This document shows positions 1-64,000 of a stretch of 64,000 nucleotides of DNA, one piece after another. The first letter of the stretch is position 1. Each line of letters begins with the position of its first letter. This stretch comes from Thunnus maccoyii. Its lineage: Eukaryota > Chordata > Actinopteri > Scombriformes > Scombridae. A program made the position numbers and the translations under genes. Where the stretch lies: positions 15,526,501 through 15,590,500 of the forward strand of contig NC_056540.1 in NCBI RefSeq assembly GCF_910596095.1, given 5' to 3'. The notes under the pieces are model-generated. The model was not told the origin of the DNA, did no database searches, and worked only from the letters and a program-made list of their open reading frames with translations.

Positions 1-1619
1 TCTTCCAGTGCCTCCTCCATCACCAAGTCTTTGTTAAAGCTGATAAATGTGAGTTTCACATGCTCCCCTGTCCTTCCTGGGATTCATCGTGTCTGAAGGG
101 GAGGTCAAGATGGACCCAGAAAAGGTTAGTGTTGTTGTTGATTGGCCCATTCCCACTAGACATAAGGAGGTTCAACGTTTCCTTGGGTTTGTTAACATTT
201 ACAGAAAGTTCATCAGAAACTTTAGTTCTGTTGCTGCCCCCCTTCATGCACTAACCTCCTCTAAGTCTAGCTTCCAGTGGAACCCCCAGGCTGAGCTCGC
301 TTTCCAAAGACTAAAAACTAGCTTCACCTCAGCCCCTGTCCTCATGCTGCCTGATCCCAACCTGCAGTTTGTGGTGGAGGTGAATGCTTCCTATGTGGGT
401 GTGGGAGCTGTTCTCGCTCAGGGGTCAGCTAAGGATAACAAGCTACACCCCGTGCCTTTCTTTCCTGCAAACTGTTGGCCTCAGAGAGATACTATGATGT
501 TGGCAACCAGGAGTTGCTCACTATTAAGGTGGTGTTGGTTGGAGGGGGCCAAACAGCCTTTTCTTGTCTGGACAGATCATAAGAACCTTGAGTACCTGAG
601 GACGGCCAAGAGGCTCAACTCAAGGTGGGCTCTCTTTTTCAACCTTCTCCATTTCACCCTGCTCTATCATCCTGGCTCTAGGAACTTAAAACCTGATGCT
701 TTCTCCCCTTTGTTTCCCTTTGAGAACTCTAGTAAAGACACTACTCCCAGTCTTCCTGCCTTGTGTGTTGTGAGCTCAGTCACTTGGGACATTGAGAGAA
801 AGGCCAACAAAGCTAATGTGCACTATTAACCTCCAGCTGGCTGCCTGTCAAACCATCTGTTTGTGCCTCCTGACTTACGTTCACAGGTCATCCACTGGGC
901 CCACTCTACCTGGTTTTCCTGTCACTCTGGAGTACATAGGACTATGCTCATCATACGACGGCGATTCTGGTGGCTGGCCATGGAGAAGGAGGTGACAGAG
1001 TATGTGGCAGCCTGCCACACTGACCCTGATCAGACATCTCCGTAGACTTTGTGACAGGTCTCCCCCCTTCCAAAAGTAACATCACCATCCTTACAGTGGT
1101 GGATAGATTTTCTAAAATGGTCCATTATGTTCCCTTGCCCAAGTTACCCTCAGTCGTTATGTTGCATCATGTTTTTCGCCTCTATAGTTTCCGCAGGAAC
1201 TTTGTGTCTGACCAGTGTCCACAGTTTGTGATACAGTTCTTGCAGGCTTTCTGTTCACTCCTCGCATCCATCAGCCTCTCTTCTGGACACCATCCCCAAA
1301 TCAACAGTCAGACGGAGCAGCTGAAGAACCAGGAGCTGGAGACCAGCCTGCGTTGCCTCGCCTCCCAGAGCCCCAACACATGGAGCAAACAGCTCAGCTC
1401 GGTCGAGTATGCACACAATTCTCTTCCGTGTTCCCCGTCTGGTCTCTTCCCCTTTCTGCGCGCCTATGGATATCAACCTTCTCTCTACCCTATCCTGGAG
1501 AAGGAGGTTAGCGTGCCCTCTGTGCTGGCTCTGTTTCGCCACTGTCGCCGCACATGGGCTTTTTGAACTTGCTCATTGAGTCAGTGTCTGCATTTGAGTC
1601 CACGCCTGTGGTTCAGACA
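1..1619 (+). mobile_element. Ty3/gypsy retrotransposon remnant, pol 3' part (copy 1)
   Basis: Degenerate pol region of a Ty3/gypsy element, cut by the window's left edge. At 89-720 the frame shows the end of reverse transcriptase ([16 protein letters not shown]) and the RNase H region with VVEVNAS, where gypsy elements usually have D in place of N. From about 860 there is an integrase zinc-binding-like stretch (CHSGVHR and flanking residues), followed by integrase core fragments to 1566. Frames are interrupted several times, so it is dead. The sequence matches the fuller element at 26996-32556 closely. From about 1562 it jumps into the last ~58 bp of the LTR, so the chromodomain and most of the 3' LTR are deleted. 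It abuts the 3' flank of receptor copy A just as copy 2 abuts copy C. Confidence 0.85.
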
Positions 1620-1930
1620 CACACTCAGTCACATTTTAGCTTCTGCTCAGTTGAGTTTCTCTTGAGAACCAGTTGGTATGGTGGGAAAGAATTTATATGC
1701 TTGGACAAGCTTTTGGCTATGTGGTGACATGCTGGGTTGGTGGTGCCTGCAAGTAAATTAAACTGTATGTGGTTTTTTTTGGAGACAGAAGAACAAATAC
1801 AGATAACCATATATTGTAGCAGGGTGTTAGTTTTAATATACCTGACCTAAAGTTAGAATTTCTATGATACAAGCACAAAATGTTCTCATGTATTCACAAA
1901 TATTTTACAACTCTTCATATTATGCTTCTC
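1620..1930. other. Shared flank between gypsy and LINE (copy A)
   Basis: No gene seen. This stretch is nearly identical to 32557-32865 in copy C, which shows that the segmental duplication extends up to the gypsy remnant. Confidence 0.6.
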
Positions 1931-1931
1931 A

Positions 1932-3235
1932 ATAATAATAATAAACGTTATGTATAGCACCTTTCATACAAAAATGCAGCTCAAAGTGCTCAAAGAAATT
2001 ACATGCACCAACTGCGTCACATGAAAATAGACATTAAATGAACATTAAAAACATTAATGTAACATAGGATGGAAAATAAAACCCACTGAAAAGCTATAAT
2101 ACTTTTTTAAGTTTAAAAATCAAATACATATAATGCATAAAATCAAGTAAAATTCAAAATTTTAAAAGAAGTGCAGCAGTGCATAAGTGCAAAACAGTGT
2201 GCAAAAAATAATTTCAGGCCTGTATCAGGACATAACTTGAAACACTATCGAACACCCACTTTTAAAAAGCTGTAGGTACACTGTCAATACATGAGGTGGA
2301 GGAGTTACATTCAGTGACAGTCTTGCAAAGCTCAGTTAGTGTAATACAGGTGAATTTTTACATGGTTACATCATTTTTATAAGATTTACTGAGATCATCT
2401 GTGTTCACATCAGCAGCAATACTGTCTCTACTTGAGGTTATTTTGTTATTAAAGGACAATGCGAGTTCTTCACATTTTGATGGAGAGAACTGTGGGGGGT
2501 CGGGGGCAGTGTTGAGTAGCTGGTCAATAGTAGAGAATAATATTATAGAGTTCCCAGCATCCTTTCTAATGATCTTGGAAAAGTAATCTTCTCTTGCCAG
2601 ACGTATCGCTTTGTTATAGGCACTCATGGCTTCTTTGTATATATTACAGTGAACTTTGAGTCTAGTTTTCCTCCATTTTCTTTCAGCTACCCAACAGATT
2701 CTCTTGATCTCATTAACAGTTATTGTTTAACAATAATTCCCTTTTAGTCTTTGTTAAGGTTAGGTTGGCATCAAAAACACACAGTGAGGGTCAGAAAGAG
2801 GTAATACTGAAACACTATCAATGTTTAAACCTGTTGTTGTTACTAAGTCGAGAGTGTTACCATGCTGATGAGTGGCTTTATTTACATGTTAGGTGAGTTC
2901 AAAGTTGTCCAGTAAATTTACAAGCTCCACAGCTTTGGAGTCATTCTTTTTATTAATATGAATATTCAGGTCTCCATTCAGGATTAACCGATCATGTCTA
3001 CACTTGATACTAAGTGAGATCAGAGAATTCCTGTAGAAATAGTGATGAATATCTTGGTGGCCAATATATTGTAATGATGAGCACTGATTATTCTGCTTTG
3101 AGCTCAAGAGCAAGATATTCAAATGATGTAAATTCAACAAGTTCAATGTCATTACACACAAACTATGTAGAGAAAATATTATTATTAGTCATATTATACT
3201 TATTTACACAACAGTCATAAACCCTAACATGAGTT
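1932..3235 (-). mobile_element. CR1/L2-type LINE fragment, copy A
   Basis: A 5'-truncated non-LTR retrotransposon on the minus strand. Reading minus, it begins in the AP-endonuclease domain. The frame at 2889-3161 has LNGDLNIHINKKND, which matches the GDFNIH-type catalytic motif of APE endonucleases. It continues into the endonuclease-RT linker (2358-2627, NTAPDPPQF and KCEELALSF) and ends in a 3' UTR with a short (ATT)n tail near 1932-1945. The RT core is missing, so there is an internal deletion between linker and 3' UTR. The same fragment at the same place in copies B, C and D means insertion preceded the duplications. The L2/CR1 assignment rests on the endonuclease motifs and is not exact. 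Confidence 0.7.
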
Positions 3236-3739
3236 CCAAAACAATTAAAAATGTAAATTAAATGAAATATATTAAAAAGATCTACTTCATAAATAATCAT
3301 TAAAGCTCCAAAAAGGAGGAAGTGTACATGTGAGAGTGACTGATAAAATGGAGACACATGCAAAATAGGCACATTGCAACTGTAGTCAGTTTACTGCTTG
3401 TGTGTAAAAGTAAAAGTGTAATAACAGAAAATGTATTGACACAGTTACGTTAACTGACTGCAGTGCAGCGGTGTTAAGGCGTTGGTGCCACTCTCCAGTG
3501 GATACATGCAGGGCGAAAAGGCAACTGGTGCGTTTCATATTTTTGGTAGATGTCAAACAATCACTCTCTTTAAAACATTTAGAAATGTGTGTGACTTGCC
3601 TGAGTAAATGAACATGTTTCTGAAATAGCTACAATATATATCAATGTAACATCTACAACTCATCATTCATAATCCACACTAGAATGTATAATGCAAGCAC
3701 CAAATATTACAACAAGGATACCCATCAAAATTAAGGCCT

Positions 3740-6700
3740 TCAGAGGAAGTTGAGTTTGTCTGAGGTATAAACATTGGCTGAGTCTGAGGGAAAGGTCATC
3801 CCCTTGAGTTCAAACTGCGGCTCAACGTCAGAGTAGACGAGGGCAGATGGAACGACTGCCTGCTGTGCTGAAGCCGCAACCTGTAGAGAAAAAGACCGAC
3901 ATGTCACTGTGTATCAGAGAATCATCAGCAAGCTCTAATTTTAATACAGATCCCACTGAATTAAGTCTAAAATACAGATAACTGTTGTTATTGTTGGTGC
4001 GACATGGAGAATATTAATGTCAAATTATTACCACAGATGTTTTGATACTGCAACCTTTAGGAAGTTTAATGTTCATTATTGCATTCTGAGGAAGACTGTG
4101 GTCTGGTTACAGTGATTACACCAAGAAATGTCAGTTTGGAAGGAACACAGATGTTGAAAATTACTATAAATTGCACTTTTATTCATCAAGTGTGTGAGTA
4201 TATGGGTGTGCATGCTCAGACTAACATGTGCAGCAAGTCATACCTCAGAATAAGAAGGTGTCACATTGTCAGTAGGATCGTGTACCTGCAGAGTGACATA
4301 ACAGTTTAATGGTGGAGAGGCAAGAGAAAAGACAGACAAAAGAACAGGAGAGGAGAGGTTCTCTCTATGCAATGCAACACACACTAACCAGCGGACCAGT
4401 CGGAGTATAAGAAGGCTGAGCGGGGTAGTGTGTCCCAGAGGGCTGACTCAATTCATCTGACCTCAGTCCAACAGGCTCATCCTGCAATTAAAATTAAACA
4501 TATATCGTCTAGAGATATTTGGTTAAAATACTGTTAATAGCAAGTCAAAAAGCTATTATGAGATATGTGGGGATATGTGCCACAGACACTCATCAATTGT
4601 CTTTTAATTGTTGAAGAAATTGTCTTAATGGAAAAACTGACATATCTTGAGACTACAATATTAACAAAATTACCACTAAAACCTCAATGAAAAACAATGA
4701 CTAACCAGCACAGTCGCCAGAATAAAATGTTGCCATTGTACATTTTTGCAAACTATGGATACGTTGAATTTTTACATTTCAATAGGCCTTTGTATCATAT
4801 CAACATTTCTACAATATGTATCATAGGGAACGAGATGTAGTTCCAATGACATCTATATCAGCTGACTTTCTTATTTAGCGGAGGCAGGTGTGGAAGTGGT
4901 TAGAAAGTTGCAAAAGCAGCAGAGAGCACTGTTTGAGAGTTTCAACCACATTTCAGCTGATGAAACCTAACATTTTACTGTAACATCCAGTCACTTGTAC
5001 CACATTTTAACCCAAACCATGATCTTTTCCTAATCTTAACCAAGTGGTTTTTTGTGCCTAAACCTAACCAGACCTTAGCCGCAGCATTGTGACAACATAA
5101 AACATAATTATTCAACTGATAACAGCCATTTAATGCCACATTGAATGACACGTGAAATGCTTAAAATGCGATCAACATTGAAACATAGAGATTCAACGTA
5201 TCTGTGGTTTGCAGACACGTACAATGCCAACGTTCTATTCTGGCAATTGACTAGTATAAACAACACACTACAGTGAAGAAATGTCAATTTGGAAGGAACA
5301 CAGATGTTGAAAAATACTATAAATTGCACTTTTATTCATCAAGTGTCTGAGTATATGTGTGTGCATGCTCAGACTAACATGTGCAGCAGGTCATACCTCA
5401 GAATAAGAAGGTGGCACATTGTCAGTAGGATCGTGTACCTGCAGAGTGACATAATAGTTTAACGGTGGAGAGGCAGGAGAAAAGACAGACAAAAGAACAG
5501 GAGAGGAGAAGTTCTCTCTATGCAATGCAACACACACTAGCCAGTGGACCAGTCGGAGTATAAGAAGGCTGAGCGGGGTAGTGTGTCCCAAAGGGCTGAC
5601 TCAATTCATCTGACCTCGGTCCAACAAGTTCACCCTGGAATTTAAATTAAACACATACAGTCCAGCGACACGATGGGAATATATTCTTTTACAGCATGAC
5701 AATGATTTTCAGCCTGACGGTATTGTACACACAAAAAAGTGTCTAGAAGCTGTAAGGCAGAACATGTCACCTCAGGTGCAGATGCAGCAGCAGCTTCAGT
5801 CTCAGAATCGTCCTCTTTGGAGGGCCTCTTCCCACAACAGCAGACGAACACGAAAGCGAGGACCGACAACACAAGCGAAAAAATGAAAATCCCAAAACCA
5901 ACATCAGAAGACTGTAGTGCTGAAACAATGAGTCGATTAAGTGATTAGTCAATTGACAGAAAATGTATCATCAACAATTAAAAGCTAAAAATAAACAAAA
6001 GGTGCTGAAAATAATGTTTGTCTTATGCCAAGGCAATAATGAAAAAACACATGTGATACTAACAATAAAACACACTTACGCTTCACTTCCAGTGACACCA
6101 CCAAGGCCTTGTTGTCATTCTGATCTCTGACCTCGAAGCGTCCACCACATGAACTTTGGAGACTCTTAATCAAAATTCCACATGGCTTTGACAGCTGAAA
6201 CCCACTGCAATAAAATGAGTCCTTCCTCTCTAGCCTGCCTTGACGAACTATCTTAGTCCCAAACCTTTTCAGTTTGAGGTCACTTTCTGGGATGAAGTAA
6301 ATGTTGCAGGAGTTCGGTTCCAGATCAAAAGTGAAGTCAAGGCTTTCTCGAGCACTCAGTTCATAGGACATTGTGTTTGCTGGAAGAGAGGATGCACAAG
6401 ACAGAAGGCATTAAAGTGATTCTCCACCCAAAACCTGTATCAAACACACATCTCCTGCAGTCTTGACTGGGGTTATAAGTTTCTAGTTTTGTTTCTCACA
6501 TAGCATGGCAGCTGTAGTCAACTTAAAGAAATTGAGATCTTGGGGTGTTTTGAGAATATTGATACCACTCTCATGTCTGTATGGTAAGTATGAGGCTAAC
6601 ATCAGTAAATAAACTTACAATTTAAGTGATGGAGGCCAAAATCCACATGCCTCCTTCTGTGCAAAATGTATTTAAAACTTTATCTGAAGCTAATATGAAG

Positions 6701-9137
6701 CTTCAGCTGTCTAAATCAAGTCAAATCAAGTAGATATCTTTCAACGTTACAGTCTTTTAAAAGCAAAGGTCCCTCTTTTCATTACTTTACTTCCACTGCA
6801 GCTCAACAGGGAAACACTGTCTGAGGAAACACAAAGAGGGAATTTAATGGTAAAAAGGCTGTAGATGTGGCAGATATCCACTTGATATGACTAAGTCAGA
6901 CTACTGAAGCTTCATATTAGCGTCAGATAAACTTTTAAATACATTGTTGCTCAGAACAAGGACTGTGGATTTTGGCCCCCATCAATTACACTGAAAGCAC
7001 ATTTGATCTTTTAATAGCCAGTATGAATAGCGAGGAAAACCTCTTTCAGTGTTCATATGGGCACCTGACTGTTATTTTAAGATGGACTTCAAAAACTGTG
7101 AACCTATCCTTTAAAACCAAAAATCCAAGAAAAGATTGACAGCCATAGTGTCAGATCCAGGAAAGGAAATGAAATAGAATGAGCATAAGAAGGATCCTCA
7201 CCTATTACCTCAAGGGTCACAGTACGCAGCAGTTTCTTATCATTGTCTCTCATTGTGTAGAGGCCACTGTCTTCCTGGGTTAAATAACTCAGCTCCAGAT
7301 ACCCCCAGTGGAGACCTATTTTCCCCTTCAGTGGCTTGTGGCCTAAGACTGAAAATGCCGCATCCCACCCCTTCTCGACATGAAGTGTCCAGAAGACTGT
7401 TGCCTTTGAGTTGCCCTTGGGGGCGAACTCTAGTGACCGAGTGTCTTCAGGTATCATCCACCTGAACGTCTTCCCATACTGTTTCTCAGCATAATGGTCA
7501 TGTGCGAGGCCTGGAGAGGAAACAGACACAAACACACACTTGAGTACAAACCTGGTGAATGTATGTTGAAGAGGAAGGACACCTGCCAGCATTCCCAGAC
7601 ATCCTTTGATCCTTTACATATTTTATTGGTGGAATGTGACATATGTGACAAAGTACATTTACTCAAATACTGTAAATACAATTTTGAGGTAAATATACTT
7701 GAGCATTTCCATTTTGTGTTACTTTATACTCCATTGCATTTCAGAGGGAAATATTCTACTTTTAATTCCACTACATTTATTTCACAGCGATAGTTATAGT
7801 TATTTTTCAGTATTCAATATCTTATATGTAAAACATATGATCAGTTCATTAAATATGGATTGTTTTAGTGAACAGAACTCCTCGTGCACCTCCAGTATTT
7901 TCAATCAGGTGCTGATCAGTCGCAGGAACATATTAGGTGAAAATCAAAATTAACCATCACACACCGAAATTATTTCACTGTGACTTTATTAGGAGTGAAT
8001 AACATGTTTCACCCGGACCTGAAGAAGCTACAGGCGGAACACGTTGTTCGCTCCTAATAAAGTCACAGTAAAGTCAATTCAGTGTGCGGTGGTTAATTAT
8101 GGATTGTTTTAGATTAGACTATTCGACAGTATAAGGTGTTTTACCTTGACAACATTAAAATGCTGTTAACATGTGCACATATATTAATCCGTTCTTATAC
8201 TCAAATAACAATAAAATCGGAAATGGACGTGACAATGAGTGACAATTGAGATGACACTGTGTCTAGGCTACGTGATGACGTTGTAAGTGGACCAGGGACT
8301 ACGTGATGACGCAGTAAATGGACCAGGGGCTACGTGATGACGCAGTAAATGGACCAGGGGTTGCCTCCTTCACTGCCTGGAGATTTGCAGAGATGTGGGC
8401 CGCGGATGACCCCTCCACAGGAAAGAACAAAAAGACAGACTCCGTCATCAAAACAGACTGTTTTCTTATTCTGACAAGTAGGCATCTACTATAGGCTGTT
8501 TATTTTTATGATGACAGCACATTGTGCTGTTGCATGTTGTGATTATTTTCTATTCAATACTGAAGTTTGCTGCGCATAGAGTTGAATTAAACAGTGAGAA
8601 TGACATGAGGTGTTGTGGCTCGTCTGGCCGAGTGGCGCTATCCACAGTGCTGAAAGGAGCGCTGGGGGGGATTTAACTCTGGCATGTTACATTTAACCTT
8701 TTGTTTTGTTCTATATGATCACATCTCCTGTGTGTCCGCATGGGGGAAGGATAAGGCGTGAACTTTACATCACATCGTTTTTATGAATATGACTGTAACA
8801 GCTGTAAGAAATAGCCTAACAGGCTTCATAGTCTACACAGGCCCACTGTGGTTATGATTTATTTTCATGAATAAAAACGTTTCATAAAGGTCCCCCTCTC
8901 TGATTTTCCTTTACAAATCGCACCCTGTATATACTAACCATACGTTTACATTACTGCAGGTACCATAAACTACTCCTGACTGAGAACCAGAGAAATACTG
9001 TTACTATTAATCCCTACAATCATTTATACACTCAGGGCAACAGGATACAGTTGTACAAGCAGTCTAAAGGCAAATTAATCATTTTCACACTCACCCAAAC
9101 AAACACAGGCACTAAGCAGCAGCAACATTATCATCAT
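3740..9137 (-). CDS. Ig-superfamily transmembrane receptor, copy A (spliced)
   Basis: Predicted type I membrane receptor of about 403 aa. Exons on the minus strand are 9095-9137 (signal peptide MMIMLLLLSACVCL), 7202-7510 (Ig1), 6080-6379 (Ig2), 5771-5919 (TM), 5542-5634 and 5397-5438 (tail module 1), 4389-4481 and 4244-4285 (tail module 2) and 3740-3880 (final exon with TGA). Every junction has AG acceptors and GT donors except one GC donor after 5542, and phases are consistent (1,1,1,0,0,0,0,0). Ig1 (aa 15-117) has FRWMIPEDTRSLEF and DSGLYTMRD but no cysteine at all. Ig2 (118-217) has four cysteines and GRFEVRDQ. The TM segment is near aa 224-246 (GIFIFSLVLSVLAFVFV), followed by CCCGKR. The tail has PPSYSE in module 1 and LVYSDV in the last exon, an ITIM match. 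Function is inferred: immune-type signalling receptor. CD2/SLAM-type domains also lack the disulfide and are an alternative relationship. The family is not identified. Confidence 0.72.
4244..5634 (-). repeat. In-frame duplication of the cytoplasmic-tail exon pair in copy A
   Basis: The pair 5542-5634 (93 nt) and 5397-5438 (42 nt) is repeated as 4389-4481 and 4244-4285. All four are phase 0, so a transcript can include both pairs without a frame change. The longer exon encodes a proline/serine/tyrosine-rich stretch ending PSYTPTGPL. The shorter begins VHDPTDN and ends PPSYSE (copy 1) or TPSYSE (copy 2). The surrounding intron sequence is duplicated too. Copies B and C have a single pair. Confidence 0.75.
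7869..8097. mobile_element. 229-bp insertion with a palindromic core and 15-bp direct repeats
   Basis: Within intron 1 of copy A, a 15-bp direct repeat (TATGGATTGTTTTAG) lies at 7854-7868 and 8098-8112, and the matching part of copy D has a single diverged version. The core at 7954-8092 is a palindrome flanked by TTAA on both sides, with arms starting CCATCACACACC and CCACCGCACACTG. Two readings are possible: a piggyBac-like MITE (TTAA) inside an older insertion, or one retroposed unit with a 15-bp target duplication. Confidence 0.55.
8268..8360. repeat. 31-bp minisatellite, three units, intron 1 of copy A
   Basis: Three tandem 31-bp units start at 8268, 8299 and 8330, each beginning CTACGTGATGACG and ending GGACCAGG. 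The same three-unit array is in copy B (23308-23400), and one diverged unit is in copy D near 57838. Each unit contains a TGACG half-site. Confidence 0.8.
8615..8690 (+). repeat. tRNA-like fragment (A-box similarity)
   Basis: The sequence TGGCCGAGTGG fits a Ser/Leu-type A box, but the downstream B box is degenerate (GATTTAACTC). It recurs at the same place in copy B (about 23675-23740). It is probably an old SINE remnant rather than a tRNA gene. Confidence 0.35.
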
Positions 9138-9480
9138 CTGACGTGATTCAAAACCCAAAACCCGAATCCAGTGTCACACAAATGTACCGTCTTCTACCAA
9201 TTAAGCGCACGATATGATTATAATTGATCGATACTTTACTGACACATCCTGGCAGAGTAAATCCTTCACTGTATGTACAACATTAAAACAGAAGTTGTAC
9301 AAAGTACACATCCCGCACTACACTGTTAATTATTACGGTTTATGGACGGAGTTTGTTGGGAGAAGCTTTGTCTGGGCCCACCCATCAGGGCGTTTCCATC
9401 GCAGTGGTCGTGGTGCGTTTAAGTACGGTCGGAAATGACAGTTTAAGCGCCATGCCGGCCTCTAGGGATGACAATTTGTT
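9138..9480 (-). promoter_or_regulatory. Putative 5' UTR/promoter of copy A, conserved in all copies
   Basis: The ~340 bp upstream of the start codon is strongly conserved with 24194-24545, 45327-45680 and 58435-58780. Reading minus, it contains an ATTGG (inverted CCAAT) near 9200 and an AT-rich TATA-like stretch near 9215, and further out a conserved block around 9350-9450. The transcription start is not determinable from sequence. Confidence 0.4.
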
Positions 9481-9860
9481 TTGGGTTTTTTTTTTTTTCA
9501 TTAGTCCACTTTTGCGAAATATCTCAACATACAAGATGGATTGACACAGACATTTACGGTCCTATATCCGACTTGTGTGATCTCTTGACTTTTCCTCATA
9601 ACGTTATTGCTACTATGAGGATCACATTTTGATTGAAATGTCTCAACAACATTGGATGGATTGTCATGAAGACTTTCATGGACCCCTCAATGTGAATGGT
9701 ATAACTTCGGTGATCCCTTAAAAAGTCCCTCCAGACATTATAATACCAGTATATTTACCACGTTAAAATCCTTTAAATGACATCTACTCTTTCTCCCTCA
9801 TTAAAAATTAAAAATCTATGAATATGCAAATATATTTCATTTCAAAACTTCAACTGCTGA

Positions 9861-9996
9861 GTGCGCTCTGGTAGCCTACTGTTTAAGACGCATGACCGAT
9901 ACTCACTGTTGGACGAATCCGGCAGCGGACCTTTGTTGCATGTCATCTCTCTCACCTTATTTCCTGTCATCTGTACTGTCCAGGTCTAATAACAAT
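9861..9996 (+). repeat. tRNA-derived SINE, copy A
   Basis: The head has GGTAGCCTACTGTTTAAGACG (A-box region). Copies B and D show a B-box-like GGGTCAAATCC that is eroded here. This is followed by the conserved body TTGCATGTCAT and a T-rich CTGTCATCT region. Orthologous copies lie at 24941-25100, about 45990-46030 (truncated) and 59061-59226, so the insertion predates the duplications. Confidence 0.6.
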
Positions 9997-10474
9997 GCCA
10001 TTTTTTTTTTTAAAGTCTCCTACTGCTGTATGTAAACTGGAGGTTGCAATTTTCCACACCATATGATTGGCTTCCACAATGCCACAAATAATGCTCTAAA
10101 CTTGCCCCTTTCAGCAGATGAATGTGAAAAGAGGCTTCCAGTGTGAAACTCTGCACATACATCATTCTGCAAAGTGAAGCCCTAACATCCAACTGAAAGA
10201 ACAAGAAGAAAAACATGTTTTTGAATGGAGGGCGACTTTAACTTTGCATATAACACCTTTGGGTTCTATATGTAACATGGTATATGTCAATTGTCATACC
10301 TTACAAAATGTTGTAGTTGTCATGCTGTGGACAGTGACTATTGTGACTAATAACAATTCCAATTCAATATTTGTTAGGGAACTGTTCTTGTTATTAGATC
10401 ATCAGCACCCATTCTCACTCTTAGAAACATATTCAGCCCTAAACAGATAGTATACTGTGGCAGACCACCTCATA

Positions 10475-11138
10475 GGGATGTGCAGAGAGCCCAGTATTTG
10501 TATTTGTATCTCTATTTGTTGAGGCAGCAAAATTATTTGTATTTGTATTCGAATAAAAGTGGAAAGAGGCTTAAAAATCCTTTTTTTTCTATTCTATTTA
10601 AGTGTTACAATAACTGTCCATCAATAAACTACTTTACAAAGGAGGTCCCCACACCGGGTCTTGAACTGGAGTCTCCCAGATCATAGATGACTGCACTGAC
10701 TACTGAGCTAAAATTTTACTCATCACCTCAATGCAGACAGACCTCTACCTATTTATACACCCATAACACAGACACAGCACACCCTGTAACATGTAGGGAA
10801 GAACTTCAAAGGTGATTCTTGCTTTGCACTTTTCATTTATTGCTTAATTTTTACAACCTAACTTTGTGAAAAGGAGAAGGGGAGGACTTTGCTTGTGTCA
10901 GTAGCTCAGCTTTATCTCTGGGGAACACCCCCAACTCCGGGAGTGATGTCCAAATAAGAAAATGTGCGTCATGTAGCAGGTGGATGTGACTCCCCTTGTT
11001 GAGACCTGCTGTTAAATGTAACAGCGAAGCAGAGGAGAGAGACTGAGATAGTGATGTGACCGACCTGCATGCTGGTATTTTACATGGGTTTTTTCTTCCT
11101 GAAAACAAATAATTTTTAAAATATTTGTATGAAACAAA

Positions 11139-11186
<48 letters not shown>

Positions 11187-11252
11187 CACACACACAAACA
11201 AAAATTCACTGTTTGTGCTTTGCCAAATAACATATTTGTATTTGGGCACACC
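10475..11252. mobile_element. hAT-like non-autonomous element with an embedded tRNA-like segment
   Basis: The left end AGGGATGTGC and the right end GGGCACACCCCTG form imperfect terminal inverted repeats with a hAT flavour. No transposase is visible. At about 10630-10715 the minus strand contains TAGCTCAGTAG (A box) and GTTCAAGACCC (B-box-like). A poly-A and (CA)n tract lies at 11146-11196. Related truncated copies adjoin each Tigger remnant (about 17985-18300, 39402-39715 and 54175-54315). Confidence 0.45.
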
Positions 11253-11866
11253 CCTGCTACCTAACCACAGTAAATGATAACAACCTAAGAAAGACATGTG
11301 CAGACTGAGTGACCAGTCAAGTCTATGGTTATGACAATAGTAGTGTAGTGAACTTGGGTTGTAGTTTTCTGTAAAGGCTATGACAACTAATCAAAGATTC
11401 ATGGGTTTTACCTGATCTGAACTGTTACTGCTGACAGAGACTCTGTGACCTCATTGTTTTCAGCTGGACTTGATTGCTGAGATGGCGAACTGGTAAAGGA
11501 GAGCTAAGCGACTGTGTCCAGGGGAGCTTGATGCATGTCAGGTAATCTGTCCGACAAAGCCACCGTTATTGCACTCATGGTAGGGGGTTGGGGGCCATTT
11601 GTAGCTGTTTAGGACTGCCGGTGGCGAAGACAGACAGTATAGGGGGGAGATGTTCCTGTGGTGGGGCTGATGATAGTTAGGAACCAGGGAACTGGTACAA
11701 GTATTTTTTCAAAGATAGCATTGAGACAGAAGAACAAACACAGATAACCACATATTGAGATAGGGTGTTAGTTTTAATGCACCTGACACAAAGCCAGAAT
11801 TTCTATGATACAAACACAAAATGTATGTATTCACAAATATTTTACAACTCTTCATATTATGCTTCT
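11253..11866. other. Spacer between copies A and B
   Basis: No gene recognised. The part from about 11500 is shared with 47900-48250 in front of copy D, with GACTGCCGGTGGCGAAGAC in common. Copies A and C instead have gypsy flanks at this position. Confidence 0.5.
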
Positions 11867-11867
11867 C

Positions 11868-13345
11868 AATAATAATAATACTAATTTTTATGTGTATAGC
11901 ACCTTTCATACAAGAAATGCAGCTCAAAATGCTTTACAACAAAGAAATTACATGCACCAAGTGCTTCACATGAAATTAAAATTGAAACATTGAAAACATG
12001 TTAAAAATATGAATGTAACATAAGATGGAAAATAAAACCCACTGAATACTTATAATATATTTTTTAAAAAGTTTAAAAATAGAATACATATAGTGCATAA
12101 AATCAAGTAAAGTGCGAAGCAGAGTGCAAAAAAGAATTTCAGGCCTGTATCAGGACACAACTTGAAACACTATCGAACATCCACTTTTAAAAAGCTGTAG
12201 GTACAGGGTCAATACATGAGGAGGAGGAGTTACATTCAGTGACAGTCTTACAAAGCTCAGTTAGTGTAATACAGGTGAATTTTCCCATGGTTACATCATT
12301 TTTTCGGGATTTACTGAGATCATCTGTGTTCATATCAGCAGCAATACTGTCTCTACTTGAGGTTATTTTGTTATGGAAGAACAATGCGAGTTCTTCACAT
12401 TTTGATGCAGAGAACTGTGGGGGATCGGGGGCAGTGTTGAGTAGGTGAGTTCCCAGCATCCTTTGTAATAATCTTGGAAAAGTAATCTTCTCTTGCCAGA
12501 TGTGTTTCTTTGTTATAGGCACTCATGGCTTCTTGTATATTAGAGTGAACTGTGTGAACACTGTTATTGTTTAACAATGGGGAGATTCTGTTGGTCGACC
12601 CCTTTTTAACCTTTAGTGGAGCAGCAGTTTTAAAGCAGATGACAAGGTGTTGTTAAAATATTCAACCATGTCATTTAAAGAGCAGTCTTCACTGAATGGG
12701 TCAAATGATCTCATAATATTAGAAAACATTGTTTCAGCCTTGTCATCTAGGAATCTCTTTTGAACCAAAAATTCCCTTTTAGTCTTTGTTAAGGTTAAGT
12801 TGGCATCAAAAACACACAGTGATGGTCAGAAAGAGGTAATACTGAAACACTATCAATGTTTAAACCTGTTGTTGTTACTAAGTCTAGAGTGTTACCATGC
12901 TGATGAGTGGCTTTATTTACATGTTAGGTGAGTTCAAAGCTGTTCAGTAAATTTACAAGCTCCACAGCTTTGGAGTCATTCTTTGTTATTAATATGAATA
13001 TTCAGGTCTCCATTCAAGATTAATCGATCATGTCTATTGATACTAAGTGAGATCAGCTCTCAGAATTCCTGTAGAAATATTGATGAATATCTTGGTGGCC
13101 GATATAATGTAATAATGAATACTAATAATTCTGCTTTAAGCTGAAGAGCAAGATATTCAAATGATGTAAATTCACTCAGGTCAATGTCATTACACACAAA
13201 CTGTGTAGAGAAAATGGCTGCAATCCCTCCTCCTTTCCTGTTTTGTCTGACTAATAACAATGATAAAGGTTTGTTAGTGTTTCAACAGAAAACCAACGAA
13301 ACTCCTTATTTACACAACAGTCATAAACTCTAACATGAGTTCCAA
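11868..13345 (-). mobile_element. CR1/L2-type LINE fragment, copy B
   Basis: Same fragment as in copy A, with more sequence retained. On the minus strand, 13060-13260 encodes GGGIAAIFSTQFVC and TLYRPPRYSS, the YRPP region of an AP endonuclease. The linker NTAPDPPQFSASKCEELAL follows at 12187-12522. Stops and frameshifts are present, and a short (ATT)n tail lies near 11868-11882. Confidence 0.7.
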
Positions 13346-13831
13346 AACATTAAAACAAATATATTAAAAACATCTACTTCATAAATAATCATTAAAGCTC
13401 CAAAAAGGAGGAAGTGTACATGTGAGAGTGACTGATAAAATGGAGACACATGCAAAATAGGCACATTGCAACTGTAATCAGTTTATTGCTTGTGTGTAAA
13501 AGTAAAAGTGTAATAACAAAAAATGTATTGACACAATTACGTTAACTGACCGCAGTGCAGCGGTGTTAAGGCGTTGGTGCCACTCTCCAGTGGATACATG
13601 CAGGGCAAAAAGGCAACTGGTGCATTTCATATTTTTTGTAGATGTCAAACAATCACTCTCTTTAAAACATTTAGAAATGTGTGTGACTTGCCTGAGTAAA
13701 TGAACATGTTTCTGAAATAGCTACAGTATATATCAATGTAACATCTACAACTCATCATTCATAATCCACACTAGAATGTATAATGCAAGCACCAAATATT
13801 ACAACAAGGATACCCATCAAAATTAAGGCCT

Positions 13832-16800
13832 TCAGAGGAAGTTGAGTTTGTCTGAGGTATAAACACTGGCTGAGTCTGAGGGAAAGGTCATCCCCTTCAG
13901 CTCAAACCGCGGCTCAACGTCAGAGTAGACGGGGGCAGATGGAACGACTGCCTGCTCTGCTGAAGCCACAACCTGGAGAGAAAAAGACCGACATGTCATT
14001 GTGTATCAGAGAATCACCAGCAAGCTCTAATTTTAATGCAGATCCGGCTGAATTAAGTCTGAAATACAGATAGCTGTTGTTATTGTTGGTGCAACATGGA
14101 GAATATTAATGTCAAATTATTACCACAGATGTTTTGATACTGCAACCTTTAGGAAGTTTAATGTTCATTATTACATTCTGTGATACAGTCGAGAGCTCCA
14201 GAAGAGCTACTAAATGGACTTTGTGGTGAGATTTTGTCAGCTGGTATCTCAGTGTTGACACAATTGTAAGTTATTGATTATTTTAAGAAGAACATTTAGT
14301 TTTGTTTCCTAAAAATGGCAAATGGTGGAACAACTGAGGAACCAAAGTAAAACATAACTTTAAACATTCTTCTTCTTTTACATAAAAGAAAAAATACTTC
14401 AAAACAAAAAGAGAGGCAGGGGGTGATGAGTGGCCAAATCATTGCAAAAGTGGTTTTAAAATCTGAGAGACAAAGAAGTTACATGATGTCAGATATGTTG
14501 AAGAGAGTGTGCATCATTTAAATGGTACACTCATATTTTTTGGTGTTTTGGGAAATGGTATGTAAAGTGCTGCAACTTTGTATGATACTTTATCTCTGCA
14601 ATTTCTCTGAAGAAAGTGTAACAGGAAGTAACATGTTTGGTTAAAATACTATTAATAGTAAGTCAAAAAGCTATTACAAAGTATGTGGGGAAAACAGTGC
14701 CACAGACACTGATCAATTGTCTTGTAATTGTTGAAGAAATCGTCTTAATATAAAAACTGAGACATATCTTGAGACTACAAGAAGCACAACTGGAAGGAAA
14801 ATGGAATAAAGGGCTGTTATACAACAAGACTGAGCTACAAATGAATGCATCAACAGGACATAATGAATGATGCATGTATTTCACAGTTTGTTTTGTTATT
14901 AATATTTAATGTTGGAAATATCTTGCCAAAAAAGATTGTAAAACGAAATTATCACTAAAAACTCAAGTAAAAACACCGATTAGCACAAACAACACACTGG
15001 AGAGCGACTGATCATCTCAACAAAGGTTTGGTTACAGTGATTACACCAAGATATGTCAATTTGGAAGGAACACAGATGTTGAAAAATACTATAAATTGCA
15101 CTTTTATTCATCAAGTGTCTGAGTATATGTGTGTGCATGCTCAGACTAACATGTGCAGCAGGTCATACCTCAGAATAAGAAGGTGGTGGATTGTCAGTAG
15201 GATCATGTACCTGCAGAGTGACATAACAGTTTAATGGCGGAGAGGCAGGAGAAAAGACAGACAAAAGAACAGGAGAGAAGTTCTCTCTATGCAATGCAAC
15301 ACACACTAACCAGCGGACCAGTCGGAGTATAAGAAGGCTGAGCGGGGTAGTGTGTCCCAGAGGGCTGACTCAATTCATCTGACCTCGGTCCAACAGCCTC
15401 ATACTGCAATTTAAATTAAACATATACAGTCCAGAGACACAATGGGAATACATTATGTTACAGCATGACAGTAATCTTTAACCTGACGATATTGTACACA
15501 CAAAAAAGTGTCTAGAAGCTGTAAGGCAGAACATGTCACCTCAGGTGCAGATGCAGCAGCAGCGTCAGTCTCAGAATGATCCTCTTTGCTGCAGCACTCC
15601 TCACAGCAGGACTGCAAGCAAATGCAGAAACACGCAACGAGCAAAAAAACTCCAATGCCAAAAGCAATGTGAGAAGGGTCACGATGATTTCCTAGTGCTG
15701 AAACAATGAGTTGATAAAGTGATTAATCAATGAGAAGAAAATATATCACCAACAATGAATCAATTGTGTAATTTGATTTAATCAAATGATTGATCATTTA
15801 AAAATATAAAACTACCTACCCCCTAAATGTTACATTACACATACAGAAATTACCATTAGAATGGTTTGATTAATTAATTTCAATTAATTTCAAATTGATG
15901 GACCTAGGACAAATCATAACTGGAGAGATTTGTTTAAATAATATATAACTTTATTATCAATGATATTTAAATTACTGACATAAATAATATTGTTACATAA
16001 AAAAACATGCAGGTGTGAACAAATCATTAAAATTAGGTGAATAATAGGATTATTTTCAATATTTTCAAATCAATAAAACAACTATGAAATTTCACACTGA
16101 TGTGAACAAACCAAAACAATGTAATTTCAAATCAGAGAAACAAAATTAACAATCAGGCCTAAAAAATGCCATTTAAATCGGCAAAACACATCAAATTTCC
16201 AAACAGGACTCACAGTAGAAACCTGCCTCTGTTGCATTGCTTCATTCCTCATGAGACCATTTCATAAAGTTTTCACACCACAATATGAGAACAGCTCAGT
16301 GCAGTACAGACATTCAGCATCCTCATCATTCTGGGTCTTCTTCTTCACTTCGATCCTCTTATTTTCTTGGGGCTTTTTCACAATTTTCTTGCCATTGGCC
16401 TTCTCCTCCAGATCTCTCCTGTAGGTGCGGCTGTAATCACTGCTGCTGACTCAGCCTTCCTTTTTCTGGGCCTTGCCTGCTGTAGCTTTGGCTGAGGTCA
16501 AAGTGCCAGGATGAGACTTGACATGGACAGAAAACAGCGTTGAACTTTATAAATAGCACTGTTGATAAAACATGTAGCCTCTAAAAGACGAAAGGACACT
16601 TTTGTTGTCTTGCCATGAATGGGCAGGTGGTACAACCTTGGAGGTGTGTGGAGCAGGCTGTAGGGCAGGTTCTGGATCAAGTCCTGTTCTCCAAAAATGT
16701 CCCTGTTACATGGCATAAGACCACAGGCCCTGAACCCTTTCATTCCTTTTCCCAAACTGGCAGCCTGGCGGTAAGCTTTACCAAGGACGCCAGTAATTTC

Positions 16801-19800
16801 ATAGAGGTTAATCCTCTTTCCAGGTTTTTGGTCTTCCATCAGTCGGCCACTTTCAGGCTGTTCATCTTCAGGATTCTGAAAAAGATCCTGTCGAGGGGCT
16901 GCATTTTAAGGCCGCAGTGAGGCAGTAGTGAAATCATGATTATGCCAAGATGTCTTGCCAGATTAACAGCCTCTAAGGTTTTATGTGGGTGGTTCACATC
17001 AAGTATGAGGATGTGTGGATCATTCTTGCTGGCGTTCACGTTCTTTGCAAAATGGGTGAGCCACTCCACAAATAGGTTGCCGTCGAGTCAATCTGAAACT
17101 CTTCCAACAGATCCATTCTCTTTCTCAGAAAGATAAACATCAGAGGAACAAATTGCCCTGCAGCTTTCATCGTACACAAAGCAGTGACATTAAATCCTCT
17201 CTCAGCATTCGTCATCCTCCTGACTTGTTGAGCCCCTTTTGTTGCAACCACAGACTGGGGTTTCTGGACGTTTCGGACTCCTATCTGATCCATGTTCCAC
17301 AGCTAGGTGGGAAATATGTTGTTCAGCCTCTGAAGCATGTTTTCATAAACATCAAAGAATTCACCCACTTTATTGAAGCCTACTGCCCCAGTGAGGATTC
17401 TCACATGATCACATGCTCTTGCAAAGTAAGCTGCCTCGCAGGGATTGATAGACTATGATAGACAGATGGTTCATCCAATTACCTACCAAGTATTTTTTGA
17501 AAGTGCCTGCCCTTTTCCAAACAGTTTCCAAGGACTATTTCTCCGATGGTTCTGTGTAACAAATCATCTGGCACATCAGATTACTAGGAAACAGTCTTCC
17601 CAGCAACTTTTTTGGCATCACTCAATGAGCGTTGGATCCCCATCTTTGTAGCCAAATCATAGGCCAGTTTCCGTACATCCCATGATGTTAGCCCAAAGAG
17701 AGCTCTCTCCATATGTTGGATGTGGCACACCAGATAATTTTCAAAGACTGCAGAGAACACAGCCGTTTTCCACAGACGAATATGGCCTGGCCTCTTCATC
17801 AGCTTGTCACGGTACCAACAAAGTGTTTTTGGTGGTCTGCCAAATTTCTGAGATACTGAATTCAGTGATTCGCCATCTTAAATGCATTTAAGTGCATCTT
17901 CAAGAACCTGCTTCCCATAGCTTCCTCTGTTAGTTGTCCTCATGTTGAGCCTCATCTATAATGCAACAAAAATTGACAATCTTTATTGAGAGCCCATTAT
18001 TTGTATTTGTATTTGCATAAAAGTGGAAATAGGTGTAAAAACCCTGTTTTTGTTTTTATTGCGACTCTAATTTTAGGATAAGAAAGTGCTAAAATAAATG
18101 TTTATTAATTAACTATTTTGCAAAGGAGGTCCCCTCACCGGGTCTCTGGCTCAGGTCATCCAGGCCATCGACAACTGCAGTAACTACTCAGCTAAATCTC
18201 AGCCCTGCTACACACAGAGACCTGCAGCTGTTCACACATCCATGACACACAGACAGCACAGCGGCGCAAAAGAGTCAGATGGAGACAGCGATGTAAATAT
18301 GCAAAGAATTAAAGCTAGACTACAGCAAGCTAATATTGCATATTGCCTGCTATAACATTATTCTCGTAAAAGTTAGTTAGCCTCTTAGACTGATAATGAT
18401 ACATTTCTTACTGTTGGTTAGCTATTATGTTATTGTTAGATGATGGTGTAAATACTTTCTCAGAAATCTAACATTAACGAAACTAGACTAGACCTCTTCC
18501 CTCAAAAATCCTAATCTTACACTTTCATATATTACAAAGACATATTTGTTATTTTTAAGTAATAGATCACCCTCCAGACAATTCTCATATTAACAATAAA
18601 AAAAAGTTTGATTTTGACTTATTTTGTACTGTCAAAATATTACCTCCCACAAGTGAAACGATATTAATGCTATTCAAAGATTAGCAAGACAACAACCATC
18701 CAAGAAAAGAGCTGAAATGAAAACTAGCTCCGTCTAGTGGTCATGGGGGGAATTGGGGGGTGGGGGGGGGGGGTAGTTGTGTTTGGCTTCTTACCTCTGG
18801 AGGTCATCCTTGCCTTACGTTTTACCCTACGCTTCATTTTCAGTGATGCCACCAAGGCCTTGTTGCCATTCTGATCTCTGACCTCGAAGCGTCCACCACA
18901 TGAACTTTGGAGGCTCTCAATCAAAATCCCACATGGCTTTGACAGCTGAAACCCACCGCAATTAACTTCATTCAAGTCCTTCCTCTCTAGCCTGCCTTGA
19001 CGAACTATCTCAGTCTCTAATGCTTTCAGTTTAAGGTCACTTCCTGGGAAGAAGTAAATGTTGCAGGAGTTCGGTTCCAGATCAAAAGTGAACTCAAGCC
19101 TTTCTCCAGGACTCCGTTCATAGGACCTCGTGTTTGCTGGAAAAGAGGATGCACAAGACAGAAAATATTGAAGTGATTCTCCACTCAAAATCTTTTGAAT
19201 ATCAAACACACGTCACAAAAAAAGAAGAAAGATGTCACTTCAGGATTTTAGAACTTGAAGTGGTCATTTCTCACTATTTCCTGACAATTAATCGACTTAC
19301 AAACCAAATGATTGAGAATTTAAAAACTGAGAAAACTATAAAAACCCTTGTGAAAACTTTTGAAACCACTTTGGATAAACCAAAAGCTAAAAGCAAACAA
19401 AAGAAGCTAAAAATAAGGTTTTTCTTATACCAAGGCAATAATGAAAAAACACATCTCATACTGATTATAAAACACACTTGCACTTCATTTTCAGTGACAC
19501 CACCAAGGTCGTGTTGTCACTGTGATCTCTGACCTTGAAACGTCCACCACATGAACTTTGGAGACTCTCAATCAAAATCCCACATGGCTTCGACAGCTGA
19601 AACCCAACGCATTTAACTTCATCCGAGCCCTTCCTCTCTAGCCTGCCTTGACGAACTATCTCAATCTCAAACCCTTTCAGGTTGAGGTGACTTTCTGGGA
19701 TGAAGTAAATGTTGCAGGAGTTCGGTTTCAGATCAAAAGTGAAGTCAAGGCTTTCTCGAGCACTCAGTTCATAGGACCTTGTGTTTGCTGGAAGAGAGGA

Positions 19801-22800
19801 TGCACAAGACAGAAGACCTTAAAGTGATTCTCCACCCAAAATCTGTAACAAACACTCGTCTCCTGCAGTCTTGACTGGGTTGTAAGTTTCTTGTTCTGTT
19901 TTTCACATAGCAGCTGTTGTCAGCTTAAAGAACTGTTTGAGATTTTGGGGCATTTTGAGGAGATCAATACCACTCTCATGTCTGTGCGTTAAGTATGAGG
20001 CTAAAACCAGCAAATGCACTTACAATGTAAGTGATGGGGGCCAAAATCCACATGCCTCCTTTTGTGCAAAATGTATTTAAAAGTTTATCTGAAGCCAATA
20101 TGAAGCTTCAGCTGTCTAAATTGATCAAATCAAGTAGATATCTTTCAATGTTAGTCTTTTTAGTGCCAAAGTCCCTCCTTCCTCTTTTTGTCCCTCTTTT
20201 TGTATAACTCAGACTGCTGAAGTCTCATACAGTGCTGCTTGAAAGTTTGTAAACCCTTTAGACTTTTCTCTATTTCTGTATAAATATGACCTAAACATGA
20301 ACAGATTTTCCTAGAACTAAATAAAGGGAACCTATTAAATTAAAATTGAACAAAACCTTCGACGGCATTTCTATAGGATTAAGGTCAGGACTTTGACTTA
20401 GCAATTCCAAAATATTAATCATTCCTTGGTAGAACGGCTTGTGTGTTTAATGTCATTGTCTTGCTCCATGACCCACTTTCTGTAGAGCTTCAGCTCACAG
20501 TAAGATACCTTGACATTTTCCTGTAGAATTTGCTGATACAACTCAGAACTCATAGCTCCATCAATGATTGCAAGCCGTCCTGGTCCTGAGGCAGCAAAGC
20601 AGCCTAAACCATGATACTACCACCACCATGTTTCACAGATGGGATAAGGTTCTTATGTTGGAATGCAGTGTTTGCTCATCATCAAACATAACTTCTCATT
20701 CAAGCTGAAAGTTCGATTTTGGTCTCATCCATCCACAGAACATTTTGCCAATTGCCTTCTGGTTTATCAACGTGGTCTTGAACAAACCGCAGATGGCAGC
20801 AATCTTCTTTTTGGAGAGAAGTGGCTTTTTTCCTAGACATGACCCTGAGTTCCCCTGTGCCCCCCTGAGCTATTACATGTTTGCTCTTGGTGTGATCTTT
20901 GTTGTTCAGCCACTCCTGGGGAGTGTAATAATGGTGTTTGATGGTTTGATGTCTTCCATTTGTACACACTTTGCCTGACAGTGAACTGGTGGAGTCCAAA
21001 CTCTTTAGAAATGTTTTTGTAACTCTTTCCAGCCTGGTGAGATCAGCAATTCTTCTTCTAAAGTCCTCAGAAATCTCCTTTGTTAGAGCCATGACACACT
21101 TCCACAAACCTGTGTGGTGAAGCTCAGACTTTAATAGTGAAGACCCAGATTTCTCTTCTTTAAATAAGGTAGGGCCTCCTAAACTCATACTTGATTGTCA
21201 TCCCATTGATTGAAACACCTGACTCCAATTTCCCCTTCAATTGAATTGATAAAGTTTCACATACTTTTGCCACGCACAAATATGGAAAATTGGATTATTT
21301 TCCTCAATAAATAAATGTGTAAGGTTTTTGTCATTTGTTTAATTGATGTCTCTTTATCTTTTAGGACTCGCATGGAAATCTGATCATGTTTTAGGTCATA
21401 TTTATGTAGAAATAGAGCAAATTCTAAAGGGTTCACAAACTTTCAAGCAGCACTGTATAAGCTTCAGATAAACTTTTAAATACATTTTTGCTCAAAGCAA
21501 GGACTGTGGATTTTTGCCCCCATCAATTACACTGAAAGCACATTTGATGGGGATCTTTTAATAGCCGTTATGAACAGGAGGAATGATTACAGCAAGGAAA
21601 ACCTCTTTCAGTGTTCATGTGGGCACCTAACTGTTGTTTTAAGATGGACTTGAAAAACTGTGAACATATCCTTTAAAACCAAAAAATCAAGAAAAGAGTG
21701 ACAGCCATACTGTCAGATCCAGGAAAGGAAATGAAATAAAATGAGCATAAGAAGGATCCTCACCTATTACTTAAATGGTCACATTATGCAGCAGTTTCTT
21801 ATCTTTATCTCTCATTGTGTAGAGGCCGCTGTCTTCCAGGGTTAAATAACTGCGTCTTTGTGCCTTTGAGCCTTTACATATTTTATTGGTGGAATGTAAC
21901 TAACTACATTTATTCAAGTACTGTAAGTACAATTTTGAGGTAACTGTACTTGACTTGAGTATTTCCATTGTGTGCTATATTTCAGAGGGAAATAATGTAC
22001 TTTTTACACCACTACATTTATTTCACAGCTATAGCTACTAGTAATTTTTCAATATTCAATATTTTATACTTAAAACATATAAACAGTTCATATGTGGGTG
22101 TTGATTTGGGTGTGGACGGTAGGGACATGTTGCTGGATTGTCCCTACCAACAATTTTACTGAACTCAAACAATCTAGCCGCTTCAACTTAACATAATGTT
22201 TACAGTAAGATCTCTAGAGTTGCCAGGTTTGTTAGTGTTCTGCAAAAAAGTGCGCTATTATGATACAGAGTGAAAGAGCAGGATATGGGGGATACTCAAC
22301 CTGATGATTTGACAACCCTCAACTTCAAGCTGTATGCATTTATGACAAGCAGCAGGCCAGCAGCAATAATGGAGTCGGTGAAGTGGAGAATCTGAAGCAC
22401 TTAGTATTTATAGTTTAAACCTTTCAAATGTCACAGAATTGAAAATGACTTCACTGGGCAAAACTAAGGTCATTTGATATTATATTTAATCTCAGGCATT
22501 AGGTGTCGTTAGCTAATTTGTGACTGTGGCTCAGACATGCCGTTTAATTAAACAACTTTATTACTGTTGGTGAAAATTCCTCCCAAAAGCAAATTAAGAC
22601 ATCTGGTCCCTTTTTTAAAAGAACCACAGTATCAGTAACAGTTGAGCTTAGTTAATAAGACTTTTCTGTAATCAGTCCAAACATTTATCTTTGAAATTAG
22701 TTGGAGAAATATTTACTATTTGACGTCATCTCTCCCCTTTTCCATGTGTGGTTCAAGAGCAGAGTTATTATTGCTTATGTGTCACTAAGACATGAAAATT

Positions 22801-24193
22801 AATTATAAGTTAAATTAGCCACAGCTTGTCCAACTGATCTGTTTGTGACTGTCAGGCATCATTTCATTATGAAAATCCTGTCAGCAGCAGCCTGAGCAGC
22901 ACAGAGACACACAAACAGGTGAGCTCTGATATCATAGTGAAAGATCTGGCCATAAGTTCAGGAGTGGAATGAAAATACGTTTGAGCATCACTTTGGCTGC
23001 GCCATGAAAGTCTTGGGTTGTGTCTCCCAATTCCACAAACTGAAAGAAGGACAGAATCTCAGGCAATATTTGAAAACCTTATAGGAGCTAATTACACAGC
23101 AGCACATTACCTACAGGTTTCTGTACATTTATTTCAGTGTATGATGTATTTTGACAGTCTATAATATGTTATTTTTAAATATTATTTTGGTCTTCAAATC
23201 CGGTTTCAGACGAGAGCAGAGGTTGAGAACAGTCATTAGTTCAAACAACTCTAAAATCAGAAATGAACTTGACAACGAGTGACAATTGAGATGGCACGGC
23301 GTCTAGGCTACGAGATGACCCAATAACTGAACCAGGGGCTACGTGATGACGCAGTAAATGGACCAGGGGCTACGTGATGACGCAGTAAATGGACCAGGGG
23401 TGGCCTCCTTCACTGCATGGAGATTTGCAGAGATGTGGGTAAAAGAGGGGACACACGCCGCGGATGACCCCTCCACAGGAAAGAACAAAAAGACAGAGTC
23501 CGTCATCAAAACAGACTGTTTTCTTGGTTTGACAAGAAGGCATCTGCTGTGGCCTGTTTATTTTTATGATGACAGCACGTTGTGCTGTTGCAAGTGATTA
23601 TCTTCTTTTCAACACGGAAGTTTGCTGCGCATAGAGGTGAATTAAACAGTGAGAGTGACATGAAGTGTTGTGGCTCGTCTGGCCGAGTGGCGCTATCCAC
23701 AGTTCTGAAAGGAGCGCTGGGGGGGATTTAACTCTGGCATGTTACATTTAACCTTTTGTTTTGTTCTATATGATCACATCTCCTGTGTGTCCGCATGAGA
23801 AAAGGATAAGGCGTTAACTTGGCATCACATCGCTTTATGAATATGACTGTAACAGCTGTAAGAAATAGCCTAACAGGCTTCATAGTCTACACAGGCCCAC
23901 TGTGGTTATGATTTGTTTTCATGAATAAAACACTTTCAAAAACGTCACCCTCTCTGATTTTTTTTTTTACAAATCGCACCCTGTATACACTAACCATACG
24001 TTTACACCACTGCAGATACCATAAACTACTCCTGACTGAGAACCAGAGAAATACTGTTACTATAAATCCCTACAATCATTTATACACTCAGGGCAACAGG
24101 ATACAGTCATACAAGCAGTCTAAAGGCAAATTAATCATTTTCACACTCACCCAAACAAACACAGGCACTAAGCAACAGCAACACTATCATCAT
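13832..24193 (-). CDS. Ig-superfamily receptor, copy B (damaged; Ig1 exon mostly deleted)
   Basis: Exons on the minus strand are 24151-24193 (signal peptide MMIVLLLLSACVCL), 19482-19787 (Ig2a), 18795-19136 (Ig2b with basic linker), 15540-15697 (TM), 15311-15403 and 15169-15210 (tail) and 13832-13972 (last exon). These join in frame to about 374 aa. The Ig1 exon survives only as its last third (from 21764 to about 21855, with EDSGLYTMRD) and has TAA in frame just before its donor, so it is useless unless skipped; phase 1 on both sides allows skipping. Ig2a ends in a GC donor (GCAAGT). The TM is around IAFGIGVFLLVACFCICL. The last exon reads APVYSDV, so leucine before the tyrosine is replaced by proline. 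The intron between Ig1 remnant and Ig2a holds a Tc1 element, and the TM-proximal intron holds a Tigger. It could be a working shortened receptor or a pseudogene. Confidence 0.55.
16235..17960 (-). mobile_element. Tigger/pogo DNA transposon remnant, copy B
   Basis: A minus-strand transposase relic. The N-terminal psq-like helix-turn-helix region (about 17960-17880) has an in-frame stop. Then come a CENP-B-type region (HIQHMERALFGLTSWDVRKL, 17584-17799) and the DDE domain: MDQIGVRNVQKPQSV at 17036-17293, ILILDVNHPHK and LLPHCGLKMQPLD at 16839-17069. These match pogo/Tigger and jerky-like transposases. Several frameshifts make it dead. It sits in the intron between the TM and Ig2b exons. Copies C and D have it at the same place and copy A does not. 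Confidence 0.85.
17985..18320. repeat. Truncated copy of the hAT-like element next to Tigger
   Basis: Begins GAGAGCCCATTATTTGTATTTG and contains the same tRNA-like segment (GGAGGTCCCCTCACCGGGTC) as 10475-11252. No coding potential. Confidence 0.45.
18745..18773 (+). repeat. G-rich tract, potential quadruplex
   Basis: Runs of 6, 6 and 12 G occur within 29 bases just outside the donor of the Ig2b exon in copy B. On the transcribed pre-mRNA this is a C-rich tract. Confidence 0.6.
20230..21455 (-). mobile_element. Tc1/mariner-type transposon, inactive
   Basis: Terminal inverted repeats begin CAGTGCTGCTTGAAAGTTTG and end CAAACTTTCAAGCAGCACTG, flanked by TA on both sides, as expected of Tc1. The minus-strand frame at 20700-21188 has the N-terminal DNA-binding region (TKEISEDFRRRIADL) and the first catalytic block (NVLWMDETKIEL). 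The second block (EQDNDIKHTS) and the region of the final acidic residue (SPDLNPIEM) lie in other frames at 20340-20480. It is 1226 bp long, inserted in copy B only, and so is younger than the duplication. Confidence 0.88.
22180..23270. other. Intron 1 sequence of copy B with no recognised feature
   Basis: No open frame of note, repeat ends or RNA gene could be identified. The other copies lack an obvious counterpart, so it may be a copy-specific insertion. Confidence 0.4.
23308..23400. repeat. 31-bp minisatellite, three units, intron 1 of copy B
   Basis: Units start at 23308, 23339 and 23370 and match the array at 8268-8360. The first unit is the most diverged. Confidence 0.8.
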
Positions 24194-24545
24194 CTGACGT
24201 GATTCAAAACCCAAAACCCGAATCCAGTGTCACACAAATGTACCGTCCTCGACCAAATAAGCGCACGATATGATTATAATTGATTATTTACTGAACTGAC
24301 ACATCCTGGCAGAGTAAGCCCTTCACCATATGCACAACATTAAAACAGAAGTTGTACAAAGTACACAACCCGCACTATACTGTTAGTTACTGCGGTTTAT
24401 GGACGGGGTTTGTTGGGAGAGGCTTTGTCTGGGCCCACCCATCAGGGCGTTTCCATCGCAGTGGTCGTGGTGCGTTTAAGTACAGTCGGAAATGACAGTT
24501 TAAGCGCCATGCCGGGCTCTAGGGATGACAATTTGTTTTGGTTTT
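24194..24545 (-). promoter_or_regulatory. Putative 5' UTR/promoter of copy B
   Basis: Conserved with the upstream region of the other three copies, including the block with GGGCCCACCCATCAGGGCG near 24430. Confidence 0.38.
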
Positions 24546-24940
24546 TCCATGTATCCTTTTTGTGAAATATCTCAACATACAAGATGGATTGACACAGACA
24601 TTTATGGTCCTATATCCGACTTATGGTATCCCCTGACTTCTCCTCATAACGTCATTGCCACTATGAGGATCACATTTTGATTGAAATGTCTCACCAATAT
24701 TGGATGGGTCGTCATGAAGACTTTAATGGCCCCCTCAAGGTGAAATGGTATAACTTCGGTGATCCCTTACAGAGCCCCTCCTCACATGTATTAAGACATT
24801 ATAAAAACCAGTAGCCTATAATTACCACGTTAAAATCCTAAAAAATTACATCTATTCTTTCTCCCTCATTAAAAATTCAAAATCTATGAATATGCAAATA
24901 TACTTCATTTCAAAACTCTAACTGCTAACTAACTGCTGGG

Positions 24941-25100
24941 TGTACCCTGGTAGCCTATTGGTTAAGACGCATGCCACATACTCACAATTTCTGTGGGTCA
25001 AATCCGGCAGCGTAATTGGTTGCATGTCACAGCCTATCTCTCTCACCTCATTTCATGTCGTCTCTACCGTCCCTATCTGATAACAATGCCAAAAAAATAA
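24941..25100 (+). repeat. tRNA-derived SINE, copy B
   Basis: GGTAGCCTATTGGTTAAGACG and GGGTCAAATCCGGC mark the A- and B-box regions, followed by the TTGCATGTCAC body. It is orthologous to the SINE at 9861. Confidence 0.65.
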
Positions 25101-25374
25101 AATAAACAGTTTACGGAAAAGTCTTCTGATACTGTATGTACACTGGAAGTTTCAAGTTTCCACACCACATTATGGGCTTCCACAATGTTACAAATTATGC
25201 TCTAAACTTGAACTACACTTCAGCAGATGAATGTGTAAAGAGGCTTCCAGTGTCAAACTCTGCACATATGTCATTCTGCACAGTGAAGCTCAAACATCCA
25301 ACTGAAAGAACAAGAATAACAATATGTTTTTGAGTGGAGGGCTAATGTGCAAGTGAACATATATAGAGGACAGC

Positions 25375-26995
25375 CACTAACAAACCCACACCCCTTACAT
25401 TTAGTCAAGGACACACCTTAACAGAAATGATGCTCTCCCCCCATTCTCCTCCGTAGTGAACTGCATGTCACCGCCTCAATATGAGGGGCTGCCCTAAAGA
25501 CTTTTGATTGGTTATGCAATGCAGGTTTTGTTAAAAACTCTAATTGTTTCCACCCAGTTTTAACAACTAAACCTGGGAGATTGTCCTCTGTCTCTGTGAG
25601 CGAAGCATTTAGAGACTGACCTGTGAGTTGAGATTTTGACTAACTGGACAGATTTGGTCATTTTAAATAAGAAAATTTTAAGTGTTAGTGTTTTGTGTTC
25701 AGTCCTGTTTATTATTGTCTTTATCTATTTGTAGTCTTATAATAGATCTTAAATGCAGCAGCAGTAATATATCAGTGGGAACTGGGGTAAGCTGGGGGAA
25801 AGTTAGCTGATAAGTATGGGGGGATACATGCTTGTCTACTCCAGTTTAATCAGCACACACTATAGTAATGTGAAATCAAGTGTGACAAGGGTGACTAGGG
25901 TCCAGTGTGTTTGCTGAAATGCTTCTTGCAATGATTCGTGTGTGTGTGTACCTGCATGTCGATTGCCATAGTGTGCTTACCTACATTGGCTGGTTTGGTC
26001 TGCTGTGATAGGCTACTCTGGGTGGCTGGTTAGCTGGGGGACAGACTGTCTGAGGGGGGCATGTCATAGCGTGGCCTTTCTTGTCCTCAGTCCACTAACA
26101 ACATGCTGTTGTCTGATGAACTCATCTTTGCAAAAGAGACTATATTCTCCTTACATCGTTGTAAGTGTGTGATGTTCTCAGATCTCTGACAATGGACCAT
26201 ACTGGGGAAAATGGTGGTGGCAGTAGTAGCTTTTCAGCCTGTCTAGTTACTTAATAGCTACTCATACTAAAAGCAAGGTTTATTACAGTAATATTGATAG
26301 TTCTATATTGTGTCAATGTATTATGGGAATTAAAGTAATCTCTGGGATTTTTAATCAGAAAGGCTGCAGAAAAGCCAAAATAATTAAACCACAATATTTT
26401 TACACTAATAAAAAGGAATCAGTGACACACAAAGCTATTAAAAGGCTGCAATAGAAAGACTAGTGTTCACAGGGAATTGGACATTTCCAAATGTCAAATT
26501 AAAACATATCCTCTTTCTGGATTGTTTCTTCCACAATTGCATACAAATAAAAACCAAAGCAGAATTTTTGAATAATTGTTCAATAAAAAGCTTCCTCTGT
26601 TAGTGGAAGGCACAGTATCTTATAATAAACTGTAATAATCCAGTATCATCTTTGAGGTCTCAGTTTGAACTCACCACAATCAACCTGGTCTCTTCAAACC
26701 AGGCAGACCTAGGGGTGCTAGCGGTGCTGCAGTACCCCCACCTCAAGGTGCTGAACCCCCCCAGGTGGCTGGCAACTAATAGGCCCATTTGTGTTGTTGC
26801 AATAATTTATTTTTTTCTGTCGTGTGTGAGCTGGTCCAGCAAAAATAGACCCTGCACATAATGATAGTGGAGTGGGGAAAGGAACTGGGTGTGAGACATA
26901 CGGTTATAGCACCAGTTGTCACATGCCAGATAGAATTGTCCCCAGCAACCCGACAGAGCCAGGCCTCAGCAGTTTTTCTTTCCAACATACACACT
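25375..26995. other. Unannotated spacer before the gypsy element
   Basis: Only short open frames with no recognisable domain. It has no copy elsewhere in the window and appears to lie outside the duplicated unit. Confidence 0.5.
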
Positions 26996-27469
26996 TGTCA
27001 TGCCCCATCTGGATAGTTAACTTACCTTTTTGTTTCTCCTAGTGTTCTTTATCTCGTACTTCCTGTTTTATTTTGATACTCACCTCTTGTCTTGTTTCAG
27101 GTCCTTCACTTCCTGCCCGCTTGTGCTTCCCTCCTATGTGATTACCTGCCCTGCCCTACTGTGTTGCACCTGTGTCTCATTGTCTCCCCTCCCCTGGAGT
27201 AGTAGTAGTCTTAGTGTTCCTTCCCTCTGTGTCAGTTCATCTTGTTCCCCTGTGACAGTGAACCACTGTTCTTTCCCAATGTGAGCTTTCTCTGAGCCTT
27301 ATTGTTACCTGACCTGTTTTTGCCTTTTTGCCTGCTGATTTTTACACTGTTGCTTTGCTGACTGATCTCCCATGTACCGGCCCAGCTGTGATTGAAAGGA
27401 CTGATTTTTGAACTCTCTAACTGAGTCTGTGTCTGCATTTGAGTCCAAGCCTGTGGTTCAGTATTGACA
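26996..27469 (+). repeat. 5' LTR of gypsy element
   Basis: 474 bp, TG...CA termini. It aligns with the 3' LTR except for the insertion in the latter. Confidence 0.85.
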
Positions 27470-27487
27470 GTACAAACTGGCCATAAC

Positions 27488-28246
27488 ATGAACTCAGCGG
27501 ACTCAGACCCAGTGCGCTCTGTTCTCCAGGCACATGTTCACAAGATTCACAGACAAGATGAACAGATCAGTCTCCTTTGCCGTGAAATGAAGGAGCTGAC
27601 AGATTGCCAGGAGTCACTCATGTCAGCCTTCAGAACCCAGCTCACCTTCCTTCATGAACAAATGCAGAAGATGCAGAACCAGCCGGTTTCTGCTGAATCG
27701 ACACTGACGGCACTTTCAGGTTCTGGTTCCAATGCTGCTTCTCCTCTGCCGACGACACCGTCCCTACCTCTCCACCTTTCCAGACCAGAGCATTTCTACA
27801 GAGACTCAGGTGATTGCAGAGCTTTCTTAACCCAGTGTGATTCGCACTTTGAGCTCCAGGCTGCTGTCTTTCTCTCCAACCACTCAAAGATTCCATACAT
27901 AATATCTCACCTGACTGGGAGAACGGAGGCCTGGGCGATGGTGGAGTGGAGCCGGAAATCACCTGTCTGTAATTCCCTGTCGCTGTTCTTCAAGACCTTC
28001 ACCCAAATTTTTCAGCAGACAGCCCCCGGATGCAAGGCAGCCCGAGCCCTGGTGAGACTGCAACAGGGTAAGAAGAGGGTCTCTGATTATGCCATAGAGT
28101 TCTGCACTCTAGAGTGTGATTGGAACCAGCCAGCCTTGTCCAATGCTTTTCTTGATGGACTTTCTGACACTCTCAAGGACCAACTAACCCCCCTTAAACC
28201 TGCCTGCAGAGCTGGATTCCCTAATCACCCTAGTTATAGAGATTGA
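27488..28246 (+). pseudogene. gypsy gag, frameshifted near its C-terminus
   Basis: Starts MNSADSDPVRSVLQ. The central capsid-like region contains HLSRPEHFYRDSGDCRAFL and ISHLTGRTEAWAMVEW, which match gag of sushi-type elements (the source of vertebrate PEG10/RTL genes). The frame is lost around 28195, where the expected continuation lies in another frame. A zinc-knuckle relic (CYCGQPGH) follows at about 28465 in disrupted form. Confidence 0.8.
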
Positions 28247-28519
28247 CAAGCATCTGTATGAGAGATAGAGAGGCAGAACCGGACCCTGGAGTTTCCTGCT
28301 GCTCCAGCAGAGGCAACAGGCTGGCAGCTCCTCTTCTTCTTTCTGGTGACGCTTTCCTCCTGCTGACTCCACCACAGTACCCCCCTCAGCCATAGAAGAG
28401 CCTATGCAGTTTGGCCAAACCCATCTGACTCCAGAGGAATGCCAGCGATGAGTTTCAGAGGGACGCTGCTACTGTGGTCAACCGGGCCACTTCATCCCTT
28501 CCTCCCGGTTTAAAGACTA

Positions 28520-31500
28520 GTGAAGATGAGGGCACTGGTGAGCCTTCCTTTGACTATTTCAAACCCCTATCAATTGCAACTTCTAATGTCTCTCACATTC
28601 CCTGTGTTTTCTCTTAAGCATCCAGTCCTAGTTGATTCAGGCTCAGATGCTTACCGTATGGACTTTGATCTTGCCAGGAAGCTGGGCCTCAAAACTTTCT
28701 GCCTCAACCAGCCCCTGAATACCAGGACCCTTGACAGCAGGCTATTATGTAAGGTCACTCATCTCACGCACCTGGCATGCCCCGACTCCCACACCAAAAG
28801 AATAAGATTTCATGTCTTTCGAGATCCTTAACACCCACTCATCGTGGGATGCCTCTGGCTCACACTCCATAACCCTCACATAGACTGGAAAACAGGTCAG
28901 ATAATTTTGTGGGGAAAGACTGGTGTTAAAGACTGTTTCTCCTCCTCTCAACCTTCTCCACCAGAGCTTCAACCTCCTAACATCTCTCAGAGTTCTCCCA
29001 GCCCAGATCCAGAGTTTCCTGACCTTTCCTGGGTTCCCTCATGCTACAACAACCTCAAGGAGATTTTTAGTTTAGCAATGCCTGTGCCACGTCCTTGCCT
29101 CTGCCCTATGACTGCATCATTGACCTGCTCCCCAGAATTTCACCATCCAAGGGTCGCCTGTATTCCATGTCGGCTCCTGAAACCCAGGCCATGAGGAAGT
29201 ATGTAGAGGAATCCCTGGCTGCAGGGATTATTCATCCTTCCTCCTTTCCCGTCGACAAGGATAAAACCCTGCAGCCTTGCATCAACTACAGACAGACTCA
29301 ACAAGATCACTGTCCGCAACAGGTAACCACTCCCTTTAATTTCCACTGCTTTTGAACAATTACATGGTGCTTCACTGAACTGGACTTACAAAATTCTTAT
29401 CACCTGGTTGGAATAAGGGAGGGGGATGAATGGAAGACAGCATTTAACACTCCAAGTGGTCATTACGAATACCTGGTCATGCCATTTGGACTCACTGATG
29501 CCCCAGCTGTCTTTCAGGCCCTAGTGAATGATGTCCTCCAGGACATGCTCAGTGAGTTTGTTTTTGTTTACCTGGATGACATCTTAATCTCTCCTGATGA
29601 GCAAACTCTTATCCAGCATGTCCAGCGGGTCCTCCAGTGCCTCCTCCATCACCAACTCTTTGTTAAAGCTGAGAAATGTGAGTTTCACATGCTCCCCATG
29701 TCCTTCCTGGGATTCATCGTGTCTGAAGGGGAGGTCAAGATGGACCCAGAAAAGGTTAGTGTTGTTGTTGATTGGCCCATTCCCACTAGACATAAGGAGG
29801 TTCAACGTTTCCTTGGGTTTGTTAATATTTACCGAAAGTTTATCAGAAACTTCAGTTTTTGTTGCCCCCCTTCATGCACTAACCTCCTCTAAGTCTAGCT
29901 TCCAGTGGAACCCCCAGGCTGAACTCACTTTCCAAAGACTAAAAACTAGCTTCACCTCAGCCCCTGTCCTCATGCTGCCTGATCCCAACCTGCAGTTTGT
30001 GGTGGAGGTGAATGCTTCCTATGTGGGTGTGGGAGCTGTTCTCGCTCAGGGTCAGCTAAGGATAACAAGCTACACCCCGTGCCTTTCTTTCCTGTAAACT
30101 GTTGGCCTCAGAGAGATACTATGATGTTGGCAACCAGGAGCTGTTCACTATTAAGGTGGTGTTGGTTGGAGGGGGCCAAACAGTCTTTTCTTGTCTGGAC
30201 AGATCATAAGAACCTTGAGTACCTGAGGACGGCAAAGAAGCTCAACTCAAGGTGGGCTCTCTTTTTCAACCTTCTCCATTTCACCCTGCTCTATCATCCT
30301 GGCTCTAGGAATTTCAAATCTGATGTTTTCTCCCCTTTGTTTCCCTTTGAGAACTCTAGTAAAGACACTACTCCCAGTCTTCCTGCCTCGTCTGTTGTGA
30401 GCTAAGTCACTTGGGACATTGAGAGAAAGGCCAACAAAGCTAATGTGTACTATTAACCTCCAGTTGGCTGCCCGTCAAACCATCTGTTTGTGCCTCCTGA
30501 CTTACGTTCACAGGTCATCCACTGGGCCCACTCTATCCGGTTATCCTGTCACTCTTGAGTATGCAGGACTATGTTTGTCATACAACAGCGGTTCTGGTGG
30601 CTGGCCATGGAGAAGGAGGTGACAGAGTATGTGGCAGCCTGTCCTGTGTGTGTTCACAGCAAGGTCTCTTGACGCCCAGCTTCTGGTCAGCTCCATTCAC
30701 TCCCTGTGCCACATCGACCCTGGTCAGACATCTCCATGGACTTTGTGACAGCTAACAAAGTCCAAAGGTAACATCACCATCCTTACAGTGGTGGATAGAT
30801 TTTTTAAAATGGTCCATTATGTTCCCCTTGCTCAAGTTACCCTCAGCCAAGGAGACAGCCGAGGTTATGTTGCATCATGTTTTTCACCTCCATGGTTTCC
30901 CCATGGACGTTGTGTCTGACTGGGGTCCACAGTTTGTGGCTTTCTGTTCACTCCTGGGTGCATCTGTCAGCCTCTCTTCTGGACACCATCCCCAAACCAA
31001 CGGTCAGATGGAGCAGCTAAACCAGGAGCTGGAGACCAGCCTGCATTGCCTTGCCTCCCACATGGAGCAAACAGCTGATCTGGGTCGAGTGTGCACACAA
31101 TTCCCTTCCATATTCCTCATCTGGTCTCTCCCCCTTTCAGTGCGCCTATGAATATCAACCTCCTCTCTTCCCTGCCCTGAAGAAGGAGGTTAGCGTGCCC
31201 TCTTTGCTGGCTCTGGTTTCACTAAAGACTTACGTCTCAGAGTGGAGTCCCAGATCTCGCCCCCAGGTTTGTCGGTCCATTCCCTGTTTGCAAGGTCATT
31301 AACCCAGTAGCAGTCAAACTCAAACTCCCCAGAGCCATGAGAGTCCACCCAGCCTTCCACATGAGTCAAATTGAACCTGCCAGAGAGAGCCATGTGGTCC
31401 CTGCCTCCAGACCCCCTTCACCCCCCTGGTTCATCGATGGAGGCCCCGTTTACACCGTACACAAGCTCCTGGCAGTCCGGCATCGGGGACGTGGGTTCCA

Positions 31501-31637
31501 ATACCTGGTGGATTGAAAAGGATACAGCCCAGAAGAACATTCCTGGGTCTCAGCCAGGAACATTGTGGACCCCTCATTTATCCAGGACTCCCATCAGACC
31601 CACCCTTGCAAACATGGATTGCAGGAGCCAGCTGTAG
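28520..31637 (+). pseudogene. gypsy pol: protease, RT, RNase H, integrase, chromodomain (broken)
   Basis: Protease shows VLVDSGSDA near 28627. RT shows [13 protein letters not shown] and FVYLDDILI (catalytic DD) at 29479-29600. The RNase H region continues to about 30350 with VVEVNAS. Integrase fragments run from about 30490 to 31150. A chromodomain frame near 31450-31590 reads [19 protein letters not shown] and continues as a typical chromodomain. At least six frame breaks separate these blocks, so no active polyprotein can be made. Confidence 0.85.
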
Positions 31638-31649
31638 AGGAGGGGGTAC

Positions 31650-32556
31650 TGTCATGCCCCTTCTGGATAGTTAAATTACCTTTGTGTTTCTCCTGGTATT
31701 CTTTGTCTTGTACTTGTACTGTTTTATTTTGATACTCACTTCTTGTCTCGTTTCACATCCTTCTCTTCCTGCCCTTGTGTGCTTCCCTCCGGTGTGTATT
31801 TGCTCTTTCCCCTCAACCTTCCCAGATTTGTGGTCAATTTTGTTATCTCAGTGCTACTTCGTTCAACTATTTGGAATATCTTGCAGATACTGTCTTGAGC
31901 ATCTCTGTGAAAACATTTGAACTCTTTTTGAAGTTCCACTTGAAGTTGATCCACCATAAAGTGGATTTCTGACAAAAGGGGCCTTCCAGAATTTGTCAGT
32001 TCCTCTTCCACAACCATTTTGATTCCCTTCACTATGTTATCCATATCCGTTTCCATACTTTCCTTATGAGATACAATCTTTGATATCAGTTGGCAGTTGA
32101 GCTTGGAAGTGTTTATTAGAGGAAGTCTGACTCTCTTCAACACCCTAGTTCAGCTCTTTTATTGCTAGACCTTGTGCTTCCATTGCTTTATGTAGTTCAT
32201 GGTTTCTACCATGAGAGATTAAAAAAATTTTTCCAGGAACCTGCCCTGCCCTAATGTGTTGCATCTGTGTCTCATTGTCTCCCTAGAGTATATAGTCTTA
32301 GTGTTCCCTTACCTCTGTGCCAGTTCGTCTTGTTCCCCTGTCACAGCAGTCCAGCATTCTTTCCTAGTGTGAGTTTTCTGTAAGCCTTATTGCTACGTTA
32401 ACTGTTTTGCCTTCTTGCATGCTGATTTATACACTCTTGCTTCACTGACTGATCTCCTGTGTACTGACCCAGCGGTGATTAAAAGGACTGATTTTTGAAC
32501 TTGCTAACTGAGTCAGTGTCTGCATTTGAGTCCAAGCCTGTGGTTCAGTATTGACA
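31650..32556 (+). repeat. 3' LTR of gypsy element, interrupted
   Basis: Same ends as the 5' LTR but about 433 bp longer because of an insertion at roughly 31798-32237. Confidence 0.82.
31798..32237 (-). other. Insertion inside the 3' LTR with a coiled-coil-like open frame
   Basis: Absent from the 5' LTR. The minus strand is open over the whole insert (frame 31736-32143), and the predicted protein is charged and heptad-like, e.g. ETDMDNIVKGIKMVVEEEL and HFMVDQLQVELQKEF. I do not recognise the family. It could be a captured exon of a host gene or part of a transposon ORF. No target duplication is obvious. Confidence 0.5.
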
Positions 32557-32866
32557 CAAACTCAGTCACATTTTAGCTTCTGCTCAGTTGAGTTTCTCCT
32601 GAGAACCAGTTGGTATGGTGGGAAAGAATTTATATGCTTGGACAAGCTTTTGGCTATGTGGTGACATGCTGGGTTGATGGTGCCTGCAAGTAAATTATAC
32701 TGTATGTGAATTTTTTTAGACAGAAGAACAAATACAGATAACCATACACTGTAGGAGGGTGTTAGTTTTAATATACCTGACACAAAGTCAGAATTTCCAT
32801 GACACTAGCAGAAAATGTTCACATGTATTCACAAATATTTTACAACTCTTCATATTATGCTTCTTA

Positions 32867-34455
32867 ATAATAATAATAATCATCATCATCATCATCTTTA
32901 TGTGTATAGCACCTTTCATACAAGAAAGGTAGCTCAAAGTACTTTACAACAAAGAAATTACATGCACCAAGTGCTTCACATGAAAAAGAACATAAAATAG
33001 ACATAAAATGAACATTAAAAACATGTTAAAAACATTAATGTAACATAAGATGGAAAATAAAACCCACTGAAAAGCTATAATAATATATTTTTTAAAAGTT
33101 TATAAATAGTATACATATAGAGCATGAAATCAAGTAAAATTCAACATTTTAAAAGAAGTGTAGCAGTGCATAAATGCAAAACAGAGTGCAAAAAATAATT
33201 TCAGGCCTGTATCAGGACATAACTTGAAATACTATCGAACATCCACTTTTAAAAAGCTGTAGGTACAGGGTCAATACATGAGGAGGAGGAGTTACATTCA
33301 GTGACAGTCTTGCAAAGCTCAGTTAGTGTAATACAGGTGAATTTTCCCATGGTTGCATCATTTTTACAGGATTTAATGAGATCATCTGTGTTCACATCAG
33401 CAGCAATACTGTCTCTAATTGAGGTTATTTTGTTATGGAAGAACAATGCAAGTTCTTCACATTTTGATGCAGAGAACTGTGGGGGATCGGGGGCAGTGTT
33501 GAGTAGGTGAGTTCCCAGCATCCTTTGTAATAATCTTGGAAAAGTAATCTTCTTTTGCCGGATGTATTGCTTTGTTATAAGCACCCATGGCTTCTTGTAT
33601 ATTAAAGTGAACTGTGAGTCTCCATTTTCTTTCAGCAGCCCAACAGATTCTCTCGATCTCATTAACACTGTTATTGTTTAACAATGGGGAGATTCTGTCG
33701 GTCGACCCCTTTTTAACCTTTAGTGGAGCAGCAGTTTTAAAGCAGATGACAAGGTGTTGTTAAAATATTCAACCATGTCATTTAAAGAGCAGTCTTCACT
33801 GAATGGGTCAAATGATCTCATAACATTAGAAAATATTATTTCAGCTTTGTCATCTAGGAATCTCTTTTGAACCAAAAATTCCCTTTTAGTCTTTGTTAAG
33901 GTTAAGTTGGCATCAAAAAACACACAGTGATGGTCAGAAAGAGGTAATACTGAAACACTATCAATGTTTAAACCTGTTGTTGTTACTAAGTCTAGAGTGT
34001 TACCATGCTAATGAGTGGCTTTATTTACATGTTAGGTGAGTTCAAAGCTGTTCAGTAAATTCACAAGCTCCACAGCTTTGGAGTCATTCTTTTTATTAAT
34101 ATGAATATTCAGGTCTCCATTCAGGATTAATCGATCATGTCTATTGATACTAAGTGAGATCAGCTCTCAGAATTCCTGTAGAAATAGTGATGAATATCTT
34201 GGTGGCCGATATAATGTAATAGTGAATACTAATAATTCTGCTTTGAGCTCAAGAGCAAGATATTCAAACGATGTAAATTCACTCAGGTCAATGTCATTAT
34301 ACACAAACTGTGTAGAGAAAATGGCTGCAATCCCTTCTCCTTTGCTGTTTTATCTGACTAATAAAAATGATAAAGGTTTGTTAGTGTTTCAACAGAAAAC
34401 CAACGAAACTCCTTATTTACACAACAGTCATAAACTCTAACATGAGTTCCAAAAC
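32867..34455 (-). mobile_element. CR1/L2-type LINE fragment, copy C
   Basis: The best preserved of the four. The minus-strand linker frames are 33720-33923 (REFLVQKRFLDDKAEIIFSN) and 33249-33668 (NTAPDPPQFSASKCEELAL). The endonuclease part is near 34100-34400. The 3' end has an (ATT)n/(ATG)n tail at 32866-32896. Internally frameshifted. Confidence 0.72.
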
Positions 34456-34941
34456 ATTAAAACAAATATATTAAAAACATCTACTTAAATAAATAATCAA
34501 ATAATCAATCCAAAAAGAGGGAAGTGTACATGTGAGAGTGACTGATAAAATGGAGACACATACAAAATAGGCACATTGCAACTGTAGCCAGTTTACTGCT
34601 TGTGTGTAAAAGTAAAAGTGTAATAACAGAAAATGTATTGACACAATTACGTTAACTGACCGCAGTGCAGCGGTGTTAAGGCGTTGTTGCCACTCTCCAG
34701 TGGATACATGCAGGGCGAAAAGGCAACTGGTGCATTTCATATTTTTGGTAGATGTCAAACAATCACTCTCTTTAAAACATTTAGAAATGTGTGTGACTTG
34801 CCTGAGTAAATGAACATGTTTCTGAAATAGCTACAGTATATATCAATGTAACATCTACAACTCATCATACATAATCCACACTAGAATGTATAATGCAAGC
34901 ACCAAATATTACAACAAGGATACCCATCAAAATTAAGGCCT

Positions 34942-37900
34942 TCAGAGGAAGTTGAGTTTGTCTGAGGTATAAACATTGGCTGAGTCTGAGGGAAAGGTCA
35001 TCCCCTTGAGTTCAAACTGCGGCTCAACGTCTGAGTAGACGGGGGCAGATGGAACGACTGCCTGCTCTGCTGAAGCCACAACCTGGAGAGAAAAAGACCA
35101 ACATGTCATTGTGTATCAGAGAATCACCAGCAAGCTTTAATTTTAATGCAGATCCGGCTGAATTAAGTCTAAAATACAGATAACTGTTGTTATTGTTGGT
35201 GCAACATGGAGAATATTAATGTCAAATTATTACCACAGATGTTTTGATATTGCAACCTTTAGGAAGTTTAATGTTCATTATTGCATTCTGTGATACAGTC
35301 GAGAGCCCCGGAAGAGCTACTAAATGGACTTTGTGGTGAGATTTTGTCAGCTGGTATCTCAGTGTTGACACAATTGTAAGTTATTGATTATTTTAAGAAG
35401 AACAGGGGATAGTTATGTTTCCTAAAAATGGCAAATGGTGGAACAACTGAGGAACCAAAGTAAAACATAACTTTAAACATTCTTCTTCTTTTACATAAAA
35501 GAAAAAATACTTCAAAACAAAAAGAGAGGCAGGGGGTGATGAGTGGCCAAATCATGGCAAAAGTGGTTTTAAAATCTGAGAGACAAAGAAGTTACATGAT
35601 GTCAGATATGTTGAAGAGAGTGTGGATCATTTAAATGGTACACTCATATTTTTTGGTGTTTTGGGAAATGGTATGTAAAGTGCTGCAACTATGTATGATA
35701 CTTTATCTCTGCAATTTCTCTGAAGAAAGTGTAACAGGAAGTAACATGTTTGGTTAAAATACTATTAATAGCAAGTCAAGAAGCTATTACAAAGTATGTG
35801 GGGAAAACAGTGCCACAGAGACTGATCAATTGTCTTGAAGAAATCGTCTTAATAGAAAAACTGACATATATCTGGGGATACAAGAAGCACAACTAGAAGG
35901 AAAATGTTAAAAATGGCTGTTATACAACAAGACCGAGCTACAAATAAACCCATCAACAGGACTGTGTGAATGATAATGAATTATGAATGTGTTTCACAAA
36001 CAGTTTGTTTTGTTATTGTTATTTTTTGTTGCAAATGTCTTGCCAAAAATGATTTAAGTGGAAAACAAAATTATCGCTAAAAACTCAAGTAAAAACACTG
36101 ACTAGTACGAACAACACACTGGAGAGCGACTGATCATCTCAACCAAGGTTTGGTTACAGTGATTACACCATGAAATGTCCATTTGGAAGGAACACAGATG
36201 TTGAAAAATACTATAAATTGCACTTTTATTCATCAAGTGTCTGAGTATATGTGTGTGCATGCTCAGACTAACATGTGCAGCAGGTCATACCTCAGAATAA
36301 GAAGGTGGCGCATCGCCAGTAGGATCGTGTACCTGCAGAGTGACATAACAGTTTAATGGTGGAGAGGCAAGAGAAAAGACAGACAAAAGAACAGGAGAGG
36401 AGAGGTTCTCTCTATGCAATGCTACACACACTAACCAGTGGACCAGTCGGAGTATAAGAAGGCTGAGCGGGGTAGTGTGTCCCAGAGGGCTGACTCAATT
36501 CATCTGACCTCGGTCCAACAGCCTCATACTGCAATTTAAATTAAACATATACAGTCCAGAGACACAATGGGAATATATTCTTTTACAGCATGACAGTGAT
36601 CTTTAACCTGATGGTACTGTACACACAAAAAAGTGCAGAATGTGTCACCTCAGGTGCAGATGCAGCAGCCGCTTCAGTCTCAGAATCGTCCTCTCTGGAG
36701 GAGCTCTCCCCACAGCATTTCTTCAAGCAACCGCAGAAACATGTCCCAAAGAGAGAAACAGCAGCAATAATACCAACTGTAGTATCACCGCGAGTCCCTA
36801 GTGGTGAAACAATGAGTCGATTAATTGATTAGACGATGGTTAGAAAATGTATCATCAACAGAAATGTCTTAAATTGTCCCTGATTTATATCATTGCAAAC
36901 TGAATATCTTATCTTGGACAAAAAGAAAAGATGTCACCTTACCACAATTTATAGACTTACAGACCAAATGATTGGTATATAGACTTGGTTTTCATGCATA
37001 ACATTTAACTTTATTGACATTGCTCTTACTTGAACTGCATAATGAACTTACTTTTAATTGTTTTTAGAATGGTTTGATTATTGCCAATTAATTTCAAATT
37101 GATGGGCCTAGGACAAATCACAATTGGAGAGATTTGTTTAAAATATGTATAAGTTTATTATAATTGATATTTAAATTACTGACATAAATAATATTGTTAC
37201 GTAAAAAAAAACATGCAAGTGTGAACAAATCATTAAAATTATGTGACTAGCAGGATTATTGTCAATATTTTCAAATCAATAAAACAACTATTAAAATTTC
37301 ACACTGATGTGAACAAACCAAAAAACTGTCATTCCAAATCAGAGAAACAATTTAACAATCAGGCCTAAAAAACGCCATTTAAATCAGCAAAGCACAACAA
37401 AAATTAAATTTCCAAACAAACTCACAGTAGAAACCCTCCTCTGTTGCATTGCTTCATTCCTCATGAGACCATTTCATAAAGTTTTCACACCACAATATGA
37501 GTACAGCTCAGTGCAGTACAGACATTCAGCATCCTCATCTTCCTGGGTCTTCTTCTTCACTTCGATCTTCTTATTTTATAGGGGCTTTTTCACAATTTTC
37601 TTGCCACTTGCCTTCTCCTCCAGATCTCTCCTGTAGGTGCGGCTGTAATCACTGCTGCTGACTCAGCCTTCCTTTTTCTGGGCCTTGCCTGCTGTAGCTT
37701 TGGCTGAGGTCAAAGTGCCGGGATGAGACTTGACATGGACAGAAAACAGTGTTGAACTTTATAAATAGCACTGTTGATAAAACATGTAGCCTTTGAAATA
37801 TTATAAGACACTTTGGTTGTCTTACCATGACTGGGCTCTCAAGCAGCCTGGTGGGAGTAGGTGTGTGGAGCAGGCTGTAGGGCAGGTTCTGGATCAAGCC

Positions 37901-40900
37901 CTCTTCTCCAAAAATGTCCCTGTTACATGGCATTAGGCCACAGGCATGAACTCTTTCACCCCCTTCCCCAAACTGGCAGCCTGGCTATAAACTTCATCAA
38001 ATCGGCCAGTAATCTCATAGATGTTGATTCTCTTTCCAGGTTTTTGGTCTTCCATCAGTCGGCCACTTTGCTGTAGCTCATCTTCAGGCTTCAGAAAAAG
38101 GTCCTGTCGAGGGGCTGCATTTTAAGGCCGCAGTGAGGCAGTATTGAAATCATGATTATGCCAAGATGTCTTGCCAGATTAACAGCCTCTAAGGTTTTAT
38201 GTGGGTGGTTCACATCAAGTATGAGGATGTGTGGATCATTCTTGCTGGCGTTCAAGTTCTTCGCGAAGTGGGTGAGCCACTCCACAAATAGGTTGCCGTC
38301 GAGTCAATCTGAAACTCTTCCAACAGATCCATTCTCTTTCTCAGAAAGATAAACATCAGAGGAGCAAATTGCCCTGCAGCTTTCATCGTGCACAAAGCAG
38401 TGACATTAAATCCTCTCTTAGCGTTCGTCATCCTCCTGACTTGTTGAGCCCCTTTTGTTGCAACCACAGGCTGGGGTTTCTGGATGTTTTGGACTCCTAT
38501 CTGATCCATGTTCCACAGCTAGGTGTTCAACATGTTCAGTTTCTGAAGCATGTTTTCATAAACATCAAAATATACACCCACTTTTACTTTATTGAAGCCT
38601 ACTGCCTGGGCAAGGCTAGTGGCCTGTGGGGTGCAGACAGAGAGGAATAGATTTCTCATCATGAATGTTTGCAAGATTCGCAAGATCAATCTTTTCAGGC
38701 TTCAAGTTATGTGCTTATCTCTGAACCACTGGTGGTTCAGACCATCAGCATCCTATGAGGATTCTCATGTGATCTCGTGATCTCTGGAATCCAGCTGCCT
38801 TGTAAGATAAGATGGTGATAGACAGATGGTTCATCCAATCACCTACCAAGTATTTTTTGAAAGTGCCTGCCCTTTTCCAAACAGTTTCCAAGTACTATTT
38901 CTCAGATGGTTCTGTGTAACAAACCATCTGGCACATCAGCTTACTAGGAAACAGTCTTCCCAGCAACATTTTTGGCATCACTAAATGGGTGTTGGATCCC
39001 CATCCTTGGAGCCAGGTCATAGGCCAGTTTCCTACATCCCACAATGTTTGCCAAGAGAGAGCTCTCTCCATATGTTGGATGTGGCACACCAGATCATTTT
39101 CAAAGGTTGCAGAGAAGACAGCAGTTTTCCCCTGATGAATATGGCCTGGCCTCTTCATCAGCTGGTCACATGTGCCAACGAAAGGTTTTTGGTGGTCTGC
39201 CAAATTATAGAGACACTGATTTCAGTGATTCACACAGTCTTTAATGCATTTAAGTGCATCCTCAAGAGCCTGCTTCCCATAGCTTCCTCTGTTTCTTGTC
39301 CTCGAGTAGAGCCTCATTTATAATGCAAGAAAAATTTCAAACCTTTTTTTCATGACTTTAAATACCCCCCCCCCCCCCCCCCCCCCCCAATACACACATT
39401 AGGGATGTGCAGAGAGCCCATTATTTGCATTTGTATTTGTATAAAAGTGGAAATAGGTGTAAAAATCCTGTTTTTGTTTTTATTTCAATTCTAATTTTAG
39501 GATATGAAAGTTTTGAAATGAGTGTTTATCAATAAACTATTTTGCAAAGGAGGTCCCTACAATGGGTCTCGAACTCGGGTCACCCAGGCCATCGATGACT
39601 GCAGTGACACACAGTCAGCACTGTGGAGCAGAGGAAAGAGATGGAGGCAGTGATGTAACCAACCTGTGCACTATTATTTGACCAGGTTTTTTTTTTTCCT
39701 TCCGAAAACAAATAAATTCGTAACATAAAGTCAGCTAGTTAGCCTCACAGACTGATAATAATACATTTCTTACTGTTGGTTAGCTATTATGTTATTGTGT
39801 TAGATCATGCATACTTTCTCAGAAATCTAACATTAAAAAGACTAAACTATTCATTCTTTAAAGCGAGGGCGTCTTCCCTCAAAAATTGTTTGGCTTCTTA
39901 CCTCGGATGGTCTTCTTTGTCTTGTGGTTTACCCTACGCTTCATTTTCAGTGACACCACCAAGGCCTTGTTGCCATGCTGATCTATGACCTCGAAGCATC
40001 CACCACATGAACTTTGGAGGCTCTCAATCAAAATCCCACATGGCTTTGACAGCTGAAACCCATCGCAATTAACTTCATCCGAACCCTTCCTCTGCAGCCT
40101 TCCTTGACGAACTATCTCAGTCTCAAACTCTTTCAGGTTGAGGTCACTTTCTGAGATGAAGTAAATGTTGCAGGAGTTCGGTTCCAGATCAAAAGTGAAG
40201 TCAAGCCTTTCTCCAGGACTCAGTTCATAGGACCTTCTGTTTGCTGGAAAAGAGGATGAACAAGACAGAAGATATTAAAGTGATTCTCCACCCAAAATCT
40301 GGTGAGCAGAAAATGTATCACCAACAATTAATCAATTTGTAGTTTGCAGAAATGTCTGAAATCGTCCCTGATTTATATAATTTGTAAACTGAATATCTTG
40401 TCTTGGACAAAAAAGAAGAAAGATGTCACTTCAGGATTTTGGAACTTGCAATGGTCATTTCTCACTATTTCCTGACAATTTATAGACTTACAGACCAAAT
40501 GATAATTTAAAAACTGAGAACACTAAACAAACCCTTGTGAAAACTTTTGAAACCACTTTGGATAAACCAAAAGCTAAAAGCAAACAAAAGAAGCTAAAAA
40601 TAAGGTTTTTCTTATAGCAAGGCAATAATGAAAAAACATATCTGATACTTATTATAAAGCACACTTACGCTTCATTTTCAATGACACCACCAAGGCCATG
40701 TTGCCATTCTGATCTCTGACCTCAAAACGTCCAACACATGACCTTTGGAAGCTGTCAATCAAAATCCCACATGGCTTTGACAGCTGAAACCCAACACAAT
40801 CAACTTCATCCAAGCCCTTCCTCTCTAGCCTGCCTTGACGAACTATCTCAGTCTCAAACTCTCTCAGGTTGAGGTCACTTTCTGAGATGAAGTAAATGTT

Positions 40901-43900
40901 GCAGGAGTTCGGTTCCAGATCAAAAGTGAAGTCAAGCCTTTCTCCAGGACTCAGTTCATAGGACCTTCTGTTTGCTGGAAAAGAGGATGAACAAGACAGA
41001 AGATATTAAAGTGATTCTCCACCCAAAATCTGGCGAGCAGAAAATGTATCACCAACAATTAATCAATGTGTAGTTTGCAAAAATGTCTGAAATTGTCCCT
41101 GATTTATATCATTCTAATCTGAATATCTTGTCTTGGACAAAAAGAGAGAAAGATGTCACTTTAGGATTTTGGAACTCCTCTTATCTCTTATCAGACTTGC
41201 TGACGCTACCAGCAGCTCTGTCAGAGGCACAAACTGAGCTACAGTTATCAGTGTTGTGATATTTATAGCTGAGACCATTTCTTTTCTGTGAAATGAATGT
41301 AATGTTAACCAGATACACAGCAGTTTAAAAGGCTCACATGCATTTTTCTATCATTACCTTTTACTATGAGCTTTATCCTTGATAGCAAAGTCTTGTCTTT
41401 TTTCCTGAAGTTGTAGAGGCCATTGTCTGCCTGAGTGAGTTCGGAAATCTCCCAGACATTATGCTTCACATGTCCTCTGCCTCCCATATTGGTCTGAGGG
41501 TCTGTGCGATTCCACAGGACTCTTGGCTGGTCCACACTGAGGATAGGAGTGAACTCCAGGAATTCAGCCTCTCTAGGAACATTGAAGGAGTACATAGCCT
41601 TGTAAGACCTCACCACTTGTTCAGCACACTCTAAAAAAACACATAGAGGGAAAAAAAGGGTTGAATTATTCTCTTTAAGAATACTACAGATTTTCTGGTG
41701 AAAAATATAGTATTGTTTAATGTTCTCACCCAAAATGTTTAGTTTGACGATATCAAATGGTCTTTCACCAGCAATTGAGACTGAAAAAGTTCCATCATCT
41801 CTTTCTGTCAATTTTGTCAAAGTAACTGAGTAAGGAGAAGACTTGAAGCGTGGGTCCTTCACCTGAATAGACAGACAACACAAATAAATGTACTCAGGAC
41901 AGAGAGAGATACATTCAAGATTGTCCTGATTTGAACAGGAGCCAGACATTTGACATATTTCAGATGCTATCTGGCATGGATACCACAGAAATATTGGTGA
42001 AAGATATTGCATCACAAGCTGCTCACCTTCCCCTTTTCCATTACTAGCTTCCTGGATCCGCCTGTCTTACTTGGAGTGAAGTACATCCGTCCATAGAAAA
42101 ATAAAAGCCTAAATTGTGAAGTTCCTCCATAGCACACGTCTTTCTGAATAACATCAGATGAATCTTTAATCAGAAAGAAGTGAAGAAGAGATACTGTAGA
42201 TGAAGGGTATATTAAGGTAAGACAGTAAACATCTGAGAGCATGCAAAAAACATAAAAAAGGGCCTGGCTGTCTAACTATAATGTTGTAGAAACAGGGTCC
42301 ATGCATCTTCCAACAAAAAGCAGCTGAATCAGATGCTTTTTAGTTTAGGACAACAGACTACGAAAAACAGAAGGGACTGGAGCACATTGATTAATTTGCA
42401 GCCTTTAATTAGTGTTGAAACATTAGTCTGTTTGCACAATTAAAGGCTGCAAACTAATCAGTGTGCTCCAGTCCCTTCTGTTTTTTGTAACTATAATGTT
42501 GCTTTGGGTATAAAAAAATGAAGCAGATTAGATAAGGCCATGAAGATAACAAAATGCCTCAACGAGTGTACAGCACATCTGGCTCAAAGCAGATGTAGTG
42601 CTTATTTCAAAACCTCATTCTTCAATCCAAAAAGGAATGACGATCAAAGGAATTGGCAAAAACAAAACAAAAACGAGCAATTTTTGACTGTTTTTTCGTT
42701 ATTTGATTCTGACATCAAAAAAAGTTTTCCGTTTTTTGGTTTTGAAACAAATAAGAGATTTACCGTTTTTTCATTTTTGATTACAAATGAATTACAGATT
42801 ATCCGATTATACCCGTTATGGTCAAATGCATCAAAGTGAGTCTAAAAATAGAAGGTATGGACAGTGTTGATCTCCTGTTTTCTGTTTGATTTGATCTGAT
42901 CGCAGATGTTAATTGGAACCCAACTATTCACATTTAACTCCACAAGAAGCAAACACATGGGCTGCAGCTGCTGCAGAATAGGCCTAACCCCTGGGCCACA
43001 CTGGATGCGTGAGCAGCGTGTGTGCGTGTGTGTCGCTGAACTGCTGCGTCTCTCACGCTTGCAGCGTCCACACTGGAAGCGTGTCTGCTGCGGCGCTTCT
43101 GCCACTGGCAGCCCTATCTTTCTCGTTTTCCCTGTCTATTTCTGCTGAGAACCGCGCGCGTCACGCGGAGAATGTTTGGACACGAGCCAAATAAAAACAA
43201 CGACTTTTTTAATGAAAGTTGATGCTAAATATTTTTAAATGCACAGTTACATTTATTCTGTGAACCTGTGCAAATCAGCTACTCACCTGTTAGGCGATAC
43301 CGGACAGAGCTAAAATCGTCAGTAACACCTGCAGAGAAATCAACAGTTTCACACATCGAGCTCAAGACACCAGAGAGACAAAACTCACTGTGAAAGAATA
43401 AGTTTGGTTCGCTAGAGTTTGTGCAGCACCCAGAACATTGCGCGTGGCTAAGTTGTTTTTATATTTAAGCAAGCAACCAAAGTTTATTTATATAGCACCT
43501 TTCACAGACACCAGACACAAAGTGCCTCTCGGTGGGTACCCTTAACAATATGGTGAAAGCTGAGAGGCATAGAAATATCGACAATAAACACCTCTTAACA
43601 TACAATGAAGATAAGGAAGATAACTCCTATAACCGACCAAGGTACGTTTGAACCGTTTGTTTTTTCGGTACAATTGACACAGACAGAAACCGGAAACAGG
43701 TCGTTTTTTTAAATGTAAAATTTTGGGCAAAAAACAAAAAGCCCCAATTCAGTTTGATTTCTTGTTTTCCGTTCTTACTGACAGAACAAATTTACCACTC
43801 AAAGTTTCATTTTCATTGGTGGGTGGGCCCTCAGCACCCTCTTGTTTCTGATTGGCCAGTGTCTTCTATCAATTGTGTTTGAGCTGCATTCTTCAAAATA

Positions 43901-45326
43901 AAGGTTCCACCTCTTTGTCTTTGGACAGTGCAATGCCAACACAAAATATATAGAAGAACAGACCTTTAGCCTTTAATAATTGATGATTATAATTGAATAA
44001 TAATTTATTATGCTCTTACTGAGAGGTGCTGCACATGATTTTGTTTTATAACCTACAATGACAATAAAACTGTTTTGCATATCAAATGAACAAGCTGTCA
44101 TTCATTTTCAAATATTCACTTAGTGCATAGATTATAAAGTAATGCAACAGCATTATATTGTATTGCCAGTTCATGTGCAGCTGAGTGACCATAACACATT
44201 TTGGGCCAAATCCACAAAGAATGGATTGCGCCCACTAATAGCATCATGAATTGCGCAACATTTGTACCTGTAATCTGCCCCGTTTTAAGATCCTATTCAC
44301 AAAAGATGCCGCTCAGAGCAATATGCCCTTGTTTTGCTTCTGATTGAGTGAGCGGAGCGGTTTCCAGTGTTTAAGACTTTTCTCCACATTTCAACACACA
44401 TATTCGTTCATAATGAAAAAACTGCAGAGCGCAAAAGCCTCAATTTGAATGTCAATAATAAATGTAATAGGCAGAGGTGCGCGCGCACACAGAGCTCTTC
44501 ACAATTACAAACCAACTTTCATGTATTGTGCATCTTCTACTTCTCTAGTATTTCGCATAATATAATCTACTCAAATATCAAAAGATAGCTATTAATGTGA
44601 CTCAGGCAGGTCTGAAACGTGTTAGATTAATGTCTGAATCTTACAATAATGTCGTTCAGGTGTCACTGAATGTATCCGGAATGTTGCAGAAACATCAGTA
44701 CTGATGTTCTGTTTGCTGTCAGCTGCACATGAACCAGCAATACAATAAAACGCTGTTGCATTACTTTATGCAGCAACTGAATATTTGAAAATGAAAGACA
44801 GCACATTCATTTGATATGAAAAACACATTATTGTCATTGTAGGTCACAATAAATTATTTATCAACTATAACCATCAATTAATAAAGGCTAAAGCTCTGTC
44901 TGTCTGTTTATATATTTTGTGTTGACATTGGCACTTTCTAAAGGCAAAATAGTGGAACCTTTATTTTGAAGAGTACAACGCAAACGTAACTGATAGAGCA
45001 CACTGGCCAATCAGAAACAAGGGGGCGCTGAAGGCCCTCCCACCAATGAAAATGAAACATTGAGTGGTAAATTCGTTTTGTCAGTAAGAACAGAAAACAA
45101 GAAATCAAGCTGAATTTGTATTTTTAGATTTTTGCCCAAAATTAAAAAAAAAAAAAAAAAAAAACAACCTGTTTCTGGTTTCTGCCTGTGTCAATTGTAC
45201 CGAAAAAACAAGCGGTCCAAACGTACCTTGGTCAGACAGTCATACAAGCAGTCTAAAGGCGAATTAATAATTTTCACACTCACCCAAACAAACACAGGCC
45301 CCCAGCAACAGCAACACTATCATCAT
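34942..45326 (-). CDS. Ig-superfamily transmembrane receptor, copy C (longest intact model)
   Basis: Exons on the minus strand are 45284-45326 (signal peptide MMIVLLLLGACVCL), 42027-42163 and 41730-41862 (Ig0, split by a phase-0 intron), 41358-41630 (Ig1), 40669-40974 (Ig2a), 39902-40243 (Ig2b plus basic linker), 36649-36797 (TM), 36436-36528 and 36291-36332 (tail) and 34942-35082 (last exon). Junction phases agree and no stop interrupts the 552-aa product. Ig0 (aa ~15-104) has DVCYGGTSQFRLLFFYGR and LTERDDGTFSVSI. Ig1 (105-195) has LTQADNGLYNFRKKDK. Ig2a and Ig2b each have several non-canonical cysteines. The TM is near 417-436 (TTVGIIAAVSLFGTCFCGCL), followed by KKCC. The tail has APPSYSE (PPxY) and APVYSDV. 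The TM acceptor has shifted six bases (see findings). Introns contain Tigger, foldback and long-palindrome elements. Likely a surface receptor; ligand and family unknown. Confidence 0.75.
37395..39330 (-). mobile_element. Tigger/pogo DNA transposon remnant, copy C
   Basis: Same insertion as in B and D. DDE pieces are MDQIGVQNIQKPQPV (38252-38509), ILILDVNHPHK and LPHCGLKMQPLD (38091-38285). A CENP-B-type region with HIQHMERALSWQTLWDVG is at 38895-39203. Frames are broken. Confidence 0.85.
39365..39388 (+). repeat. Poly-C tract (24 bases)
   Basis: 24 uninterrupted C between the Tigger remnant and the hAT-like remnant in copy C. Confidence 0.9.
39402..39715. repeat. Truncated copy of the hAT-like element, copy C
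   Basis: Starts AGGGATGTGCAGAGAGCCC and retains the tRNA-like segment. Truncated after about 310 bp. Confidence 0.45.
42287..42487. mobile_element. Foldback (MITE-like) insertion with 14-bp target duplication
   Basis: The 14-mer TAACTATAATGTTG lies at 42273-42286 and 42488-42501. The uninterrupted site is visible in the paralogous fragment near 63740. Inside, two ~50-bp arms (about 42360-42412 and 42436-42487) are inverted copies of each other; one contains ACAGAAGGGACTGGAGCAC. Confidence 0.75.
42985..43135. repeat. GC-rich repeat-like segment
   Basis: Contains GGCCACACTGGATGCGTGAG and a related inverted-orientation motif CCACACTGGAAGCGTG. It looks like a MITE end but no full element could be bounded. 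Confidence 0.3.
43630..45238. mobile_element. Element with ~550-bp terminal inverted repeats (large palindrome)
   Basis: The left arm at about 43630-44190 and the right arm at about 44690-45238 are inverted copies. Termini read ACCAAGGTACGTTTG on the left and CAAACGTACCTTGGT on the right, and internal landmarks (e.g. the CATTGGTGGG block near 43815 and CCCACCAATG near 45040) pair in order. The ~500-bp centre has no transposase. It lies in intron 1 of copy C, 46 bp from the signal-peptide exon. Confidence 0.75.
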
Positions 45327-45680
45327 CTGCCGCGATTCAAAACGTAAAACCTGTGTCCAGTCAGTGGTACACAAATGTACCGTCTCCGACCAATTAAGCG
45401 CACCATATGATTACGATTGATCAATACTTTACTGAAACATGCCGGCAGAGTAAACCCCTCACTATATGCACAACATTAAGACAGAAGATGTACAAAACAT
45501 ACATCCCGCATTACACTGTTATGAATAGCGGTTTATGGACGGGGTTTGCTGGGAGACGCTTTATCTGGGCCCACCCACCAGGGCGTTTACATTGCAGTAG
45601 CCTATTCGTGGTGCATTTAAGCACTGTCGGAAATAACAATTTAAACGCCATGCTGCGGCTCTAAGAATGACAATTTGGGT
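45327..45680 (-). promoter_or_regulatory. Putative 5' UTR/promoter of copy C
   Basis: Conserved with the corresponding regions of A, B and D, including the block around GGGCCCACCCACCAGGGCG. Confidence 0.38.
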
Positions 45681-46069
45681 TTTTCCCCCAATAGTTCGCT
45701 TTTGTGAAATATCTCAACATACAAGACAGATTCATACAGACATTTATGGTCCTATATCTGACTTGTGCGATCCCTTGACTTTTCCTCATAACGTTACTGC
45801 TACTATGAGGATCACATTTTGATTGAAATGTCTCAACAACATTGGATGGATTGTCATGAAGACATTATAAAACCAGTATAATTACCACGCTAAATCCTTA
45901 AAATGACATCTAATCTTTCTTCCTCATTTAAAAATTCGGAATTCATGAATATGCAAATATCTTTCATTTCAAAATTTTAACTTCTAGGTGCGCTCTGGTA
46001 GCCTACTGGATAAGACACATGCCTCATATATCCCATACCCTTTCCCTTTTCTCTCTTTTTTGAGTAAGC

Positions 46070-46380
46070 TTCAGGTAACCTTCAGAGAACATTCCCTGAA
46101 GGTTTTTTAAATAACCTGGAGAAAACCTTTAGGGAACATTCCCGGAAGTTTCTCTAAAGTTGTTTTTTTTTTGTTTGTTTGTTTGTTTGTTGTTGTTTTT
46201 TTGAGTAACCTTCAGGGAATGGTTACTCCAAAAAAAAAAAAAAAAAAAAAGGGAAAGGGAAAGGTTTTTTTTTTTTTTTTTTAAATATAACCCTTAAAGA
46301 ACATTCCTAGAACATTCATTAAATGTTACAAATTATATAACCTTCAGAGAACTTTTAGGGAACGTTCCCTATTTGCTAGG
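46070..46380. repeat. Imperfect tandem/palindromic repeats of an AACCTTCAGGGAAC-type motif
   Basis: Variants of AACCTTCAGGGAAC and GGGAACATTCCC recur about six times in both orientations, interrupted by poly-T and poly-A tracts at 46160-46280. This resembles a common fish satellite/MITE family. Confidence 0.5.
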
Positions 46381-47495
46381 ATTCCTATACAACATTCATG
46401 CACCTATAGTAATCAAGTAGTCCACTTACAGTGTTCATTTTGGGTCTTTTCACAAATGACAACATATGGAAAAAAGATTTTAAAACTACGGTAATTCTAT
46501 TTGTTGTACTTTACTCCCATGATAAGCGGCTGCGGCACCATTACTGCCCACCTGAGGCTGGTGCTATGTGTACATTGAAAGCATGAGTGGAAAAAGAAAG
46601 TACTTTTCTTTCAATTACAACCGTAGTCTCCTCGAAGTTTATGACAATAATTTATGTAATATAATTAAGGATTACAACTAAAAATGAATAAGGTGTAAAA
46701 TAATTAGGAGTACATTTAGAGTAAAAAAAAATCTTTCTTTCGTACTGTTAATATTCTGGGTTATTTTATAGGATAGGATAGGCAAAAATAAGCCTTGGGC
46801 TTCAGCTTATTCCTTTCTCAGGCATTGATTGGGTGAAATTTTGATTGTGTGAAATGGACTGGTGTAAACATATGAAGTTTTCGTCAGTTGCACACCCACA
46901 CAAATTGTTGTTTTGTTCCTTACAATGTATGACCGAAATAAACCAGTCATTCATTCAAAAGGGGGAAATAAATCTAAGGAAAGGATCACCGCTCTCTTCG
47001 CCGGTTCTGCCGCCGTGGAAAAGGAGGAACTTGTCATTGGCAAAAGTCAGAACCCCGCTGCCTCAAAAATGTGCGCACATTGCGTTTGAAACAACTGTAC
47101 TGTATTTTCAAACAGTCAATAAAATTCAGTATATAGCGAAGCTGTCCGTTTCATTACTTTATATTATGTAGGCTAATAAATATACAAATGTCAATTATGT
47201 TATAAAGAAAAAAATCGAAGAGTTGATGATTATGTAGTTGGTAATGGAATTTTGGTTCTCCTCTGTTAGCGTACACCATAATTTTAAACATACATCTGAT
47301 ATTATTTAGCCTACTGATAATATAGCCACAGTCCATGATCTGAATGTTCATTTATTAACAAATAAAGACAAAACCATAATTAGGGAAGTGTTTCTCCTCA
47401 CTCTCTCCACCGAGACTCATCTTGCCGGTCCAGGGACCGACCCATCAACCTTTAAGACATCACAAGACACCTATGTCATTGTGTATAATTTTCCC
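46381..47495. other. Spacer between copies C and D
   Basis: No gene or bounded repeat recognised. Short open frames (e.g. 46845-47171) have no domain signal. Confidence 0.4.
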
Positions 47496-47504
47496 CATTA
47501 ATCT

Positions 47505-47650
47505 GTCAGCAATTTTTTTTGCCAAGCCATCTCTTTTGCCTTGTTAATTGCGGCAGTATTGCCCTTTCTGGTGATGACTCCTTTATATTCTTCATATAGT
47601 TACATCAGTAGTGTTTGTGCTGCTGCTGAGAGGAACACCTCTCTAGTTTC
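47505..47650 (-). pseudogene. Myb/SANT-like DNA-binding protein fragment (Harbinger-associated type)
   Basis: The minus frame reads EVFLSAAAQTLLM, then an in-frame stop, then LYEEYKGVITRKGNTAAINK and AKEMAWQKK. This pattern is typical of the Myb/SANT-like partner proteins of PIF/Harbinger elements in fish. The fragment is short and carries a stop, so it is dead. Confidence 0.5.
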
Positions 47651-48252
47651 TCTTTTTGTGACATAATCTCTTCTTTTTGACAATCGACTGATCTGGGCTG
47701 CTTATGTGCTCCGTGCACGCGCACACTGCAAGCTTATTCAAGCCTGGCAAGAGTAAGCATTGACTAGACATGGCTAAGCTGCATTAGTGGAACGGCTCGA
47801 GCCTTAAGTGAAAGTTGACGTTAATTCTAGCCAGGCCATTTCAAGTAAGCGCAACTTTCTTTACCTGTGTTGATGGAATACCCTTCAGGTGTTGTTGAGC
47901 TTTATTCTTCCTGAACTGAGCGAGCAGGACTGTGTCCTGAGGAGCTTTATGTATGGCGGGGGTAATTTCCCCAATGAAGCCACTGTTATTGCACTCACAA
48001 AAGGGGGGTGGGAGCTGTTCGTATAGCCGTTTAGGACTGCCGGTGGCGAAGACAGACAGTATAGGGGGGAGATGTACCTGTGGTGGGGCTGATGATAGTT
48101 AGGAACCAGGGAACTGGTACAAGTATTTTTTCAAGGATAGCATTGAGACAGAAGAACAAACACAGATAACCATATATTGAGATATGGTGTTAGTTTTAAT
48201 GCACCTGACACAAAGTCAGAATTTCTATGACACAAACACAAAATGTTCACAT

Positions 48253-48274
48253 TAATAATAACAATAATAATAAT

Positions 48275-48346
<72 letters not shown>

Positions 48347-48347
48347 C
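48253..48347 (+). repeat. Expanded (AAT)n microsatellite, LINE tail of copy D
   Basis: About 30 AAT units at the 3' end of the minus-strand LINE. The other copies have only four to ten units here. Confidence 0.85.
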
Positions 48348-49592
48348 TTTATGTGTATAGCACCTTTCATACAAGAAACATTAATGTAACATAAGATGGA
48401 AAATAAAACCCACTGAATAGCTATACTTTTTTTTTAAAGAAGTTTAAAAATAGAATACATATAGTGCTTAAAATCACTCAAAACACAATATTTTAAAGGA
48501 AGTGCAGCAGTGTATAAGTGCGAAGCAGAGTGCAAAAAATAATTTCAGGCCTGTATCAGGACATTATTTTAAACACAGTCAAACACCCGCTTTTAAAAAG
48601 CTGTAGGTACAGGGTCAATACATGAGGTGGAGGAGTTACATTCAGTGACAGTCTTACAAAGCTCAGTTAGTGTAATACAGGTGAATTTTCCCATGGTTAC
48701 ATCATTTTTACAGGATTTAATGAGATCATCTGTGTTCACATCAGCAGTAATACTGTCTCTAATTGAGGTTATTTTGTTATTGAAGAACAATGCGAGTTCT
48801 TCACATTTACATGCAGAGAACTGTGGGGGGTCGGGGGCAGTGTTGAGTAGGTGAGTTCCCAGCATCCTTTGTGATGATCTTGGAAAAGTAATCCTTTCTT
48901 GCCAGATGTATTGCTTTGTTATAGGCACTCATGGCTTCTTGTATATTAAAGTGAACTGAGTCTCCATTTTCTTTCAGCTGCCCAACAGATTCTCTTGATC
49001 TCACTAACATTGTTATTGTTTAACAATGCGGAGATTCTGTCAGTCGACCCCTTTTTAAGGTTAGGTTGGCATCAAAAAACACACAGTGATGGTCAGAAAG
49101 TGGTAATACTGAAACACTATCAATGTTTAAACCTGTTGTTATTACTAAGTCTAGAGTGTTACCATGCTGATGAGTGGCTTTATTTACATGTTAGGTGAGT
49201 TCAAAGCTGTCCAGTAAATTTACAAGCTCCATGGCTTTGGAGTCATTCTTTTTATTAATATGAATATTCAGGTCTCCATTCAGGATTAATCGATCATGTC
49301 TATTGATACTAAGTGAGATCAGCTCTCAGAATTCCTGTAGAAATAGTGATGAATATCTTGGTGGCCGATATAATGTAATAATGAATACTAATAATTCTGC
49401 TTTGAGCTCAAGAGCAACATCGAATGATGTAAATTCACTCAGGTCAATGTCATTACACACAAACTGTGTAGAGAAAATGGCTGCAATCCCTCCTCCTTTC
49501 CTGTTTTGTCTGACTAATAAAAATGATAAAGGTTTGTTAGTGTTTCAACAGAAAACCATATTTACACAACAGTCATAAACTCTAACATGAGT
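48348..49592 (-). mobile_element. CR1/L2-type LINE fragment, copy D
   Basis: Minus-strand linker frame 48593-48928 (NTAPDPPQFSACKCEELAL) and endonuclease remnants up to 49590. A deletion near 49050 removes the region kept at 33700-33920 in copy C. Confidence 0.7.
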
Positions 49593-50082
49593 TCCAAAAC
49601 ATTAAAACAAATATATTAAAAACATCTACTTCATAAATAATCATTAAAGCTCCAAAAAGGAGGAAGTGTACATGTGAGAGTGACTGATAAAATGGAGACA
49701 CATGCAAAATAGGCACATTGCAACTGTAATCAGTTTACTGCTTGTGTGTAAAAGTAAAAGTGTAATAACAGAAAATGTATTGACACAATTACGTTAACTG
49801 ATCGCAGTGCAGCGGTGTTAAGGCGTTGGTGCCACTCTCCAGTGGATACATGCAGGGCGAAAAGGCAACTGGTGCATTTCATATTTTTGGTAGATGTCAA
49901 ACAATCACTCTCTTTAAAACATTTAGAAATGTGTGTGACTTGCCTGAGTAAATGAACATGTTTCTGAAATAGCTACAGTATATATCAATGTAACATCTAC
50001 AGCTCATCATTCATAATCCACACTAGAATGTATAATGCAAGCACCAAATATTACAACAAGGATACCCATCAAAATAAGGCCT

Positions 50083-50223
50083 TCAGAGGAAGTTGAGTTT
50101 GTCTGAGGTATAAACATTGGCTGAGTCTGAGGGAAAGGTCATCCCCTTCAGCTCAAACCGCGGCTCAACGTCAGAGTAGACGGGGGCAGATGGAACAACT
50201 GCCTGCTCTGCTGAAGCCACAAC
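50083..50223 (-). pseudogene. Orphaned last tail exon, copy D
   Basis: Equivalent to the final exon of the other copies (APVYSDV, then VYTSDKLNFL and TGA). In copy D the upstream exon now ends in a stop codon, so this exon is probably no longer translated in the main product. It is intact at sequence level. Confidence 0.6.
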
Positions 50224-50944
50224 CTGGAGAGAAAAAGACCGACATGTCATTGTGTATCAGAGAATCATCAGCAAGCTCTAATTTTAATGCAGATCCGGCT
50301 GAATTAAGTCTAAAATACAGATAACTGTTGTTATTGTTGGTGCAACATGGAGAATATTAATGTCAAATTATTACCACAGATGTTTTGATACTGCAACCTT
50401 TAGGAAGTTTAATGTTCATTATTGCATTCTGTGATACAGTCGAGAGCTCCGGAAGAGCTACTAAATGGACTTTGTGGTGAGATTTTGTCAGCTGGTATCT
50501 CAGTGTTGACACAATTGTATTTTATTGATTATTTTAAGAAGAACATATAGTTTTGTTTCCTAAAAATGGCAAATAGTGGAACAACTGAGGAACCAAAGTA
50601 AAACATAACTTAAAACATTCTTCTTCTTTTACATAAAAGAAAAAAATACTTCAAAACAAAAAGAGAAGCAGGGGGTGATGAGTGGCCAAATCATGGCAAA
50701 AGTGGTTTTAAAATCTGAGAGACAAAGAAGTTACATGATGTCAGATATGTTGAAGAAAGTGTGGATCATTTAAATGGTACACTCATATTTTTTGGTGTTT
50801 TGGGAAATGGTATGTAAAGTGTTGCAACTATGTATGATACTTTATCTCTGCAATTTCTCTGAAGAAAGTGTGTGAGTATATGTGTGTGCATGCTCAGACT
50901 AACGTGCAGCAGGTCATACCTCAGAATAAGAAGGTGGCACATCG

Positions 50945-53900
50945 TCAGTCGGATTGTGTACCTGCAGCCCCTTCAGTCTCACAATCGTCCTCTCTGGAGG
51001 AGCTCACCCCACAGCATTTCTTCAAGCAACCGCAGCAAGACGACAAAAAGAAAAAAACACCACTGGCAATAGCAGCTACAGTTTCACGGCGAAGCCCTAG
51101 TGGTGAAACAATGAGTTGATTAACTGATTAGTCAATAGTTAGAAAATGTATAATCAACAATTAATCAATGTGTAATTTGCAGCAATGTCTGAAATTGTCC
51201 CTGATTCATATCATTGTAAACTGAATTATCTTATCTTGGAAAAAAAGGAGAAAGATGTCACTTATTTATAGACTTGCAGACCAAATGATTGCTAAGAATC
51301 ATTGCTGAGAAAATGGACCTAAAAACAAACAAAAGAAGCTAAAAATAAGGTTTTTCTTATGCCAAGGCAATAATGAAAAACACATTTGGCACTGATTTTA
51401 AAATACACTTAAAATCACTCTGGAGGAGCTCTCCCCACAGCATTTCTTCAAGCAACCGCAGAAAAATGTCCCAAAGAGAGAAACAGCAGCAATAATACCA
51501 ACTGTAGTATCACCGCGAGTCCCTAGTGGTGAAACAATGAGTCGATTAATTGATTAGACGATGGTTAGAAAATGTATCATCAACAGAAATGTCTTAAATT
51601 GTCCCTGATTTATATCATTGCAAACTGAATATCTTATCTTGGACAAAAAGAAAAGATGTCACCTTACCACAATTTATAGACTTACAGACCAAATGATTGA
51701 TCATTTAAAAACTGAGAAATTATATAAACCCTTGTGAAAACTTTTGAAACCACTTTGGATAAACCAAAACCTAAAGGCAAACAACAGAAGCTAAAAATAA
51801 GGTTTTTCTTATGCAGAGCCGATAATTTAAAAAAAACACATTTGGCACTGATTTTAAAATACATTTGGGGGTAAAACGAGGTAAGACGCCCCCCTTAAGA
51901 ACAATGTCTATTTTCTTTTAAAATATATACAATCTGAATATCAATATAATATGTTGACAAGACGTATGCTTACATAAACACATTCAGAGAGTAATTAAAT
52001 CATAACAGACTACAACTTTGTTATTATAAACCTAAACTTAAAGTCTTGTAAAGGGGCATCTTACCCCACAACTCGGGGAAGATTCTCCCCCACCAGGGTA
52101 AGAACACCTGGGGGGCATCTTCCCTCATGAGTAATTTTGATATATAGACTTGGTTTTCATGCATAACATTTAACTTTATTGACATTGCTCTTACTTGAAC
52201 TGCATAATGAACTTACTTTTAATTGTGTTTAGAATGGTTTGATTATTGCCAATTAATTTCAAATTGATGGGCCTAGGACAAATCACAATTGGAGAGATTT
52301 GTTTAAATATATATAAGTTTATTATCATCAATATTTAAATTACTGACATAAATAATATTGTTACGTAAAAAAAACATGCAAGTGTGAACAAATCATTAAA
52401 ATTATGTGACTAGCAGGATTATTGTCAATATTTTCAAATCAATAAAACAACTATTAAAATTTCATTTTGATGTGAACAAACCAAAAAACTGTCATTCCAA
52501 ATCAGAGAAACAATTTAACAATCAGGCCTAAAAAACGCCATTTAAATCAGCAAAGCACAACAAAAATTAAATTTCCAAACAGGACTCACAGCAGAAACCT
52601 GCCTCTGTTGCATTGCTTCATTCCTCATGAGACCATTTCATAAAGTTTTCACACCACAATATGAGAACAGCTCAGTGCAGTACAGACAGTCAGCATCCTC
52701 ATCTTCCTGGGTCTTCTTCTTCACTTGATCTCCTTATTTTCTTGGGGCTTTTTCACAATTTTCTTGACACTTGCCTTCTCCTCCAGATCTCTCCTGTAGG
52801 TGCGGCTGTAATCACTGCTGCTGACTCAGCCTTCCTTTTTCTGAGCCTTGCCTGCTGTAGCTTTGGCTGAGGTGAAAGTGCCGGGATGAGACTTGACATG
52901 GACAGAAAACAGTGTTGAACTTTATAAATAGCACTGTTGATAAAACATGTAGCCTTTGAAATATTATAAGACACTTTGGTTGTCTTACCATGACTGGACT
53001 CTCAAGCAGCCTGGTGGGAGTAGGTGTGTGGAGCAGGCTGTAGGGCAGGTTCTGGATCAAGTCCTCTTCTCCAAAAATGTCCCTGTTACATGGCATAAGA
53101 CCACAGGCCCTGAACCCTTTCATTCCTTTTCCCAAACTGGCAGCCTGGCGGTAAGCTTTACCAAGAACGCCAGTAATTTCATAGATGTTAATCCTCTTTC
53201 CAGGTTTTTGGTCTTCCATCAGTCGGCCACTTTGCTGTAGCTCATCTTCAGGATTCTGAAAAAGATCCTGTCGAGGGGCTTCATTTTAAGGCCGCAGTGA
53301 GGCAGTAGTGAAATCATGATTATGCCAAGATGTCTTGCCAGATTAACAGCCTCTAAGGTTTTATGTGGGTGGTTCACATCAAGTATGAGGATGTGTGGAT
53401 CATTCTTGCTGGCGTTCACGTTCTTTGCAAAATGGGTGAGCCACTCCACAAATAGGTTGCCGTCGAGTCAATCTGAAACTCTTCCCACAGATCCAGGAGG
53501 TGCCCCTCTCATATGGATCTCGGTCATTCTCTTTCTCAGGAAGATAAACATCGGAGGAGCAAATGCCCTGCAGCTTTCATCGTGCACAAAGCAGTGACAT
53601 TAAATCCTCTCTTAGCGTTTGTCATCCTCCTGACTTGTTGAGCCCCTTTTGTTGCAACCACAGACTGGGTTGCTGGATGTTTTGGACTCCTATCTGATCC
53701 ATGTTCCACAACTAGGTGGGAAATATCTTGTTCAGTTTCTGAAGCATGTTTTCATAAACATCAAAATATTCACCCACTTTTACTTTATTGAAGCCTACTG
53801 CCTGGGCAAGGCTAGTGGCCTGTGGGGTGTGGACAGAAAGGCATAGATTTCTGAATGCTAAGAACCTTAACTTGTGAGCAGCTGGATTCACAAGATCATG

Positions 53901-54279
53901 TGAGAATCCATCTTGAGCTTCAAGTTATGAGCTTGTGTCCGAACCACTTTTTTGGCATCATTAAATGGGTGTTGGATCCCCATCCTTGTAGCCAAGTCAT
54001 AGGCCAGTTTCCGTACATCCCATGACGTTAGACCTAAGGGAGATCTCTCCATATGTTGGATGTGGCACACCAGATCATTTTCAAAGACTTCAGAGAACAC
54101 AGCCGTTTTCCCCAGATGAATTTGGCCTGGCCTCTTCATCGGCTTGTCACGGTACCGACAAAGCTTTTTTTTTCTTTCTAAAAACTGATCATTTCTAAAA
54201 TATTTGTTCAAAATACATACTTGTAAAAACCCATTATTTGTGGTTTTCTGAATTCCGTATCCAGATTTGTCTCCACCCC

Positions 54280-54313
<34 letters not shown>

Positions 54314-57300
54314 CCACATCTGTACACAGGCTACAATTTTTCACATCACCGCGGATGCTTCGCCTACAGCGAAGAATTCAACTAGCTAGGTAGTACTACA
54401 GCAAGCTATTATTGCTAGCTATGTTATTATTGTATCATAAAGTCAGCTAGTTAGTCTCTTAGACTGATAATAATACATTTGTCTTTATGTCTTATTTATT
54501 TATTGGGACCATGTACAGTGTTAAACATAAATGTTACCCTTTGATGTACTGTACCAGAATTAGTTTATAACTAATTTTCATCTGCAATCCCTTCGGCTGG
54601 TCACAACTAAAAAATATAACAGAACAATAAAAAACAGTACAAAGCAAAAAACATACAGGATACATAATACAAAATACAAAGCTATACACAGTCACACATC
54701 ACATACAGCCACAATGTCAACTAGGAATTAAAAATGTAAGCTTGTCAAATTAAAAGCAAGATTATTTGTGTTCATGAGAAGACCATGAGAGAAAATGTAG
54801 AGTCAGTGGTTACAGAGCTGAGTAGCTTTAAAAGACTTTTTAATTTGGTTTTAAACGTACTGATGTAACTGCAGCTCTTCATATCGTCAGGTAAGGCATT
54901 CCACTGAGTTGTAGCTTTTAGAGAGAATGCTGACTGCCCAAATGCAGTGCTACGAAATGGTCTGGTATGATCTTGTATAGAGGATATTCTACAAAATCCT
55001 ACTCTTACACTTTCACATATTACAAAAAAATATTTGTTATTTTTTGTTCAAACTAATGGATCACCCTCCAGATGATTCTCATATTAACAGTAAAAAAGTT
55101 TGTCCTTTTAAAATCCCCAGAGGCTTATTTTGCACTGTAAAAATATTATATCAACTTACCTCAAAACCACTTCTTTTGATTTCCTCCCACCAGTGAAATG
55201 ATTTCGATGCTATTCAAAGATTAGCAAGGCCATTACCATCCAAGAAAAGAGCTGAAATTAAAATTAGTTCCATCTAGTGGTCATGGGGGATTTAGCAGGG
55301 GTGAGGAGTGTTTGGCTTCTTACCTTTGGTGGTCGTCTTAGGGTCTACCCTATGCTTCACTTCCAGTGATGCCACGAAGATCGTGATGTCATTCTGATCT
55401 CTGACCTCGAAGCGTCCAACACATGAACTTTGGAAGCGCTCAATCAAAATCCCACATGGCTGTGACAGCTGAAACCCACCGCAATTAACTTTATCCAAGT
55501 CCTTCCTCTCTAGCCTGCCTTGACGAACTATCTCAGTCTCAAACCCTTTCACGTTGGGGTCACTTTCTGGGATGAAGTAAATGTTGCAGGAGTCCCATGT
55601 AAGATCAAAAGTGACGCCAAGCCTTTGTCCAGGACTCAGTTCATAGGACCTTGTGTTTGCTGGAAAAGAGAATGCACAAGACAGAAGACCTTAAAGTGCT
55701 TCTCCACCCAAAACCTGTATCAAACACACTGCAGTCTTGACTGGGGTTGTAAGTTTCAAGGTTTTTTTCACATAGCATGGCAGCTTTAGTCAACTTAAAG
55801 AAATTGAGATCTTGGGGTGTTTTGAGAATATTGATACCACTCTCATGTCTGTATGGTAAGTATGAGGCTAACATCAGTAAATGCACTTACAGTGTAGGTG
55901 ATGGGGGCCAAAATCGACATGCCTCCTTCTGTGCTAAATGCATTTAAAACTTAATCTGAAGCTAACATGAAGCTTCAGCTGTCTAAATAAAGTCAAATCA
56001 AGTAGATATCTTTCAGTGTTACAGTCTTTTTAGCGCCAAAGTCCCTCCTTTTGTTACTTTACTTCCACTGCAGCTCAACAGGGAAACACTGTCTGAGGAA
56101 ACACAAAGAGGGAATTTAATGGTAAAAAGGCTGTAGATGTGGCAGATATCCACTTGATATGACTAAGTCAGACTAGTGAAGCTTCATATTAGCGTCAGAT
56201 AAACTTTTAAATACATTGTTGCTCAGAACAAGGACTGTGGATTTTCCCCCATCAATTACACTGAAAGCACATTTGAAGGGGATCTTTTAATAGCCAGTAT
56301 GAACAGGAGGAATGATTACAGCGAGGAAAACCTCTTTCAGTGTTCATATGGGCACCTGACTGTTGTTTTAGGATGGACTTGAAAAACTGTGAACTTGTCC
56401 TTTAAAACCAAAAATCCAAGAAACAATTGACAGCCATAGTGTCAGATCCAGGAAAGGAAATGAAATAGAATGAGCATAAGAAGGATCCTCACCTATTACC
56501 TCAATGGTCACATTACGCAGCAGTTTCTTATCTTTGTCTCTCATTGTGTAGAGGCCACTGTCTTCCAGGGTTAAATAACTCAGCTCGTAGTAGCAACATA
56601 TAAACCCCCAGTAGAGATCTACTATCCCCTTCAGCGGCTTGTGGTCTAAGGCTGAAAATGCCGGATCCATCCCCTTCTTGACATGACGTGTCCACAAGAC
56701 TGTCACCTCTGAGTTGCCCTTGGGGGTGAACTCTAGTGACCGAGTGTCTTCAGGCATCATCCACCTGAACATCTTCCCATACTGTTCCTCAACATAACGG
56801 CCATCTGCGAGGCCTAGAGAGGAAACAGAAACAAACACACACTTGAATACAAACCTGGTGAATGTATGTTGAAGAGGTCGGACACTTGCCAGCATTCCCA
56901 GACATCCTTTGATCCTTTACATATTTTAGTGGTGGAATGTAACATTTACTCATGTACTGTAAGTACAATTTTGAGGTAATTGTACTTTACTTTAGTATTT
57001 CCATTTTGTGTTACTTTATACTCCACTAAATTGCAGAGGTAAAAGTTGTACTTTTTACTCCATTTCATTTATTTCACAGCTGTAGATACTGGTTACTTTT
57101 CAATATTTTACATGTAAAACATATGATCAGTTCATAAAATATGGGTTGTTATAGATTAGACTATTCAACAGTATTAGGTGTTTTACCATGACAGCATAAA
57201 AATGCTGCTAACATGTAACACATATATTAATCTGTTTTAATACTCAAATAAAATATATATATATATACTTGTATGATAAACATAACACTAAATTGGGTCA

Positions 57301-58434
57301 CTTTGCATAATGAGTAGTTTTACTTTTGATACTTAAAGTACATTTTGCTGACAATACACTTACTTGAGTAAGATTTTGATTGCAGGACTTTTACTTGTAA
57401 TTGAGAATTTCTTTCATTGTGGTATTGCTATTTTTAGAGTAAAAGATCTGAAGATGCTGATATTTTTCCAGATCTTACATCCTATATATCATGTTATATA
57501 CAGTGGGTATATAAAATATATAAATGTAAAATGTAAAAGAAATCTCACAAATGTGTGAATAGGAAACAAGAAATATTTTTTCAAAAGATGCACATATCCA
57601 GTCAAAGTATATATCCCTGCCTCTGCTGAGTTATTTTATCCCCAGTGGAGAAAAAAATGTAGCCTATCCCCTTCATAATGATTTATGCTGCTTCAGAGAC
57701 CATATAAAATGTCTAAAATGGGCTATTTAGAAAATATAAAGTGCTGCAATGTGAGAACAGTCATTAGTACAAACAACAATAAAATCAGAACTGGACTTGA
57801 CCATGAGTGATAATAGAGATGACACCGAGTCTAGGCCATGTGATGATGCAGTAAATGGACCAGGGGTTGCCTCCTTTACTACTTGGAGATTTGCAGAGAT
57901 GTGTGTAAAAGAGGGGTCACACACCGCAGAAAAGCAGAAAAAGAGGATAGAGTCCGTCATCAAAGCTGTTTTCTTGTCTGACAGGTAGGCATCTACTGTA
58001 TCCTATTTATTTTTATAATGCTAAAATCAATTGCCACAATGGTACCTCCAGCCCAGAAAAAGTCCTCCCAGTCCTCCAGACATAAAGGCAAGTAGGGGGA
58101 GTGTTTGGTGGCACTGCCTGAGGTAGCAGGTGAAGTTTTGTGGCTGTCGTGCGAAAACTGACTGAACAGTAAGGCTTTGGAAAATCAAATCAGATAAAAA
58201 ATCTGCAAAGTAATGGGGCAAAAACGCAGAAAAAACATTAAGAAGGGAGAACTTGTAGTCTATGCATTTCCAAAAATGCATAGCCCTAGGCGACCGCTTT
58301 GGCCTATGCCACAGGTGTAGTCGTACAATCAGGGCACCAAGATACAGTCATACTAGCAGTTTAAGAGCGAATTAATAATTTTCACACTCACCCAAACAAA
58401 CACAGGCACTTAGCAACAGCAACACTCTCATCAT
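50945..58434 (-). CDS. Ig-superfamily transmembrane receptor, copy D (short tail)
   Basis: Exons on the minus strand are 58392-58434 (signal peptide MMRVLLLLSACVCL), 56493-56813 (Ig1), 55324-55659 (Ig2 with linker) and 50945-51096 (TM and tail, stop at 50945-50947), giving about 283 aa. Ig1 has FRWMMPEDTRSLEF and EDSGLYTMRDKDKKLL. Ig2 keeps the four cysteines and ends with a basic linker. The TM is around TVAAIASGVFFFLSSCCGCL, followed by KKCCG. A deletion has fused the TM exon to the next-but-one tail exon; the remaining tail sequence is read out of frame and stops after about 25 residues, so the PPxY and VYSDV motifs are lost. A second, copy-C-like TM exon remains at about 51415-51532, and using it also ends early. 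Likely a decoy or adaptor-dependent form, or a degenerating gene. Confidence 0.62.
51413..51535 (-). pseudogene. Second TM-exon copy in receptor D
   Basis: Nearly identical to the TM exon of copy C, but the 3' part is replaced after SSSR. The frame then runs into a stop (VILSVF then TAA) and no donor is obvious. It is part of a local duplication that also carries the adjoining intron. Confidence 0.6.
52555..54170 (-). mobile_element. Tigger/pogo DNA transposon remnant, copy D
   Basis: Same insertion as in B and C. Blocks are ILILDVNHPHK and LLPHCGLKMKPLD (53219-53449), HIQHMERSPLGLTSWDVRKL (53888-54150) and the C-terminal part (52812-53219). The stretch around the first D is disrupted by a ~25-bp insertion near 53495. 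Confidence 0.83.
54281..54312 (+). repeat. (CA)n microsatellite
   Basis: Sixteen CA units. Confidence 0.9.
54478..54995 (-). mobile_element. Probable LINE 3'-end insertion, copy D only
   Basis: Copy B lacks this block between otherwise alignable sequence. Read on the minus strand it ends in an AATAAATAAATAAG-like tail after CATGGTCCCAAT, as expected of a LINE 3' terminus. No clear RT frame remains. Confidence 0.4.
57247..57267 (+). repeat. Short (AT)n tract
   Basis: AT dinucleotide run in intron 1 of copy D. Confidence 0.7.
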
Positions 58435-58780
58435 CTGACGTGATTTAATATGTAAAACCGAATCCAGTGTCAAACAAATGTGCCGTCTTTGACCAATTAA
58501 GCGCACGATATGATTATAATTGATCGATACTTTACTGTCACATCCCGGCAGAGTAAACCCTTCACTATATGTACAACATTAAGACAGAAGTTGTACAAGG
58601 CACAGATCCCGCACGATACTGTTACTAATGGCGGTTTATGGACGGGGTTTGTTGGGAGAGGCTTTGTCTGGGCCCACCCATCAGGGCGTTTCTGTTGCAG
58701 TACTGGTGGTGCGTTTAAGCACTGTGGGAAGTGACAAATTAAGAGCCATGCCGGGCTCTAAGGATGACAATTAGTTTTTT
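58435..58780 (-). promoter_or_regulatory. Putative 5' UTR/promoter of copy D
   Basis: Conserved with the other three upstream regions, including GGGCCCACCCATCAGGGCG near 58672. Confidence 0.38.
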
Positions 58781-59060
58781 TTCCATTAGTCCATTTTTGT
58801 GAAATATCTCATCATACAAGATGAACTGACTCAGACATTTATGGTCCTACATCTGACTTGTGTGATCCCTCGACTTTCCCTCTTAATATTATCGCCACCA
58901 TGAGGATCACATTTAGAAAATACTCTGCTTGGAACAATAATGTGTGTCCAATACGGTTATTCAACATTAAAATCCTTAACATGACATCTACTTTTTCTCC
59001 TTCATTAAAAATTGAGAATCTATGAATATGCAAATATGTTTCATTTCAAAACTTTAACTG

Positions 59061-59226
59061 CTGGGTGTGCTCTGGTAGCCCACTGGTTAAGACGCATGCC
59101 ACATATGCACGATGTCTGTGGGTCAAATCCAGCAGCAGACCTTTGTTGCATGTCATACTCTATCCCTCTCACCTCATTTCCTGTCATCTCTATTGTCCAT
59201 GTCTAATAACAATGGCAAAAAATAAA
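59061..59226 (+). repeat. tRNA-derived SINE, copy D
   Basis: GGTAGCCCACTGGTTAAGACG and GGGTCAAATCC with the TTGCATGTCAT body. The best preserved of the four orthologous SINEs. Confidence 0.65.
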
Positions 59227-59604
59227 TTAAAAAGCTTAAAGTCTCCTACTACTATATGTACACTGGAGGTTTCAAGTTTCCACACCACATGATGGGCTTC
59301 CACAATGTCACAAATCATGCTCATAGGCCAGCTCCTAAAAATCTAAACTTGCCACTTTCAGCAAATGAATATGAAGAGGCTTCCAGTGTCTAATTCTGCA
59401 CATACATCATTCTGCACAGTGACGCTCAAACATCCAACTGAAAGAACAAGATGAAAAACATACAGCGCCTTCGGATGAATGGGTCTATTGTCATACCTTA
59501 CAAAATGTAGTTCCCATGAGGTGGACAGTGACACAGGCACAATCACATGATGCAAAGACTGTGGTTATGATTTCATTTGATACTACATTACTTTGGTGGA
59601 TGCA

Positions 59605-59740
59605 AGCCACATGTTTTACACATCCACTGGGAGCAAATTTGGAGTTCAGCATCTTGCAGGAAGTGCCTGGAATCAACCCACCAGCTGATAAGATTAACAG
59701 ACAAACCTCTCCGACATGAGCTACAGCCACCCCTGAATTG
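59605..59740 (-). repeat. Second tRNA-derived SINE, minus strand
   Basis: Minus strand reads GGTGGCTGTAGCTCATGTCGG, then GGTGGGTTGATTCC (A- and B-box regions), and further on AAATTTGCTCCCAGTGG, the body of a SINE family widespread in fish. Confidence 0.55.
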
Positions 59741-60419
59741 GGTACTACTGGGTAGGTTAATTCCTCTTAAACCAAACCATAATAAACTATTATTGAGATG
59801 TTGTTTCCACTCTTTTGCAGCTTTTCTCTGGGCTTTAATACAGTCCAACGAGGCAACAAATGAAACTTTCAAAGTTCAGGAGCAAACTTCTTTTCCAAAA
59901 TTTGAAAGTCAAAGTTTAGTCACACATCTTTACACAAACATTTATACCACACATTTATGGAGTTTCTCAAAGCCAAAAGAAGAGTTTATGGAAAAAAAAC
60001 CTCCAGCTTACACAAGATCTACAAGTGTGTGAAAAGATAAACAGAGTAACAGTTTACAGTTTTACAAACAAACAAAAAAGATCACGTCATTTCTCAAAAA
60101 TCCACAGATACATTTACATATGAACCTGAAGAAACACAATAAGGGTTTGAAACAACAATATAAAAACATTATGTATAGATTAGTAAAGTCAGTAACCATG
60201 GCTTAAATTGCTGAGTGTAGTGTGTTTCTTTATATTCTATATTATAGAGATACTCTGATGAGGCACTTAACTCTTGAAACACAGCATATGTAGGAATAGA
60301 CCTAAATTGATAAACGTCTTGATGTTAGACGCCACTGCTTCACACTCAACTGCAGCCTTACAACCAACTTAAGGGATCAAGAGTTAACTGATAAAATACT
60401 ATTAATTTGGTTTTCTCTG
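59741..60419. other. Unannotated spacer
   Basis: No gene or bounded repeat recognised. Confidence 0.4.
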
Positions 60420-60922
60420 TGTTTCCCTTGTGTGTTCCTTCACTCCTCCTGTGTTCATGTACTCCTCCTCTCACCTGCCGGGCATTACCCTTGTTAGTCC
60501 TGCCCTGCTCCTAGTGTCTTCCCCAGTCTATCAGTTCCCAGTCTGCCCTTGTGTTGTGTTACTTGTTCCTTGGCTGATTACTTTAGTTCCTGTTTTATTT
60601 TGAAATGTTTTCTCCTTGTGTTTTGTTACCTTTACTTCCTGTGTTTTCCCACCTTTGTTGATTGCTTTGTGTTTCATCTGTGTCTTGTGTCACACACCTG
60701 TGTTCAGTTTGTAATCAGACCCTGTGTATTTAAGTCCTGTTCTTAGTTCAGTTTTGGTTAAGTCGTCCATGTTTCTGGTCGGTGTTCCTTGTTCCTGTGT
60801 CTCAGTATCTCCTGTGTCTCAGTCTTGTGAGTTATTCATTAAATATTCTGCATCTGATCCTGCCTGCCTGCCTGCCTGCCATCTTCTGCGTTTGGGTCCA
60901 TCTGCTCCACTCACTTCTTGAT

Positions 60923-61300
60923 ATGGACCCAGCAGAGACGGACCTGATTTCTGTTTTCCAGCCATTGATTCATCCTAATGACTCTGATGGTGAGCAAATT
61001 ATCAAGTTTTTTCAGTCTGTCCATGAGGAGGACCCTGTTCTGGCCATGAAGCTGATGGCAAGTCGCTGGGAGACTGTGGAGCATGAGGCTCCATTCTCTG
61101 TGCTCCCCAGTAGCCATCCAGCCTCCAAGCCAGCTAACCTTGGCCCTGCTAGCCCTCAGATTGCACCCTGGATGGCTTGCAACCAGCCACCCCCACAGTC
61201 AGTTAGGTGTGGGGTTGTGAGCCCGCAACCTGCCAGTCCTGAGCCAGCTCCAGCCCAAAACCCTTACCTGGGCATCTGCCTGACTCTGGGAGGCCCTTAG
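60923..61300 (+). pseudogene. gag-like N-terminal frame of the proline-rich element
   Basis: A 125-codon frame starting MDPAETDLISVFQPLIHP and containing EEDPVLAMKLMASRWETVE, then becoming Pro/Ser-rich and ending at TAG. It looks like the start of a longer protein broken by frameshifts. No known domain was recognised with confidence. Confidence 0.4.
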
Positions 61301-62394
61301 AGCACCAACCAGAATTCTGGTCGACATGGCAGACGACAAAACCTCTCATCAGGTCGCCTGCCTTGCCACCTTGCCTGTCTGGTCCAGGGCTGCTACTCCA
61401 CTCCCCAGTGCCTCAGAGTCACCGTTCTCCAGTGTCACAAAGTCTCAGTCCCTGGTTCCCAGCTTTCAGCTCATGCACCAGCCCAAGCAACCTCTTGCAC
61501 CCACTGAGCTGAAGCAACCTCTTGACCCCACTGAGCTGTAGCAACCAGCTGGGCTGCCGCAGCAATCCTGCGCCAGTCCCCTGTTCCTGAGCTGTGTCAG
61601 TCCCCTGTTCCTGAGCTGCAACCACCCTGTCCCTGTCTGCCCGAAGTCATAGAGTCCCTGGTCCTTGGGTTCCTGTTGAGCTGTTCCCTTTGCCAAGTTT
61701 GCCTGATTCCAGCTCTCCCAAGGAAGCCAATCCTCCACTTCCTGGATCCCCAGTGGTTCCACTGGCTATTGGGGATGTTGGCCCAGAAATGGCCCAGAAA
61801 TGGCCCAGAGTTGGCTATTCTCCCAGTGGCCCAGTTCTCCATGTTTCCACTGCCCAGTGCACCAGCCAACAACCTTCCAGACCTCCAGTTGGCATTCTCC
61901 GCCGACCCACAGCCAGACCTTCCAGATCTTCTAGACCTCCAGTCAGCCCTCTTCACTGACACTCAGCCAGACCTCCAGTTGGCTGTCTCTGCCAACCCAC
62001 GGCCAGACCAGCCAGATCTGCAGGTCTGCCTCTCCTGCGCCCCGACCATGTCTTCTGATGCCAGGTGCCCTTCTTGGCCTCTGGCTTTGCTGCCAGCCCT
62101 CTGCCCAGCCACCAGAGGGGCTCTGCCTTAACCGCCAGCCCCTTGCCCAGCCTTCAGAGGGGTTCCACCTTCGCCGCTGGCCTACAGAACAGAGCAGCTC
62201 CTCACATCTGGTCGCCCTCCTGAGCAACTTCTGCTGTCTGTCCTGCGTCCCAGTCGCCCTCCCGGGCAACTTCACCTGTCTATCCTGCCTCCCGGTCATC
62301 CTTCACAGCAGCTTCAGCCATTTCCCCTGCCCTCCTGTTGCCTGTTGGAGGTCCTCAGTTTTCCCTTGGTCCTGCCTTCAGGCTGCTCATCTGT

Positions 62395-62620
62395 GACTTT
62401 TACTGTGCCCCTGTTCAGGCCCCGGGCCGTTTGCCTGGGGCTCCTAGCTCTGCCTCGGTTCGGCCCACGGGCTGTCCCCCTGAACTTTCTGACTCTGCCT
62501 CTGTCCAGCCCCCAGGCCTTCCACCTGAACTCTTTTACTCTGCCCCTGTTCAGTCCCTGGGCCATTTGCCTGGGGCTCCTGGCTCCACCCCTGTCCGGCC
62601 TCAGCCACCTGCCTGTGCGC
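62395..62620 (+). repeat. 45-bp coding tandem repeat (15-aa proline-rich unit)
   Basis: Four consecutive 15-aa units in one frame, e.g. ASVRPTGCPPELSDS and ASVQPPGLPPELFYS, then a partial fifth. Confidence 0.7.
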
Positions 62621-62984
62621 CACCTTCCTGGTTCCCCATGCCCTGGCAACCTTCCTGAGCATGACCCTCTTGGTTCCCCACGCCTGCCCGAGGGTCACCT
62701 CCCTGGCTACCTGCTCATTGTCCTGGGCTATGGACTGTCAGTTCGTATCATAATAATGAGGGAAAAAGGTCTTTGAGGAAATATAAGAAATGCTCCTTTC
62801 TGTCTCAGCTGGCTGTGGGATGTGTTGGAGGCTTGTTTGACATTAGCTAGCAGGGTAGCAGTGTTACAGATTACTGAACAGAGACAAAGTAAACAAACTG
62901 CTGTAGCTACAAGTCATGGACAGACAGTGTATCACTAACAGGGATTTTAAAGAGCAATGACCAAACCAGCATCTAACTGGACCC

Positions 62985-63630
62985 TTGACTGGTCAGGGCT
63001 GAAGATGGGAGTGAACTCCAGGAATTCAGACTCTCTAGGAACATTGCGGGAGTACATATCCTTGTAAGACCTCTCCACTTCTTCAGCACACTCTAAAAAA
63101 ACACATAGAGAAAAAAACAGGGTTGAATTATTCTCTTAAGAATGCTACAAGTTTTCTGGTGGAAAACATAGTATTGCGTAATGTTCTCACCCAAAATTTT
63201 CAAGTTGATGACATCATGTTGTCTGTTGCCATCAAATGAGAGATATAGAGTTCCTTCATCTCTTTCTGTCAAATCTTAAAAGTGAGGTAGTAGAAACCCT
63301 GAGGTGTGGGTCTTTCACCTGAATAGCATGAACAACACAAATAAATGTACTCAGGACAGAGAGATAAGTTTAACATTGTCCTGATTTGAAAAGGAGCCAG
63401 GCATTTGACATGTTTCAGATCCTACCTGGCATGGATACCACAGAAATATTGGTGAAAGTTGCATCACAAGCTGCTCACCTTCCAGTTTTCCATCAGCAGC
63501 TTCTTGGATTCCCCTGTCTTACTTGGAACGAGGAACATACGTCCATCGAAAAAAGGTGGTGAATAATCAGATGGTAAGCATAAATCTCTGCCATAGCACT
63601 GCTCATAATCATGGATATTTATGGATGAAC
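62985..63630 (-). pseudogene. Fifth receptor fragment: Ig0 and part of Ig1
   Basis: Paralogous to the Ig0/Ig1 exons of copy C. Ig0a is 63479-63630 (open, with DYEQCYGRDLCLPSDYS and GRMFLVPSKTGES). Ig0b is 63191-63318 but is 128 nt against 133 in copy C, so the frame is broken and a TGA appears. Ig1 starts at 63092 (CAEEVERSYKDMYSRNVPRE) and loses similarity at about 62985. Splice sites are conserved. The rest of the gene is beyond the window or deleted, so this is a pseudogene fragment or the broken end of another copy. Confidence 0.65.
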
Positions 63631-64000
63631 CTTCAATCAGAAAGAAGTGAAGAAGAGATACAGCAGATGGAGCATATATTCAGGTAAGATACTAAACATC
63701 TGAAAACATGAAAAAACATATAAAATGGGCCTAGCTGTCTAACTATAATGTTGCATTGAATATAAAATGTAGCAGTTCAGACCGTGCTGAAGCGCTACAG
63801 TAAGCATATTGTGTAATTTCCGGTTGCCGACTGAGTTTTCTGATAGTGCTTTTGCTGCTCTCAACTCAGTTGATTTTGCTATATTCCTCATTACTGTGGA
63901 TAAATACCCGCTGTACTTACGCTAGTTCTACTCAAGCACTCTTAGCTCTCTCCTTCTTTTAGCAACTTTTCTCACTAATCCCACAGTTGTTAGTTATTTT
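63631..64000. other. Right edge of window
   Basis: Continues the intron upstream of the fifth fragment up to about 63760, where it carries the unoccupied site of the foldback insertion. Beyond that nothing was recognised. Confidence 0.4.

Follow-up and report, generated by a model that had tools for sequence, protein, structure and literature searches.

Evidence for an unnamed fish family of Ig-like membrane receptors in a tandem gene cluster of Thunnus maccoyii

The described systems closest to the genes analyzed here are the NITRs and NILTs of fish. NITRs are defined, in the accessible part of the source, by a joining-like motif and an I domain with six conserved cysteines (PMC2442602). NILTs have the canonical Ig cysteines together with a CX3C motif, according to the accessible part of PMC3022915. 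Tail motifs of the kind discussed below have been described in other proteins. In the available portion of PMC11399591, the PPxY motif of CYYR1 binds NEDD4-family ligases and serves lysosomal routing, and the available portions of PMC6874086 and PMC2958808 describe P(S/T)AP and PPxY as recruiters of ESCRT and NEDD4.

The tuna genes resemble NITRs in forming tandem fish clusters and in encoding type I IgSF receptors with leader, Ig, TM and tail exons and with tyrosines in the tail. They differ from the NITRs portrayed in the accessible text of PMC2442602 in showing neither the joining motif, nor the six-cysteine I domain, nor the canonical cysteine. Clustered fish genes, V-type Ig exons of phase 1 and tail exons of phase 0 are shared with the NILTs, whereas the canonical cysteines and CX3C of the NILTs are not features of the present family (PMC3022915, accessible part). 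These comparisons were made on 207 fish relatives pooled from three protein searches, a lower bound because only the best candidates were scored. The F-strand cysteine of the canonical B-F disulphide was found at just 3 of 394 pattern sites in the 207 proteins, and the joining motif FG.GT.[LV] (of FGXGTXLX(V/L)) in none of them; the looser FG.G occurred in 7/207, and CX3C anywhere within the first 60% of the protein in 16/207. Since the F-strand cysteine and the joining motif are so rare or missing, we concluded that the family is neither NITR nor NILT, and membership in both was rejected on the tested features. As to the NITR feature of an ITIM or a charged TM residue, a strict ITIM was present in 87/207 proteins and K/R within the TM core in 12/161.

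Other known families were also compared. Tandem V-type Ig domains are common to the tuna family and pIgR/CD300, and pIgR was the first Foldseek match for both predicted models. The identity is, however, only about 15%, the canonical disulphide is missing and the tail is different; the similarity is likely to be one of shared fold only. CD2/SLAM proteins differ in that the ITSM is found in just 14/207 tuna-family members, which have at least three consecutive disulphide-free domains. A cysteine-rich juxtamembrane segment and a Pro-rich PPxY tail recall the Shisa-like, WBP1L and CYYR1 adaptors (for CYYR1, the accessible part of PMC11399591). The extracellular six-cysteine domain of the Shisa-like proteins (STMC6) was not found, the tuna ectodomain being Ig-like, and no sequence relation to these three groups was shown in this analysis. 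To our knowledge, these adaptors have no Ig domains. DICP, LITR, MDIR, SITR and CEACAM-like, which were compared by name only, did not appear among the names of the matches listed.

The window, that is, the whole stretch of 64,000 nucleotides that was analyzed (contig C8, 15526501-15590500), carries genes A, B, C and D and fragment E, all on the minus strand. Their features are as follows, in window coordinates and from the gene model unless another basis is given.

9095..9137, minus, A signal-peptide exon (gene model; tblastn)
7202..7510, minus, A Ig-like D2 (type II)
6080..6379, minus, A Ig-like D3 (type II, cysteine-bearing)
5771..5919, minus, A TM exon with juxtamembrane CCC
5542..5634, minus, A tail exon T1 (GC donor)
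5397..5438, minus, A tail exon T2 with PPSY motif (gene model; motif scan)
4389..4481, minus, A second T1 copy, missing in Thunnus albacares isoform P0005
4244..4285, minus, A second T2 copy
3740..3880, minus, A last tail exon T3 and stop, with LVYSDV, FELKG and VYTSDKLNFL (gene model; motif scan)
24151..24193, minus, B signal-peptide exon
21762..21851, minus, B D2 exon remnant with in-frame stop, outside the model (tblastn)
19482..19787, minus, B Ig-like D3a (GC donor)
18795..19136, minus, B Ig-like D3b and stalk
15540..15697, minus, B TM exon
15311..15403, minus, B tail exon T1
15169..15210, minus, B tail exon T2 with PPSY (gene model; motif scan)
13832..13972, minus, B tail exon T3 and stop
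45284..45326, minus, C signal-peptide exon; its junction with D1a is inferred, and it is absent from the orthologue's public model
42027..42163, minus, C D1 first half (type I)
41730..41862, minus, C D1 second half
41358..41630, minus, C Ig-like D2 (type I)
40669..40974, minus, C Ig-like D3a (type II)
39902..40243, minus, C Ig-like D3b and stalk (type II)
36649..36797, minus, C TM exon; junction inferred, absent from the orthologue's public model
36436..36528, minus, C tail exon T1
36291..36332, minus, C tail exon T2 with PPSY (gene model; motif scan)
34942..35082, minus, C tail exon T3 and stop
58392..58434, minus, D signal-peptide exon
56493..56813, minus, D Ig-like D2 (type II)
55324..55659, minus, D Ig-like D3 and stalk
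51419..51526, minus, D TM exon, copy 1, cut off (tblastn)
50945..51096, minus, D TM exon, copy 2, running into a stop
50920..50961, minus, D orphan T2, in another frame than the TM exon as read (tblastn)
50086..50223, minus, D orphan T3 (tblastn)
63479..63625, minus, E D1a (type I) (tblastn)
63189..63272, minus, E D1b, matching only past a frameshift (tblastn)
62980..63093, minus, E truncated D2 (type I) (tblastn)

The models read SP-D2-D3-TM-T1-T2-T1b-T2b-T3 for gene A (9137-3740, 403 aa), SP-D3a-D3b-TM-T1-T2-T3 for gene B (24193-13832, 374 aa), SP-D1 (two exons)-D2-D3a-D3b-TM-T1-T2-T3 for gene C (45326-34942, 552 aa) and SP-D2-D3-TM followed by a stop for gene D (58434-50945, 283 aa). The frame is kept at every junction of the four models. 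The introns are GT-AG in 24 of 26 cases and GC-AG in two (A after T1, B after D3a). Ig exons have phases 1-1 and tail exons phase 0, the exception being D1 of C, which is halved by a phase-0 intron. The sequence-only reading had held that each gene has its own number of Ig domains and its own tail. The counts did not bear this out for the domains, being 2, 2, 4 and 2 in A, B, C and D; what does differ is the composition, which is D2-D3 in A and D, D3-D3 in B and D1-D2-D3-D3 in C. In A, B and C, the T1-T3 tails likewise copy one another closely, apart from the extra T1/T2 pair of A, and only the tail of D, which is broken, departs from them. The TM exon of D is doubled; copy 1 is cut off, and copy 2 runs into out-of-frame T2-like sequence and then a stop. 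In B, the 5' part of the D2 exon is gone and the remainder has an in-frame stop. The fifth fragment of that reading, E, exists, and within the window it amounts to D1a, a D1b with a frameshift and a shortened D2 only. The frameshift follows from the presence of five bases fewer than in C before a common TTGACAG, and the D2 ends early; a possible signal-peptide exon of E lies past the window at C8 15596397-15596438.

Proteins of Thunnus albacares were compared with two of the models. Isoform P0005 backs the order SP-D2-D3-TM-T1-T2-T3 for gene A and leaves out the second T1/T2 pair; the T. albacares protein of A is 85% identical over 403 columns. Gene C is a chimera, in which a type I D1-D2 part is placed on type II D3 domains, TM and tail, and its D2 is 83-85% identical to the D2 of the type I genes F and G. 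Since the T. albacares protein P0001 has the same type I/type II combination (LOC122991108, 96.8% identity to gene C over 405 aa), the chimera is not an assembly error. P0001 disagrees with the model of C at both ends: it starts in a modelled intron, lacking the type II signal peptide, and it stops after D3b with neither TM nor tail.

Mapping of the exons across 264 kb showed that the window covers the middle part of a single tandem cluster on C8 (about 15.429-15.617 Mb), and that the array runs beyond the window at both ends. The cluster contains 11 gene copies and fragment E. G1, G2, G3, G4, A, B, C and D are type II copies, and F and G are type I. Genome-wide searches (782 Mb, 54 contigs), in which the best candidates were scored and hit counts are thus lower bounds, gave at least 13 matches to D3 and at least 8 to D2, every one on C8 within 15.43-15.61 Mb. 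D3 exons in the cluster were 100% identical over 102 aa to T. maccoyii proteins P0004 and P0015. The left flank is a BRI3BP/TMEM109-family gene (PF14965, E 1.3e-36), and the right flank is prpf19 (U-box, E 4.3e-7; Prp19 WD40 fragment, E 8e-30, under the whole-protein cut-off since only a piece is present). TMEM109 and PRPF19 are presumably adjacent in the human genome as well. A divergent gene, H, adjoins prpf19 on the plus strand (C8 about 15611013-15617153; L022:513-6653). Its D1 is split and its C-terminus reads VYTSEKLNHL; H is a candidate ancestral member of the family. In copy G3, a stop codon lies within T3 (C8 15472091-15472228), ahead of the conserved C-terminal motif, and no match to a TM exon was found for copy G2 by exon mapping. 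G3, with this stop, and D, in which the motif is lost, represent either tail-less forms or decay.

The gene blocks are segmental repeats of one another, with rows about 71-99% identical, and none of 11 exon queries had a tblastn match on the plus strand of the window at E<0.01. The segmental repeats, the restriction of the tblastn matches to the minus strand and the 207 fish protein matches show that the array is not due to chance. With the in-frame junctions, they also uphold the claim of the sequence-only reading that these are four paralogous receptor genes. The genes of the cluster are real and old.

The relatives were collected with gene C as a query (at least 64 proteins), with a profile of 16 type I proteins (at least 190, the best 120 of 190 being used) and with the tail of P0026 (at least 89). 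Among the matches listed, nearly all names are 'uncharacterized' or 'hypothetical', the odd ones being 'Glutamate 5-kinase' (P0187) and the UniRef name 'Cadherin domain-containing' (P0032). None of six window exons exceeded the Pfam cut-off. The family had been called unassigned, which agrees with these results. No paper on it was found in the main texts of the open-access papers searched, and locus names, searched as text, gave 0 papers there. Every named organism among the matches listed is, we assume, a ray-finned, spiny-rayed fish; the lineage was looked up for Myripristis murdjan and Thunnus maccoyii. Since Myripristis holds both three-Ig (P0136) and two-Ig (P0205) members, the two architectures probably date to the base of the spiny-rayed fishes. 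The type I and type II profiles were aligned over 334 columns (E 4.8e-76). It is near certain that the cluster belongs to an unnamed fish family of type I membrane IgSF receptors encoded in tandem.

Twenty-two relatives bear the source label 'lgn', which we take to denote Logan read assemblies, and lie on contigs of 1,327-3,086 bases. The C-terminal motif is present in 19/22, at least 70% of the contig is coding in 9/22, and 8/22 passed a strict test that required a start, a signal-like N-terminus, a TM and the C-terminal motif. P0033, for example, has 496 aa coded on a 1,748-base contig; in tuna, the same product is spread over about 3.5 and 4.3 kb in the type I genes F and G. Judged by their sequences, the best explanation of the compact contigs is that they are spliced transcripts from relatives, not from the tuna copies. 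For relatives, the splicing on which the earlier models depended is thereby borne out, these contigs having their entire coding sequence within a single ORF.

The predicted structures are V-type Ig domains. A single-query sequence search of the PDB gave no match, and a profile search gave generic Ig proteins only, the best being titin (E 3.9e-6). The absence of any given family from structure-neighbour (VIA) lists is uninformative, since antibody V domains and one domain take up these lists. In type II D3, four cysteines are conserved, against the six of the NITR I domain; their pattern is found in 59/72 sequences and is invariant in alignment A2. Type I D3 has zero invariant cysteines. The rarity of the canonical Ig cysteine agrees with the earlier remark that the domains lack the hallmarks of known families, and three to four consecutive Ig domains without the canonical disulphide are seen in these proteins.

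The ectodomain is almost free to change, and the tail is less so: dN/dS was 0.88 for D3 (13 copies, 78 pairs), 0.93 for type II D2 (6 copies, 15 pairs) and 0.90 for type I D2 (3 pairs), and 0.71 and 0.60 for T1 and T3 (8 copies, 28 pairs each). Positive selection on the Ig exons is unsupported, the values of 0.88-0.93 being below 1; relaxed constraint also fits values near 0.9. In 15 pairs from six genes, the flanking DNA had a mean K of 0.18-0.26 against an exon dN of 0.11-0.12, and dN exceeded flanking K in 3/15 pairs for D2 and 2/15 for D3. In the pair A-D, the D2-D3 intron is 95.0% identical, against 90.0 and 87.4% for the exons. Since the flanks are the more diverged across the 15 pairs, local gene conversion is the best reading of what is seen in A-D.

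The tail is conserved and disordered. Its C-terminal VYxSDKLNFx (166/207 relatives), which D and G3 lack, is conserved above all other tail elements. A CC...CC cluster occupies a juxtamembrane position in 177/207. PPxY is found in 100/207, so that about half of the relatives are without it, and P[ST]AP in 79/207. The tails of 166 complete proteins were compared with shuffled versions; shared descent was ignored, and an excess thus means conserved order, not function. By this measure, PPxY and P[ST]AP exceeded the shuffled level in type I and type II tails, and FEL[KR] exceeded it by far. FPSAPPL is retained at its conserved place in F and G, and this place reads FPSDSA in the window genes, the tuna type II copies having lost the P(S/T)AP at this place; PSAP occurs elsewhere in the tail of B and C, not in A. 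Judging from these sequence motifs, PPxY and P(S/T)AP suggest that receptor turnover may be under ubiquitin/ESCRT control.

The protein most probably works as a recognition receptor with a trafficking-controlled output. The Ig domains would recognize a ligand from a pathogen or on a cell surface, the cysteines next to the membrane may be palmitoylated, and the tail would be read mainly by trafficking machinery: PPxY would recruit NEDD4-family ubiquitin ligases, P(S/T)AP would recruit TSG101/ESCRT-I, and the FELKG...VYTSDKLNFL block could dock a partner. Ligand binding might then lead to endocytosis and lysosomal sorting, resulting in uptake, in surface removal or in a co-clustered receptor being silenced. 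Through duplication and the exchange of exons, as in the chimeric C, the ectodomain would vary while the tail is conserved. We give this explanation as a whole (the family, ligand binding and a trafficking-controlled tail) a probability of about 0.5. An immune role is somewhat favored, and the readout of the tail by NEDD4/ESCRT is a tentative proposal; ubiquitin ligase and ESCRT binding is what the conserved tail predicts. It is rather doubtful that the cluster exemplifies a second receptor-cluster strategy, restricted to spiny-rayed fishes and placed between TMEM109 and PRPF19, in which diversified disulphide-free Ig domains, a ubiquitin/ESCRT tail and a C-terminal docking motif, not an ITIM/ITAM, would serve ligand-triggered uptake or surface clearance.

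It is worth noting that the tail tyrosines (YSEV, YSDV, ITIM-like) allow another interpretation, namely inhibitory innate receptors that would function like NITRs or NILTs, in which the Pro-rich motifs would be secondary. The strict ITIM, present in 87/207 tails, is about twofold over the shuffled level (43/120 vs 22.3; 14/46 vs 7.5), gene A carries LVYSDV, TM-core K/R is rare, and the exon phases are NILT-like (PMC3022915, accessible part). However, a strict ITIM is absent from over half of the relatives, a Pro at the -2 position breaks the pattern in B and C, VYxSDKLNFx is not an ITIM, and the ITSM (T.Y..[VI], 14/207) and the ITAM pattern (3/207) are scarce. We consider this interpretation unlikely.

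Less likely still is a non-immune role in adhesion or in epithelia, at junctions or in gamete recognition, with incidental tandem duplication. The generic IgSF matches do take in contactins, titin, Robo, JAM and CEACAM. The Pfam and PDB profile searches showed no strong match to an adhesion family or to any non-immune family, the titin match being the best in the PDB, and the sequence-only reading, which such a match would have contradicted, stands on this point. The copies are moreover variable in composition, chimeric in C, damaged in places and near-neutral in their Ig exons, features which are commoner in immune or recognition families. A mostly decaying array with one or few functional copies is very improbable, since the frames of A, B and C are open across 7-10 exons each and the T. 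albacares counterparts are 96.8% (C) and 85% (A) identical, despite the mostly lost D2 of B, the broken tail of D, the damage in E and G3, the missing TM match of G2, the dN/dS near 0.9 and a public model of C without signal peptide and TM.

The spiny-rayed fishes, many of which have this family without a name or its own Pfam model, include most farmed marine species. If the family is immune, it would be an overlooked recognition system.

Repetitive sequences were observed between the exons and genes. A reverse-transcriptase ORF (window 29356-29892; PF00078, E 8.9e-26) and a DDE_1 transposase ORF (window 16839-17087; PF03184, E 1e-6) are transposon pieces, and blocks of both kinds recur between the receptor genes. 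The first introns of A (8266-8360) and B (23306-23400) contain a 31-base minisatellite of 3.1 copies within a 2.1 kb block that is 87% alike. The first intron of C holds an inverted repeat (window 43635-45233), the arms of which are 78% alike over about 560 bases, and which is probably a transposon. Between gene D and fragment E (window 60734-62776), there are long proline-rich ORFs with tandem repeats inside.
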